Source of the DNA: Candolleomyces eurysporus
Taxonomy: Eukaryota; Basidiomycota; Agaricomycetes; Agaricales; Psathyrellaceae
Assembly (NCBI GenBank): GCA_027579435.1
Contig: JANBPK010000780.1
Coordinates: forward strand, 52,991-116,990
Length of the DNA stretch: 64,000 bases
Reading direction: 5' to 3'
In this document: positions 1 through 64,000 of the stretch, in pieces
How the letters are laid out: each line of letters starts with the position of its first letter
Numbering within the stretch: position 1 is the first letter of the stretch
Translations under genes and position numbers: made by a program
The notes under the pieces: generated by a model
Seen by the model: only the letters and a program-made list of their open reading frames with translations
What the model was told of the DNA's origin: nothing
Database searches by the model: none

Positions 1-368
1 TCAACGCTGGTGGGGGCGGCTAGATTGGCCAGCCATAATATCTATAACACGCGTTCACCTTGGAGCTTTAATCGCACACCGCATGCTATTTTATTATCTG
101 GTCTCATGGTAAAGCTATTCGGTCGAACTGGCGGCTACCTTCAGCTTTTGGGCACTGTGAATCGCATGTCAGTCATGATTGCGCCCCAGGCCCTGAGCTT
201 TGGTGATAATGTGCTTGACGTGAGGTCGACGGCCGGACTGGTATTAGAGTAAGGTTGAGTATAACAGTCGTAGCTTTACTTTAAATGCATAGAGCGAAGT
301 CTATAAACTAGGCTACAGTCATCCAAATCCATCTGCGGCCAATCCAAGTTATACTGATCATGACAGTC

Positions 369-1755
369 CTATGATGCTATACGTCTACCAAATACGTCCT
401 CAACGCGAACCTCCTTCAATCGACACTCTTCCAAGAAATCGTTGAAGATTTCGGCATTTACCTCTGACAGGAGCGCTTGAACATTCCCTTCCCCAAACAA
501 CCGAACGGTCTTGAGATCAGGGAATATTTTTACCCAACACAAGACGTGCTTACAGAATGGACCATACCCATTCTCCATCGGAGAGGTCCAGTACGCTCCG
601 AACGTGGTGACCCCAGGTATCTTCGTCCCATCCAAACTATCCGCCCACTCACCATCAGGCAGTTGAAGGCGCGAGAGCGACCACCTGAATTCCTGCAGGT
701 TCGGACACAAACACTGTATAGTCTGGATCATAACCCGGGTACAAGGCAACGCCCAAAACTCCTTGGCAAAGCCACTGCAGTGCCACGAATGCAGCCTCTC
801 GAGGCTGGCACCGCAGAGCCCAAGCACCCGTGAAAGAGTCGGGGTGTTGCAGTACGGGGCCACAAGCCTCCTGAGGCCCGGGAAGGCCCCCGCACAAAAT
901 GCGTTGTAGTAGAATGTCCGGACGTTCGTTGCGAAGACCAGTTCTTGGAGGTCTGGCCAGCGCACCCCGTCCCAGCCGCCCAGACTCGGGTTGCTCTCGG
1001 GTGGCCATTCGCAGAATTCAACGGGAGGGAAACACATGACGGTGAGGTTGGGATGATTCTTCATGAACAGGATCAACTCTTTCACTTTCACACCTTGGAG
1101 TGTCGGAGAAGTTCCGTCCGTCCAGCACAGCTGCTTCAAGTTGGGCGAGACGACGGTCGTTCCTGATGGGAGGCAGGATAGAGGTGCTCCTGCGACGTTG
1201 AGGGAGAGGAGGTTGGGGAGGAACGTGTATAACTGAGGCGCTGCAGAGTGGATGGCGGGGTTCTTCCGTTTGGTTCGCAGCCATTCGAGATTGGGGATCA
1301 GCAAATCCAGGCGTTTGACAAACCAACCAAGTGTACGACGGTCCCCGGGGTCGATTCGCCCGGCGGGGAGTCGAGGGAGAGTTTGTAGGAGTACCCCCAG
1401 TTGCCATGGCTTGTCGATAACGAGATGCTCGAACATGAATTTGTTCGCGAAGGCATACCATTGTCGACACACGCCTACGACCAAGCGTTTCGTGATCTAG
1501 AAAGAATAGAATAATTGCGTGAGCTTGATTGGAAGAGCCCTGCGTACTATGAGCCACACGTACCAGGCATTGTCGATAACGTTTAGACGCATGTTCAGAC
1601 AGCATCCCTTGGCTAGTTTTTGAACCGGGAAGAATGAGGTGGGGGTATACCAGTGGATCAGGGACGTCGGTGACCGTCCGAAGGATCATCAGCCAGATTT
1701 CAGGGGGAAATTGAGGTCCACTCTCCCCGGTTCGATCGGTTTCGAGAGTAGACAT
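369..1755 (-). CDS. F-box/LRR-like protein, copy A
   Basis: Two exons, 1755..1564 and 1496..369, joined across a 67-bp GT-AG intron (donor GTACGT), give 439 aa. Residues 15-30 (PPEIWLMILRTV) look like the start of an F-box. The second exon reads VGVCRQWYAFANKFMFEHL and is followed by irregular leucine-rich segments such as FLPNLLSLNVAGAPLS, as in Agaricomycete F-box proteins that bind SCF substrates. The start was chosen because the paralog at 14986-16389 has the same 64-codon first exon and the same splice position. The substrate is unknown. It is one of three related copies in the window. The F-box call rests on motif and architecture, not on a profile search. Confidence 0.75.
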
Positions 1756-1806
1756 GTCTAGATATCCCAGGGAATGCCTAGGTGAGAGCGGATCCCGCTC
1801 ATAAGA

Positions 1807-2880
1807 TGGGTGATCGGTGGTTCAACGACGCCTGAGGGACTAGGTCCGCAATCTGCGTTGGGACTCTTGCAAAGTTGGGTTGAGATAGCTCCAGGGTGCG
1901 GTCGCAAGAGCCTCACAGCAGCGGCGGGTAGTAGTGGGAATAAGCAAGAGGTTCGAAACCATGATAATTACCAATGTCACGCTTACGAGCTGAAGCCTGA
2001 ACCGATTGCGGTCAGTGACAGGGTCACCGACAAGATCTGGCCGCCGCCTGAGTAGTTAACACGATCGGGTAGAGATAAATCCAATGCGGAAGACCAGACA
2101 GAAACTCGGCCTGGAAGAGCACTGGGGAGTGGAGGTGAAGTTGGGAAGAGGAAATAGGGTTGAGAAACCAAGACACGGTGCTATACCACCAGAGAGCAAG
2201 TTACTGCGTGTTAAACATTCACAATGCTTCATGTATTCGACATGGTGTACCTGTGGAACACACGGGGTATGCTCAAACCTTGTTCATGATAATGATGAAC
2301 GTATGCACCACGTTGTTGCTGCCCGTTTTCCGAGTTAGTCACCCAACATTCTGTAGCTACCTCGAGGCTCGAGAGTTTTGCTCCCACCATCTCGTGGTAC
2401 ATTCAGGAGTCAAGTAGCCAGTATATCGGAGGCCTGCAATGGTGCTCGAAAACCGTCCTGACGTTGAACAGAGCGAGGAAAGTATAGGCTCCAGAGGTTC
2501 GGCAGATGTGATATACCAATGACGCGGCGGGAGGCACCATGCCAACTTCATTTCATAGGGTGCTTCATAGACAGATATCTAATCACATCCGACAAGCGAA
2601 TCGGTTTCAACCCCTGCCAGATTCCAAAGGTACGTCAATATTTTACCTCACGACTGTCGCGCCCGTACATGCAATTTCCACCTTCTAAGCGCTTTCTTGT
2701 CAAGGAACAGACCAACGGGAATCGGGAGATTATTCAGCACAGATAAGATTTCCTCGATAAACGGAATGGAGATGGTGGAAGGAGGGATAGATTCGAAAAG
2801 GGAAGAAAACTCCGACGACCCTTTCGAGCTCAGCACGAGGAACGGATCATTTTTCCATCGGACACCGCCCATGACCAATG
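1807..2880. repeat. Segmental duplication block, copy A (noncoding)
   Basis: This stretch upstream of F-box copy A has no convincing gene. Its left part (about 1807-2060, from GGTTCAACGACG) aligns by eye with 16452-16690, just upstream of F-box copy B. Its right part (about 2056-2880, including CGAGGCTCGAGAGTTTTGC and GTGCTTCATAGACAGATATC) aligns with 14005-14780, downstream of copy B. The F-box unit was therefore duplicated together with both flanks. 2881-3240 holds nothing recognisable. Confidence 0.6.
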
Positions 2881-3251
2881 GTTACAACTTGAGGATAACC
2901 TCCAGGAGCTTGGAGGGCAGCTGTAGCATGATTCAGTTTACCAGATATATGGAACATCCGAGGACCACAGCCAGGGCACCAGTTAATGGAATACTCTATG
3001 ATACAAAAAGAGAAATACCAGTTGTGGTTAATTAACACTACACTTGGCACATATATGTTGCGGTTCAAGAAGTTGTTGGAGGGTTTATTTTGACCTTGAA
3101 GCCTCCCTTGAGTAAAGAATTGGAGCTCTGCTTGGACTGAAGAAGGTGGCTGGTGACCTTTCACAAGTCTTGAATGTTCCCTTTGAGAGAAAGTTTTCCC
3201 GTACACAGACAAAAACAGTGACAAGTTAGCGTATCACAGCGAATAAAGAGG

Positions 3252-3291
3252 TTCCGGAAAGAGACATGAGTCATGAGTGATCTTTCCGGAA
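3252..3291. repeat. 11-bp inverted repeat
   Basis: TTCCGGAAAGA at 3252-3262 is matched by its reverse complement TCTTTCCGGAA at 3281-3291, around a spacer with the direct repeat CATGAG. Further right, CCTGCTGG and CCAGCAGG form an 8-bp stem near 3461-3490. These lie between the duplicated block and the retroelement and may belong to the element's 3' terminal structure, which was not resolved. Confidence 0.5.
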
Positions 3292-3772
3292 ATCAGTCAG
3301 ATGACGAGAGAAAGAGAGAGACTCAGTGTGAGAGGGGGGAAGACAGACTTGGAAGCTTGGGCATTGACGCAATTGTCAGTCCTAGTTTCCAAGGGTGGTG
3401 GAGCACTTCGGCGCTAACTCGGGAGCCGACCCCGAGCGGTGAGTCGGGAAAAACCCACGGACCTGCTGGGAGCTTTCCAGCAGGCCAGAGAGAGGATCCG
3501 AGACGTCGAGGACTGGGAGACTCATCTCTGAGGGAAAGAAATAGATTTGATTGACTCACGAGACCGAAGAGCGGAGCGCGCAGGTAAGTACACGGAGAGG
3601 GTAGACCCGAAGAAGCCGGGATCCGTGACCTACCCGTCCAGAGCGCAGCTCACCACCACGGATTCCAGCTTCGCTGGCAACCCGACCCCACCCAGAGCAA
3701 GCGATGGAGCATGACAGCGAAATTAACTGTTGAGAGAATGACTATTGGATGGTGAATCCACCGGGAGAGCCG

Positions 3773-3966
3773 GGGATCTACTGTCGACAACCCGATATTG
3801 AGCAGNTTCGAGAGCACCGCNGGGATCTACTGTCGACAACCCNATATTGAGCAGCTTNGAGAGCNATGNNGGGACNTACTGTCGACAACCCAATATTGAG
3901 CAACTTCCAGAGTGCTACAGGGCCTGCGGCCGACCACCCAGTGTTGAGCAGCTTCGAGAGCCGGGG
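3773..3966. repeat. 49-bp tandem repeat, about four units
   Basis: Units begin at 3773, 3822, 3871 and (degenerate) 3920. Each contains CTACTGTCGACAACCC followed by ATATTGAGCAGCTTCGAGAG. Several Ns fall in the second and third units, as expected where an assembler collapsed a repeat. It lies on the 3' side of the tyrosine-recombinase retroelement and could be part of its terminal region. The remaining 3300-4240 is G-rich and shows no gene. Confidence 0.7.
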
Positions 3967-4242
3967 GGGGGGGGCNTGGTAGGCATGAGGATGGAAACAG
4001 AGCACAATATCATTGTAGGTGAAGGCAGCGGGGGCAGCAATAGTAAACGCGAAGAGCAGTAGTCCGTAATCATGATAGCAGTAGGTCTAGAAGAAAACAA
4101 CGAGAGAAGGGAGGGGGAAAATAAGGGGACGAGAGGAGTACTTTTTGTCTAGGTAAGGAGGGTACCGAGATATTAACGTGAACTGGGCAAGATAAGAGAG
4201 TAAAACGGGAAAAGAGAGAGGGGAAAGAAGTGAGAGAACTAC

Positions 4243-5771
4243 TCAGGTTTCAATAAGGGCGCTAGCCGGGATATTGCTACGTATGCGAAAATCTTCGAAC
4301 GATTTGTTAACAGAATCTAGTCTCGACGTGTCATAAGAGGAAGAAAAAGAGTTAGAAATAATGTCGGAAACCCGACGCCAATAGAGAAGAAAGGCGAGGG
4401 ACTTCCATCGACCAACAGAGGCGACGACGTGAGGGGGCATACCTCCCAAGAGAAGCTCTGTGGCTCCGCCGATTCGGAAGCTATGGCCATGAACGCGAAG
4501 GAGGCCTAGCGAGCTCCAGATTGAATGGCAGCGGTCCAAGAACTTGTTCTTGACCATGGGGACCCAACGGCCGCTCTCCGTTCGATACGAGAAGAGGTGA
4601 GAAGAAGAGGGAGCAGACGCGTTGACCTTCAAGTGGTTAGCCATGGCCCTGGTCGGGGAACACCTGTCATGACCGACAACATGGATGTCGGCACCAGCGT
4701 CCTTCGTGACTTTTGTCCAGGGGATGTGGAAGGTGAGAGACTCCTGGGGAGAGGAACGGGTCGAGGAAGAGGTGGGGAGGGAGGTCGAGAAGGTCACGGC
4801 GGCAGAGGACCTAACGGCCGGTCAGTAAGAGGGGAGGCTTTCAGCGGCATAAAAAGACAGGAATCGAACCTGTCGACATTAAGGCGAGGCGAGAAAGACT
4901 TCTCTGACGAGACAGTCAGTTCCCCGAGCCTACAACAAGACCAGAACGCGATGCAGGCGACCGCCCAGACCGCCGCGTCGAAGGAGTCCGAAGTGTTGAG
5001 GTTCTTCTGAAGAGCCAGGATGTGCTCCAGAGTCACAGGATTGCGAGGGTTCTTCTTCGAAGAGACAGGAGCCATCCTCGAGGCGCCGAGCTTCACATGA
5101 GTGACAAACTCAGAAGAGCCGTGCCAGGGGGCGTTGTTGACGATGTGCCAGGCCCGAACTGCCGACATCCAGGAATTAATGGAGCTAGAAGAAGCCTTCG
5201 AGGCTTGGTCGGCGACGAAGGCGGCGAGGAGGGTGGAGGAGGCTGGCATGCGGCTGTACTCCGAGATCCCTTCTCTGTCACAGAATTCGGTGAAGCGAAG
5301 TAGACCGGAGCCGTAGCCTGTGCGAGTCGTTTCCGCGAGGGAAGAGACAGCGGCGATGTTAATTTTTCTGATGGAGTCGAACGAGATCTCGGCTCGCATG
5401 GAATCAAGCTGTGAGAGGGAGAAGGGAGTAACCCAGTGGGAGATCCTGTCCCTGGCGGCGACGGCTGGGCGTAACGAGGAAGGGAGGAGCTTGAGGTCTC
5501 TCGTGCCTCGTGGCTTGACTTGTTTGCCAACAATGGGGCGGGAGGCGAGAACGTCTTCGACTGAAGAGGGAGAGGGTTTTTGGTCTAAAGAGAGAGGGCT
5601 CTGAGAAGAGGAGGAGATCGGGGAGGAGGAGAGATGCTTGAATTTGCCGAGGAACGTGCGCGGGGAAGGTGACACCGAAGGGGGCGGAGGGGAGGACTCC
5701 GGTTCACTCTTCACGCTCAGCGACGGGTCGTCACAAGACGCCCTAGGGCGGTTGAGGATAAATCTATGCAT
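4243..5771 (-). CDS. Tyrosine recombinase of DIRS/Ngaro-like element
   Basis: The ORF from 5771 overlaps the RT-RNase H stop by 8 bases. Catalytic-type motifs are visible: the first Arg in SCCRLGEL, the His-x-x-Arg pair in GHSFRIGG, GRWKS, and the nucleophile Tyr in LLYWRR. An N-terminal SAM-like core-binding region (about residues 130-230) contains TGYGSGLLRFTEFC. The reading switches frame between about 4878 and 4743; a 134-bp intron from GTCGAC to CCCCAG joins SPRLN to ESLTFHIPWTK in phase 0, though that donor is unusual. The enzyme would integrate circular cDNA by strand exchange. Confidence 0.8.
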
Positions 5772-7820
5772 GAGTTATGTAAGGGCGAAGCTCCTCCGGG
5801 AGCTCGAATTTCGAGGGGATGCGACGAGACCCGGGACCCAGATTTCCGCGCGAAATCGGGTCAGCGGGGTTGTCGGCAGACTTGACGTAGACGACATCCA
5901 GCGAGATGTGGAGGGAGTCTAGAATATACATGAACCTAAATGAAGGTGAGAATGAGAGAGAGAGAGACGAGAGGAGGGAGTGACCTTCTAATCGAGAAGT
6001 TCACTTCGAAATTGCGGCTACGGCCCTTGTAGTAGGCGCCGATTATGCCCTGGTTGTCCGACTGGACCCTGACCTTGCAGTTCCTGAGACCTTTTGCCTC
6101 CAGATGGAGGACGAGAAGCTCGAGAGCGAGGCATTCAAGCCAACCTATGTCCCTCCCAGGGCCTTTCCAGCTCCTCGCAAGCCTCCAGGCGTCCCATTCG
6201 TCGCCCCAGGCCAGACCGATGCCCCAGTCTGTGGAAGCGTCGACACTGATGCCAAGGTCTAAAGAGTCGCCGAGAGAGACGAGAGAGCGGGAGAGGTTTG
6301 GGATCCGCAGCTGCTGGACCCACCATCCAACGTCAGAGATGAGAGAGGGAGGGGGGTACAGAGAAGTACTGGGAGGGTAGTTCGCAAAGCGGGATATGAA
6401 GGACGAGAGAGATGGGAGGCGAGAGCGGCCGAGACGGTGAACGAAGGCGATGTGGCACAGGGAGCCGTGCAGCTTCATCAGCCACTCTTCCGAGACCTTC
6501 CCTCCACCTTTCACAAAGGCGAGGAAGGATTCCGCACGATAAAGGAATTTTTTTCTCTTTTCTTCGGGGAGGGAGACCTGGCGGGCGTCGATGTCCCAAA
6601 GCAATCCGACGTAGGTGAAAGAGGACGCAAAGTCCTGTCCTTTGTCTTCGTGCCAGGGAATGCCCGTGGAGGCGGTGAGTTCCATCACCCTGTCGCGATC
6701 GTAATCGTAAACGAAGGGGTCGGAGACCGAGCCGGCACCTGAAGAGGGGTAATGAAGGGAGGAGACATCGTCGCTCCATTTGGCGGAGGGGCCTATGCCG
6801 TGAAGGCGCCAGATTCTGAGAACGGCGCCAGGCATGGGAGCAGAGTTGCTCTCTGAGGCGACTGCGCCAAAGGGGCAGCAGTGCTGTAGATAGAAGTTAC
6901 CCTCCCTGCCCTGCATGACAAACCAGCGTTTGTGAGCAGGGCAGATGGGAGTTCGGCGGTGAAACTTCGAAACGTCGAGAACCATGGCCTGAGTGCCAGG
7001 GGGAGAGGAGGAGATCTGGGAAGGGAGAGACACGTCCAGTAAGCGACGTGAACGACGAAGGGCGCATACAGACACGAGAGAGGAGAGGGCGTGGCAGCCT
7101 GAACGGCATGCAGGGCCGAGGCATGGCAGCCGGGATGGAGGGGGCATGGCAGCCCTGACGCGAGAGGAAAGGGTGCGGCAACCCAGAGAGCACGGCAGCT
7201 CAGGCAGCGCGACAGCTGCACGGCACTCAGTGGCCGGGAGACAAGAGTCTCGATGGGCACGGAGGACCCAGGAAGGGAGAGGGACTCACTAGTTCAGAGA
7301 CGTATTCGGCGGTGTCGTATTTTGTAGGGAAATCTTCCTTGTCCGAGTAGGAGTTGGTGGAGGGGTGCGACTTCGAGGATTTTGAGAGGTTGATACAGAG
7401 TCGTAGTTTCTTTTCGAAGGAGCCTTCTATTTCTTTCTCGTCGATGGCGATAGGTGAGCACTGAAAGGGGCCTCCTAGGATGCCTTCAAGTTCTTCTTTC
7501 GAGTAGGGGCCACTCATCCTGCCCGACTCGACCTCCTCCTTGAAATACTGGTCTACGAAGTCCATGTGTTGGTTTATCGACTTGTTGTTTGGGAAGATGA
7601 CGGTCTCCGTGAGTTCCGGGAAGACGCCCATCGGGAAGCCTTCTCGTAATTTTTNGGGTAAGGTGGGGGAATTCTTCGCGAAGGGTCGGGAATTTGTCGA
7701 AGAGGGAGTCGAAGGCGTCGGCAACATAAGGTGTACAGATACGGTTGAGGATGTCGGGATTAGTGGAGGAAAGGGAGTCGGGGAGAGGAAGGGGGGAGAA
7801 GTTCTCCTGTGATGGGAGAA
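5764..7820 (-). CDS. Reverse transcriptase-RNase H of DIRS/Ngaro-like element
   Basis: The reverse transcriptase begins near NRICTPYVADAFDSLFDKF and includes FQCSPIAIDEKE, DFPTKYDTAEYV, AMVLDVSKFHR, LQHCCPFGA and an Asp pair in KWSDDV (the YxDD position). The RNase H part shows VDASTDWGIG, WLECLALEL and VQSDNQGIIGAY. Two introns fit: 7289-7016 (GTGAGT to CCCAG, 274 bp), rejoining AEYVSEL to ISSSPPGTQA, and 5984-5936 (49 bp). The N at 7656 breaks the frame and skipping it restores it. No ATG was found at the 5' end, so translation may depend on Gag by frameshifting or on splicing. Confidence 0.75.
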
Positions 7821-7829
7821 CGGAGCGCG

Positions 7830-9331
7830 TCAGGCTTGACGCTGCTGGCGGGAAGGGCAGACGGAGGCGAAGTGCTCTGCGCCGCAGAGAGAGCACATAT
7901 GCTCTGCCCTGTTGTGGGCGTGGCAGCCTGCGCCCATGGTTCCGCTGACGTTCCATCTCGTGCAGATCGGGTTGTTGCCGTGGATCGTGCAGAGAACTCC
8001 GTTCGAGAGGCGGCTGTAGAGAGGGGAGCCGTCGATTTTGGTGGAAGCGGTACACGTGTGAGCCTTGTGGTCGCTCCCGCCGCATATAAAACAGCAGGAG
8101 GGTCCTCTCGGACCCTTCTGATTGGATTGGGGGCGGCTCTGTTGAGAGCGACGAGACGAGGGGGGGAGGGGGGGGGAAGAAAGGACTGGGAGGGGTGATN
8201 GGGGCTGCTGGTAGTGAAATTGCTGGGGTTGGGAAAGAAAGGGTTGATGGGGGGTGGGGAGTTGATAGGCGGGGTAAGCGGGAAAGGACTGGGGATAATG
8301 AGACGATTGAAAGGGGATATGGGAAGGGAATGACTGGGAAGGGAAAGAGGGAGGGAGAGAGGATTTCGAGTCGGGAACGATGCCGAGCTTGGCGTGGACA
8401 GAGGCCACCTTGTCATACGCCATCCTGTAGTCCTGTCGTACCTCGTTAAGTAAATCCTTGTGCATACCGGGCTTGAATACAAAGGGCTGAACGAAATATT
8501 TCTTCCTCATGAGAATGTCGACTAGGAGGACACAGGTGAAGTCGTAGTCGGATCCCTGGGCGGCGAAAATGCTCATACACCACTCGTAATGGGTGACAAG
8601 CCACCTGGCCCATCGGTCATCCTTCTTGACGTTTTGAGCCCAGAGGACGTGAGTACCGGTGGCGCCGTACCAATCTCTTTGAGAGAGAAGATGCTCCTTC
8701 GGGATTCTTTTGTGGTCGGCGTCGATTACTCTGATGGTGGTGGCCTTCCCGTCGACGTCAATCGTGGCTCTTACCGTCTTGATCGAGTTGGCGTGGAAGC
8801 TGACGAATTCCATGCCTTCTCTGGTGAAGAGACCGAGTTGACAGTACAGGCCGGCGTGATCCAGCATGTCGACCTCCCTAGCGACAGAGGTGTCGAGAAC
8901 CTGGGAGGTGTCCAGATCCAGCTCAGGTCGACATTTGACTCTGAGTTTCTTGGCTAGGGTGGACTCCAGCTCCCTGGAAGGGGAGGTGGGCCTCTTAAGA
9001 CCGGACTTGATGGCCGAGGTGAGGTCGCCTAGCATGCGTTTGAAGTCGACAGTGGAGCCAGGGGCGTCAGGGAGAGGGGGGGGGGCTCATCAGCCTCATC
9101 CGAGATGGAGATGAGGGACTCTAGATCCGAGTCCTCGTTGACCTTGGGCTCGAGATCCTCGATGTACGAAGAGAGGTCTTTCGCGCCACTCGCTTTCAGC
9201 TTCCGAAGGATGCGCTTGACACCGTTCCTGGCTTGGATCGCGGCATTCTCGGCCTTTTTCTCGTACCGGCTCATGACAGATATCTCGGCTATCCTGGCGG
9301 TGTCTGTATGCGTCTTCGACCTGGTGGACAT
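7830..9331 (-). CDS. Gag-like zinc-knuckle protein of DIRS/Ngaro-like element
   Basis: Starts at ATG 9331 (MSTRSKTHTDTARIAE). The coding frame is interrupted at a run of ten G (about 9076-9085): the downstream frame opens from there through MLGDLTSAIKSGLKRP to 7830. The C-terminus carries a CCHC knuckle, CFICGGSDHKAHTC (C-x2-C-x4-H-x4-C), and a second knuckle-like CSLCGAEHFASVC. A Ser/Pro/Gln-rich linker precedes the knuckles. These are features of nucleic-acid-binding Gag proteins. The homopolymer frameshift could be a sequencing error or true decay. Confidence 0.75.
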
Positions 9332-9646
9332 CTTGGAGAGGTAGGGAAGATGAGAGCGAATAAGGAGAGTAATACTCAGGCAGAAAGAAAGAAAGATCGC
9401 TCGGGTAGAGCGAATGTATGCTGTCGTTCGAGGTGGGGGAACGAAAGCAGGAGAGAGGAATGAGGCGCGCAGGCGCTTGAGGAGCGGACGCGTACACAAG
9501 CGCAAACTGCGCGCATCACCTGACCGCTTCAAGGGAGGAGCTAACTTGTCATACGATTCGTCGTCCCGTACGCTACGCTACACTGTAACTAATCTACGCA
9601 GCCTTCTGGCGGTACCAGTCCAAACTCCAGGACAGGAATAAAAAGT

Positions 9647-9738
9647 AACCATTGATGGGACTCGAACCCACAACCTTTGCCTAGAACGGGCTTCGCCCAG
9701 TGTAGGAAAGCAACGCACTACCATTGTGCTACAATGGC
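9647..9738 (-). tRNA. tRNA-Arg(CCU) with 20-nt intron
   Basis: On the minus strand the acceptor stem is GCCATTG...CAATGGT (one G:U), the D arm GCAC-AATGGTA-GTGC, the anticodon stem TTGCT/GGCAA with loop TTCCTA...A, and the T arm GTGGG-TTCGAGT-CCCAT. The anticodon is CCT, decoding AGG. An intron after position 37 contains the hairpin GGGC-GAA-GCCC, the usual place for nuclear tRNA introns. A run of five T follows the 3' end, a Pol III terminator. It lies about 310 bp from the retroelement Gag start. Confidence 0.88.
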
Positions 9739-10029
9739 TTTCAAATTGAACGAAAAAGAGGTGCTCCGAATCGTGATTACCAAATCAAAGTCGTAAAATC
9801 AACAGTCGTAGACTGAATTCAGCGATCGTAACCTGGAAGTCAGTCGACCTTTCAATTTTTGAGTTTGACTATGTTACGATCGTGATTGCCAGGGCGGCCA
9901 GGGGCGTCGAGCTCTAAATCGAGAAAGAAAAAACAAGGTAGTACCTTTCATTTACATACATAGACACAACAAACATTTTCATACACTAGGTTACATACAT
10001 CCAAGTCCATCGAAGGGTCCAAGTTCGTA
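9739..10029. other. Noncoding spacer; right part is F-box 3' flank
   Basis: No gene is seen. A 10-bp inverted repeat (CGATCGTAAC at 9823-9832, GTTACGATCG at 9873-9882) and the repeated ATCGTGATT are present. From about 9935 (GGTAGTACCTTTCATTTACA) the sequence matches the 3' flank of F-box copy B at 14905-14985, so the F-box duplicate begins here. Confidence 0.5.
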
Positions 10030-10196
10030 TTACACTAACAGTCCCCGTGGTGCTATACGTCTCCCAAATATATCTTCAACGCGAATTTCCTTCGACCGAC
10101 GCTCTTCCAAAAAGCCATTGAAGATTTTGGCCTTCCCCTCCTCCAAGAGTGCTTCAACATTCGCCTCCCCAAACAACCGAATAACCTTGAGATCGA
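10030..10196 (-). pseudogene. 3' remnant of F-box/LRR-like gene
   Basis: The sequence matches the last roughly 55 codons and 3' flank of F-box copy B (14986-16389), including the shared stop context CCCCGTGGTGCTATACG. It breaks off abruptly at AGATCG near 10196, after which the sequence is unrelated. The rest of the gene is absent, so this is a truncated duplicate, the third F-box copy of the cluster. Confidence 0.8.
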
Positions 10197-10314
10197 TAAC
10201 TAGCTCTTGTGGATCTCCCCGTCAAATCAACACGCTTACATTCTTGCCCGCCACCATCTTCCCTCGTTATTGAGCCTGTTTTCTATCCCCGAAACCTTGC
10301 CTGTGACAGATAAC

Positions 10315-10500
10315 AATCACCGCAGGATTGCCTGCACGTCTACCTGTTCGTCCCTCAGTACAATTTACTTTTTGTTTTCTCTGACGCGACATCGTTACAA
10401 CGGATCCTAAAACAGACCTAAATCCGACAGTATTTCAAGTAACCATCTCATGCTCGGCGTTCTTCGAGTGTGGGCGTCTTCACTTCTTGGGCCTAGACTT
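10315..10500 (+). repeat. Dispersed duplicated block (partner at 52365-52560)
   Basis: GCCTGCACGTCTACC, CAGTATTTCAAGTAACCATC and the stretch around TTCGAGTG recur in the same order and spacing at about 52365-52560. No coding function is visible. 10501-10950 holds no recognisable feature other than the promoter region of the NACHT gene. Confidence 0.6.
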
Positions 10501-10950
10501 ACGAGCGCTGCGCGAATCGCAGAGCTTTTCTCTGATTTCGTCACATCGAATCCGAAGTCTAGTAGGCTTGATAGAAAAAAGTAGGAAAAATGCCGCTTTG
10601 AATCCCTTGAATCGACCATATCTAGCCCGCTTTCAAGTTGGAATGAAGACGCACCGCTGCCAGTGAAGTCCCGTGAGCTGTATACTTGTTACTATTAATA
10701 GTCTAGCAGTATATCGCGGCGCGGCACATGCTGAACCAAATCAGAATTAGAGGAGCAAAGCGGGAACTGAAGGCTTTGTCTCTCTAAATCACGGTGTTAC
10801 AGCTAGTCATAATCGATCGGCGACCAAATGCAATGTACCAGTCATGTGAACTTGACACAGGTTCGGGCACCGCCTTGGGCATGGGTCAAGCTGCCACGAG
10901 GCTAGCGCGGTTTTCATACTTTGTCTCCTCACCCAGTCACACTCGGCACA

Positions 10951-13015
10951 ATGCCCTCCCATTTCAAAAATGCCAGTAACTTCAACATCGAGGGGGACAC
11001 TCATATCTATGCGAAGAATTACAACCACTATGGGGAACGCTCGCCTAAGAGCGCTATCGAGAGTGAGTGGCTCCGAAACGGAAGAGGGGTGCTCGGAGGG
11101 CCTGACCCACGCTGACAGAGCTGCGTGAGCACATCGCAGCTGGAGCGCTGCACAACTCCGCCGAACGCTGCGACGCACCGAAATGTCATCCAGAAACCAG
11201 GGTTGCAGTACAGGACGAGGTTGTTGGCTGGATATGTGATGGAAATAGCGACGATGAGCCCAAGGAGATTATGTGGGTAACGGGGCCTGCGGGGTCAGGA
11301 AAGACTGCTATCATGGGCTCGGTCGCCGACACCTGCCAGGCGAAGGGTATCCTTGCTGGTACCCATTTCTTTTCTTCTTTCTCCGAGTCGGCGAATAGGC
11401 GGTCAAAGCAATATTTCGTGCCTACGCTGGCATATCAACTGGTTCAGCACAAAACCTTGTCTCAAGTTGCAGAACAAATCCTCTCCGCCATCGAACACAA
11501 TCCCGCAGTTTTTGAGCAAAAGCTCGAAGTGCAGCTCGACCAGCTGATTTTGGAGCCCTTGCGAGCCTGCCAGAATCATCCAGAACGGCCGGAGTGGCCG
11601 AAGGTGATCCTCATCGATGGTCTCGACGAATGCGAGGCGGACCAATATTATGATACAGCTCGAAGCAACGCGCCTCTTCGATCCAAAGAAGAAGATCAAA
11701 CCGAAATCCTCTCTGTTTTAAAGAAGGCCGCCCGCAATCCCAATTTCCCCTTCCGTATCGTCATCGCCAGTCGTCCCGAACACGCCATCAAGCATTTTTT
11801 CGCCAATGTCGCAAACTCCATGACTAGGGAGTTGTTCCTCGACGAGAAATACAACCCAGACGCCGACATGGCTCTGTTCCTCGACAGCAAGTTTGCCAAC
11901 ATTCGACGTCAATGTCACCTCCCATCCTCGTGGCCTAGCCAACACATTCGCCAAACCCTAATTGCCAATGCTTCTGGGCAGTTCATCTACGTAGCAACCG
12001 TCGGGCGATTTGTGGAGGTATCTAATGGGAATCCTGACGAGCTTTTGGAGCAGGTTTTACGGCTGCCTGGGATCAACTTGGCCTCTACCAATCCACTCGC
12101 ACCTCTGGACACACTGTATACCCACATTCTCAACTCCAGTCAGGATTCATACCTCAGTACTCTTTGGCTCAATCTGATTTTCCGCGAAAAATACCTGGAG
12201 GAAGAATCCTCACGTGGTAAAGGCAAAAAATCAGCGCCAGCAGCATTTGTTCGCCTATTTCTGGAATTGTATCCCGGCCAAGCATCCCATGTGTTCAGGA
12301 ACCTCAACTCATTGGTTTCAATCCCTGCTATGGAAGATAACAGCTCACCATATCACTTGTACCACAAATCTCTGGTGGACTTTCTGCAGGAGAGATCCAG
12401 GTCTGGAAACCTGTACATAGAGTCAAGGGTGGTGTCAAAACACATGGTAGACCGTTATTTACACCTTTGGAAGAGTAAGTGTTGATCTGTCTCCTTTGGC
12501 ACTGAGCTGAACAGATTTCTTAGCCAGAGGCCCAGAACATCCTCTTAGCCCTCAGGAAGAGAACCTTTTCTTTCAAAATTTTTTTGGTTATGGCTTATTG
12601 AATAAGTTCTTCTCTGCAACAAGTTTGAGTTGCTCAGACAAACTCATTGTTTCTCGTGATGCAGCCTGGTGGGTGCAGTCTGGCTTGGAAAGCAAAGGTG
12701 GTCAGAACTTGGATGTGTTTGTTGGGTGGACCTTCTTCCATGTCCACATGAAGGTGAGTACCATTCTCTGAGTCAATGAAATCCAAGCAGGGTCCAATTA
12801 TATATTTGTAGTGCCATTGGTACAGCCGATGCAGCCCAAGCTGTAGGCATATTAGAAGTGAAATAATTAAATCACTCAAGGCTGCCAATTGGAACGTCCC
12901 AAGCATGTTGGATATATTGGCCTCTAAATTCTTCCTCTTGGATTTAAAGGGATTGAACTTCTGGCAGCCTCCACCTCAAGAGCCTTCCAGCTCAACTGTG
13001 CCACAACAGGTTTGA
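10951..13015 (+). CDS. NACHT/STAND NTPase, copy 1
   Basis: Four exons, 10951-11062, 11119-12474, 12524-12753 and 12812-13015, joined by introns of 56, 49 and 58 bp, give 633 aa. The Walker A motif is GPAGSGKTA and the Walker B region is VILIDGLDECEADQ, with IVIASRPEHAI downstream, as in fungal NACHT proteins. The N-terminus (NFNIEGDTHIYAKNYNHYG) and the AERCDAPKCHPETR linker are typical of Agaricomycete NACHT families. No C-terminal WD, ankyrin or TPR repeats follow; the protein ends in a short tail. A role in NLR-like recognition is inferred from the family. All four exons are shared with the copy at 21452-23485. Confidence 0.85.
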
Positions 13016-13185
13016 GAGGTAACTTGGACTTTACATGTAAGCCATTTCATTGCCCACCACTTTATGTTGCAAGTAACATGACCCCTATAGACAGACTCAG
13101 ACTACTAGTGACTTGCTTCTTGCTTTGTGATGACTTTGGATAAGTTAGCACAAGTATCTCAGAATATACTCACTATGGACCATTG

Positions 13186-13490
13186 GGACTGCCAAGGAGT
13201 TGAGTTGCCTGAACACAATCATTTGGTCCTGTGATGCAGCCTGGTGGGTGCAGTGTTATTTGGGAGCTGGCAGTGTGTGGGCCTGGATGGGTCATCATGT
13301 TTCTATCAACTACATCTTTTGCAGTGTCCATGTGACAGTGTGTGCAATTTTCTGAGTATTTGCATCCCTGGCAAGCTCAGAGTTTGTCTTCATAGTGTCA
13401 TTGCTGCACCAAATGCTGCCTGAGTTGCAGGCATGTCAGAAGCAGACTGATCAAGGCCCTCAAATCCACTAACTCAAAGACTCCAAACAG
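13186..13490 (+). pseudogene. Duplicated C-terminal exons of the NACHT gene
   Basis: The landmarks of the last two NACHT exons recur just downstream of copy 1: CCTGTGATGCAGCCTGGTGG, then TAGTGTCATTGCTGCACC and GAGTTGCAGGCATGTCAGAAG, then CAAGGCCCTCAA. The reading frame is broken and there is no upstream NACHT domain, so this is a partial tandem duplication. 13500-14000 contains no gene; a short piece near 13545-13610 resembles part of block A around 2000-2045. Confidence 0.65.
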
Positions 13491-14004
13491 GTAGCACCTA
13501 CTATGCTGCAGATTGTCTCACTTGAAAGAGCACAGCACAGGGTTTTAGGGCTAAACCAATTGTGGTCAGTGGCAGGGTCAATGGCAATATCTGGCAGCCG
13601 CCTTAGTTCCAAGGTGACTTGGGTACATTGTACCCCCACTGCAGGCCAAGACATTACATGGCCAGTGTGCAACCAGGACTTGCTGTCTTCATGCTTTTTC
13701 CTCCTTGTCCTTCTATGTCTTCTTTCTTCTCTTTCTCTGCCTTTGTCTTCTGGCTTCCTGGTCTTATTGTAGTCCCTGGAGTGATACAAGAACAAGCAAG
13801 TTGTTTCTCAGGATGAGAAATGCAATTCAGTAGTTTTATAATCAAGTGAAGGGCATGGTTCATTGTAACATTACTCACCATTTTCAACAAATAGGATTCC
13901 ATATATCTCAGACATCACTAGAAATATGTACTGTGAAAAATAAACAAAAAATGAGTCGAAATGCCTCGGACATGTGCCGTGCAGTGCATCGGCCCGCTTT
14001 CACT

Positions 14005-14780
14005 AAGTAGTTAACACGATTGGGGAGGCAGCCTTCACTGAGGAGTGGAGGTGAGGTTGGGAAGAGGAAAGACGGGTATACCACTAGAGAATGAGTTACT
14101 GCGTGTTTAACATTATCAGTGCTTCGTGTATTCAACATGGTGTTCCTGTGGAATAGACAGGTGTGTTTAATTTAAACCCTGTTCATGATCATGATGAATG
14201 TACGTGCCACGCTGTTGCTGCCCACTTTCCGAGTCAGTCACCCAACGTTCTGTAGCGACCTCGAGGCTCGAGAATTTTGCTTCCATCATCTGGTGGATCA
14301 TCCACGAGTCGAACAGCCAGTATATCAGAGCCTTCTGGCGATCGAAACCCGTTTGGGACGTTCAATTGGGAGGAAAGGATAGGGCTCAGAGTTTCGGCAA
14401 GCGTAATATGGCAATGATGCGACGGGAGGCATCATGCCAGGTTCATTTCATAAGTAGGGTGCTTCATAGACCAATATCTAATCACATTCGACAAGCGAAT
14501 CAGTTTCAACCCCTGCCACAATGCCAGATTCCAAGGATATGCCAATGTCTTACCTCAGGTAGTGCGTCCGTACGTGCAACCTCAGCCTTCTGGGCGCTTT
14601 CTCGTAGAAGAATGGGCTAACAGGAATCGCGAGATTATTCAGCACAAAGAAACGTTCCTCGATGAACAGAATGGCGATGGCGGAAGGAGGGACAGAAAAG
14701 GAAGGAAACCCCGACAACTCTTTTGAGCTCAGCGCGAGAAACGGATCAATTCTGTCGGACACCGCCAGTGACCGATGATT
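14005..14780. repeat. Segmental duplication block, copy B
   Basis: Aligns by eye with 2056-2880: TAGTTAACACGAT, CGAGGCTCGAGAATTTTGC, GTGCTTCATAGACCAATATC and GAACGGATCA occur in the same order. It sits on the 3' side of F-box copy B, while its partner sits on the 5' side of copy A, as in a tandem array of [gene-block] units. No coding potential is evident. Confidence 0.6.
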
Positions 14781-14985
14781 CTCCAAGTTGGATGTTTCTT
14801 GGATGGTTCGTGTGACCGCCTCATCAACAGTTGTTTTATGCGAGATGAGAAACCAAGTAGAGAAAACGGTGCTAGAACGGCCAGAAGAGCATGATTTACA
14901 AAGTGGTACCTTTATTTTACATACAACGAAAGTTTCGTACACTACGTTACATACACACAAGCTCATCGATGAGTGCGAGTTCGTA

Positions 14986-16389
14986 TTACACTAACAGTCC
15001 CCGTGGTGCTATACGTTCCCCAAATATATCCTCAACGCGAATTTCCTTCAATCGACACTCTTCCAAAAAGCCATCGAAGATTTTGGCCTTCCCCTCCTCT
15101 AAGAGTGCTTCAACATTTGCCTCTCCAAACAGCCGAATGACCTTCAGATCGGGCAAGACCCTAACCCAACACAAGATGTGTTTACAGAACCTACCATACC
15201 CATACCCACCCTCAATCGGAGAGATCCAGTGCGCTCCGAACACGGTGACCCCAGGTATCCTCGCCCCGATATCATCCAAACTATCCGCCCACTCCCCGTC
15301 AGGAAGTTGCCGACCTTTAAGCGACCACCTAAACTCGCGCAGGTTAGGACACGAGCACTGTATCGCCTGTATCATAGCCGGGGTAGTATCCAACGACCAA
15401 AACTCCCTGCTGAAGCTACTATAATGCGACAGATGCAGCCTCTCGAGGTTGGCACCGCAGAACCCGAGGACCACTCTGAGAGTCTCGGAGCTGGAATACG
15501 GGAACGCGAGTCTCTTGAGGCCGGGGAAGGTACCCGCACGGAAGGCGTTGTAGAATACCCGGACGCGGACGCTCGTCGTAAAGATGAGTTCTTCAAGTTC
15601 TGGCCAACACACGCCTTCCCAGTCGCTAAGGCTGGAATTGCTCTCGGGGGGCCACTGGCCGATGTCGGTAGGGGGAAAGCACACGACGGTGATGTTGGGG
15701 TGGTTGTCCATGAACAGGGTCAAGTCTTTTAGATCCTGGAGTGTGGGAGAGGTTGCGTCGTCCGTCCAACACAACTGCTTCAAGCCCGGAGAGATGACGT
15801 CAGTTCCTGGTGGGAAGTAGGAGAGAGGTGCTCCGGCGACGTTGAGCGAGAGGAGGTTGGGTAGGAATGTGCACAAGGTCGGGGCGAGGGAGTAGACTTC
15901 CGAGTTTTCTCGTTTGACTCGGAGCCATTCGAGATTGGGGATTAGGAGATCCAGGCGTTTGACGAACCAACCGAGCGTCCGACGGTCGTCGGGGTCGATT
16001 CGCCCGGCGGGGAGGCGGGGGAGGGTTTGGAGGAGTACCTCGAGTTGCCATGGCCTGTCGATGACGAGATGCTCGAACATGAATTCGTTCGCGAAGGCGT
16101 ACCATTGTCGGCATACGCCTACTAGCAAACGCTTCACGATCTAGAAACCATAATTGCATGAGATTCGAACAAAATGGGGAAAGGAAACCGCACAAACCAG
16201 GGATTCTCGATAACGTTGATAGGCATGTTCAGACAGGACTCTTTGACTGGTTCTGGAATCCGAAAGGATGATGTGGGGGTAGGTCAGCGGGTCAGGGACG
16301 TCGGCTACTATTCGAAGGATCCTGAGCCAAATTTCAGGGGGAAAGTGAGGCCAACCCTGCCCTTGTCGATCGACTTCGATAGTAGACAT
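14986..16389 (-). CDS. F-box/LRR-like protein, copy B
   Basis: Two exons, 16389..16198 and 16140..14986, around a 57-bp GT-AG intron give 448 aa. The N-terminal F-box-like segment is PPEIWLRILRIVADVPDP. The second exon starts IVKRLLVGVCRQWYAFANEF and continues with leucine-rich segments (FLPNLLSLNVAGAPLSYF, FPGLKRLAFPYSSSETL). First-exon length and splice phase equal those of copy A. The C-terminus extends nine residues beyond copy A (ending APRGLLV). It is an intact, probably expressed paralog; its target is unknown. Confidence 0.78.
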
Positions 16390-16451
16390 GTCTGGGTACC
16401 TTGACGAATCCCGAGGTAGGAGTGGATCCTGCTTGTACGATAGCGGTAGGT

Positions 16452-16690
16452 GGGCGGCGTTCAACTCCAGCGACTAGGTCCACGATTTACGTTGGAACTC
16501 TTGCAAATTTGAGGTGAGAGGCCTCGAAACTGCGCCCGCAGGAGCGTAGCAGAGCAGTAGTGGGTAGTGGGAGGAAGCAAAAGGTTCGAAAGCATGATAA
16601 TTATCAATGGGAACGTTAAAGAACCAAAGGCTGAACCCATTTTGGTCGTCGGCGACAAGACAATGTTTGGTAACCGCTTGTGTAGAAAAC
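16452..16690. repeat. Upstream flank shared with F-box copy A
   Basis: GTTCAACTCCAGCGACTAGG, TTGGAACTCTTGCAAA and AGGTTCGAAAGCATGATAAT correspond in order to 1820-1985 upstream of F-box copy A. It is probably the duplicated 5' intergenic region and promoter of the F-box genes. Confidence 0.55.
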
Positions 16691-17068
16691 ACGATCGGGG
16701 CTGTCAAAGTGCCGGAGATCCAGAAGCAGCGTCGAGCGTCAACTACGATGACGGTAATCCAAGCCGACATCGGACACACTTTATATCCTGCGATGGCTGA
16801 GAATGGCAAATATCGTGATCGTTTTGACGAAGTGGAAGCGCGAGATGCTAGGGCTCGGAGCATTATCATCAGGGGGATTATGCAGTACTCAACGATGCTC
16901 ACTCTGGCGCGGATTATTTCCTTGTTGCTTGCAGAAAGAGCGGAAACGCCTGAGGCAGCCACAGTGGAGCAATATATCGATGTTTTCGAGCAATTCAAGC
17001 AGGAACAGTCGTTTCCTCCGTTTCTCGAGTTAAGCTCAAGATGCGGGTCAGAGTTCTATGGCTGTTAG
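16690..17068 (+). pseudogene. Possible copia-like Gag remnant
   Basis: A degraded open stretch carries DIGHTLYPAMAENGKY, RFDEVEARDARARSIII and, in another frame, DYAVLNDAHSGADYFLVA. This resembles the N-terminal Gag region of Ty1/copia retroelements (a W/YxxW-like start, then a DARARxII helix and a dAh... segment). Two frame changes are needed to follow it. Identification is tentative; no protease, integrase or RT accompanies it. Confidence 0.35.
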
Positions 17069-17306
17069 GCAGGCCTTCGGAAAATACGGGGAATCTGAAT
17101 GAAGTAATGGACGGCGCGACACCAGCGATTCCCTCCGACCAGCATGGTATGTACTCGAGTGAAAATGAGATTTTCTAATCATCGATACTAATGAGCCTGT
17201 ACCAGGCTAATAGCCGAATGCAATCGTGAGAATCAGCCAGCCCCTATCGTAATGCCCGAGAGCATTCGCGGAGCATTGCCCTGTGTTCGACTTCACGACG
17301 TGGACG

Positions 17307-20300
17307 ATGGGCAAGCCGTGGCCTCCAGCCATTCTCTACCTCCTTCTCTACACATCACCCACGATCCTAGCCAAAACTGTAGCCTCAGAACATGCGTTCA
17401 GCCAACCTGAATCCTCAGGCCTAGACAACGTGAACCTGTATGTTCCCCTACTAATATGAGTTGAACTCCTCTGGCTAACGATGCATTCATAGATATATAG
17501 GAACGACGGGTACGGAGCCTAACAAAGCTGGAGGTATGATACCCTCTGTGGCCCCGCCGTTTGGCATGACGAGATGGGTCGCACAGACCCAGGTCTCGTA
17601 CGTCTCTGCTACGCCGTATAACGCGTCCTGGGCTCTTGAAGGGGGGAAGGAGGTGCGCGAATTCTCTACAATTTTGCTCTCATCTCGCAGACGTACTGAA
17701 ATTGCTTGCTTTTAGTACAATGACAAAATCCATGGGTTCATGGGCACGAGGCAGCCTGCCATTTGGATGGGCGAAAGTGGGAGTATTGCAGTTGTCCCAG
17801 GAGTCATATACGAAGAATCCGATGGAGGAGTCAACTTGGAGGACATTCGAACGGAGTTTGAGAGTCGTGGACTGAAGGTGGTTAGCCAGAATGACCCTCA
17901 AGCCATGGATTATGGCCGCGAAGAGGTCGTTACCCCGAGCTACTACAGCGTTCTTCTGGACGACGGCTTTGACGGAAGGGTGTTTTGCGAGATGACTGCC
18001 AGTGAGTCTAGCTTCTATTTTTTTCTCTCTTTCGCTCTGCTGTTACTTTCGTCCCTGTCTTTTTATATGCCCTGCTCCTTCCTTGCCTAACCTGTCTAAA
18101 GCCCTTCCACAGCCTCCCGCGTCGGCCACGTCCAATTCACCTTCTCAAATCCCACCAAGGGCAAGGGCAAGAAGCGTCCGTACATCCTAATCGAAGCTGC
18201 TCGACCTTCAATCATAACATCCACCCCCACCAACGTGACCTACCCATCGGGATACATCAAGTTCGCCCCTCAAGGTCAACCGCAATCGGACGAACAGAAG
18301 GAACAACCGCTGCTCGAAATATGTGGCTACTCGACCGAACGGCAAGACAGCATCATCACTCCCGTATCCGGACAAGCAGCGGCAAGCCAGTTCAAAGGAT
18401 ACTTCTGCGCCCGCCTCAACTTCCCCTCACCCTCCGATTCCGCACCCACAACATCCTCACCTTCGTCCTCCTCCACTACTCCGTATGACTACGGAGTCAT
18501 CCAGAATGGGACAGCGTACCCCGGGAAGCAAGAAGCCTCGGGACCCGTCCTCAGCGCCTACGTCTTCCTCCCTGACTCCAGCAAGGACTCGGACGGGGTG
18601 GTGGATATCAGAGTGGGGACGTCGTTCATCTCTATCGAGCAGGCCAGAGCGAATTTGGATTCCGAAATTCCCAGTGTTGTTCTACCTGCTCAAGCAGACA
18701 GCGACCGCGAGGGCGACGAGAAAGCAGCAGCAGACGCGAAACCTGGGACCCTCGAGTGGACAGCTCGACGCGTGCGTTCCGAGTGGGCAGAGCTGCTTGG
18801 TCGGATTGAAATCGAAGTGGGAGGCGAAGATGATAAGGAAGCAGAGGTGATGAAGCAGGTGTTTTGGACGGGTGTGGCTCATTCGTTGCAGGTGGGATCA
18901 CTCTCCCTACTCTCCTTTTCTTCTCGATCTCTGATCATACTCTTGATTGGAATAGTATCCTAGCGAACAACACGAAGCCAACAAGTACTGGTCTGGGTAT
19001 GATAATCAGGTGCATAAAGGGCAGTCGTATACCGGGTATTCGATTTGGGTAGGTCGTCTTTTCCTCTACCTTTCCTTTTCCTCTATACCATCACCGCTCT
19101 TCGGATAGCTGACGATCATGGTGCTAGGATACGTACAGAGCGATTTGGGCCCTCCAGATCCTCCTCGTTCCCGAACGTATCCCAGGGATGGTTCGCAGTA
19201 TGTTACAAGATTACCAGCAGGTACGTCGCTTATCCCCGAACGGCCCATCACAGCTCACTCATAGTACGTGATTCCTCCTAAACAGAGCGGCTGGCTACCC
19301 ATGTGGAAGAACATCGTCGAGACGAACATCATGGTCGGCACTCACGCAGACTCGCTCATCGCCGAAGCCATGCTCAAGAACGTCTCCGGCCTCACCACTC
19401 ATGCAGATAGGGAGTTGGCTTGGGAGGCTGTGTGGAAGGATTGCAATGTTCCACCTGTGGACGATTGGAAGAGGGAGTATGGAGATCGAGAAGAGGTTGG
19501 TGCTTTTCGGCCTCTCTTAGGGAAAAACCTTGAGCTTCGGCTGACTGTGCCCTCGTGNTTTCTTTTTTTTTTTATTTAGTTTGTTGACTACGAAGCCCGA
19601 GCAGGCCTTTCCTCCGTGTACAACGTCCCTGGCAAAGGGTGGGTCGCGGATGACGTGCACTCTGAGAGCGCGTCGAGGACGTTGGACTATGCGTGTACGT
19701 GCATCTTCCATCCATTCCTCGTTTGATTCTATCAATCGCCCTTCGTATTTTATTGACATGCATGGTTCTTTTCTATTACATTGACAGATGACGACTTCGC
19801 AGCATACACCCTCGCAAAGCTCCTCAAAAAGCCCAGGAATATCCTTGTATATCTCTACGTTCGAGCTATGAATGTCCCGTTCAACTTGTTTAATGACCAA
19901 ACGGGTTTCATGGAAGCAAGGAATCAAGACGGAAGCTGGGCTGGGGAGGATAAAGGTTGGACCGAGGGTGAGTTTCTCTTATTATGCTTCTTCCTCATTT
20001 CCAAGCCGCGGCGGAAGTTGACGAACATTTTCACAGGCGATAAATGGGCGTACTCGTTTGACGTTGTGCACAATGTGCCCGAACTGATTAGAAAGAGAGG
20101 GGGCAGGGTGAACTTTGTGAGGAGTTTGGAGGAGCATTTCGAGGGTGGGCATAATGATCATACCAATGAGGTATGCGCTTCTTCCTTTCTTTCTTTACCT
20201 TCCTTCCCTCTCATTTTTCCTGTGCCTTGTGCTTCCTCGAGACAATCTTGGAACTGACGCAGTTATGTTTTAATACAGCCTTCACACCACATACCCTACC

Positions 20301-20930
20301 TATACGCACTCTCAGGTGCGGCGTTCAAGACTCAAGAACGGGTACGGGAGATTGCCAAGGAGAACTATGGGAACCTGGCTGACGGGCTGACCGGAGTAAG
20401 TCTTCGTTCTCTCCTCTTTCCCTGCTTCCCACCCCAACCGTTCTCTTTGAAAGAGATCTATTTTTCCGACTGCTGACTGACATTGACACGTATCTCACAG
20501 AACGAAGACTGCGGGCAAATGAGCGCATGGTACATATTCAGCGCGATGGGCTTCTANCCCCATCAACCCCGTTTCGGGGGAGTACGTGGTTGGGTCACCG
20601 TTCTTCGAGCACATTCGTCTCAATTTGCCCAACCCCTCCATCACTACCACGGCCTCCTCCTCAGCAACGGCAGCACCTATCACTATCACGATCAACGCAC
20701 CGGGAGCGCGCACGAAACCCTACGTCAGGTCGCTCACAATCAACGGTGTTAGGGTGAACGAGCCTGTAATCAAGCATGAGCAACTCGTAGCTGCAGGTGG
20801 TGGTGGAAATGTGGAGGTGGTGTTCGAGATGAGCGAGACTGTGGAGCAGTGGGGTAATGATAGGGAGGTTTTGGCGGCGCTTGGGGTTTGGGGAGCGGGA
20901 GAAGGGGAGTGGAGTCGTGATGAGTTGTGA
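17307..20930 (+). CDS. GH92 family alpha-mannosidase
   Basis: Twelve exons (17307-17437, 17493-17652, 17716-18001, 18113-18891, 18956-19048, 19128-19220, 19286-19495, 19580-19694, 19788-19967, 20037-20170, 20279-20395, 20501-20930) encode about 908 aa. A hydrophobic N-terminus (PAILYLLLYTSPTILA) suggests secretion. Family motifs include YIGTTGTEPNKAGG, IHGFMGTRQPAIWMG, YDNQVHKGQSYTGYSIW, HNDHTNEPSHHIPYLY and NEDCGQMSAW, the last two holding acidic catalytic residues of GH92. GH92 enzymes are calcium-dependent exo-alpha-mannosidases, usually acting on alpha-1,2-mannose of N-glycans. The N at 20557 breaks the last exon; skipping it restores FYP. A fragment of this gene recurs at 52688-52925. 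Confidence 0.93.
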
Positions 20931-21451
20931 TGCGCCGCTCTCTGAAATGTTGTACGTGGGCAGCTGGTATCGAATTCCATCGCATGGCTTATGTACGTCT
21001 ATGTCCAGGTTTCCAGACAATAATAGTAATATAACTGCTATCGCTGCGACTAAATCATTACAATACAAACTTTGTCTGGATTCTTCCAACGCAGTATCCG
21101 GACGGCGCGGGGCCGGGCTGGCTGCCATGAGCAATATAAGTACCAAGGGCTGTTATGCCTACGGAACGTGAGTGGAATGTACGGGGATTATTCTCTACTG
21201 ACAAGGCGTATCTGGGAGAGATAGGTTTCCGTGAGTCGCTTACTTGTCACGCCTTGGCATCGGATGATGATACAGCATAGAGCCTACAGGCCTCACCAAG
21301 GGAGGGCATCCAACTGCTGCGCAGTCATATGACTCGGGCAAACACGCATTTTTCGCATTGTGCAGTGTATAAGATGCGTCGCGCAGGTGTGCCTAACACC
21401 TTTTCAACACCTAATTGCTTCTCCTCCTAGGCTCTCAGCTCACTCAGGGGA

Positions 21452-23485
21452 ATGTCCTCCGTTTTGAACAACTCTCGGTACTTCCAAATACAGGGAGACG
21501 TGATTAACAATCACTACGATCGAGCCGGGGGCTCGAAGAGTGCCCTAGAAAGTGAGCATACTCGGCTTGTGTGGTTGGTGAATAGGTACTAAACAACCTC
21601 TATGCAATAGAACTGCGGGAGCACATCGCAGCTGGAGCGTTGCACGACTCCGCCGAACGGTGTGACGCACCAAAATGCCATCCAGAAACTAGGGTTGCAG
21701 TGCAGGACGAGCTAGTTAACTGGGTGTGTGACGGAGATAGTGAAGATGTGCCCAAGAAGATTACGTGGGTGACGGGGCCTGCGGGGACAGGAAAGACTGC
21801 CATCATGGGCTCAGTCTCTGACACCTGTCAGGAAAAGGGTATCCTCGCTGCTACTCATTTCTTCTCGTCTTTCTCCGGGTCTGAGAACAGGCGCTCAAAG
21901 CGATATTTGGTACCTACACTGGCCTATCAACTCGTCCAGCACAAAACCTTGCATCTAGTTGCAGATCAAATCCTCTCCGCTGTCGAACACAATCCCGCGG
22001 TCTTCGAGCAAAAGCTGGAGGTGCAGCTCAATCAGCTGATTTTGGAGCCTTTGCGAGCGTGTCAGAATCACCCAGAACTGCTGGAATGGCCGAAGGTCAT
22101 CCTAATCGATGGTCTTGACGAATGCGAGGCGGATCAATACCACAATGCGACTCGAAGCGAGGCACCTCTTCGATCCAAGGAGGATGATCAGATCGAAATC
22201 CTGTCCGCGTTGAAGAAAGCCGCTAGCGACCCCGCCTTTCCCTTCCGTATCGTCATAGCCAGTCGTCCCGAACACGCTATTAAACGCTTTTTCACCGATG
22301 TCGCGAAACCGACAACCAGGGAGTTGTTCCTCGACGAGAAGTACAACCAGACGCCGACATGGCGTTGTTCCTCGAGAGCAAGTTCGCAAACATACGACGC
22401 CAATGTCACCTCCCTGCTACTACAACTGGACCGTCTTCGTGGCCAAGCGAAGACGTACGCCGAACCCTGATCGCCAACGCATCCGGCCAGTTCATCTACG
22501 TAGCGACCGTAGGGCGATTCATGGAAGGGTCCGCTGGGGATCCTAACCAACTGTTGGACCAGGTTCTACGGCTGCCCTGTATTGCGACCTCCACCAATCC
22601 GCTCGCACCTCTGGACGCGTTGTACACCCACATTCTCAACCGCAGTCCGGATCCACGCCTCAGTATCCTCTGGCTCAATCTCATCTTCCGAGAGAAATAC
22701 CTGGATGGTAACAGGAGTCTATTATCATCAACACCTACCCCAGCGTCAGCACAATTCGTCCGCTTGTTTCTGGAATCGTATCCTGGCCAAGCATCCCACG
22801 TGCTCAACAATCTCAGCTCGTTGGTTTCCATTCCTTCCATGGAAGATGACCGCTCACCATACCGCTTGTACCACAAGTCCCTGGCGGACTTTCTCCAGGA
22901 GAGATCCAGATCTGCAACCCTATACGTAGAGCCGAAGGCGGTGTTGGAACACTTGGTCGACCGTTACTTACAACTTTGGAAGAGTGCGTGCCGATTGGTC
23001 CCCTTTAGGACTGGGCTGACATTATCCCATAGGCAAAGGTCCAGAACGCTCTCTTACCCGCAAGGCACAGAGATCTTTTTTCAAAATCTTCTTTTCGTAT
23101 ACCACAGTCTTGAGTGTCTTCTCTGCTGATGGTATGAGTCGCTTGGACGAAATCATTTTGTCCTGTGACGTAGACTGGTGGGTGCAGTCTTATTTGCAGA
23201 AGAACTACTATAAGCGCACTATATTGGAACGCATCTTTGGGAGCGTCCATACAATGGTGAGCGTCACTCCATGGTTCAATGAATCATTGGCAGGACCTGA
23301 CTTTCTATTCGTAGTGTCATTGGTATACGCCGTGCCGCCCGGGTTGCAGGCATGTTAGAAGCGGAATAATTAGGGCCCTCAACGCCGCTAATTGGAATAC
23401 CCCAAACAGGTGGCAACGACTCCGCCACAGATTTTTTCAATTCAAGGAGGAGTGGGAATCTGGGTTTCTCGAGGCTCCAGCTTAA
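21452..23485 (+). pseudogene. NACHT/STAND NTPase, copy 2, with 1-nt frameshift
   Basis: The exon structure matches copy 1: 21452-21551, 21611-22983, 23033-23256 and 23315-23485, with introns of 59, 49 and 58 bp (the last two equal in length to those of copy 1). Walker A is GPAGTGKTA; Walker B is VILIDGLDECEADQ. At 22347-22348 the sequence AACCAGACG lacks one C relative to AACCCAGACG in copy 1, shifting the frame after DEKYN; the correct frame resumes at MALFLESKFANIRR. All four splice junctions remain usable and no other lesion was seen. It is either a very young pseudogene or a homopolymer sequencing error. Confidence 0.8.
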
Positions 23486-24368
23486 CGCGCCAAAATGAGA
23501 TTGCGCTGCTGTAGGTTGAAGAAACAAGACTTTGCTTGTAAGCCTTTTGATTATCTGCTAAATCTACGGTGCTTCCCTAACTATCCATGATGCAGATGTC
23601 AACGAGGTGTGGCCTTGAAGGTCTGGTATCCTTGGATCGACCCACCGCCGTCTTTCGACCTGTATCGTGAATATGCACCTGGATTGTACGTACAATTTCG
23701 AGCCTCAGTAATGCGAGTTCCTCAAACCCAGGTCTGGGGCTTCTTTCGGGCATAGTTTTGTGATGACCAGGAGCCAGGACCATTCCGTCATCCAAAGGTC
23801 ACTATGACTGTGGGTCCAGTCGCATCGTACACGTTGTTGTGATAACGAAACACGACGCTGTCTTCCTAACCTTCTATCGACTCGTTCCTCGAACGCAATG
23901 CATACGATGATCGCCGCGTTTAAATAAAGATGTCATCTGAGGACCAGTTTGCTGGATCCAGAGGCTGTGGTTGCAGTTTTCGGAAGTTATCCAGCGATTG
24001 GTGAATAAAATAAGCGCCTCGCAGTACGCAGTGCAGCACGGGACAGTGGCACGGGACATTGCGCAGACTCGAAGTAAACAACACGCGCCTACCGAAACAC
24101 GTTACGCAGCACCTCGAGGATTCCTGGGAGGTCATGCGCACATACCTCGACAACATGCTGGAAACATGAGAGCCAGAGAACCAATGAGCATGAGGCTGCT
24201 CCAAGTAATATAACTCGATTGCCTCGAACGATTGCAAACCGCACCTTTCCATCCATCCATCCCATTTGTATGGTACGAAGGGTCCAGCTCCTGGAGGACT
24301 AGTCATATCTAATTGCACTACGCTCCTGTAATCGTTTCAACCCTCTTCCACAGAGCTCTCTGCACGGC
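23486..24368. other. Intergenic region, no gene recognised
   Basis: Open frames here are short, on mixed strands and without recognisable motifs. The right end presumably contains the promoter of the coiled-coil/CBM20 gene that starts at 24369. Confidence 0.5.
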
Positions 24369-25223
24369 ATGTCGAACCCATTCGGTCTCCTAGGCATGGC
24401 CCGCCGAGCCACTGCCAACCTGCGACAGATGTCCTATGGCTCAACGGCTCCTGCCGCTGCCCCAGCGACTTCTTCCTTGACTTTCGACGACACCAACAGC
24501 GACACTGTTTCCATCTCCAGCGCGACCAAGCGCCGGACATTTTCTCCCCTACTCCAGACTCGAAAACCATCCCTAGCCGTCGTTGATAATGTCAACGCAA
24601 CATCCTCTCCCGCAACCTACCCTCCCGCCGCAGCCAAGGCCGTCCTTTCGGATGTCGCTTCCAACGGGAGCTCAACTATGTTGGTTCTCCATGAGCCGGC
24701 ACCCGCATCAGACACCAGCAGCGTGATGCTCCCCGAATCTCCTTGGATGGAGGCCGTCGAGCTGAGCAAGAGCGTGGACAGCATCGACTACTTCTCCCTC
24801 CCACCCCATAAATCCTCCGAAGACAGCGCCGGCTCTACGCTGGTCAATCTCGGCGACTGTTCTGCATTGGAGGCGGTGATAGAGGAGTTGAAGTTGGCGA
24901 AGAAGTGTCTGGAAGACCAAGTCCAGTGCTTGTCAGTTGAGAAACAGCGTGTCGCGGATGACCTCGAGAGCCTAACCCATGAGAACCAGCGCTCGGAGTG
25001 CGAATTGAAGGAGAAGGAGGGGAGATGGGACGACGAAAAGGCGGTATTGATCGCTGAGCGAGACCGGGAGCGAGGTCGATTCGAGCAAGAGAAGACGTCC
25101 TTCGCGGGACAAGTCCGAGATGTTATGAGCGAAAAGGAAGGATTGATCAAGGAGATCGCGCGGAAACAGGAGCAGTGGGATCAGGAGAGTGCACAGGCGG
25201 CGAAGCAGATTCAAGCCGCCACA
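24369..25223 (+). CDS. Coiled-coil/CBM20 protein, 5' part (split by transposon)
   Basis: The ATG at 24369 opens a frame of MSNPFGLLGMARRATANL, then a Ser/Thr/Ala-rich stretch to about residue 165, then a long heptad-like coiled coil (EAVIEELKLAKKCLEDQVQ onward). The frame runs into the transposon at the Thr codon ACA (25221-25223) and would stop two codons later inside the element (CAC TAG). The coiled coil resumes in the same frame at 51089 after the element. With the element and one ACA removed, the gene would encode 525 aa. As it stands, the product is truncated and lacks the CBM20 domain. Confidence 0.85.
25221..25223. repeat. Target-site duplication, left copy (ACA)
   Basis: ACA immediately precedes the left CACTA terminus and equals ACA at 51086-51088 after the right terminus. 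A 3-bp duplication is usual for CACTA (CMC/EnSpm) elements. Both copies read as the same Thr codon of the split host gene. Confidence 0.85.
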
Positions 25224-25236
25224 CACTAGGGGCATA
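25224..25236 (+). repeat. Left terminal inverted repeat
   Basis: CACTAGGGGCATA, starting with the CACTA signature. It pairs with 51073-51085 with one mismatch (G versus C at position 6). Beyond 13 bp the match weakens. Confidence 0.8.
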
Positions 25237-26233
25237 AATGAACAATAATTTCCACTTACTCAGTGAATATCTTGATATTTTTATTTAATTAACTTAACAA
25301 TGTAATCCAAAATTATTATATTAGAAGTCATCAAAAACCTTCGCAGCATCCACAAGGTAATTAAGGAACGGATGGTTTTGAGACGGCAGTCAGAAACCTT
25401 CCAGGTTGCGATCTGTATAGTTTTGAGAAAACTATCAAAGAGATGGTGCTCTGAGTATTCTGAATTGACCTTAGAATCCTAGGCCTTGGGTTCCAGATGG
25501 TTTTTCATTAAGCGGAGAGAAAGGTTAGGGCTGGTATGCTCTCAAGTCTTTTGGAAACGATCGCTAATGCCAGTTTTGCCATTTTGAACTACCTCCTCAA
25601 TGCAACCAAGAAACCTTCCAGGCCGGCTAAGGCAACGGACCTCTCCGCACGCTTCAACCGAAATCGACTAACAAAACGCTCTATCAACGCTAGTTTCCCA
25701 AAGTGTTTGAGTATGATTGAGATGGTGGGTGAAACCTTGAGGGATGGTATCTAGGGAATGTGCGGGAGAAGTGGAGGAAAGCAGTTCTGTTCTCCAGACC
25801 AATACATTCCTTAAAAATTACATTTTTAAACTGCCAATCGAACATAATAAAAGTTGCCATATTCTCAATCCAGTGAGCTGAGGCAGCCCTCATATTGCGC
25901 CCATGCTGCTCAAGCTAGTCGAAGCCATGGGGCAGTAGATATACCATTAGGAGTTTGATTATCTTGCAGGAGGGTCAGTGCACGTTTGGAAGCCGTGAAA
26001 TGAAAACACACTTCCGGACGAGCGGTGTCATAGTATACCCTCGCGGCCGGCTTCACCGCCAAACTCCTGCTCGATTGACTACAAGCGCTCTTTTCGCTAT
26101 ATGCATGCTGCTCATCCCTCTTCCTTGTCCTTGTTGACTACGTCGCCCTCGCTGTACTGAATATCCGTCACGAGTCGTGCAGGGGCAGGGGCTCACTTCC
26201 ACAAGCCGCCATCACTCTTCCTTCTTCTTCCCC
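25237..26233. other. Left arm of the CACTA element, noncoding
   Basis: AT-rich close to the end, then mixed sequence with short recurrences of AAACCTTC-type words (25334, 25394, 25611, 25729). No gene is visible. Such subterminal recurrences are common transposase-binding sites in CACTA elements, but this role is inferred. Confidence 0.45.
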
Positions 26234-26480
26234 ATGACCGCCTTCGACATCGTTGTGGTTGGCGCTGGTGGAGGCCCGGACGAAACCAAACTCTTGGTGT
26301 CTGTATTCCCCTCTCGATCTGCATGTACCCACTTATCTACCACCCTAGATATATTGGCAAATCACACTCTTCGTGAATGTGGAATTTTGGCTCTCGAAGC
26401 AGCAATGGATCAATCGATCACACATCACCCTGACGCCCGTCCCCTAGGTTCCGGCCAAGGCGGACTCGGTGTGAGATTAG
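26234..26480 (+). pseudogene. Captured fragment of class II cAMP phosphodiesterase
   Basis: The frame starting at 26234 reads MTAFDIVVVGAGGGPDETK. This matches the N-terminus of PDE1-type cAMP phosphodiesterases (FDIVVVGxGGGPDETN), a metallo-beta-lactamase fold. A following GILALEA segment and GSGQGGL fit the next conserved block with intron remnants between. Only these pieces are present, so it is a gene fragment carried in the transposon arm. 26481-26890 has no recognisable feature. Confidence 0.5.
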
Positions 26481-26891
26481 ATCGCGGGTGTGATCCGTAT
26501 ATTTAGTCGATGCCAGCGTGCCAGAATAAACTATCGGATCCTTGCCCTCGACGCTATACGAGGTGCTCCTCACCTAGTTATCCGAGCTTGCGCGGACTCG
26601 AGTGGTCTCTGGACTACTCCATCGGGCGCATACTGGAGACAAGTACTAGTCCTCGCCTATTCTTGTTTTGGTAGTTCCTGATTTGCCTCGAGGCAACAAC
26701 ACCTTTCATTCCCGCATCCCTAGCTGTTTCATATTCTAATTTTATGTGGAGCAGTGTGAGACCATCAGGAGGCGGGCCGGGGTGGACAGTCCTTCATATT
26801 CGGCATGGACGTGTCCGATCAATTTTGGTGATCTGCGCAAGTCTGCATGGAAGAGGAAATACGAGCAAGCACGAGAAAAGGTAGTATTCGA

Positions 26892-29275
26892 TCACGCTAG
26901 AGTACTAGGATGCCTTCCGTAAGATACTATAGAACTGAGTGTACGGAATCCTTGACTGTCCCTCTCCAAATTGTAACCCATCCTTGCCACAATCCCGACT
27001 ACACAAGTCCCGTACATGAAAACCGCATCCATCAACTTGATTGTTGGGTCCCTTTGTGCATCTTTGAAGTAATGGACTATCCTCTCTTTCTTGTTATAGT
27101 GGATTGCACCCTCCCTCTCGACACGGGTGGACAAATACTTGGACATCTGGACGAACGAAAGCTTCAGGGGCAGATGGCAGAGGTCGGCTGAAAATAACGA
27201 GTCTGGATTGTGCCCGACGATTGAGCCCTGAAGCGTATCGAAATACTCCGTATTGCAAAGGTGCTCCATGAAGATGAGAAGCTCAACTCTCTTGAAGAGG
27301 TTTGGAGGACAGTGGACTTCTTGTCGTGCTGAACAGTAGGCAATGCCAGCAAGGGTTCTATCATGAGCGTACGTTTGAAGAAGTTAACGGAAAGTACTTA
27401 CCGAGCCTGAGATATTCACATTCATTCCTGTGGCCACCTTTTCTCTCCCAGTCCTTCTCTCGGCACTCCTTCGAACAGTATAAGACGGATTCACAACCCG
27501 AACAGGTCTTACAAGACTCGTCTTGGTGAATGATTATATCAGCGCTATCCACAGTATGTCGGTGCTGTTGATATACATGGGATTAGCAACGCAAGGTTAA
27601 TAACAAGTACAGAGGTACGTGGAAGAACGTACTCTAGTGTAGTCACAAATTTGTTTAGTATAAGCTGAACGACTCTCCCTGTCCGCAAACTCGTGTGACG
27701 TCAATTGAACAAAGTTCAACATCGGAAGATGGTGGGGAACTTTTGATGTGATAAAGTCGAGGCTTGAGGGAGATACGGTTGCCAAAGTCTTCTTTGTAGC
27801 TCGTTGAACCTTCGAGTATACTCCATGGAGGACGATTTGATGCTGTACTTGCAACGCGCGATTGCTTTGTGGTTGGACCTGCTTTTGCTGATATGGAAGG
27901 AAATGATAGAGGAGGAGGGAGTAGAAACCACCGCGCACCGCTTGGGAGACGGCAGGGATCGGCTTTGAAGAAGCAAGGATGAAGGCGCAGACTTCAACAG
28001 CCGTCTCAAAGGCAAGGGGGCGAATAGTTGCGAGGGTTTCCGTAGAGATTTTTTGAGTTTGTGATAAGTAGGACTGATGGGCAATATGGTATAGCGATTG
28101 CATGATGATGTGGAACAGTTTGTGCTTGAGAATCTTCTTGTCGATTGACTCGGAGTCGAATTGCACGGAATCGCACCTTGATATACATTGAACGATTTTC
28201 CAGAGAGAACGAATGCTTGATATCGTTGATAGGTGGTCATAGGAACCTTTGATTATGAGGGTGAGTCGTGCACAAGCGTAGTGGAGTACCTGTTCCGGTA
28301 CATTATCCGACACCCTTTCGAGAGCAGCGAGAGTGTCCGCCTTGAGGTGGGTGCAGAGGTTTTGGAGAATGTCGATAATGGGGCAATTATGTAGATTTTG
28401 CTCCGTTCCGATGAGCAGTAGTGGGAGATCGTTGTTGTTGTTGGGAAAGGTGAAAAGTAGAAGGCACGCCTCTGCAGTTTCGGGGAGTTGGAAGTTGGCA
28501 GTTGGGCAGCTAGCGGACAAAGATAGCCTGTACAGAACGCAGGCACAGACTGCGGCAAGCCGTCGTACCTTCTCTTCCTTTTTTCCAAGCAGGGGCGCGA
28601 TGTCTCGAAGTAAAAAGACTACCCAAGCAACCATGGTATCCCATCGAACAGATGCCATCATCTGCGTTTTCTCTCTGTGAGAACTTTTGACGACCGATTG
28701 GATGATTAGAATGGAGTGAATGGCGTACTCCACGCGCAGGAGAGCACTAGGCCTCCCTTCGGCGACGTCGTCAGCATTGGGAAGTGGCCAAATTTGAAGA
28801 TTTGGCATGACAGCCTCGAAGACCGTAGCGGGGAACAGGCGGTCGGAGGTAAGCACTTCTTCTGTAAGCCACTTCAGATGGCGAGCAGAGCCCTTGCGGA
28901 CCTCCCCGAGTAGCTAAATCATGTTAATAGACAAGTGAATATAAATCTTTTCGACGTTTGGTGGAACCGGCGTCGACTCACCTCCACTTGCCTCGCAATT
29001 GGCAAAGGATCAATCGTTCTTCCAGGGCTGTGAGCGTGCTTGTACTCAAAGCAGGAAAGGAATTCAACTGGATCCAGTGGCATTGAGAACTGAATTACTG
29101 GCTTCTGGGCTGTGTGAAGGGCGAGGAGAAACAGCAGACCAATAATACTTAATTCCAGTCCCAACGTTTGGAAGTGGATATCAATGATGCCAACTACCCG
29201 ATGCGTCTCGCGTGATGCATTTGTGAGTAACCTCGAGCTCAAGCTATCATTAATGTGGATTATACAATGACGCAA
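26892..29275 (-). CDS. MYND-type zinc finger protein (5' end incomplete)
   Basis: Exons 29275..28982, 28913..27633, 27564..27398 and 27357..26892 join with introns of 68, 68 and 40 bp. Exon 3 has the MYND cluster CKTCSGCESVLYCSKEC followed by W and H-x3-C (GGHRNEC). Around it lie conserved-looking segments such as ETHRVVGIIDIHFQTLGLE, EHLCNTEYFDTL and KLMDAVFMYGT, typical of large Agaricomycete MYND proteins. A short upstream exon (SEVPKLIQMLLKL near 29300-29340) fits the family, but a canonical in-frame junction to 29275 was not found. The 5' end abuts the transposase 3' end, so the gene may be a truncated capture. Function is unknown. Confidence 0.65.
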
Positions 29276-29394
29276 TGAGGAGGGTGTCGTAACTTAAGCA
29301 ACATCTGGATCAGCTTCGGCACCTCCGAAAGGTTCAAGTTCAAACGAGAGTAAATTCTATTCAAAAAGTCAATAATAAGCAGAAATCGAACTTG

Positions 29395-32300
29395 TTAAGA
29401 ATAACGGATGCTCACCCTGCTAATAGGAAGAACGTGAACCATATCTTCTTCGTTGAAGGTTGTAATGGCCACATGGCAGCTGATAGACTCTAGCCGTATC
29501 AATCTTGCGGTTGTCGGGTTAAGCTTGCAGCAAAACCCCCCTGCCTGCCCATACCTACGATAATGCTCATCAGTTTGGGTGGGCGCATACTCCAGGACAG
29601 ATAGGTATCGATTCGTCTGTGATTCTCCGGTAGAGAGTCGATGGCGGTGAAGGAAAATGGATTGAATGACCCCGGCCTTCTCGCCTCCGTTGCCATGATT
29701 ATAGAGCACAGCACTGTCTCGATACCGTCGAGAATTCCAGATGGCGTAGGTGTTTCCATCATATGAAATAGCTTCGAGGAACTTGACTTCTCTGGAAACG
29801 GGTGTGTTTCTTTCAAGCGGAGACGACTGCAAAATTTCGCACAGTAAATCGAAGTCCGATTGGTTTAACTGGCCTGCTGTCTGTCCCAGGATGTCGAGGC
29901 CTTCATCGATGCCTTCTCGGTTGTTGAAAGGATTGAGAGATTCAGCCAATCGAAAGCCGCGGAGATATTCTTTTTCGTGCTTCTGCAATCGAGCGAGCAT
30001 CTCCTCCACTAGCAGTCGATCATTCGCAGAATCATCAAGCAAGGCGAGAATGTTCGCACTCCGAACGGCTGTACGAAGGTACGTCCCTTCGATTTCGCCT
30101 GCATAACTGGGTCAATGAGGCACGTGCTATCAGGATTGAGACCAACCTATCTTGTTATTCGTGTTCAAGCGGTGGAAAAACAGAATGTAGCGCTCGTAAT
30201 ATGGAGAGTCATGAGAGTGCTTGGGGCCAAACCGTTTGAGCATATCGCCAATGTGGAGAGCCGCATGATGGCTCGGAAGCACGCTGTACTCGGGGAAAAG
30301 TTCCAGAGTTCCTCTGGAATATGCAGACATGTGCAAGTCGTAGGCCTCGATTTGCGCAGGTGAGGACCGTCGCATGGTGGCGATCCGGACGGCTGATATA
30401 AGGTGCATGAAATTATCCAGCAATGCACGAGGCCGACCTTCAGACGAACCGAATAAACGAATGAGCGTTATCGGTAAGTGGATACAGCATATGATTCGCC
30501 AGTTATCGGCGCTGAGTTTTCCTCGTCGGACCGTTCCCCAGTCTCGCGGAACAGGGGTAATCCAAGAGGGAAGTTGAGTGCGATTCATATCTGCCCAGAC
30601 GGTTGTCATGACATCTTTTCCTAGAAACGCTCCGCTTGTCCTTGCGGCGGGTGCATCCTTTTCCTCGCTGAAATGCTGGGACAGCAACTCCTGCGTAGCT
30701 CGATCTTCTCTGAGCTGCGAATCATGTCAACATTGGGGAGTCCCAGAAATCTACAAGAAGTAAGGCTTACTTTTTGGAGAAGAAAATCGAACAACGGTCT
30801 CTTGAACGAAGACAAAGGGGATGTTCCCCTCCCAATGTGTGATCGGTCCAATTGAGCAACGTCGCAAAAATGAGCGATTGTCGCTGCTGTGATTCGAGCA
30901 TACAAGGCGTCCTTGCCCTCATCACCATTCACCGTGAGATCAAGAAGGTTCTTTGCCAACCGTCTCAGAGTGGTAGGTTTGGGGAGTTGGTGACTGTTGA
31001 GGGATGAATCTGGGGCTTCCCTGTCTTCTGCAGGTTCAGGTTCTCGATGATCTGCATCGTCCTCTTGCGCCGGTGCTTTGTCGGTACAATGAAGCAACTC
31101 TTCCTGGCAGATACTGAGTTTGGGATATCGTGTAAGGAACGTCTGAACCATCGGTGATCCTGGATTTTGACGCTGTAGAGGAAGATGGTCAATCCAGGTT
31201 ACCATTCAAATTGTAACAAACTGACCCATAAATGTATGTTCTTAGCCAGAATCCATCGGGTACCGACCACAGTTTGGTGGCCGGGAAAACGGATGTCGTA
31301 ATCAATGCAGAAACTGAACAAGACCTTGCGCTGGTAGCGAAGGAGTTCGTACAACAGATGTGGAGGGTTATCGAATATCAGTTCCTGGCATGCCCGTAAT
31401 GCTCGAAGATCGGTCTTGTCATCTATGACACGTTTGACACGCGCAGATGTGGGCGTTCGAAGGGCTACCCCGCCATCGCTTTTGACATCAACACGAAATA
31501 GAACTCGGACATGGTTTTGCAATAGGTTGAGGTCCAGTGAATGCATGGAGTCAATGACCGTGAAGAGGTAAGGATTCCAATACTCCAGCTCCAGTAAAGC
31601 ACTCCATCTCCAACCGCACGCCTCAAACACAGCCTGCTGGTCAGCCTCTGAGGCAGAGTCGCGATAAATTCTGGCATAGCGACGGATATGTCAAAGGTCC
31701 TTCTCTGGCCACTCATGACGATCAAGGTGATTGACATCGTCAATATCGAGGTCGCAGCAAGTACAGAAGTAGTGAGCAGTTGGCGCCCCTGGATATCCTA
31801 CGACCTGATGAGCAGCAAGCAGATCGCAGACGAGCGGGATAAGGGCGCCTTTGCACAATCTTCCCTGGAAGTGGTCATGAGTTCGGCTAAAATAAACGCC
31901 GGGATCCCAAAGTTCCTTCAAATCCTTCACGACGAGTTGCGTATAGTGATTGATCTGATCATTGGACGGCTTGGATGGACCGGGAATAACGCCTGCCAAG
32001 TAGACGTTTTGCGGTAGGTAACGTAGGTGCCACGGAAGATTCAGAAGGACCATCCATATTCCAGTGGATGAGGCGGACTGCTTTGCTGTTTTATTTTGGA
32101 AAGGGGAGAAACTGTCAATTGACAGAGAAAACGCAAGTCGCAATTGCCCTTCAGGGCCCGGAAAAAAGGGATTGTTTGAGGCATCCTTGAACGTCCGAAA
32201 TACGTCGCCCTGCCAAATGTCAACAGCTTCTCCACAATCTTCGTCTTCACCATCAAGAAGGCTTCTCGGATAGCTGTAAAGCAAGGTCTCCATCCCTGGA

Positions 32301-33462
32301 CGGGACAGTAGGCGTCCGAGCCAAGGCTTGAGGCCTTGGTGAACGTACTTGCGGATTGGCTTCTTGACATTCCCAACTGGTCCCATACTAATCTGTTTCC
32401 ATAGTGCGGCAGCACATGGATCGCTCGCTGGCGTTTTCTTGTACGAGCAATGGATTGGGTTGTCGAGGCGTTGGACAGGGTTGTACGGGTAGAGGCAATG
32501 ACAATCTGGACATGAGATATAAGTCGTAGTGATCGGGTCAAGGTTGAAATGGAATGTTAGGGGTCTGGGATCTTTGGGAACTCGAATTTCGTGCTCGGAA
32601 TCGAGGAAGTGAGATGCGATATCCTTGACTCCGGAGAGATACAGTTCGCATCCTCGTCGGGGAAGGGTGTAGTGATATTGAAGGATCAAAGACAAGATAC
32701 AAGCCGCATCAATGGCTTTACTGCGAGCATCTCTTCGTTTAAAGAAAATCTCTGCCCATATCTCAGCAATAGTATGAAGAAGGTATAATCTCGGGTAACC
32801 TTACCTGTACTAAAGACTGGGCGATCGTCTCTTGTTCCTCGAGCAGTGTTCCACTGCATTGCCTTCTCTCTCTCCATCCCCGCCAAGGTATCGTACACAT
32901 CGAGACAAAGTTCCGACACGGCCTCCGTTTGGTGAAATGTCTGAAGCATACGGAACATCTCCCACAAGGCGTTTTCCTGGTTGACATATGGACGGTTGGC
33001 CTGGTGGCGCGTCTCCAACGAGTGCGTTCCGGTATTTGGACGGGGCAATATTCCAGCCCGACCGTTTTCCTCTGTGTAGTCAAATTGATAGTCCCCGTTA
33101 TCCTTGGGATGATTGACGAATCTGAGAGGATTGTCGAGAGAGGTGACCGGTAATTCTTGGTAAACAGCAAGTTGCACTCGTATGAGCTGAACCCAGCGCT
33201 CTTCCCTCGCTGTAGCGTCCTCCTCTGTCGATGGCTGTTCATTATCAACATGTTGCAAGCCACCAGCAGGCTGCAGAAGGACGGCTAAGCGGTCATCTAT
33301 CCGATGCCATGCCCGCCGACGTGCGGACATCCATTCGCCCGTGCCTTCATACTTCCCGGTCGCGTTGTTAAATTTGAGGCACCAGGATCTACATCGACAA
33401 AGAACAGAATCTCCTCTGTTTTGTCGACTCCGTCTTGGTTGATTACCTGTCGCCTTGGGCAT
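29395..33462 (-). pseudogene. Tnp2-like CACTA transposase with in-frame TGA
   Basis: Exons 33462..32805, 32751..31226, 31172..30771, 30714..30147 and 30098..29395 join with GT-AG introns of 48-56 bp. Motifs: FSLSIDSFSPFQNKTAKQ and HLRYLPQNVYLAGVIPGP, then VIDSMHSLDLN, ALHIGDMLKRFGP and YERYILFFHRLNTNNKIGE. These match the Tnp2/CMC class transposases of Agaricomycetes (often called Plavaka), with plausible DDE acidic residues. A TGA at 31693-31691 interrupts a continuous frame between WPEKDL and HIRRYARIYRDSASE; no splice pair removes it. All other junctions are intact, so one nonsense mutation appears to inactivate it. The cargo genes flank it on both sides. Confidence 0.85.
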
Positions 33463-33673
33463 GGGCAGAGAGCGCGCTATAAAGAGGCAAGGAGGCCGGG
33501 AATCAGATCACAGTTTCAATTGCGGACTACGTAGTTTCCATTATACACAAACATACAATAAAGCAGCATGCTGGACGCGTATACAATATATACGAAAGCA
33601 AGATGACAGCAAAGACGATAGCAAACGGACAGCAGGAGGATAAATACGACAGCATGTTGGAAAGCAGGTAAAT

Positions 33674-35721
33674 TTAAACGTAGCAAAGATTTAGGTCAGA
33701 CAACTTGCTGAGCAACTCCACGTTCCTCTCCCAGCGCTTCTGGTGCTCGGAATCAACAACTGCTTGATGAGCTTCGACTCTGGATGCTTGATAAGTTCGA
33801 GATGGTTTGAAGCCATAGTCTACCCAACGAAACAGACCGCCTGCTGTATACTGCGTCACCGAGATCCGATACTCTCCGGGGCTGATGGGCAAGTTGCCAT
33901 GGCTGACTATTGCGGACGGTAGCAGAATTGTGACGCAAGGAGGAAATTCAACGATGAGTCTGTATTGCTTGAGAACAAGATGACCACCTTTCTTGTAGTT
34001 GAATGTTCCGCCGGATGTGATCGCACACATTCCCGTCGCCCAGTTCAGATGGTCCATGTGGAAGTCACAGACAACTGATGGCCCAAAGTTGAATGTCGTA
34101 GAGCCAAAAACACTCGACGCGAAGTTAGGAGACAAAGTCGGTTTCCATTGCAGCAGGTTAGCGAGAAGCTGCTTATTGGCAGCAAATAATTTAGGCATCC
34201 AGGTTTCGTAGCACTCTACCATGGATATCAGTCGAAGACTCCGAGAGTTTCGAAATGAGAGACAATACTCACCACTCTGCCACCGCGCGATGCTCCTGAC
34301 GGCGGAGGAGCGTAAGAGTTTGGATACGGCCGAAGAGTTTTGGGCGGTATGGTTCAGATTACGGGGTTCCTAGGCTGCGTGTTAGATCGATTGGATAGAA
34401 GCTGCACAAATGCAAACCTTTTGTCCTCCACCATGAGAAATTCCAGTCGAGATCGTGCGGAAATCGCCTCGATTGCAGTCGTCGATATCGGTTGCGTTGG
34501 AAGCGGAAAATTCAATGTTGGCCTGAGCATTGGACATATCGGTAACGAGGGCATGGTTCAGTCCTGCTTGGACAAGTTCATCGGGCATAGGGATTACAGC
34601 AAGAACCACCCTATCTTGGACATCCACACAGACATGATTGTTACTATGCCTTGATGAGACGTTGGACCATAAGTCTGGGAGATTGGACATACCCATCATA
34701 CTCAATCAATTGATACCCTTCCTGCAACAGCTCCTCAAATGAAGGCACCCTTTCAGATCTCGCCTTCGTCCCGATGAAGGCTGGCACTGAATGCGGCATG
34801 CATGCCTGGTCAATCGGCAAGCGCGTCACCTTGACTTTCTCTCCTGGATCAGCCATCTCTAGCTCTGGACGCGCAGTGTGGTGACCAGAAACGCTCTCAT
34901 ATAGGGATAGATATTCCCAAAACGCGGCTGTAGCGCCCTTCCTGTGCAGGAGAGACTCGAAGTTCACCGTACCATCAGCGGTCGCTTGCATGAGGAACCT
35001 AAACATGCAGGTCATCAGTGTTTGCATAATGGCACCGAGATCACGGCCTTACCTCAAAGTGACGATGTAGGTAGTGCAAGGAACGGAAAGCAGAAGAGGG
35101 AAAGAGGAAACCGACTCGTTGAACTCCGGCGCCGATTGTTTCGATCATCGGCAAATGCCGCGCCCTGTTGGGGTCGTCGCCACGATTCGGAATGCTTGCA
35201 GGCTGAAGATTATTTCGAGCATGTACAGGATGAGGGGCTGAGCTTGGGCATTGGAATTACGGCACTACTCATAATTTCATTCGTGGTCGCTACCTACTTC
35301 CTCGATCTCGAAACTGAAATCGTCCGGAAGGTCCACCCCGTCAACTCTCCCGCCACAAGACGGACCGAATTTCTTGGTGTCGAAAGTGCTTTTAACAACA
35401 TACGTGGGTGTCTTGTTTGATTTGCTCTTCCATGTCAGAAACCTCGGGTCGTCGTTCGGAAAGAGAGGGTGCTTCGTCTTGCCGTTATTCAAAAAGAAGT
35501 TGCGTGTTACGTTGACCCACGCCAATTCCTCGCGTTGGAACATGGCAGCGGTGTTTGACGACGAAACATGGTAGCTCAATAAATCTCCAGGCTGAGGAAC
35601 CTCGAGGAGGTGGAGTTCATCCGGACTTGCGATAGGTTTTGGCAAGCGAATGTTCCACCATTTGAACCTCTCTGGCCCTCTCCCAATGACGGAGCTCATG
35701 GCCGAGTATGCTGTTGGGTTC
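33674..35721 (-). CDS. TET/JBP-like 2-oxoglutarate/Fe(II) dioxygenase
   Basis: Coding blocks: 35721..35298, 35202..35053, 34998..34693, 34643..34418, 34369..34273 and 34215..33674. The last block holds the dioxygenase core: an HxD iron motif in FHMDHLNWATG, then GGHLVLKQYRLIVEFPP, the distal His in VSHGNLPISPGE, and the 2-oxoglutarate-contacting Arg region RISVTQYTAGGLFRW. Upstream blocks IGAGVQRVGFLFPSSAF and GGGQKEPRNL are characteristic of the transposon-linked fungal TET/JBP-like proteins. Family members oxidise 5-methylcytosine or thymine in DNA. The GAG/GTAAGG donor at 35052 and the TTTAG acceptor at 34999 do not keep frame, so a small lesion or unusual splicing is possible there. Confidence 0.8.
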
Positions 35722-35794
35722 CTGCGCGAGTAAAAGTCACGATTTTGGTCTTCCCCTGGATGGATGTGAAGTAAGGCTCACGCTGAGACACTAG

Positions 35795-37382
35795 CTAAGG
35801 GAGATGCAAGTGGCCTGGACAATCGAATAGCAGAAGCACTCCTGAGCAAGATCTCGGGTTAGTTTTTCTATAGCCCTGATTGGCAGTATTAATGCACCTT
35901 GGAATTGGCAAAGGAGATGCTGTCCGTGAATGTACAAAAGCAGAAATGGACGATTCAGGTGAAGAGGCGGGACGAGTGGCACTCTCCCCAGCCTTCTTGG
36001 CAGCACTGGCACTGTTCTCGGGACCTTGGACCTCCTGAGCGTCCTGCGTCAACATCGTCTCCTCAGCATTCTTGGAGGTACTGGGCGCATTCCCAGAATC
36101 CTGGGGTTCGGGAGTGTCCTGAATCAACCTAGAGGAGTCTCTGAATGGGGTTTATAATACTGCTTTAATATAGAAAGAGTAGCGACCCACCGTGAAGCTG
36201 ACCGTTCTCGCTTCGCCAAAGCTTTGGTAGGAAACGGGCTAGGTATCGACCTAGGGACGTATGAAATTTTTTCAGAACATTCAAAAATATGCTGACCGTA
36301 CCTTGCAACTCGCCTAGCCATAGTATCTCTACATGACCCGTTAGTGCAGATTTGAGAGTCAGTTAATAAAACGTACGCAATCTCGCGGAAAAAAGCAGGG
36401 CCAACAGTCTCCAGGGACTTCACGACTGCGTTGGCAATTCCATTCACAGGCATCCGAAAGTCACCCAAAGACGAAATAACCGAGGTGATGGTGTCGATGT
36501 CCTTGTGATCAAGGAAAGCAATCAGTTCCGATGCTGTTTTCAGATCCTGCTGCGAGATGGTCGGCGCATCCTTCGAAGTGCAAAAGGATTTGAGGACTAG
36601 CTCAACCTTCGATGCCACGGTTTTGGTACAGGTCCCCATGACATTGTCAATGTAAGCTTCAAGATCCCTTTCATTAGCAAATATCCTGGCAATTGCTCGT
36701 CATGATCAGAAACGGTCTGTCAATTCTGTTATCGCACCTTTCCGTACGAGGGTCGTGGACCGCGCCAGTACGACCATCATGTAGGAGATTCTGCAGAAGG
36801 CACAGAATCATGTTTGCAATAGCAGCAGAAGGCCACCTCGTTTCTCTCTTCATTTTTTTCACAATGTCTGCCGCGACTTGAACGTTGGCAGGCTTGAGAG
36901 TTACCAGAATTGTTGCTGCCTCCTGGGCTTCTTGAGTGTCGATAGTGGACAAGCCCTTCATCAAGAACCTCTTAGTAGTGAATAATGTAATCTGGTCCTC
37001 GTTGAGGGGGGGGAGCTGGAAGGTCGGATCTGCTACATACATCATGTTATAACGTCCAGTGCGAGAATAGCAATGCTCACCGTTCTTGAATGAACTCCTC
37101 CCTCGCACCGTTTCGATCCAGATCGTCCCACCCTTTCAGTGACATTGAAAGTTGCTTGAACGCAAAGTTGATCGGTGAAAGCTGTATGAAACCATGTGTG
37201 TTAACATGCACTATGGGCAACATGCGCTATGGACAACAGTGAGACCGACTTACATCTGGGGGCAGAGTCCCTGGCTCTTGAACGTCATTATCGTAGATCA
37301 TTGAAAGCTTCTGTCCAAGCAAGTTGAACCGTTTAGCGCCTTCTTTTTTCTTGTCTTTATACTCTCTAGACTCAGAGCTCAT
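35795..37382 (-). CDS. Hypothetical helical protein with disordered tail
   Basis: Starts at ATG 37382 (MSSESREYKDKKKEG); the first intron begins at 37253 (GTAAGT). Later blocks contain amphipathic helices such as EAQEAATILVTLKPANVQ and KTASELIAFLDHKDIDTI, resembling HEAT/ARM-like repeats, then a Ser/Glu/Pro-rich tail (about 36127-35890). A poly-C run near 37000 makes the third exon frame uncertain. A further splice (near 35800 to 35721) could fuse the tail to the TET/JBP-like coding region, making one long gene. No family recognised. Confidence 0.45.
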
Positions 37383-37445
37383 GGTTCGTTGAAGAATGGA
37401 AAGAGGTAAAACGTGATAATTTGTGGTCTAAGCTAGGTTATGATA

Positions 37446-39544
37446 TCACAATCTACACGCCGGATCAAAATTTGATTGGCCTCTAAACACTTTCCAGCAT
37501 AACGCCCAGGCTTCGAAGGTAATTGAAGTATTGATGATCCCGGGAGGTGCACCCCATACGAAACGCGTCATCGTCAGCCGCTGAAGCTGGATGTGAGCAA
37601 CAAGAAAAATCGTGAAAGGGTAAGCTCTCACCAAGTAGTGGTATCTCCTTCTTGCGCACGGTGTATACGTTGCGTACATTCCAAACCAGAGAGAGCTGCT
37701 TGCAAAGCAGCGGCTTAGCGACGAACAAATCGAAGGTCTCCTTAGCATTCGGGAAAAGTTCCAGGCAGGAAGCAAGCTCCTCCTTCAAATCGGTAACGTT
37801 ACAGCTGGTAGCGAACACTGGGAGTTTTTCATCTGCTGCGAGCTTGTATCGGTAGAGCCCGCTGGCCTGAATGGCGAGTGCTGGAATCCAGAACGAAGCA
37901 ACTCCGTCAATGACCGTACCTGTCTTTGTCTCGACAAACTCATAGTTCCTGAAAAACCAATTCCCTACTCTTCGAGCAATTCCGCGGGTGAACGCATATC
38001 GTATCCGGTCATCTTGAGAGAGGCAATTGACGTTCAAGGCCTTGTTCAACCACTGGAATGAACGAGGGTCGTAGGCGTTGATCAAGATGCAGAGAGAAAC
38101 GATTGAAAAGAATTCGACAGTCGATTGAAATGATTCGAAAGTCGGGACATGGAGTTTGGACAGGTCTATTGGTACATCAGTGAAGCCCTGGACAAATAAT
38201 GAAGTCACAAACCGTTTGCATTTCTCTTGCCAAGAACAAGGCGGTCATGCCAGAAAACCATCATGCGACAAAGAAGCTTCCGCGAAACGTCCAAGGTCCC
38301 AATATCCATGCTTAACCGTTTCCCCTGAACGAAGGAATGGGTCAGAGCAAGCTGAGACTTTTGGATTGTCGGTAGCGAGTAGAAATGCCGCTGATGGTAT
38401 ACCACGTCCAGTGGTGCGTATGTGAGATACATGGACCCAGGATGAATGACACTAGAGTGACAGTCAGTCGCAGATATGACAAGCCAACAAGCAAACGCAC
38501 ATGGTCTGAATACCCGATATAAGCACTGCTTCATATCCCCCTTCCAAGATGTAAGGCTTGGACGGCTCAAACTCGATAAAAGGCGCTGTAAACGCTAACT
38601 GCTCCACCGTTGAACTGCAGACCACGACATAAAGTTCTCCTGCTTCGATGGTGATAGCGACGCCCAGACCGTCAGGAGGCATTTGCCACTCCTGTAAAGC
38701 GCCACTGAACATGCTACTCCGGTGACACAGGTCATCAGGAGAAGCTTCAGAACCACGATAACGAGGGCCACGACTGCGGGTAGAGTTGTATGCAATAGTT
38801 GCGGTGCACAATATGGGGACGCTGACTTCGTGTCTTGTGGAAGGTATGGGATAGGTAATCAGGATCCTCCCGGCAGGGCCTTTTCTCAATGAATCTAGAA
38901 GGACTTCCACAGTCCCGTATTGTTTGCGACGATGATCGTTCCGGTCTCTGGAAACAGATTGGTCTGCAGAGAACGGAGGTCAGATGCGTAATTGTAACCG
39001 TGACACAAAATTACCGTGTATCTCAATCGTGTTGCCATATGGCTCAACCTTCGTAGTCAAGACAGTACGAAAGTCGTGTGATAGGGACCCTTCCAGACGC
39101 CCGGGTTGAGAGATAATAACGTGCTTAACGGAGAGCTGATCTTGCAGCTTGCGTGCATCTTCCAAATTCTCCGGATAAGACGGATTGCGAACAGAGATGT
39201 GGGAGAAGATTGACTTGTCGGGATCCACAACGAACAAAGGCCCAGTCTCATTCCACGAGTCCCTAACACCGTCGTTCACCCTTGTGAGTAGATCCAGGTC
39301 CTCGTGATGCTATTGGATTAGCAGTGAGCACCGGGTTGCTCACGAGGCTGCAGCAATTTGGACGTACATGACAGCGAAGCGAAAATGCTATAAGTTGCCC
39401 TTCAATCGTATAAGCAGGTAAATATCCTTGGCTTTCCTTTATCTGTGAAAGAGTCAATGAGAATCGATCCAAGGGAGAAAAATCAACTGACCCCAGGGCT
39501 AGAAGTTGGATCGGGTATGGGCGTTGGCTTGAACTCCTGTTCAT
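37446..39544 (-). CDS. JmjC-like protein lacking canonical iron ligands
   Basis: Blocks with GPLFVVDPDKSIFSHISVRN, KHVIISQPGRLEGSLSHDF, QYGTVEVLLDSLRKGP, LCTATIAYNSTRSRGPRYR, PPDGLGVAITIEAGELY, HPGSMYLTYAPLDVVYHQ and RHFYSLPTI follow the order of a transposon-associated fungal JmjC-like family known from Agaricomycetes. In that family the iron site has an HxD pair before the GLGxxxxxExG block and a His in the P-x-x-H-x-VYTP block. Here those positions read QMPPD and PLDVVY, so the metal site seems lost. Exon ends were not all resolved; the 5' part may continue from the basic region at 39562-40110. Confidence 0.5.
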
Positions 39545-39561
39545 GATGAATCAGTATGCCA

Positions 39562-41583
39562 CTATAACGATTGAGTGGTCGATAGACGAACGTAGAGCGA
39601 TTCCACCACGATTGGTTTGTCGTAGGACATCCCCAATCCCAAGGGCAGTGCAAACATTGCAGTAGAAAGTGAGTGAGGCTTAGAATCAACGAGACGAGAA
39701 TGTACGAGTGACTTTTCAATGGGTGATGGGGATTTTGCGGGTGGTGCGGGGGAGAGAGGCAAATTTGGCTCAGTATTGAGATCTTGCCGTCGAAGGCGGC
39801 TGCTACGGCGAATGTCTTGATGCTCCAGCAGAGGATTAGAGTTGGGCAAAGTCGAGCTAACCATTTCTTCTTCATCGACATCATCCANTTTTTCGCTTTT
39901 TGTGTTTCTTCTTTGTGGATTTTGGCTTCTCAGGGGCTGAGTTGGGGTTATCTCTCTTTGTTGGAACCACGCTTGTGGATTTGGCCTGTTGATTTTGTGA
40001 GCCGCTACCGTCGGCGGATTGGCCTGGAGGCTTAGTACAGATGCCTGGCTTTGCCGATGCCGCTGTCGTAGATTGTGACGCATTGCCCACGGGGTCAGGT
40101 GTTGGAGCATCTGCGAGAGTCAGGTTTTCGACGTAAGGTGAATGTAGCACATCTTACCTAGCATGAAAAATGAGGTTTCTTCTGGCAAAAGTCCTTCAAT
40201 CTTATCCCATGGAAGTTGGTCGAAAAATTCAAAAACCGCTGAGAACAAGGATACGTTGTCACGGGAGACCTGCTGCAAAAGCCCCCAAAACCGTGTTTCT
40301 ATTTCCCGAAGGAGAGGTGGCTTTTGGTTTCCAAGACAAAAAGCAATCTGGTGAAGTCCATAAGTAATTAAAGCAGCAGTAATGATAATGGACGAACGAC
40401 CCACTTGCAAAACTGTCAACTTTGATGTCGCTCTGCCTGCTATCTTGAACCCTTGCAGGAGCAAGAGGGGAGAGATTAGGACGGCCAAGATAAGGGGGAG
40501 CTGTAAACCGTGTATTCCATAAGTTTTGATTGTTGTCTTGATGTACGCAACATCTTCTGAGTCGAGTTGCCCATATACACTGAAAAATTGATCAGTCAGT
40601 GACGCTGTAATACCTGAAGAGTGTTTTGAAATTCTTACCGCTCAACAAGAGAGATTATCTCATTGGCACTTGATGGAACCCCAGGAATCTCAAGAGGCTA
40701 AGACCAGAACATCAGCGAAAGTCCTGCAAAGCAGTGAAAGACATTACCGATTTTTTGGCAGTCATCACAGCGCCCTCAAAAAGGAATAGCATGCAAAAAC
40801 CGGCAAGATAGACGTTCTCCAAGAATGCAACAACCTCGGTGATTGAGTTCAGCGTTCGCATCGTCTTCAAACCAGCCATTGATGTTAGATTCTTTATACC
40901 GAGCTGATTACTGTCAAAGAGATCTCGAAAGACACGGAGATTCGCCTTGAGTTTTAGGAGGAGCCGCCGTACGTCTTTGAGGAGATCGAGGTCATACACC
41001 TAAGACAACAATAAGGGGAAGCCCCTTGTGTAGCAGAGAATGTCGTTACTCACAAGAGGTAGTGGAATAGGCAAGGGCTGCTTGCAGCGAGGGCTAGGGT
41101 GGGTCGGACAAAGGGAATATATCGACATCAGCGAGTAAGACTGGAGGACATATACAAGATTCATCCAGTCCCCCACTTTGAACTTGGAATCCAAGTTGTC
41201 TTTCATTTGGCAGAGTCGCAGAACTTCCTGTGCAGATTCCATGTTCAGCAGCTCCCTAATGGCATAGACCGGCCAACTGCCCTCGCCTGAGCGAATGAGA
41301 CGTTCAAGAGAGCTCAACCTGCTCTGAAGTAGCTGTAGAAATAGCAGTGAATTACCAGACGCAGTATAGGCAATTCTACCGTACTTACTTGAGTGTCAGG
41401 AGCGCCTGCACCAACCGTTGGCTCAGCCTGGGGTACATCGGGTAAGAGGTCTTGCAGCCCGGTCCAAAACGGTGGTTCTGCACCGCCAATCGATGGCGCT
41501 ACACTTTGGGTGCTTTCGTGAGGCGGCATAGAGAGAAAATCGTCGACTGGCAAATTTAGGCTGTGGGTTGAGGTGAAGCGCAT
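39562..41583 (-). CDS. Hypothetical protein with hydrophobic segment and basic tail
   Basis: Starts MRFTSTHSLNLPVDDFLS at 41583. Exons continue through SLERLIRSGEGSWPVYAI, DLDLLKDVRRLLLKLKAN and a hydrophobic run AGFCMLFLFEGAV, then IKTTIKTYGIHGLQLPLI and a second hydrophobic stretch LAVLISPLLLLQG. The C-terminal part is Ser/Pro/Lys-rich with KKKHKKRK and an RSSRLRRQ patch. The N at 39887 splits the frame; skipping it joins KKRK to MDDVDEEEM. The last portion may instead be the N-terminus of the downstream JmjC-like gene. Not recognised. Confidence 0.4.
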
Positions 41584-41805
41584 AGTATTGTCAACAGGGC
41601 GGAGTCTTTCATTGACGGAGTGGAAATGAGATCGTTAGTCAGCAGTTCTTCCACTTTCTGCTTAATAAGCAATTTGAGCAGGGTAAGAAGCGGGCGAGAC
41701 TGCAAAGCAGCCTCAAGGGAAGGGAAAAGGGGGAAAGCACTGATTGCAAATACCAATTGAAAGAGAAGACGGTGAAGCATTTAAAATATACTCTACATAG
41801 CGGTA

Positions 41806-44397
41806 CTACATTTTAATTGGCCTTCCCCGTAATTTATGTGTACGCATTGGCTTAGCCGTGAGCGTCGTAGTGACGGTTGCAGTGACTGTCCTAGTCACGG
41901 TAAGAAGCTTGGTTTCTGTCAATATTAATGTAGCGCCATGGGCACCAAAATCCTCATCTTCTGCATCAGTAAACTCCTCATCCACCGCGTCCTCAAAGTC
42001 GGAGGTAATCACAAACGGGGTCGGGAAGTTCGCTTCTGAGGCCAGGGAGTGCGTCTTGGGAGATGGAAGCATGTCTAAAGGGCGACACTTATTGCTTGGA
42101 CAGAGAACGAGCGAGAAAATAATAGCGACGCTGAGCAAGAACAGCGCTGTCATAGTGCTCTACAATAGGTTCAGCAGGGTTGTCCATAACGACAAACGTA
42201 ATGATAGCAAGGCTTCTTACCTTTGCACGGCGGATCACAAATTTCCGAAGTTCTGAAATTCTGGTCAATGGGGCTTCACGGGGCGATTTAGAACTGCTGC
42301 TGTTGCTAATGTTCTCCATATCATGTTGTTGATTGAGGATCAGGTCAGGCCTTCGTCGCCTTCGTATCCTGGAGGTGTCAGTACCGGCATCTAGACGACT
42401 CTCTTGCCCCTCCTTGTGATTTCTGTGCGTATTACCAGAGCGCACAAGGGAGTTGTCAAGCCAAAATGGGGTGAAGGCTGTTGTATCACCGAGAATTGGC
42501 TGAGAGGTCCTCGTACTTCCATGATCGAGTGAGGGTGTGGACGTTTCAAGATGTTGGAAGGGGAGATTGAAGGACCCGGGAATAGAGAGAATGATTGAAT
42601 CATTGCTGTGCGCAGATCGTGCTTCAGATCCAGGGGCGCTCAAACCTCGGGGACGTCCCAGGTTTCGACCTCGATGAGGCGAACCACTCTGGCTTCGGGG
42701 TAAAGAGGCTCTCCGTTGTTGGGAGAGTTGAGAAAGTGAACGCCTCCTAGAGTAAGAGGTTGTTGCATTTCGCCCTCGAGGAAGCGAACTACTTTGAGTG
42801 GACTCGGATATGTTTCCGTCATGGGTGCGGGAGCTCCTGCGAGTGCTAAGAGAAGGTGGTGCAGGTGGGAAAAAGGAAGAGGATCCAATATCACGATTTC
42901 GGCTGTAATGTTGCTCAAAAGCACCTCGGTGTCGGGGAGTTGGAGTGCTTGAGCGAGAACGAGACTGTGATCGTCGTTGGCCTTGAGAGCACGGAGCAGC
43001 GAGGGGTGTATGTTGAGGAGCGCGTGGAGTCATAAAGCCTGGTTGAAGCCTCATCTGTTGTACAATAACTTCATAGCCACAGGCTGAAGCCATTATTATC
43101 TCTTCACCAAGTCTGGCAACGGACTGCGCTGGAATCAAATATCTGGATGTTGTTTGGCAGTTGGAAAGACGTACCAGGAAACGGGAAGGTAAGGTCACAT
43201 TATGATTAGCTAAAACTTTGGTGGTTTCAACGCCGTTGCTCCCTGCAATGAGCCTGCCCATGTTATGTCCCGAAACGAATGCTTGCTCCGATAGAAAGGC
43301 GACCGGTAAGATATAGTTACGTTGCTGATAGTGGTCTTCAACCTTCGTGGTAGACATCCATGTCTGTGTGATCGGGGAGTACCAATCAATGCCCGAGTGA
43401 AGATTTGTCGCCGCTATCAGTCTTCGGGACGGCGATAAACAGAACGAGCCGCTTTGACCAGATTTGAGAGCGCAGAAAGAGCGGACTGAGATAGAACGTA
43501 CATTTGGGATCCATCCGGAACTGGAATCTCCCACAGTTTCACCATGCTGGAGGTATCGTATGCCCTTAAGCATCAAGTGAGACACGCGACGCTGTCCGGA
43601 AAAGTAAGCCAATACATACTCAATCCTGGNAAAAAAATGCGATATGTAGAGTATTTTCGTTCGCATACTGCAGCCCCAAAGGCCTTGGATGCTCGCGAAC
43701 GGGCACGTTCTGCCAGTCTCGCCCGGCGATGACTTCGTGAGGTACAATTCTGGCAGCTTCAGGGCCCCGAGGTTCGACACTAGCTGAATAGGGAATGAGC
43801 GTTTATTAGGTGAATTGAAACAATGGATTCTGATACCTTTGAAAGGGAGCTTCCAGACTTTGGTGAAGGTATCATGGGACCCAGCAAGCTCAGAAGCCGA
43901 ATCGTTGACCGCCAAACACGACACCAGCCCATTCGCACGAACAGCAGTGCTGAAAGGACGCTGCTAGTAATGAGTAACGAGCTCGACCCAAAAGAAGCAC
44001 ACTCCTCACCAATTCTCCGAAGTCATCGTAGAGAGTCGTACAATTGATGACTCCATTTGCTGATGCTATGAACAAAGCCAGCTGGGTGACGAACGGATGC
44101 CAAAGCAGATGGGAGATGGGGACATCATCGCCGGCGCTGAGCACGATCAATTTTCTCCCATTGTCCGTAAGATCTCGTATCTAGCAAACGTGAGCTATAG
44201 TTCAGCATACGACGAATTGAAAATGAGGAAGCACCCACCACAACGCGACCAGACTTGTCTCCAAAGGCGAGCAGCTTCCCATCGTCAGAGATGCTCAGCG
44301 CTGTGATGCTCCTACTATGACCGAGTGTTGTCGACCTGTTGCTCTCAACGACGAGATCGGCTCCAAGGACAATGTTTGCGTTAATTTTAGCGGCCAT
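41806..44397 (-). CDS. WD-repeat protein with Arg/Ser-rich region and C-terminal membrane segment
   Basis: Starts MAAKINANIVLGADLVVES near 44397. WD-like blades are GHSRSITALSISDDGKLLAF, SHLLWHPFVTQLALFIAS and GSFCLSPSRRLIAATN. A long Ser/Arg-rich stretch follows (SQSRSRSSTPTPRH and similar), then a transmembrane-like LFLLSVAIIFSLVL and an acidic juxtamembrane segment (DAVDEEFTDAEDEDF), with a Thr-rich and basic C-terminus. Several introns are needed, one containing the N at 43630. WD proteins of this layout occur near transposons in Agaricomycetes; the function is unknown. A separate short hydrophobic ORF at 41780-41556 was not assigned. Confidence 0.55.
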
Positions 44398-44768
44398 GGA
44401 CAAAGGTAAGAATGGGATACTTAATGCAACCCACCAAATTCACCCAGTATATGTGAAGAACTCGCCATCGCTTGTATCAGAGATTTTGCCGTGGCGAACC
44501 TCATCCCTGGAATGACGCCTGCCTCGAGGCACTCCAGGTGCTGAGATAGAGCCACAAGGCATGAGAATGCTTACAATGGACGTGAAGGTTGGCCCGCGTG
44601 TTTTGCCTTCTTCAGCTGTGGCACCCTGTTTAGATGTTTCAAACGAGGGCGGAACGGATCCTATGTTCTATGGATGTCTTCCATGTGATAGTTACATGAG
44701 AAGCCAAGATGATAACGGGTACCTAAGTTTCTGAATCCGGAGAGTGGTGAGGGCTGGATGGTGGTGAG

Positions 44769-45967
44769 ATGAGCGAGGCGCCCAAAGAGGCCGCGCGCGT
44801 CTTTGACGAAGCCATGAGAAAGTATACGTCCGTATTTGGGAACTCAACTTCCTCGGAATTGTTTCGAACGCCAGTGTTCGCTCTCGCGCAAGCACTCGGT
44901 TGGGAAGTTGCATTATCTCCCAGGGAGAAAAACTTGGTAAGTGGTATTGTTTACCAAGTCTTCTCAATTATATCCGACATCCAATTTGAATTACCGAGAT
45001 AACAAGGTATTAATCGAACAGGTACTTAACGATCAACACGTTGTGCGGCTAGCTATCGACCATCGAGAAACATTGGCATCCTGTTGTACCACGGATCAAT
45101 TCAGAAGGACTCGTGTTCACAATCTGACCTGTGGCGCAGATATTATCCCTGATGCAGCGCATTCATGCACGCGCCCAATGATTCTGGTTCACCACGGGAA
45201 CGGCGGCAGGGACGCATAAATCGGCCGAGTGGTTCTACTAATTTCTTGCTTGTCCTTAAGCTACCCACTCAGTTACACCTGGCTCACTACTGAAGACTCA
45301 CCCTCGATGGTCAGTAAACTACGTGTTATCTTCGCACCGACACATTTCTGACGCCAGATACTAGAAGACCCCTTCTACGCCTGTCACCAGGTCTCGCACA
45401 AGCATACAGACTCCTTCATCGCCGACTACAAGATCTATGGGCAAGAAGATGGTAGCTTCAGCCCAGTTTTGGTCGAATTTATGATCTAACCCGTTCACTT
45501 AGACTCGAAGCTTACAACCACAACGGAACTCGACGGGATCTGCCCATAGCATCCCAGAGACCGTCACCAGCACTGTCTCTGGCAGAAACACGAGGGCTCT
45601 AGCCGGGTTGGCAAGAGGCTACTTATACACCGCCAAGGGCTCGTCCTTTCGCAAAATCTTTGTTAAGACAAAGTCATCGGTGATCCAATTTGGGGGCCGT
45701 GATATTCCTCAAATTCGTGTTCGAGCTCTCTTTCGCTGCCCCCGCGCTACTATTGTCCACCATTGCTTTGTAACAACCCAAGGCCGCACCTTCCTCGCAT
45801 ACGGATTTGCTCACCCCAGCTTCCCGGTCAATGGGACCATTTCTCAACTGAAACCAACGACTGAGTGGCGCGGAGACATCGTTGTTGTCTGTCTGGGTTC
45901 TCGCAAGGGCCTCCTCCGGGCACCTCAGATTCCCAGAGCTACCACTGACCTCGTCGCATCACTGTGA
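44769..45967 (+). CDS. Hypothetical protein(s), transposon cargo
   Basis: Two blocks on the plus strand. 44769 opens with MSEAPKEAARVFDEAMRKY and runs to a GTAAGT donor after SPREKNL. A later block (about 45608-45967) reads MARGYLYTAKGSSFRKIF, SVIQFGGRDIPQIRVRALF and WRGDIVVVCLGSR. The second block resembles a short protein family seen beside Agaricomycete transposons. Whether both belong to one gene could not be decided. 45968-46370 shows no gene. Confidence 0.35.
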
Positions 45968-46370
45968 GTAGACTTCCTACAATGCTGGATCCAACGTTAA
46001 TTCAAATCAAATTCTAAAGCTTTGTTGCGCGGGTTACCGAATGTATTGATTTGCAATTTGCTGTACCCTTCCTGATTGAAGCGTAGATTCCCGCTTGTAA
46101 AGCTGTAGACAGTATGGCCCCTTACGTAAATTTCGTATCACACTTTTCATGATCAATGAACATGGTCTTGCATTATAATGCTCTGCTATTGAATACATCT
46201 AAACGATGAGAACAAGAACGGGGGGACAAATTGAACCTGCATAACTTTGCCGAAATCAGGGTAAAGTTATCAGGTACGCAGGCTAGGTATATCTACAACG
46301 TACTAGCAGTCAATGCCTCGTGGCTTTCGTTCTGTTCACCAGGACTAGCATCTTCTTTCAGTTTGACCTC

Positions 46371-48292
46371 ATGGTCTCAGCGCGTTTACAAGGTACCTTC
46401 GATCGTGACGCTGAAGAAATTCAAGATTCAATGACCAGGCTAGGAGAACGCCCGAGTTGGATGAACCCCGACCCCAGCGGATACCAATCCGATGTCGAAG
46501 AAAGCTTGCTTCGTACCAAAGCGACGAAGAAAGCAGCCAAATGGAAGCAAAAGGTCGCTTCTTCTGCTTTTTTTTGCATTGAAGCCCGTTCACCATTGAC
46601 TCCCTTTAGCTCCCCCATTATCAGGGCCTCAAGTCTCAAAGGCGGGCAAGAAGCTTTTTTACCTCCTCAACTAGGACGCACGAAAAAGACTCACGCAACT
46701 CGACCGTACCGTCGAGCCCATCCCAGATAGACACTGCAGGCAGTGTATGGCATAGTGCCCTTGATCTGGAAGACGACCTTGGAGGCTCGGATCAGAGATT
46801 TCATCGAGCTCAGACCGAGGAAAGGGAGTCTGATGACGAGCTCAGGCCTTTAGTTGACAAGATCAATTTGAATTCGAGCATCAATCTCGACACTAGAGAA
46901 CCAGCTCAAGGAAACGACAATGACGAAGAGATGGGAGCAGTTGAGGAGGCTGTACCTGCTCAGGCAAAACTCGGCCTGTCTCGGGAACATGGTCCGCCTG
47001 CCGGTGGCCCAGAGTCATCTCGGGCGGGTGACTTCGACTCTACGCGAGCTGAGGTGCGCTCCGTTTATCTGGACCTTTTATGGATTTAACAATGCAGTAT
47101 ATAGGGACTCACCATTGCCAATGCGGTAACGCAGCTCAATGCCGTTCTCGGAAATATTACCTCTCTTTCTAAAGGGATTGACGCGGTAACTGCAACGCTC
47201 GGCGAGAAATGCGACCTTCTTTCTCATAGATTGGATCAATTAGAGGGAGCTGTTACTCCTAGTACGAAGGCAGAATCTGTTCCCAGAACGAAAAAAAAGA
47301 AGCCTTATTCCCGAAGGACTGAAGAGGAACTGGCCTTCTCGGTGTGTCTCTGCTCGGATTTGAGTAAAAGTTGACATTATTCAACGACATACCTCTAGGC
47401 GAAGGTTCGGGAACATCTTGACAGTCTCCTTGACCTTCATGACGATCCTTTTGTGGATCAGGATGTGGCTGAGAGCTTTACTGAGGCCGTCCAAGACTCA
47501 CCCGAGCTACGCTGCTGCACTGCACACCGCTTCCAGATAGATATCCACGGAGGCGCCCAGAATGCGTGGAACACATCTGCTGCATTGGTCTTTGTTGAAG
47601 ACTTCATGAAGCTCAGCGACCTTCCAGTGGATCGGGCGGACAGCGCTATGAAGGCCTTCTTTACAAGGTTGAAGAGCATTAAGCAGTCTTTCAAACAGAC
47701 TCCTCGAAAACAAATGCGGAAAGCAACTTATCTCAGGAAGTATACGGTTCGTGCGGCACATTTATACTTTTTCTTTCCCGTCTTACAACCATCCCCTTAG
47801 CTCTTCCAGCGGCGGCTGGAAACCATGGCATCAATGAAGGTCTTGAAGTCGCATGTACCGCTTCTTCAAAAGTTGGGCGTTGAAGGGATGTCAAGCGACG
47901 AGGAGGATGAACCTGCAGCTCCGAACCCTCAAAACGCTGTAGGCCATAGCGATATATATCGTGTTTTAGTGCCTCGTTGGCGCTCCAAGGAATTGACAGC
48001 ATTTCTTCATGTTGTTGACTCTATCCACCTTCTCCAACGTCGAACCGATGTCGGAAGACAGCGCGGCAACTGGCCCCGCACTCGAGTCCACGATCCAAGC
48101 AACCCAGAACTCAGTAGTAAAACTGAGTTCCCAAAAAACCTCCCGAAGAACGCGTACGACACCCAATGGTTGGGAGCTTTTCCAAACGTCGCTCTCTCCA
48201 TTAACCCTGCTCCTGACTACAATTTTACGCATTCTCCCGAGGTCTTCCAGTATGTGATTTCTTTTGTTTTGAACACGGAGTTCTGGCGCTAA
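46371..48292 (+). CDS. Transposon-associated hypothetical protein
   Basis: Starts probably at MVSARLQGTFDRDAEEIQ. Exons continue via GTCGCT/CTTTAG to LPHYQGLKSQRRARSF, then an acidic region, then AVTQLNAVLGNITSLSKGID (coiled coil) with a lysine-rich patch. The next exon starts AKVREHLDSLLDLHDDPF, and the last is a conserved block with LLQKLGVEGMSSDEEDEP, RVLVPRWRSKELTAFLHVVD and FTHSPEVF before the stop. The LGVEGMSSDE and FTHSPE signatures recur in proteins near DNA transposons of Agaricomycetes, where they are usually unannotated. The biochemical role is unknown. Confidence 0.6.
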
Positions 48293-48466
48293 TGGCCGTA
48301 TAGCTTCTTAGTATCCCCTCATCATAGCTCCTGATAAATACATTCAATTTGTTTCCACTGTCGATAAACAAGGCATCTTATACGAGTACACGTATTCATT
48401 TTACATACATACATGTTATCAGAGTTGAATATTGCATGAAGAAAATCGACTGAGATTGCTTCCTAA

Positions 48467-50201
48467 TCAACACATGCGATGGTCGGGCTCGGGTAGGCCT
48501 CTTCTAGGGAGGACCTGTATCCAATCCCAAGCACGCAAATCTTCAGGTGTCATCATTATGGTGCTATACTTCACCCCATCCAAGGCGCGGCTTGCACGTA
48601 AGGCTTCGAGAAGGCGAGAATCTTTCCTACTATCAGCCCCATCGCTGAAAAAGAAGAGTTCGAGGGTGTTATTCCGGCCCAGATATTTTGCAAGAAGGCG
48701 GTGTTCGTTGCGGTCGAAGGAAAAGGTGGGCATATGGACCTTGATACGGGTTGTCGAGCCGAGGATATCTGGGATGTCGAGGGTCTCTGCAATGAATGGA
48801 GTGAAATGCCCAAGTACGAGGGTTTTCACGTTGCTGAAGAGCTTGAAAAATGCNTGAGCAGAGTGAGGCGAGAGTTTTGAGCTGATTTTGGGAGATAATA
48901 GGCAGGGCGCCAGATTTCAGCTTCAGTGTCTCTACTCCGCTAAGAAGGGATGACCAAGTAGTGTCCAAAGCAACCACATCGAGTGCCTGTCTCCACAGTT
49001 GCAGATATTCATGATCTGTAAACATCCGGTGGTCCTGAGTGTCCTCCCTACAAGCCACCATGAAAACTTCGTCACTACCCTCCGATCCACCGCATAGCCG
49101 AAGTTCCTTTTCATGATATCCCACTGTGAGCTGAGAATAGTTCACTTTCCAGGGAAGTTTCGCAAGGATGACCCTCATTCCCTCCCTAAAGCATTGCGAT
49201 CCAGCCGGCGTAGAGCCCATGGCCAGAACATTGCATTCTACCGTGCACCGTTTCAACGACGCAACCTCCAGCCCCGCAAGAAACTCGAAGCACTCTGGGG
49301 CACTCCCATAAACCTTCAACGATTCCAGACGGTCGAGCTCGACTGGGCCGGTGGGCTTGTTGCTGAATCCTTGCGCAAACATATCGTATATGACAAGGTT
49401 GATGAGATTTGGGAGTTGAGAAAGCCGAGAGAGCCATGCACGAGGGCTGAATGCAGAGGACGGAGAAAAACGGGGAGACGAACGAGCTTGGGCACAGTTT
49501 GCGTGAATAGCGAGCGTCGTAAGATTTGGAAGAGGGGGAAGGCTGCATGGGATACGCGTGGAGTTGCAGATGATATCACCAGCAACTTGAATAGTCTCGC
49601 AGGAGGGACGGAGGATTGAGGTCGCTGGGTGTAGGGGGATTTGGCTGGGCCATAGAAATGTGAAGTGGCGAATGGTTGGGGACGGCTCGGAAAGAATCCT
49701 CCCGAGTTCGGGCGTATCCCAAACGTAGTTTTCGCTGATGCGAACGTGAAGGTAGTCGCAACGGTGGAAAGACCGGAAGACTAATTGAATGTTCTCTCTC
49801 CTCTCATGAAAGTTGAGATTGGATTCTTGCCGATATATGATCCACGGCGACGATGTCCAACCTCCGATAATTGAGATGGGTTGATCGGCTGACTTCTCCA
49901 ACAAGTAAGAAACTCTGGATGGAGGGTCACGATCTATATTAATGATTCGTGCGAGTAGGAATGGGGAGTTCGTGATGATCTGGTACCAGTTTGAACAAAC
50001 TAGCATCGCCGAGCGCAGGGCCTTGGACTCCATCTCCAATGAGTGGGGGTGAGCACGATTCCTCGGGTCGACCATTTGTTTGAAGATTTCGATGAGTATT
50101 TCCCAGGGAATGAGCGCAACGAGGGCTTTCAAGTGATCTGTACAATATTAGATTAAAGGAAAATTGGTCAATAAGATGTAAGTACCGAATCCAGGCGACA
50201 T
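48467..50201 (-). CDS. F-box/LRR-like protein within the transposon
   Basis: A tiny first exon (50201..50186, MSPGF) splices over a 46-bp intron to 50139, giving FDHLKALVALIPWEILIEIF, an F-box-like N-terminus. Leucine-rich segments follow (LPPLPNLTTLAIHANC, LSQLPNLINLVIYDMF). The N at 48854 breaks the frame; skipping it continues SAFFKLFSNVKTLVLGHF to the stop at 48467. It is not closely related to the F-box copies at 369 and 14986. It lies between the cargo genes and the right arm, so it is either cargo or a captured host gene. Confidence 0.7.
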
Positions 50202-50237
50202 ATTGAAGGCAATATTGACTGAGGCTCTGAGTGAACG

Positions 50238-51072
50238 ATGAGTTTGAGTTCGAAGAAAAAACCAGTCCCACCTCTTCCTGGTTTACTTCCCTTGCTTATG
50301 CATATGTCAGCGGAAAGTTCGATTTCTGCTGACTCATTGAAAGTTAATCTCGGAGGCAAATGCGTAATGTATTGTGGCGCTTTGACTGGCTTGAACGTTG
50401 ATCATGGTGATCCGGCGCCCACTCTTGTGTGATCCGTCGCACGGAGGCATGGTGCCCTTTCACGCCTTCGGTTGTCGACCTTGGTAACGTGCTGCAGTTG
50501 AGTCAGTCGTGAGCTGTCAAGTCTCCGGATGACGTACCCACTCAGTCTTTGGATGCAAAATTGTCCTGTACATGAAGTGAGCTTGTCAATAAGGAGTAAG
50601 TGCGCTCGACGATTACAGGCGCCTGTCTAGCATTGACACGAGTAGATTCCTTCCAGGTGTGCTCAGAAACACCATGAATCTCTCTCTCTGAGCATGGGAG
50701 AGCTACAATAACCTGCTCAAAACTCTTCGCAATGATTTTATTCCTTATTCTTTTATTGATCGCTGGATTTTTTTTAAAATCGCATCTCATAACCAGCGCA
50801 TCATGGTATTATCTTACCTACTTACAACTCCCGCGCGCTTTTGAGTATTGTCCATCAGCTCTTTTTGCCGGATGGTTTTCTCAATCGCAACTCACACACC
50901 GCCTTGATGGAACTTCGGGTAGATTCCCGTACATTCTCCCTGAAAGTTATGACCAAATAAGCAAATATTACTCTAGATTTATATTAGTAGATAATTCCAA
51001 AAATGTCAAGGCAATTTTGGAGTAATTTTTAAATAATTATGTTGACATAACCACCCACAAAGGTTTTCAACC
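50238..51072. other. Right arm of the CACTA element, noncoding
   Basis: No convincing gene. It becomes AT-rich toward 51060. CCTTCCAGG at 50649 matches words in the left arm. A hydrophobic open frame at 50732-51025 lacks homology signals and was not called. Confidence 0.45.
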
Positions 51073-51085
51073 TATGCCCGTAGTG
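51073..51085 (-). repeat. Right terminal inverted repeat
   Basis: TATGCCCGTAGTG, the reverse complement of CACTACGGGCATA. It matches the left terminus at 12 of 13 positions and ends in the inverted CACTA signature directly before the second ACA. Confidence 0.8.
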
Positions 51086-51088
51086 ACA
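51086..51088. repeat. Target-site duplication, right copy (ACA)
   Basis: ACA directly follows the right TIR. It is a Thr codon in the frame of the 3' part of the split coiled-coil/CBM20 gene and duplicates 25221-25223. Confidence 0.85.
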
Positions 51089-51959
51089 GCTGAGAGCCGA
51101 GGCCTCTCGCAGCAGCTGGAGAACGAGAGGGAGGCGAGGAACGTGGAGCGCACACAGTTTTCGAAGGACAGGTCTGACGAACAGCAGGGGTTTGAAGCGG
51201 AGAAGCGGACCTTGGGTAACCGTATAGTTGGTTTGGAGCAGGGCCTTGAGGCGAAGGAAAAGGCGCGGAGACGGCTGGAAGAAGACATCGCCATCGTACG
51301 AAGGGAGAAGGACGAGATTAGTCATGTCGGAGCCTCACTCCAGCAGCAGCTTATTTCGGCGAAGGAGGCGATGAAGGAGCTACAAGAATCTGCAGACGCC
51401 CGGGTGAATTCCCTACAGAACGATATTGACACTATGCGCGACGATAGGGAAAGGCAAATCGCCTCGAGAGACAACCAAATCAACGTCCTCAATGCCAGAC
51501 TTGACGAAGCAAGGAACGCTCCTGTTCAAGTTACGTTCAACGTTCGGGCCGAGACCGTCTGTGGTGGTACGTCCTTCTTGCTTCCAACATACGAAGGTGA
51601 ACATCTCTCGCTAACTAGGTCGATTCTCTTGCAGAGAACATCTTTATCACTGGGTCTATCGACCAGTTGAAGCGCTGGTCACCGAAAAACGCTGTTGCTC
51701 TCAGCCCCCGCAACTACCCCATCTGGACCGGTATGTATCTCTCAACCCCACCCTCTTAACTTTTGTTGGTGATTCGAATTTTTGGCTGATGGTGTTTGTT
51801 TTGTTAACAGTTACACTTTCTATCCCCGCCAGGACCAGGTTCGAGTATAAGTATATTCGCAAGTTCAACGGTGAGCTCAAACGCTGGGAGTCCGACCCCA
51901 ACTGCTCGTACTCCAGCCCCGCCTCTGGGATCGCGACTATCAATGATATCTGGAGGTAA
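51089..51959 (+). CDS. Coiled-coil/CBM20 protein, 3' part (split by transposon)
   Basis: Exons 51089-51566, 51635-51730 and 51811-51959 (introns 68 and 80 bp) continue the coiled coil of 24369-25223 from AESRGLSQQLENEREAR. They end in a C-terminal CBM20: VQVTFNVRAETVCGEN, IFITGSIDQLKRWSP, EYKYIRKFNGELKRWESDP and ATINDIWR. These carry the conserved tryptophans and the EYKY/WE(S/x)DPNR-type core that binds starch or glycogen. The phase at 51089 equals that at 25223. With the element in place, this part has no start codon of its own and is probably silent. Confidence 0.88.
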
Positions 51960-52364
51960 TTTAGATCTGTGTTCTCCACGGAGACCAAATTCCGTTCGAA
52001 ATCGGGATTGATAAGGGTATGAACACTGATAGGAACACAAGAAATGTCAACAGTTGCGCTGTATCATTCTTTTACAATCGAATATGTCTCTCCACTGAAC
52101 ACATACGTACTATTCACTGTGCCCTTCTGCAAGTGACATCGTGCGCGACCACTTGACGAAGGGGCTTCACGACAGCTGAAGTAAGAGGTGGTCTTCGGAA
52201 CGCCAAGAGGAAGATCTATTATATACAAGTCAAAATTAGAGCTTTGCCTCGACCATCCGGTGATTAACATATTGCTAGATTAAGAGAGAAAAAAGCTTCA
52301 CGAAAACTATCCTAGTATAAGCCGGTAAATTGCTCTCGTCGGAGTTGGAGACATTGATGGCAAT
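51960..52364. other. Intergenic region, no gene recognised
   Basis: Lies downstream of the CBM20 stop. No ORF with recognisable motifs and no repeat structure was identified. Confidence 0.5.
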
Positions 52365-52560
52365 CACCTCGGGATCGCCTGCACGTCTACCGTGCTTTCC
52401 TGTTCGTCTGTCCTTCGGTATGTTTTTTTTTTTTTGATCTCTCTGATGCGACATTTCTACATCGATCCTATAGAAGGGGTAAATCAAACAGTATTTCAAG
52501 TAACCATCTCAGGTTCGGCGTGCTTCGAGTGCGATGTGATCCGCGGCGTTTCGTCTTCAC
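52365..52560 (+). repeat. Dispersed duplicated block (partner at 10315-10500)
   Basis: GCCTGCACGTCTACC, CAGTATTTCAAGTAACCATC and TTCGAGTGCG occur in the same order as at 10315-10500. It lies next to the GH92 fragment, so sequences from two places of the left cluster have been brought together here. Confidence 0.6.
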
Positions 52561-52687
52561 TTCTTCCTCAGACGCACGGGTGCTGCAGGGATATTTTGGC
52601 GCACGCTTCCTCGTTCCTCGTTCCTCTTTCCCCGCTCCTCCTCCTCTCCAACCTCGGATATAAACGCGATAGCTACTTCTCCTCCCT

Positions 52688-52925
52688 CATATGGATCCGA
52701 CTACGTCGCACAGTACGGGACGGTACCCAGGGAAGCATGGAGCCTGAGGACCCGTTCTAATCGCCCAAGGTCACGTTCCGCTTCCGAGTCCCAGGACGTG
52801 GTGGGTATGAGAGCGGGGACCTCGTTTATCTCTATCGAGCAGGCCAGACTGAATTTGGAGTCCGAAATTTCTGATGTCCCTCTTGCAGAACAAGAGACTG
52901 CTGAGGCCGACAGCAATTACCAGAT
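52688..52925 (+). pseudogene. GH92 mannosidase exon fragment
   Basis: Matches part of GH92 exon 4 (about 18478-18720): the shared words include GGACGTGGTGG-like sequence, GAGCGGGGACCTCGTT and TCTCTATCGAGCAGGCCAGA. The frame is interrupted and roughly 35 bases present in the gene are missing. No other GH92 exon is nearby, so it is a dead partial copy. Confidence 0.7.
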
Positions 52926-53169
52926 AACCGTGGATACTCCGGGTGCACCAAAGTAGTGTCACTGGTTGCACAAAACAGGTGCAACCAGTTGCACCTTTCC
53001 ACCCAAGACACGTGAGGGTCAATTTGAAAAGTCTGTCAGGGGCTCACTATTGGTTCTATTCAATGTATAGGGTAGATATAAGATACAAATTACGAGTCGA
53101 AGGTAACAGCAACTTCGGTTGAGTGGAATGTTCTCCCACCCCCCGGGTCGTCCAAAGCTTACTTTTGAA

Positions 53170-53710
53170 GGGCACATCCACCTTCCAGTTGAGTCGTGGG
53201 TTACGGCCGGAGGGTAAACATAGCTTCCATGCGAGTCGTGGTCATGGCCGGAAGGTAGCTATACCTTCCAGTTGAGTTGTAGGCCGCGAAGGAAGGCAAA
53301 CATACCTTCCAGTTGAGTTGTAAGTCACAGCAGGAAGGTAAACTTACCTTCCAGGTGAGTCGTAGGTCACGGTCGGAAGGTAAACATACCTTCCAGGTGA
53401 GTCGTAAGTCACAGCAGGAAGGNAANCATACCTTCCANGTGAGTCGCAGGTCACGGTCAGAAGGTAGACGTACCTTCCACTCGAGTCGTAGACCACAGAA
53501 GGAAGGCAAACATACCTTCCAGGTGAGTCGTAGGTCACGGTTGGAAGGTAAACGTACCTTCCAGGTGAGTCGTAGGTCACGGTTGGAAGGTCGTAGGTCA
53601 TGGTCAGAAGGTAAACGTACCTCCCAGTTGAGTCGTGGGTTACGGCCGGAAGGTAATTATACCCTCTGGTTGAGTTGTAGGTCACAGCAGGAAGGTAAAA
53701 CTACCTTCAC
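53170..53710. repeat. 42-bp minisatellite with palindromic units
   Basis: About a dozen units follow a 42-bp period (starts near 53302, 53344, 53386, 53428 and onward). Each has the near-palindrome GGAAGGTAAACATACCTTCC (8-bp arms, 4-nt loop) plus a spacer AGGTGAGTCGTAGGTCACGG. Because 42 is a multiple of 3, the array is open in several frames on both strands, which mimics a repetitive protein; no start, splice or expression signal supports one. Confidence 0.85.
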
Positions 53711-54240
53711 CAAGTTGGCCAATGGATGCAGCTGGGGGGTAACTTGGCCTTCTATCCAGATAGCAGAGGGTAGGGCCACCTTTCAGCCGGGGGGTATGAC
53801 GTCAAACCCGCCTTCAGCTTGAGTGGCTGGAAGGCGATCCTGACTTCCAACCTTGTCCTACACCGAGACGTGAAGCCAAACTTGCCTTTAGCTCAACGGT
53901 GTGGAAGTACTTCCCTGCTTCCAAGATTTCCCATGGATGTCATTGGAAGGTGAGCTGACCTTCAGCTGAGCTGGGAAGATTGAAGTACCTTCCAGCTGGG
54001 TCCTGAATTGAGGATGGAGGTTGGATCCATCTTACACCCAACAGAGTGGAAGGACCTCCTCCCTTCCAAGTCGACCCAGAAATGTCGTTTGGAAGGTGAA
54101 ATCAGCTTCTGCCGAGATGAGAGAACATTGATTGGGATCTTGGAAGGAAATGGGCGGAAGGCTGTGCCACCTTCCAGCTGGTCAGGTCAACGTTGGAAGC
54201 ACGAATAACCTTCCGTCACTGGGCTGAGAACCGAATAGCC
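53711..54240. repeat. Degenerate continuation of the minisatellite
   Basis: GGAAGG...CCTTCC pairs continue with irregular spacing (for example near 54030-54070 and 54150-54180) but the 42-bp period is lost. It probably represents older, diverged units. 54241-54550 holds no gene. Confidence 0.6.
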
Positions 54241-54553
54241 AGTTATGGTCGATATTCATGCACCGAAGGCGTATTTCCCTTCTAGCCTGGCCTGGAGTCT
54301 GAGGGCTATGATCCACCGTCATTGTACGTTGAAGAATCATACTCCTTGTTATGTCGGCTGGTTGCGATGCCTTCCTAGACACATGTCGCAAGTCCAGGTG
54401 TCATAACCTTCCTGAATGGCAAGACGCGGCTCGAATACCCTTCCGTCCACATATGGACCTGATGAGAGAACAGAAATCCTTGCTTTATTAAATTCCACAA
54501 TCGTCATGGATGATCCTTAACGCCTCATCGAACTGACGATCAAAAAAAAAAAA

Positions 54554-57500
54554 TCATTTCATTTTCCGTAGACGAAGTCTATTCCACGCAGACAGAAACA
54601 CCTTTGTAAATATGATAGCCCGTTCCTGGCCCATGTAGCTGACCGATTTGCGAATCCTTTTGAGGCCACTGTTCCCGCACTCTCCTGCACTTGAGTTGAT
54701 GGAGACTAGTCGGGGATCAACATTTGCATACTCGGAAAGAAAAGCTGCGGGGCTACACTTTGTGTGGCCAGCGCTGTGGAAATGGTCGATAGCGAAGAAG
54801 GTGTTCTTGAAGAAATCTGGCTCCCGCAGCATGCAATATGGACCCAGTGCACATGCGAAGTCGTAAATAACGCGCTTTGGAGCCACAGGCCAACGTGTTA
54901 CCATTGCGGAAAAGACATCGTTGCGGCCCTCGCTTTCGGGGATGCAGTGAAATCCATAGCAAACGGAATGCGTGCACCATGCTACCATAATGCCGCCCGT
55001 CAACCTTCTTTCACCGTACTGCGTGTAATACTTGCCGCATCTGTCTCCTCGAGGTTTTGAGACATCCTTCTTACGGTCCGATCTCAACCGCGGGTAGACG
55101 GGGCGTTCTCGTATTTGCGGGAGACTGTAGAAAGTTCCAGTCTCATGATCACAATGTCAGTATTGTACAAAGCAAACAGAATAGCCCAGCTGACATACCG
55201 CTTTCCAATTGGATTGTGTGTCAACCACATGAGCCCCATTTGATAAGGGGATTGTCTCCACCGATAGCTCCTGAAGCACGGTCCGAGCCCGATTTGCAAG
55301 CCAATCCATGAGAGGAATGAAATCGTCAATGGATGGTTTGTCCTTCAGAACCCGGTAAAGACCAGGTATAGAGAGTATTTTGGTGAGGTTCTTGGGAAGG
55401 GGATTTGCGAGAAAGCTGCAAAGATTTGCCAAGGCCACACCGTTGACCATTTGGAGAACGGACTCTTCTGCAGCGATCTAGGGAGACAGTTAGACAACTC
55501 AATCTCTTAATCAAAAAGTAGCTGACATACTTCAAGGAAAAAGCGGGCTGTGGACGGCAGTGCTGATTTTTTCTGAGAGTATGCAACCGGGCCAAACGAC
55601 TCCAGGAAAAGTGTCGCCAGCGTCTCGCACTCTTTTCGAAGCCCGTCGTACACTGCGTTTATACGATTCCTGTGCTCAATGTCCTGGCGAGACTGACGAT
55701 CGAGCTCTATCTGCGCCGCATTGGAGGGCGTTCCCCCAACCTCAACTGCGCCATCTGCCAAAACATTTCCCTCCTCCTCCTCCTCCTCCGACGCGGGCAT
55801 TGGCGCATTCACAACCTGGCGAACAAGCTTGCGCAAGGCGGGATCCAGGAGTAGCTGCTGCCTAGGAAAATTCTTCACATTGAAACGCTGAATCGAAGTT
55901 GCTGAGGTTTGCGTGGGAGGGGAAAGAGTGGAAGATAGATGCTTCCGTCCAAACGCCAGGGTAATACCGTCCCAAATGACAGTTTCGGGATATATCCCGC
56001 AGCGTGTGCAACACATATCGTTGTCCATCGCTAGCCGGGTAGCATACGCAAACCAGATCGAACGAAACAAGTCGTCCCCCATAAACTCTGTGCCGGAAAC
56101 GGTATAGCGATGGCTGAGAGTGGCGACAAATGCGTTGAACGGTGTTTCGGACACAACAAAGGCAAGTGTATATTCATCAAGAAGTTCGTGGCTGACAAGA
56201 ATGGCGTTGTTGTAATTGAATAATCCCCGCTCACGGAGGTCGGGCCCAATGAAACGTCGTCGATTTTGAGGACACTTTGGGCATGGCTGGACCTGGATCG
56301 TTCCTTCATAGACGGTGAACAGAGTAAAGATACGACAACTCCGTTCAACCGTCAGTGATCCTGGGTTGTAGTAGGATCGTCCACTAGGGCAGGGACAGGA
56401 GCCCCCGCCTTCCAGTGTCAGAGCAGATACAGGGGGATACCGGAAGGGCGGTGGGCGAGGATACAAGACCGGGTCATCTTTTAGAGCCAGAGAAATTGGG
56501 GGGAGAATGGAGGAGTGAGAGACAGAATCTAGTCGTGCAAGTGATGCTGTTGCCACTCTCCATCAGAGGTGTGCCTTCACAGTACAAATGAGAGAGAGAC
56601 TCACCGAGCGCTCGTGTATTGGCAAACAACCCAGGGTCTAGTTCCTGGCCATCGTCCCCAATTACCGTTTGGAAAAGCTCAAAGGCCTCTTTCACATGGA
56701 CGCATAATTGGCCGCTCGAGTGCTTGGAACACCTCCATACTCCTCCAGAAGGTTCGCCGCCCGTATGGGAAACAATGGCACGTCCCTTCAGCTCCGAGGT
56801 GGAGATACCCTTTACGGAGAACATGGTCAAGAAGTCTGGGGAATTCGGGAGTTGCTGGCGGAAGTAGATAGCAGCGTTTGTATCACCTTCAAAGAATTAG
56901 ATAGATCTTCAAATTTGCGCGATATCACATACCAGGGACCTCGATTACGACTGTCATCGACAATAAAGACTCGACATCATACAAATCAAAGAATCTTTGA
57001 TGGATGCACGACGGATCCTTTGAGGCGGAGGGGCAAGTACATGCAGAATGTAGTTCATTTTCAATTTCCAGATGCTGAAGGTGATACCAATTGTTCTATT
57101 GGCAGCCTATGAGCAATGTTTGAGAATGCGAAGAGAGAGCGTACCGTTGGTTTAGCTCGACGTGTGTCCCAACCTTGAACGACAAAGAGGGATTCCGTAA
57201 TGCAGTACCAGCCAGCTCCGAAGGTTTCGACAGACTCAATGAAGTTGGCAAGGTCGTCATCGGGATCCCGTTCCGCCAAAACCAGTGAACCAAGTGGTAC
57301 CGGGCTCAAGAATTGGTCCGTGGACATTTCGGAGTCCCAGGACCCAAAGTCCACATCATCCTGTGCCACTAAGCCCGTTTGATCGTCCAAGTTTGGCAAG
57401 TCATCGCCCTTAGATCGATGGTCCCGCTTCACCCCCTTTCTCCTCTTCAGGGGGCGATGGTATCGCTTGACGGCTTTGGTTGGTGAGATCCAGGCCTCTC

Positions 57501-57582
57501 CACTTGTTGCCTGCTCGAATAACGCGACAGGGTACTCGTGATTCGAGTCTAAGTCATCTCTCTCCAGTTCTCTAGGAGGCAT
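54554..57582 (-). CDS. KDZ-class transposase with SWIM-like and cysteine-cluster regions
   Basis: Six exons (57582..57145, 57074..56933, 56886..56605, 56555..55531, 55477..55199, 55141..54554) with introns of 46-70 bp give an uninterrupted 917-aa frame. The N-terminal half has a SWIM-like cluster CTCPSASKDPSCIH and an earlier WYCITESLFVVQGWD block. The middle has a Cys cluster SCPCPSGRS...QPCPKCPQ. The C-terminal catalytic region contains CGKYYTQYGERRLTGG, VIYDFACALGPYCMLRE, FFAIDHFHSAGHTKC, INSSAGECGNSGLKRIRKS and SYMGQERAIIF. This pattern matches the Kyakuja-Dileera-Zisupton transposases of basidiomycetes with associated CxC domains. No disabling mutation was seen. Element ends were not located. 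Confidence 0.85.
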
Positions 57583-57812
57583 TGGACAAGGGAGGAGTAG
57601 AAGGAAGAGACGAGCTCACGATGGTCGTAGTATTGGTAAAAGGCGCATGGGTACAATAACCTAGCCTATGGGAATAGCCTAAACGGTCGACCAACCATGC
57701 GTCGGGTCAATTCCGAAACTCTGTGAAATCGGGCCTCTCTGTAGTAGAGGTGCGTCCTCCCGATATATATCTCCGATGCGACAACAGGTGTGCCGAAAAT
57801 TCCTTCCCGCTC

Positions 57813-59279
57813 ATGCGCACATCCCCTCGAAAAGAAGCAGCTGCATCCCGCAGCAAAATTGCCAGCTTCACCCCCACAAAACGTCAGCCTCCTCGATGCC
57901 GCCAGTGTCCGGGCAAACCGCTGCGGTCCGATTGTGAGCATGGACGCAAGAAAGCTGTTCGTGTTCACTACTTATTTTTGACCAGTTCACTCACCCTTCA
58001 GTGACGTTTTATGTTAGAAGCATGCACCGCATACCAACGACGAAGGATCCCGCCCGCAGGCTGGAGCTGTGAGCCTCCAGGCAACTGGTACCTCCTTTCA
58101 ACCACCCCCAGCATCCTTGGTACACGGTCATCATCCGACGCAGGCCCCCTTTCCGCCTCCCACAGTGGGCTCTGCGGTGTTGCCCGCTCCTGTGCATACA
58201 TATGCTGCCACTGCCAGTCACCCTCTGGGTTCGTATGTAGCGAACGCTGCTGCGGGAGCCTTTCAGGTTCCTGCCTTTGCGTTTAATCCCATGCTCCATC
58301 ATCCATTCACACCCGGCTCCGTGCCTAATTCCAACACGCCTCTCGGAGCACCTCATCAGTCTGGGCAAGGTCTCATCCCTCATACCCATCCTCCACTGCC
58401 ATCGTCATGGCCGATCGACCCTTCCCTGTTGCCACAGGTTCATGAACAGTTAGTCGTTCCGTCTCCCCATGCGGCAACAGCCCACCCTCCTGCTCCCGGG
58501 GAGAACGTGGAGGATGTTGCCTCGGACGACTCTGGACACAGCTCGGAGGAGATGGATTCCGACACCTCTGACTTTGTCGACAAGTCCAGTTCCACGTTCG
58601 ACACACAGAAGGCCAAGAAATCGTCGGCTGCGGGCACAAAGAAGAAGCGCGTCTATCCGTCTGACAAGAACGCTCTCCACGGACACATTGAGGGTGTCGG
58701 CCGTGGCAATCGTATGATCAGTGAGTGTCTATCACGCCATCCAATGCCTCCATTGACAGTCGATGTGACCAGAGATGGCCCGCAAACGTCAGCTCAAGGC
58801 GATCTACACCAACCAGCGCACGTCGTCAGCGAGCTTCAGGGCCCTTACGCGAGATCTCATGACTAGGGTGAGTCAATCATTCAAGTCTTAGTTCATTCTC
58901 AATGCTCACTTACGTCTTCCTCCAGGCAGAGGACATTGCTAACCGAACGGCTTCATGGTTATATGTCGCCATACATAATCCAGGTGCCAGCCAGCCTTTC
59001 ACGCACTTTGCCTCTCGCCGGTTGCGTCTTGAGGCACCGGATGATCTGCAGAAGATCCACCAGCAAGTTGCGTCTCTAATGACAGTCCTCAAACGCACAG
59101 ATAGGTCACATAGCTTCCAGAGCGAGAAGGAGAAAGAGGAAGCTATCCAGAAGATGAAGGAAGCGACTGAGAGAGCTGAGAAGGCCACAGCGCACGCGGC
59201 AAATTCTGAAGCGGAGATCCTGCGACTCAGGGAAGAGCTTAGGATTACCCGGGAAGGCCGAACTCGGGAATTTACCTAG
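57813..59279 (+). CDS. Transposon-associated hypothetical protein with coiled-coil C-terminus
   Basis: Exons 57813-57956, 58018-58720, 58773-58867 and 58926-59279 join in frame. The N-terminus is basic with a Cys-rich patch CRQCPGKPLRSDC. The middle is Pro/Ala/His-rich, then acidic (DDSGHSSEEMDSDTSDF). The C-terminus has TASWLYVAIHNPGASQPF, FASRRLRLEAPDDLQKIHQ and a coiled coil. The WLYVA...PFTHFASxRLRxEAP signature recurs in unannotated Agaricomycete proteins near KDZ transposons. It is divergent from the KDZ gene, with about 230 bp between the starts. Function is unknown. Confidence 0.6.
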
Positions 59280-59357
59280 TCGTCGCCTACTTACTTACCA
59301 CCATGCTTTGTATAATAAATCTACTCTTTTCGCATTACATTTGGTTGAAGACATCTG

Positions 59358-60132
59358 CTACTGAAACTCGAGCTGCTTTGCGTGAAACCTGTTCACCAAG
59401 TCGGCGGGGTCAACCATGGCGCTGCAGAGCAGGTTATCAATCCAATAAACAACCTTGCGAACCTCGCTAGTGATCTCGTCAATCCTCTTCCACTCCTCGC
59501 CGATTCTGTCGATTTCCTCTACCATTCCCCTGTACTTTTCGAGAGATTTCTGAATCTTCCTAAACTCTACCTCTCTCCCCATTATATAATCCTTGGCCCT
59601 GGTCGTGTAGCCTTGTTCGTAATGAATCTCGAAGCCAACGCAAAGCAGGGAGAGGTATCCGGCAGGGCTTTTCTGGGCCAGTGCTCTCTCAAACCTCTGA
59701 GATAATCGCCGAACCTGTTCTTGAATGACCTTGAGCTTGGATTTAGTGCTAAAAACCAACACACAGCGAACTCGTGAGCCTCGATAACATGTTGGAGGGA
59801 ATTCATTGAAAAACTCACGGCTCTACCCGTGGAGGGGGAACTACCTCTGCTTGACGTTTAGACTGAGCAGGTTTTTCGACCATCCTGTGTACAAGAAGTG
59901 AATATGACAGCCTGAAGGAGATTTTCCTCTGGGACTTACCCAGACTCCTTCTTTTGCCTGGCATCTCGTCGCCTCCGTTTGAGAACAGCGTCTCGATTCC
60001 TGCATCATGAGTATGTTAATGACACTATTTGAATTGGCTCGTGTAACGCACCTGTCATAGTGTCTCTTGCNTTTTAAGCCGATTAGCAGCTTTCTTTTCT
60101 TCCGGCGTGTGATACAGTTGTGGACGTCCCAT
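59358..60132 (-). CDS. Small basic/coiled-coil protein, KDZ-linked family
   Basis: Four exons (60132..60052, 59999..59940, 59884..59819, 59748..59358) encode about 198 aa when the N at 60071 is skipped (RLKSKRHYDRNRD). The N-terminus MGRPQLYHTPEEKKAANRLK with a following Arg/Lys run is a common start of small Agaricomycete proteins near transposons and could bind DNA. The C-terminal two thirds form helices (LKVIQEQVRRLSQRFERAL, EVEFRKIQKSLEKYRGMVE). It is convergent with the gene ending at 59279. Role unknown. Confidence 0.65.
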
Positions 60133-60198
60133 TGATGTAGATGACGGTTCAAGGGAAAGTCGCAAGAGACGGAAACACAATGTGAGGGCAACAGATGT

Positions 60199-60745
60199 CG
60201 TCTGACCTTTACTCAATTCCAAAAAACCTTAGCCTTGTTTATCTCTCAGAGTGCAACTAGTCGATTTCTGAAGTAGCCACTGAGTTATTCCACATCCACT
60301 CCTGCGTGTTCAAGGTGCAGTAATCCTAATTATGCTAATGTAAGTTGGGCAACAGGTCGGTGTGAGCGGGTAGCCGTCTGACCTTTACTCAATGCCCAAT
60401 CCTTTTGGACCTATTGAGGATTGATAAAAAGCCGGAAAGCTTTCTGAATGGGCAATTCGATTGCAAGATACACTTTCCATGGTCCTTCCCCTGGGTGGTT
60501 GCACAATGTGCGTTCAAAGTTGGCTGTAGATCAAGGTCTCTTATGGGAACTTGAGTATCGTTCCGGCAAACTCACAAACAGAGTCTAACCTTTACTCGAT
60601 ATCAAATCCTTTTAGACGTATTAAGGATTGATAACAAGCTGGAAAGCTTTCTGAATGGGCAATTTGATTACAGGATATACTTTCCATGGTCCCTTGCTTC
60701 ATGGTCATTCAACGTGCGCTCAAAGTTGGCTGTCGACCGAGGATG
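60199..60745. repeat. Tandem repeat of about 208 bp
   Basis: The unit starts CTGACCTTTACTCAAT (60378) and contains AAGCTTTCTGAATGGGCAAT, ACTTTCCATGGTCC and TCAAAGTTGGCTGT. A second unit begins at 60586. A truncated unit with the same start lies at 60199. No coding content; it could be a terminal or subterminal part of the KDZ element. Confidence 0.7.
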
Positions 60746-60829
60746 ATCTCACAAACACGGTCTCATTACTCCAGAGGAAGGTATGCAGTATGAGATAGCT
60801 ACAAGCATGTTTCTTCGATTTTTCCCCAA

Positions 60830-61281
60830 ATGATTATGATTTTTGTAGCGTTTTATCAAGACGCCTGCAGCATTAACTGCAACCCTCATGTTGAGGAAAG
60901 ACGGCCTTCAGCAGCGCACCGGGTGACCATCAATTCCGAGCTTCCGGATGACGTCAGTCTTCTTGCATCCACCTCGTTCGGCTTCATCAAAGAGCGTCAA
61001 ACAGGTATAGGTATGTGGCCCCTCACATTTGCATATAGTTTTCCTAGTCTCGCTATTGCGCCTTGTCATGCATTACCGGATCTCCGACGTCTCTGCTACT
61101 AACATCTACACTTTTCCCTCTGAAATCTTGCCGCTCTCGTTCCTCCTCTTTCATGCGTCCAAGCCTGAGGAGGAGGGGACGGACTGTGCGACGGCCAAGC
61201 TCGGTTCACAATGGTTCGCTCCGGCAAGTCGGTTCCAGGTCTCAGCTGCCCTAGAATTCCATCGCAAGGTCACACATACTT
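60830..61281 (+). CDS. Small hypothetical protein
   Basis: A first block (DDVSLLASTSFGFIKERQTG) splices over a short intron (GTATGT to TTCCTAG) to VSLLRLVMHYRISDVSATNI and FHASKPEEEGTDC, ending after ALEFHRKVTHT. The phase fits. The start is uncertain. No family recognised. Confidence 0.35.
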
Positions 61282-61478
61282 GACCCGTGTTCTGATGTAC
61301 CATGCCGACAACTTCCATTTGGAGAATAACTTCTCCTCCTCTCATCTCTGCATCATATTGTAGGTTCAAATTACGCTTCTTTCTCTCTCGTCCCCGCACC
61401 ACATCGTAGCGTTGGTGAGTACGCCTATCCGTTTGAACGTTCGCATCCCTTGCTGAGCTTGTATGCTGCCCAGAGGCC

Positions 61479-62678
61479 ATGGATGATTGCCTTGGACATC
61501 CAACCGATCCTGACGAATTAGAGCAACTAGAAAATTGGGCATCACCCAAGGACTGGGAGCCACCGGACGATTGGGATTTTAGGCAACATTGGGAGCTTCC
61601 TGATGATTGGATACCCCCGGAAGAATGGGAACCTGCGGATGAGTGGGAGGAGACCGGCTGGTGCAACGATCCTTGCGAGTACCGACGGTGAGTGCTCCAC
61701 TTCGAATGTGTCTGCCCCTGTTGATCTTGGATTTTAGAGAGGACGCAGTGGACAGTTGGCAGGAATATCCAGCAGATTCTGAGGAGTTCGAGCACCAGGC
61801 TTTGTCCGAGGACTTGGAACCTCCAGAAGATTGGGAATTCCCGCTAACTTGGCAGCCCGCAGACGATTGGGAGCCTGCAGAGGACTGGGAAGCGCCAGAG
61901 GATTGGGCCGAGATCGCCTTGTGTTATCTTAACCCCAGTTCTCTGCCCATTATTTGGAAATCGCAGCTCATCAAATGTGAGCCCTACGACTTCAGACTTT
62001 ACTTGCCACCCCCACCATATTCCCCTCTCTCAGCCCCGGACTGGGCAGCTCGATGGATTCCGTTCTTTTCCAACTTCATACCTAGCGAGCCTCGGATTCG
62101 CAACATCGCCACACTGCTCAGCGAACTCATGTCTTGTCCAGACACTGGAGGTATCTTGAAGATAGTTCGACGGGAAGTAGCCCTATCCTGGACACCTTCC
62201 GTCGACAAGCCAGGGTACTATTTCCGTCGAGATCCGAAGAGCGGTACAATAGGTGCGTCTGCCCTTTCCGGTCATTTATTTTTCTTTTGACTGATATCTA
62301 ATTCTACGAGATTTCGGTATGATGCATTCAGCTCAGGTCGTGTATATCAGCGGCCATGAAATCCTCAACAACTATCAGCTCAAATGCCGAAAATTCCTCG
62401 CGCGGGGGAAGCCACTGGTGCAGGACATCATCACCTGTTTTGACGACATCCGTTTAGTGGAGAAGACCTGGCGTGCAATTTCTTTGAGGGAAGGGATGGG
62501 GATGCCGACGCGAGTCCCGGCTCACGTCGGCCGGGATTGGCTTGTGGAAGAGCTGGAACTCAACTTCGGTGTGAATCCCCCGATTGACCCCGATATTTTC
62601 TATAGCAACCTGAAACAGCACATACGTAGGAAGAAGTCATATGCTTCTTCCATGCGGCGCGGAGACTCATGGGTTTGA
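61479..62678 (+). CDS. Hypothetical protein with Trp/acidic repeats
   Basis: Exons 61479-61687, 61738-62252 and 62332-62678 encode about 356 aa. The N-terminal 130 residues repeat a short motif of the type P-(P/A/E)-(D/E)-(D/E)-W-(E/D/I), for example PPDDWDF, LPDDWIPPEEWEPADEW and PADDWEPAEDWEAPEDW, with thirteen Trp in about 120 residues. A globular C-terminal part follows (PIIWKSQLIKCEPYDFRLYL, WTPSVDKPGYYF, WLVEELELNFGVNPPIDPD). The repeat spans an intron, and both exons keep the pattern. No known domain fits; charge and Trp spacing suggest a binding or phase-separating segment, which is speculation. Confidence 0.6.
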
Positions 62679-63339
62679 GAAACTCCGAGCGGCCTGTTGA
62701 TAGGGTAGCTTCCTGGTGAATACATAGACGAGTTTGTGTAACGCGTGCTACCTTCCTGAAGAAGCTTCTGATGGCGAGATATCGCTCTCACACCTCTGTG
62801 TGGTGCCTGTAATGCAGCTTCAGATTTCCAACAGAACACGCAGGTTGTTGGCCTGAGGTCAATGGACGGCGGCTAAAATCATTTTGAGCAAGATAATCAG
62901 GAAGGAATGGATGAGATATTCACTCTGGAACATTCCCTGCCTTCCAGAAGAATGTTCCATGCATATTCTGTGCCTTAGGAGTGTATATAGATCCGTGTAG
63001 ATCGTCTCTTGCTGGACCGCAGGGTGCGGGAAGCCGGAAAGACTTCCGTTTATGGGTGATCCGCTATGACATCATATACCGAACTGTCCTCCACACACTT
63101 GACTACGGTCCTCAGAGTCCCAACCTCGGGTCTCCCTCAGGCCACTCTACACATGGTACACTATATATGGTTATATTACGCATTCATGCGAAGGCGCGAT
63201 GGACGGAGGGTCGGCATGGAGTTGACTAAGGAAAGAGAACAGGGCGTCAAATTAACCTTCGGCAATAAAATGCGCGGACGTTCTGACCTTCCGCCGAGCC
63301 CCATCCTCTCAAACCCAGCTCCCCTCTGCTGCACTTGTA
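62679..63339. other. Intergenic region, no gene recognised
   Basis: Short open frames occur on both strands, without motif support or consistent splice signals. The right part is presumably the promoter of the gene starting at 63340. Confidence 0.5.
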
Positions 63340-64000
63340 ATGGAATCTCGCGAAGACCCCAACACCACTGCTATGCGTAAGCTTTCCATCCTGCTGTTGA
63401 AACATGGTCCTGACCGTTTACCCCAGTTGAGACAAAGCTAACAGTCTGGCCCACTACTGTCAAAGATATCGATAAATTGATCAAGCACGCTGAAAAACTT
63501 GTCAACGACCTCGCCATTGACCTTGCTGCTGCACAAAGTGAGAGGATTTGCTTGCTTGTATGTAATGATCCTGACTGACCCATGATAGCCAAAGGTAGCG
63601 AGAGCGACATTGTCGACGGTCTGTCGAGTAAATGCAATATAGTCCGTGAAAACCTCGCAACTTTGCAACAGTTACGCGAAAGCAAGCAGAGGAAGTCTCG
63701 CAGGAGGCCACCCCCCATGGAATCGGAGCCACCGGCAAAAAGGACTCGCTCCTCAACCACCCGGGATTCAACGGTGCCCTCCGCCGTCCCTACTGTCGTA
63801 AAGAAGACCCAGAAAATGCGATCTTCTGCAGCCAAGGGTAAGGGAATGCGTGCTCCCACTCCAGATAAGGCCGGTGTCAAGGACCCCGACCTTCCCCAGT
63901 CACCTGTGCTGTTCGACCTTCCCCAACCACCTCTACCGCCTGTCCCCGACCCTCCCAAATTGCCTTTGCTGTCCGACCATCCCCCGTTGCCTCAACCACC
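63340..64000 (+). CDS. Hypothetical protein with Pro-rich tail (runs off the window)
   Basis: Exons 63340-63376, 63427-63537 and 63589 onward join in frame (introns 50 and 51 bp): MESRE..., then a helical block IDKLIKHAEKLVNDLAIDLA and ENLATLQQLRESKQRKSRRR, then a Ser/Thr/Lys-rich linker and a repeating Pro/Leu segment (LPQSPVLFDLPQPPLPPVPD). The frame is open at the right edge. Layout (helices, basic patch, disordered tail) resembles transposon-linked hypotheticals, but no family is recognised. Confidence 0.55.

Follow-up and report, generated by a model that had tools for sequence, protein, structure and literature searches.

What divides the gene for a coiled-coil protein with a C-terminal, starch-binding CBM20 domain in the mushroom Candolleomyces eurysporus, and is the intervening DNA a single transposon with genes of its own or an ordinary element swollen by later insertions? 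The window analysed here, 64,000 nucleotides in length, corresponds to C1062:52991-116990, and the genome searched for related sequences comprises 65.85 Mb in 1296 contigs. The original prediction placed a CACTA element of 25,862 bp within the gene and took the ACA on both sides for a target-site duplication; the termini and the ACA flanks bear out its coordinates to the base. The element, to which no strand is assigned, extends from 25224 to 51085 (25,862 bp), as delimited by its termini, the duplication, an empty-site paralogue and the same ends in other copies. The left terminal inverted repeat, CACTAGGGGCATA, occupies positions 25224-25236 on the forward strand, and the right one, the inverse of CACTACGGGCATA, occupies positions 51073-51085 on the reverse strand; the two start with CACTA, agree at 12 of 13 bp and are flanked by ACA at 25221-25223 and 51086-51088. 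Within the 64 kb, the terminal 13-mer has two exact matches only, which are the two ends of the element, and with two mismatches allowed there is one further match, at 31389, where 1.31 are expected by chance. Past the 13-bp ends the likeness between the termini is slight, and in the outermost 777 and 786 bp the only subterminal repeats are direct ones in two copies, 12-22 nt long. The element contains three single Ns.

The 5' part of the host gene (24369-25223, forward strand) is an open frame that encodes the coiled coil and shares 64-72% amino acid identity, depending on the piece, with an uninterrupted tandem paralogue. The 3' part (51089-51959, forward strand), with CBM20 at its end, consists of the exons 51089-51566, 51635-51730 and 51811-51959. 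The coiled-coil frame is in phase 0 when it arrives at the left ACA, and it goes on in the same frame from the right ACA. Removing 25,862 bp and one ACA and splicing the two introns yields 525 codons with a C-terminal CBM_20 domain (PF00686, E 1.6e-25), so the split gene of that length, with its frame intact, stands as predicted. The host gene is broken by the insertion, because the left terminus itself ends the frame right after the junction: ACA CAC TAG reads Thr-His-stop and would leave a left half of 286 amino acids without CBM20. The right terminus contains an in-frame ATG, from which a 198-amino-acid frame runs into the right half of the host gene.

At C1062:37900-39507, on the contig of the window, the uninterrupted tandem paralogue has the ACA once, as expected if the second ACA of the window is a target-site duplication. 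At the junction, paralogue and joined window agree at 82 of 93 bp without a gap. The match is local, since the paralogue carries an additional coiled-coil stretch of about 250 bp elsewhere, and Pfam detected no CBM20 in its 662-amino-acid frame. It belongs to a tandem cluster of long coiled-coil genes, paralogous to the host gene, at C1062:37500-49400, upstream of the window; within the window, a tandem array of a 42-bp unit, with about 10 copies in its main row, is located at 53180-53706.

The same ends recur on other contigs. The left end is found at C293:16048 with 97.8% identity to the window, followed by a left arm with 95.5% identity over the next 2.9 kb, and the right end at C824:45612 with 97.9% identity; both are flanked by AGG. 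When the two flanks are joined with one AGG, an alignment of 452 columns gives 80.5% with C293:6819-7270, where a relative of the AGG site stands uninterrupted and has AGG once. From the matching flanks and the duplication, we infer that C293 and C824 hold the two halves of one copy, split over two contigs. As the ACA and AGG sites each have a single-copy empty relative, the ends and the 3-bp duplication are confirmed by two insertions. Two of the checks suggested with the original prediction, an empty site and further copies with the same termini, have succeeded, the former as paralogues for two independent insertions and the latter as copies that fix both ends to the base.

The C293/C824 copy lacks the window interval 28837-49034, and another repeat stands in its place: where each arm breaks off, a 349-bp sequence of that repeat follows, the two occurrences being inverted and 99.7% identical to each other. 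This repeat end (CAGGGGTGATAG...) starts at 7750 in C293:12000-21999, lies at C824:47668-48016 and has 46 matches in the genome; the other end of the repeat was not found in C293 over the 14.7 kb up to the contig end. Further along C293, at about 26.6 kb, there is an F-box match (E 9.5e-8). The arrangement of the window is the older one at 49035, because a third copy, on C863, agrees with the window across this position. The right end of that copy lies at C863:847, and identity to the window amounts to 84-90% along the right 3.2 kb, save for a gap of about 170 bp. The shared part comprises only these 3.2 kb and a 97-bp piece, with the similarity ending at 47395. Deeper inside, C863 has a tnp2 gene of another kind, which is 33% identical over the main piece and, seen from the F-box gene, points the other way; C863 was for this reason rejected as a full relative. 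Between the window and the C293/C824 copy, 63 of 96 transitions fall at CpG sites, as expected for methylated copies.

No near-identical full-length second copy was found in this genome. A search with the interior DNA (26800-49800), which skips very common words, gave 10 matches in all, to the arms on C293, C824 and C863 and to the tnp2 genes of C556, C580, C1092 and C1101 (65-71%). The 12-base terminal pattern has seven matches in the genome, five of them outside the window, compared with two for a backward control; by count this is weak evidence, and identity was therefore judged by the neighbouring sequence, which assigns the matches on C293, C824 and C863 to this element and those on C1063 and C1222 to something else. 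The latter two (C1063:98184 and C1222:23705), alike in CACTACGGGCATA and about 50 bp (82%), were rejected as copies and are possibly the ends of another CACTA family. The left arm includes a dispersed repeat of about 150 bp (26474-26624, forward strand), to which 30 of the 37 left-arm matches in the genome are confined and which also lies inside the match of the C293 copy. Isolated left-arm fragments with 83-92% identity and no terminus occur at C1093:204384-205371.

The transposase gene, tnp2 (29306-33462, reverse strand), was delineated by spliced alignment as several exons with one in-frame TGA. Its Transposase_21 domain (PF02992) scores 40.5 bits (cut-off 28.6; E 2.2e-10), the protein matches one from Candolleomyces aberdarensis at 51%, and the best transposase matches come from Psathyrellaceae (Agaricales). 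An alignment of 19 sequences, in which the catalytic D and E were picked by eye, reveals a DDE set with C(2)C and H(3)H, in line with the CMC motifs, defined as C(2)C and H(3-4)H between the second D and the last E (PMC12730594, in excerpt). A PDB sequence search with the transposase gave one chance-level match only (E 0.085). The catalytic core of a transposase homologue, P0003, is predicted to adopt the fold of the RAG1/Transib recombinases (PDB 6oep, 6pqx) at an identity of 10-14%. An extra tail, outside the RAG1-aligned part, distinguishes the transposase from these enzymes: judging from its predicted fold, the C-terminus (29431-29892, reverse strand) seems to be a BAH-like domain of the chromatin-reader, histone-reading type. 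The term 'BAH' does not appear in PMC12730594.

An autonomous element is expected to have an intact transposase frame. Here one in-frame TGA (or a sequencing error) interrupts it, so that this copy may no longer be able to move unless another one helps it. Among the tnp2 domain matches in the same genome, 8 of 50 contain in-frame stops, 11 TGA and 1 TAA, the pattern to be expected if methylated CGA codons decay at their CpG.

Four further genes were recognized in the element, partly by Pfam scans of all six frames with X at stops, in which introns fragment genes and weak matches can escape. The MYND-finger gene (approximately 27399-28913, reverse strand) exceeds the Pfam cut-off (PF01753, 29 bits; cut-off 22.7), and because its zf-MYND segment (about 27418-27516) lies in another frame than the main ORF, an intron was assumed. 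The C293 copy retains this gene up to 28836; outside the window, a genome search found relatives only there and, at 28%, on C1008, and the protein matches one JGI metagenome homologue at 55%, among the best 7995 word-sharing candidates. The WD40-like gene (42089-44397, reverse strand; approximate model) scores 23.1 bits for PF00400, below the cut-off of 27. ORF-X (46920-48292, forward strand; 3' end approximate) is a second conserved protein, without any Pfam match. The F-box gene (48470-50201, reverse strand; approximate model) scores 23.1 bits for PF12937, just below the cut-off of 24.3; its protein has one homologue, from a JGI metagenome, among the best 8000 word-sharing candidates, and a PDB sequence search with it returned nothing at E 0.1.

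Relatives of three of these genes occur together elsewhere in the genome. The 34 exon matches of ORF-X merge into 22 loci. On contigs other than that of the window, 11 of 21 ORF-X loci have tnp2 no more than 20 kb away; by the same limit, ORF-X is near 6 of the 11 loci of the F-box family and 5 of the 7 loci of the WD40-like gene, and in four of these five cases the distance is 4.0-4.3 kb. The F-box gene is found within 10 kb of tnp2 at only 2 of 11 loci (P 0.01) and within 20 kb at 5 of 11. Two unrelated repeats used as controls (one with 46 matches hand-merged to 29 loci, the other represented by 30 of 37 left-arm matches) come this close to tnp2, 20 kb or less, at one locus each, out of 29 and 30 loci respectively. 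The binomial P values presuppose that loci are spread uniformly, and some of the loci counted are related (C863 and three F-box matches on C1092). Gene order and orientation vary among the loci with accessory genes; on C1101, a predicted F-box gene is immediately upstream of tnp2 on the same strand.

Of the 119 changes that separate the F-box gene of the window from that of C863, 65 are synonymous and 54 non-synonymous (dN/dS 0.23), and this non-synonymous share is significantly low (P 1e-6) even with 67% expected; the comparison with C863 shows a signature of purifying selection on this gene. The signal is weaker in the other pairs: the comparison with C824 is not significant for the F-box gene (P 0.06 and 0.25), and the selection tests gave P values of 0.0014 and 0.047 for the MYND gene and of 0.011 and 0.22 for ORF-X.

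These observations bear on how the element reached its size. Six pairs of tnp2 and ORF-X in the genome are merely 5.1-5.9 kb apart, the left arm contains the 150-bp dispersed repeat, and the 33.5-42 kb region of the window is mostly without Pfam match, all of which would suit a CACTA element of ordinary size that was later swollen by unrelated nested insertions, with the extra genes as passengers. We consider such an origin unlikely, because relatives of the F-box, ORF-X and WD40-like genes lie together at other loci and the F-box gene appears to be under purifying selection; the interior DNA search also returned no multi-copy nested element among its 10 matches, which is not proof given the very common words skipped. 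Together, the recurrence of the three genes, often near tnp2, and the selection on the F-box gene suggest that the element is probably more than a bloated copy.

Given its CACTA ends, its 3-bp duplication and a tnp2 gene in which the CMC motifs are present, the element is a member of CACTA/EnSpm, from which it differs by size and gene set. With fungal EnSpm/CACTA elements, as described in excerpts of PMC12730594 and PMC12810828, it shares the CAC..GTG ends, the 3-bp duplication and a DDE transposase with C(2)C and H(3-4)H, and it departs from them in its 25.9 kb and in carrying F-box, WD40-like, MYND and ORF-X genes. ORF-X, which accompanies tnp2, is a candidate for the second, TNPA-like CACTA ORF. 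The original prediction also called the element unusually large for its class, and the sizes given in excerpts of published work agree: a Cryptococcus CACTA measures about 7.5 kb (PMC12810828), one in Chenopodium quinoa 16.5 kb (PMC8978399), and the enlarged EnSpm families of Chondrus crispus, a red alga, span 16-20 kb and contain 4-5 ORFs (PMC6431247). The latter are likewise oversized CACTA elements, likened here by size and not by gene contents; the present one is larger and resides in a mushroom. Plant CACTA elements share the tnp2 transposase and the 3-bp duplication and, if ORF-X is its counterpart, the second ORF, but the cargo described in the excerpt of PMC8978399 is gene fragments or a satellite array, whereas here at least one extra gene appears to be under purifying selection and has relatives near other tnp2 genes. 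Some fungal EnSpm elements bear TET/JBP genes as an extra load (PMC12730594, in excerpt). The six-frame Pfam scans of the element gave no match to TET/JBP genes. The literature search listings contained neither this gene set nor a report of an F-box-carrying CACTA in mushrooms; PMC4738786, in which the words CACTA, F-box, transposon and basidiomycete all occur, lies outside this comparison.

Size and accessory genes also recall the giant cargo elements, so that a composite, or another large class such as Plavaka, KDZ or Starship, might merely hold a tnp2 gene. We deem this highly improbable, as the CAC..GTG ends, the 3-bp duplication and the CMC motifs fit EnSpm, whereas Plavaka elements end in TGT..ACA or CATCA..TGATG and KDZ/Zisupton elements generate 8-bp duplications, according to the excerpted text of PMC12730594. 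Starships, described in an excerpt of PMC12134995 as tyrosine recombinase elements of Pezizomycotina, are likewise large, gene-carrying fungal transposons, whereas the present element combines DDE chemistry with CACTA ends in a basidiomycete; six-frame Pfam scans of the element, which could miss an intron-split weak match, detected no tyrosine recombinase (Starship captain). A draft genome of 1296 contigs and the three single Ns in the element would be in keeping with an assembly chimera, in which two unlinked host fragments were fused to transposon contigs. We regard this, too, as highly improbable, because an exact duplication, a reading frame restored through splice sites that can be used and a straight-reading paralogue are not expected of a random join, and identical ends exist on other contigs.

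We therefore conclude with high confidence that cut-and-paste transposition, through a staggered cut of 3 bp at ACA, placed a large CACTA/EnSpm (CMC) DNA transposon in the coiled-coil part of the CBM20 gene, the host frame being otherwise intact. By analogy with its family, the tnp2 protein, a RAG1-like DDE enzyme, would bind the 13-bp ends and carry out cutting and joining, and the BAH-like tail, going by its fold, may bind nucleosomes and bias the site of transposase action. The element seems to belong to an oversized lineage that retains the F-box, ORF-X and WD40-like genes, and the most likely role of the accessory genes would be to help the element itself. Co-occurrence suggests that ORF-X could act as the second, TNPA-like CACTA protein; fold and co-occurrence are consistent with F-box and WD40-like proteins that act on a host factor, perhaps through ubiquitin-linked degradation. 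As a tentative extension, for which we see a real but lesser chance, mushrooms may harbour a lineage of giant CACTA elements with a conserved kit for managing host silencing, consisting of a BAH-tailed transposase, an F-box/WD40-like pair for ubiquitin ligase turnover of host factors, MYND and ORF-X, as a DDE counterpart of Starship-scale and TET/JBP-carrying elements.

Beyond the insertion as originally predicted, the analysis adds the transposase, accessory genes that recur elsewhere and other copies of the element. The locus documents to the base how an oversized CACTA element inserted, apparently not long ago, and the analysis yields evidence that elements of this kind retain particular accessory genes and not random cargo. 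If the BAH-like tail and the F-box protein work as proposed, cut-and-paste transposons of mushrooms would be readers of chromatin and may target regulators of the host.
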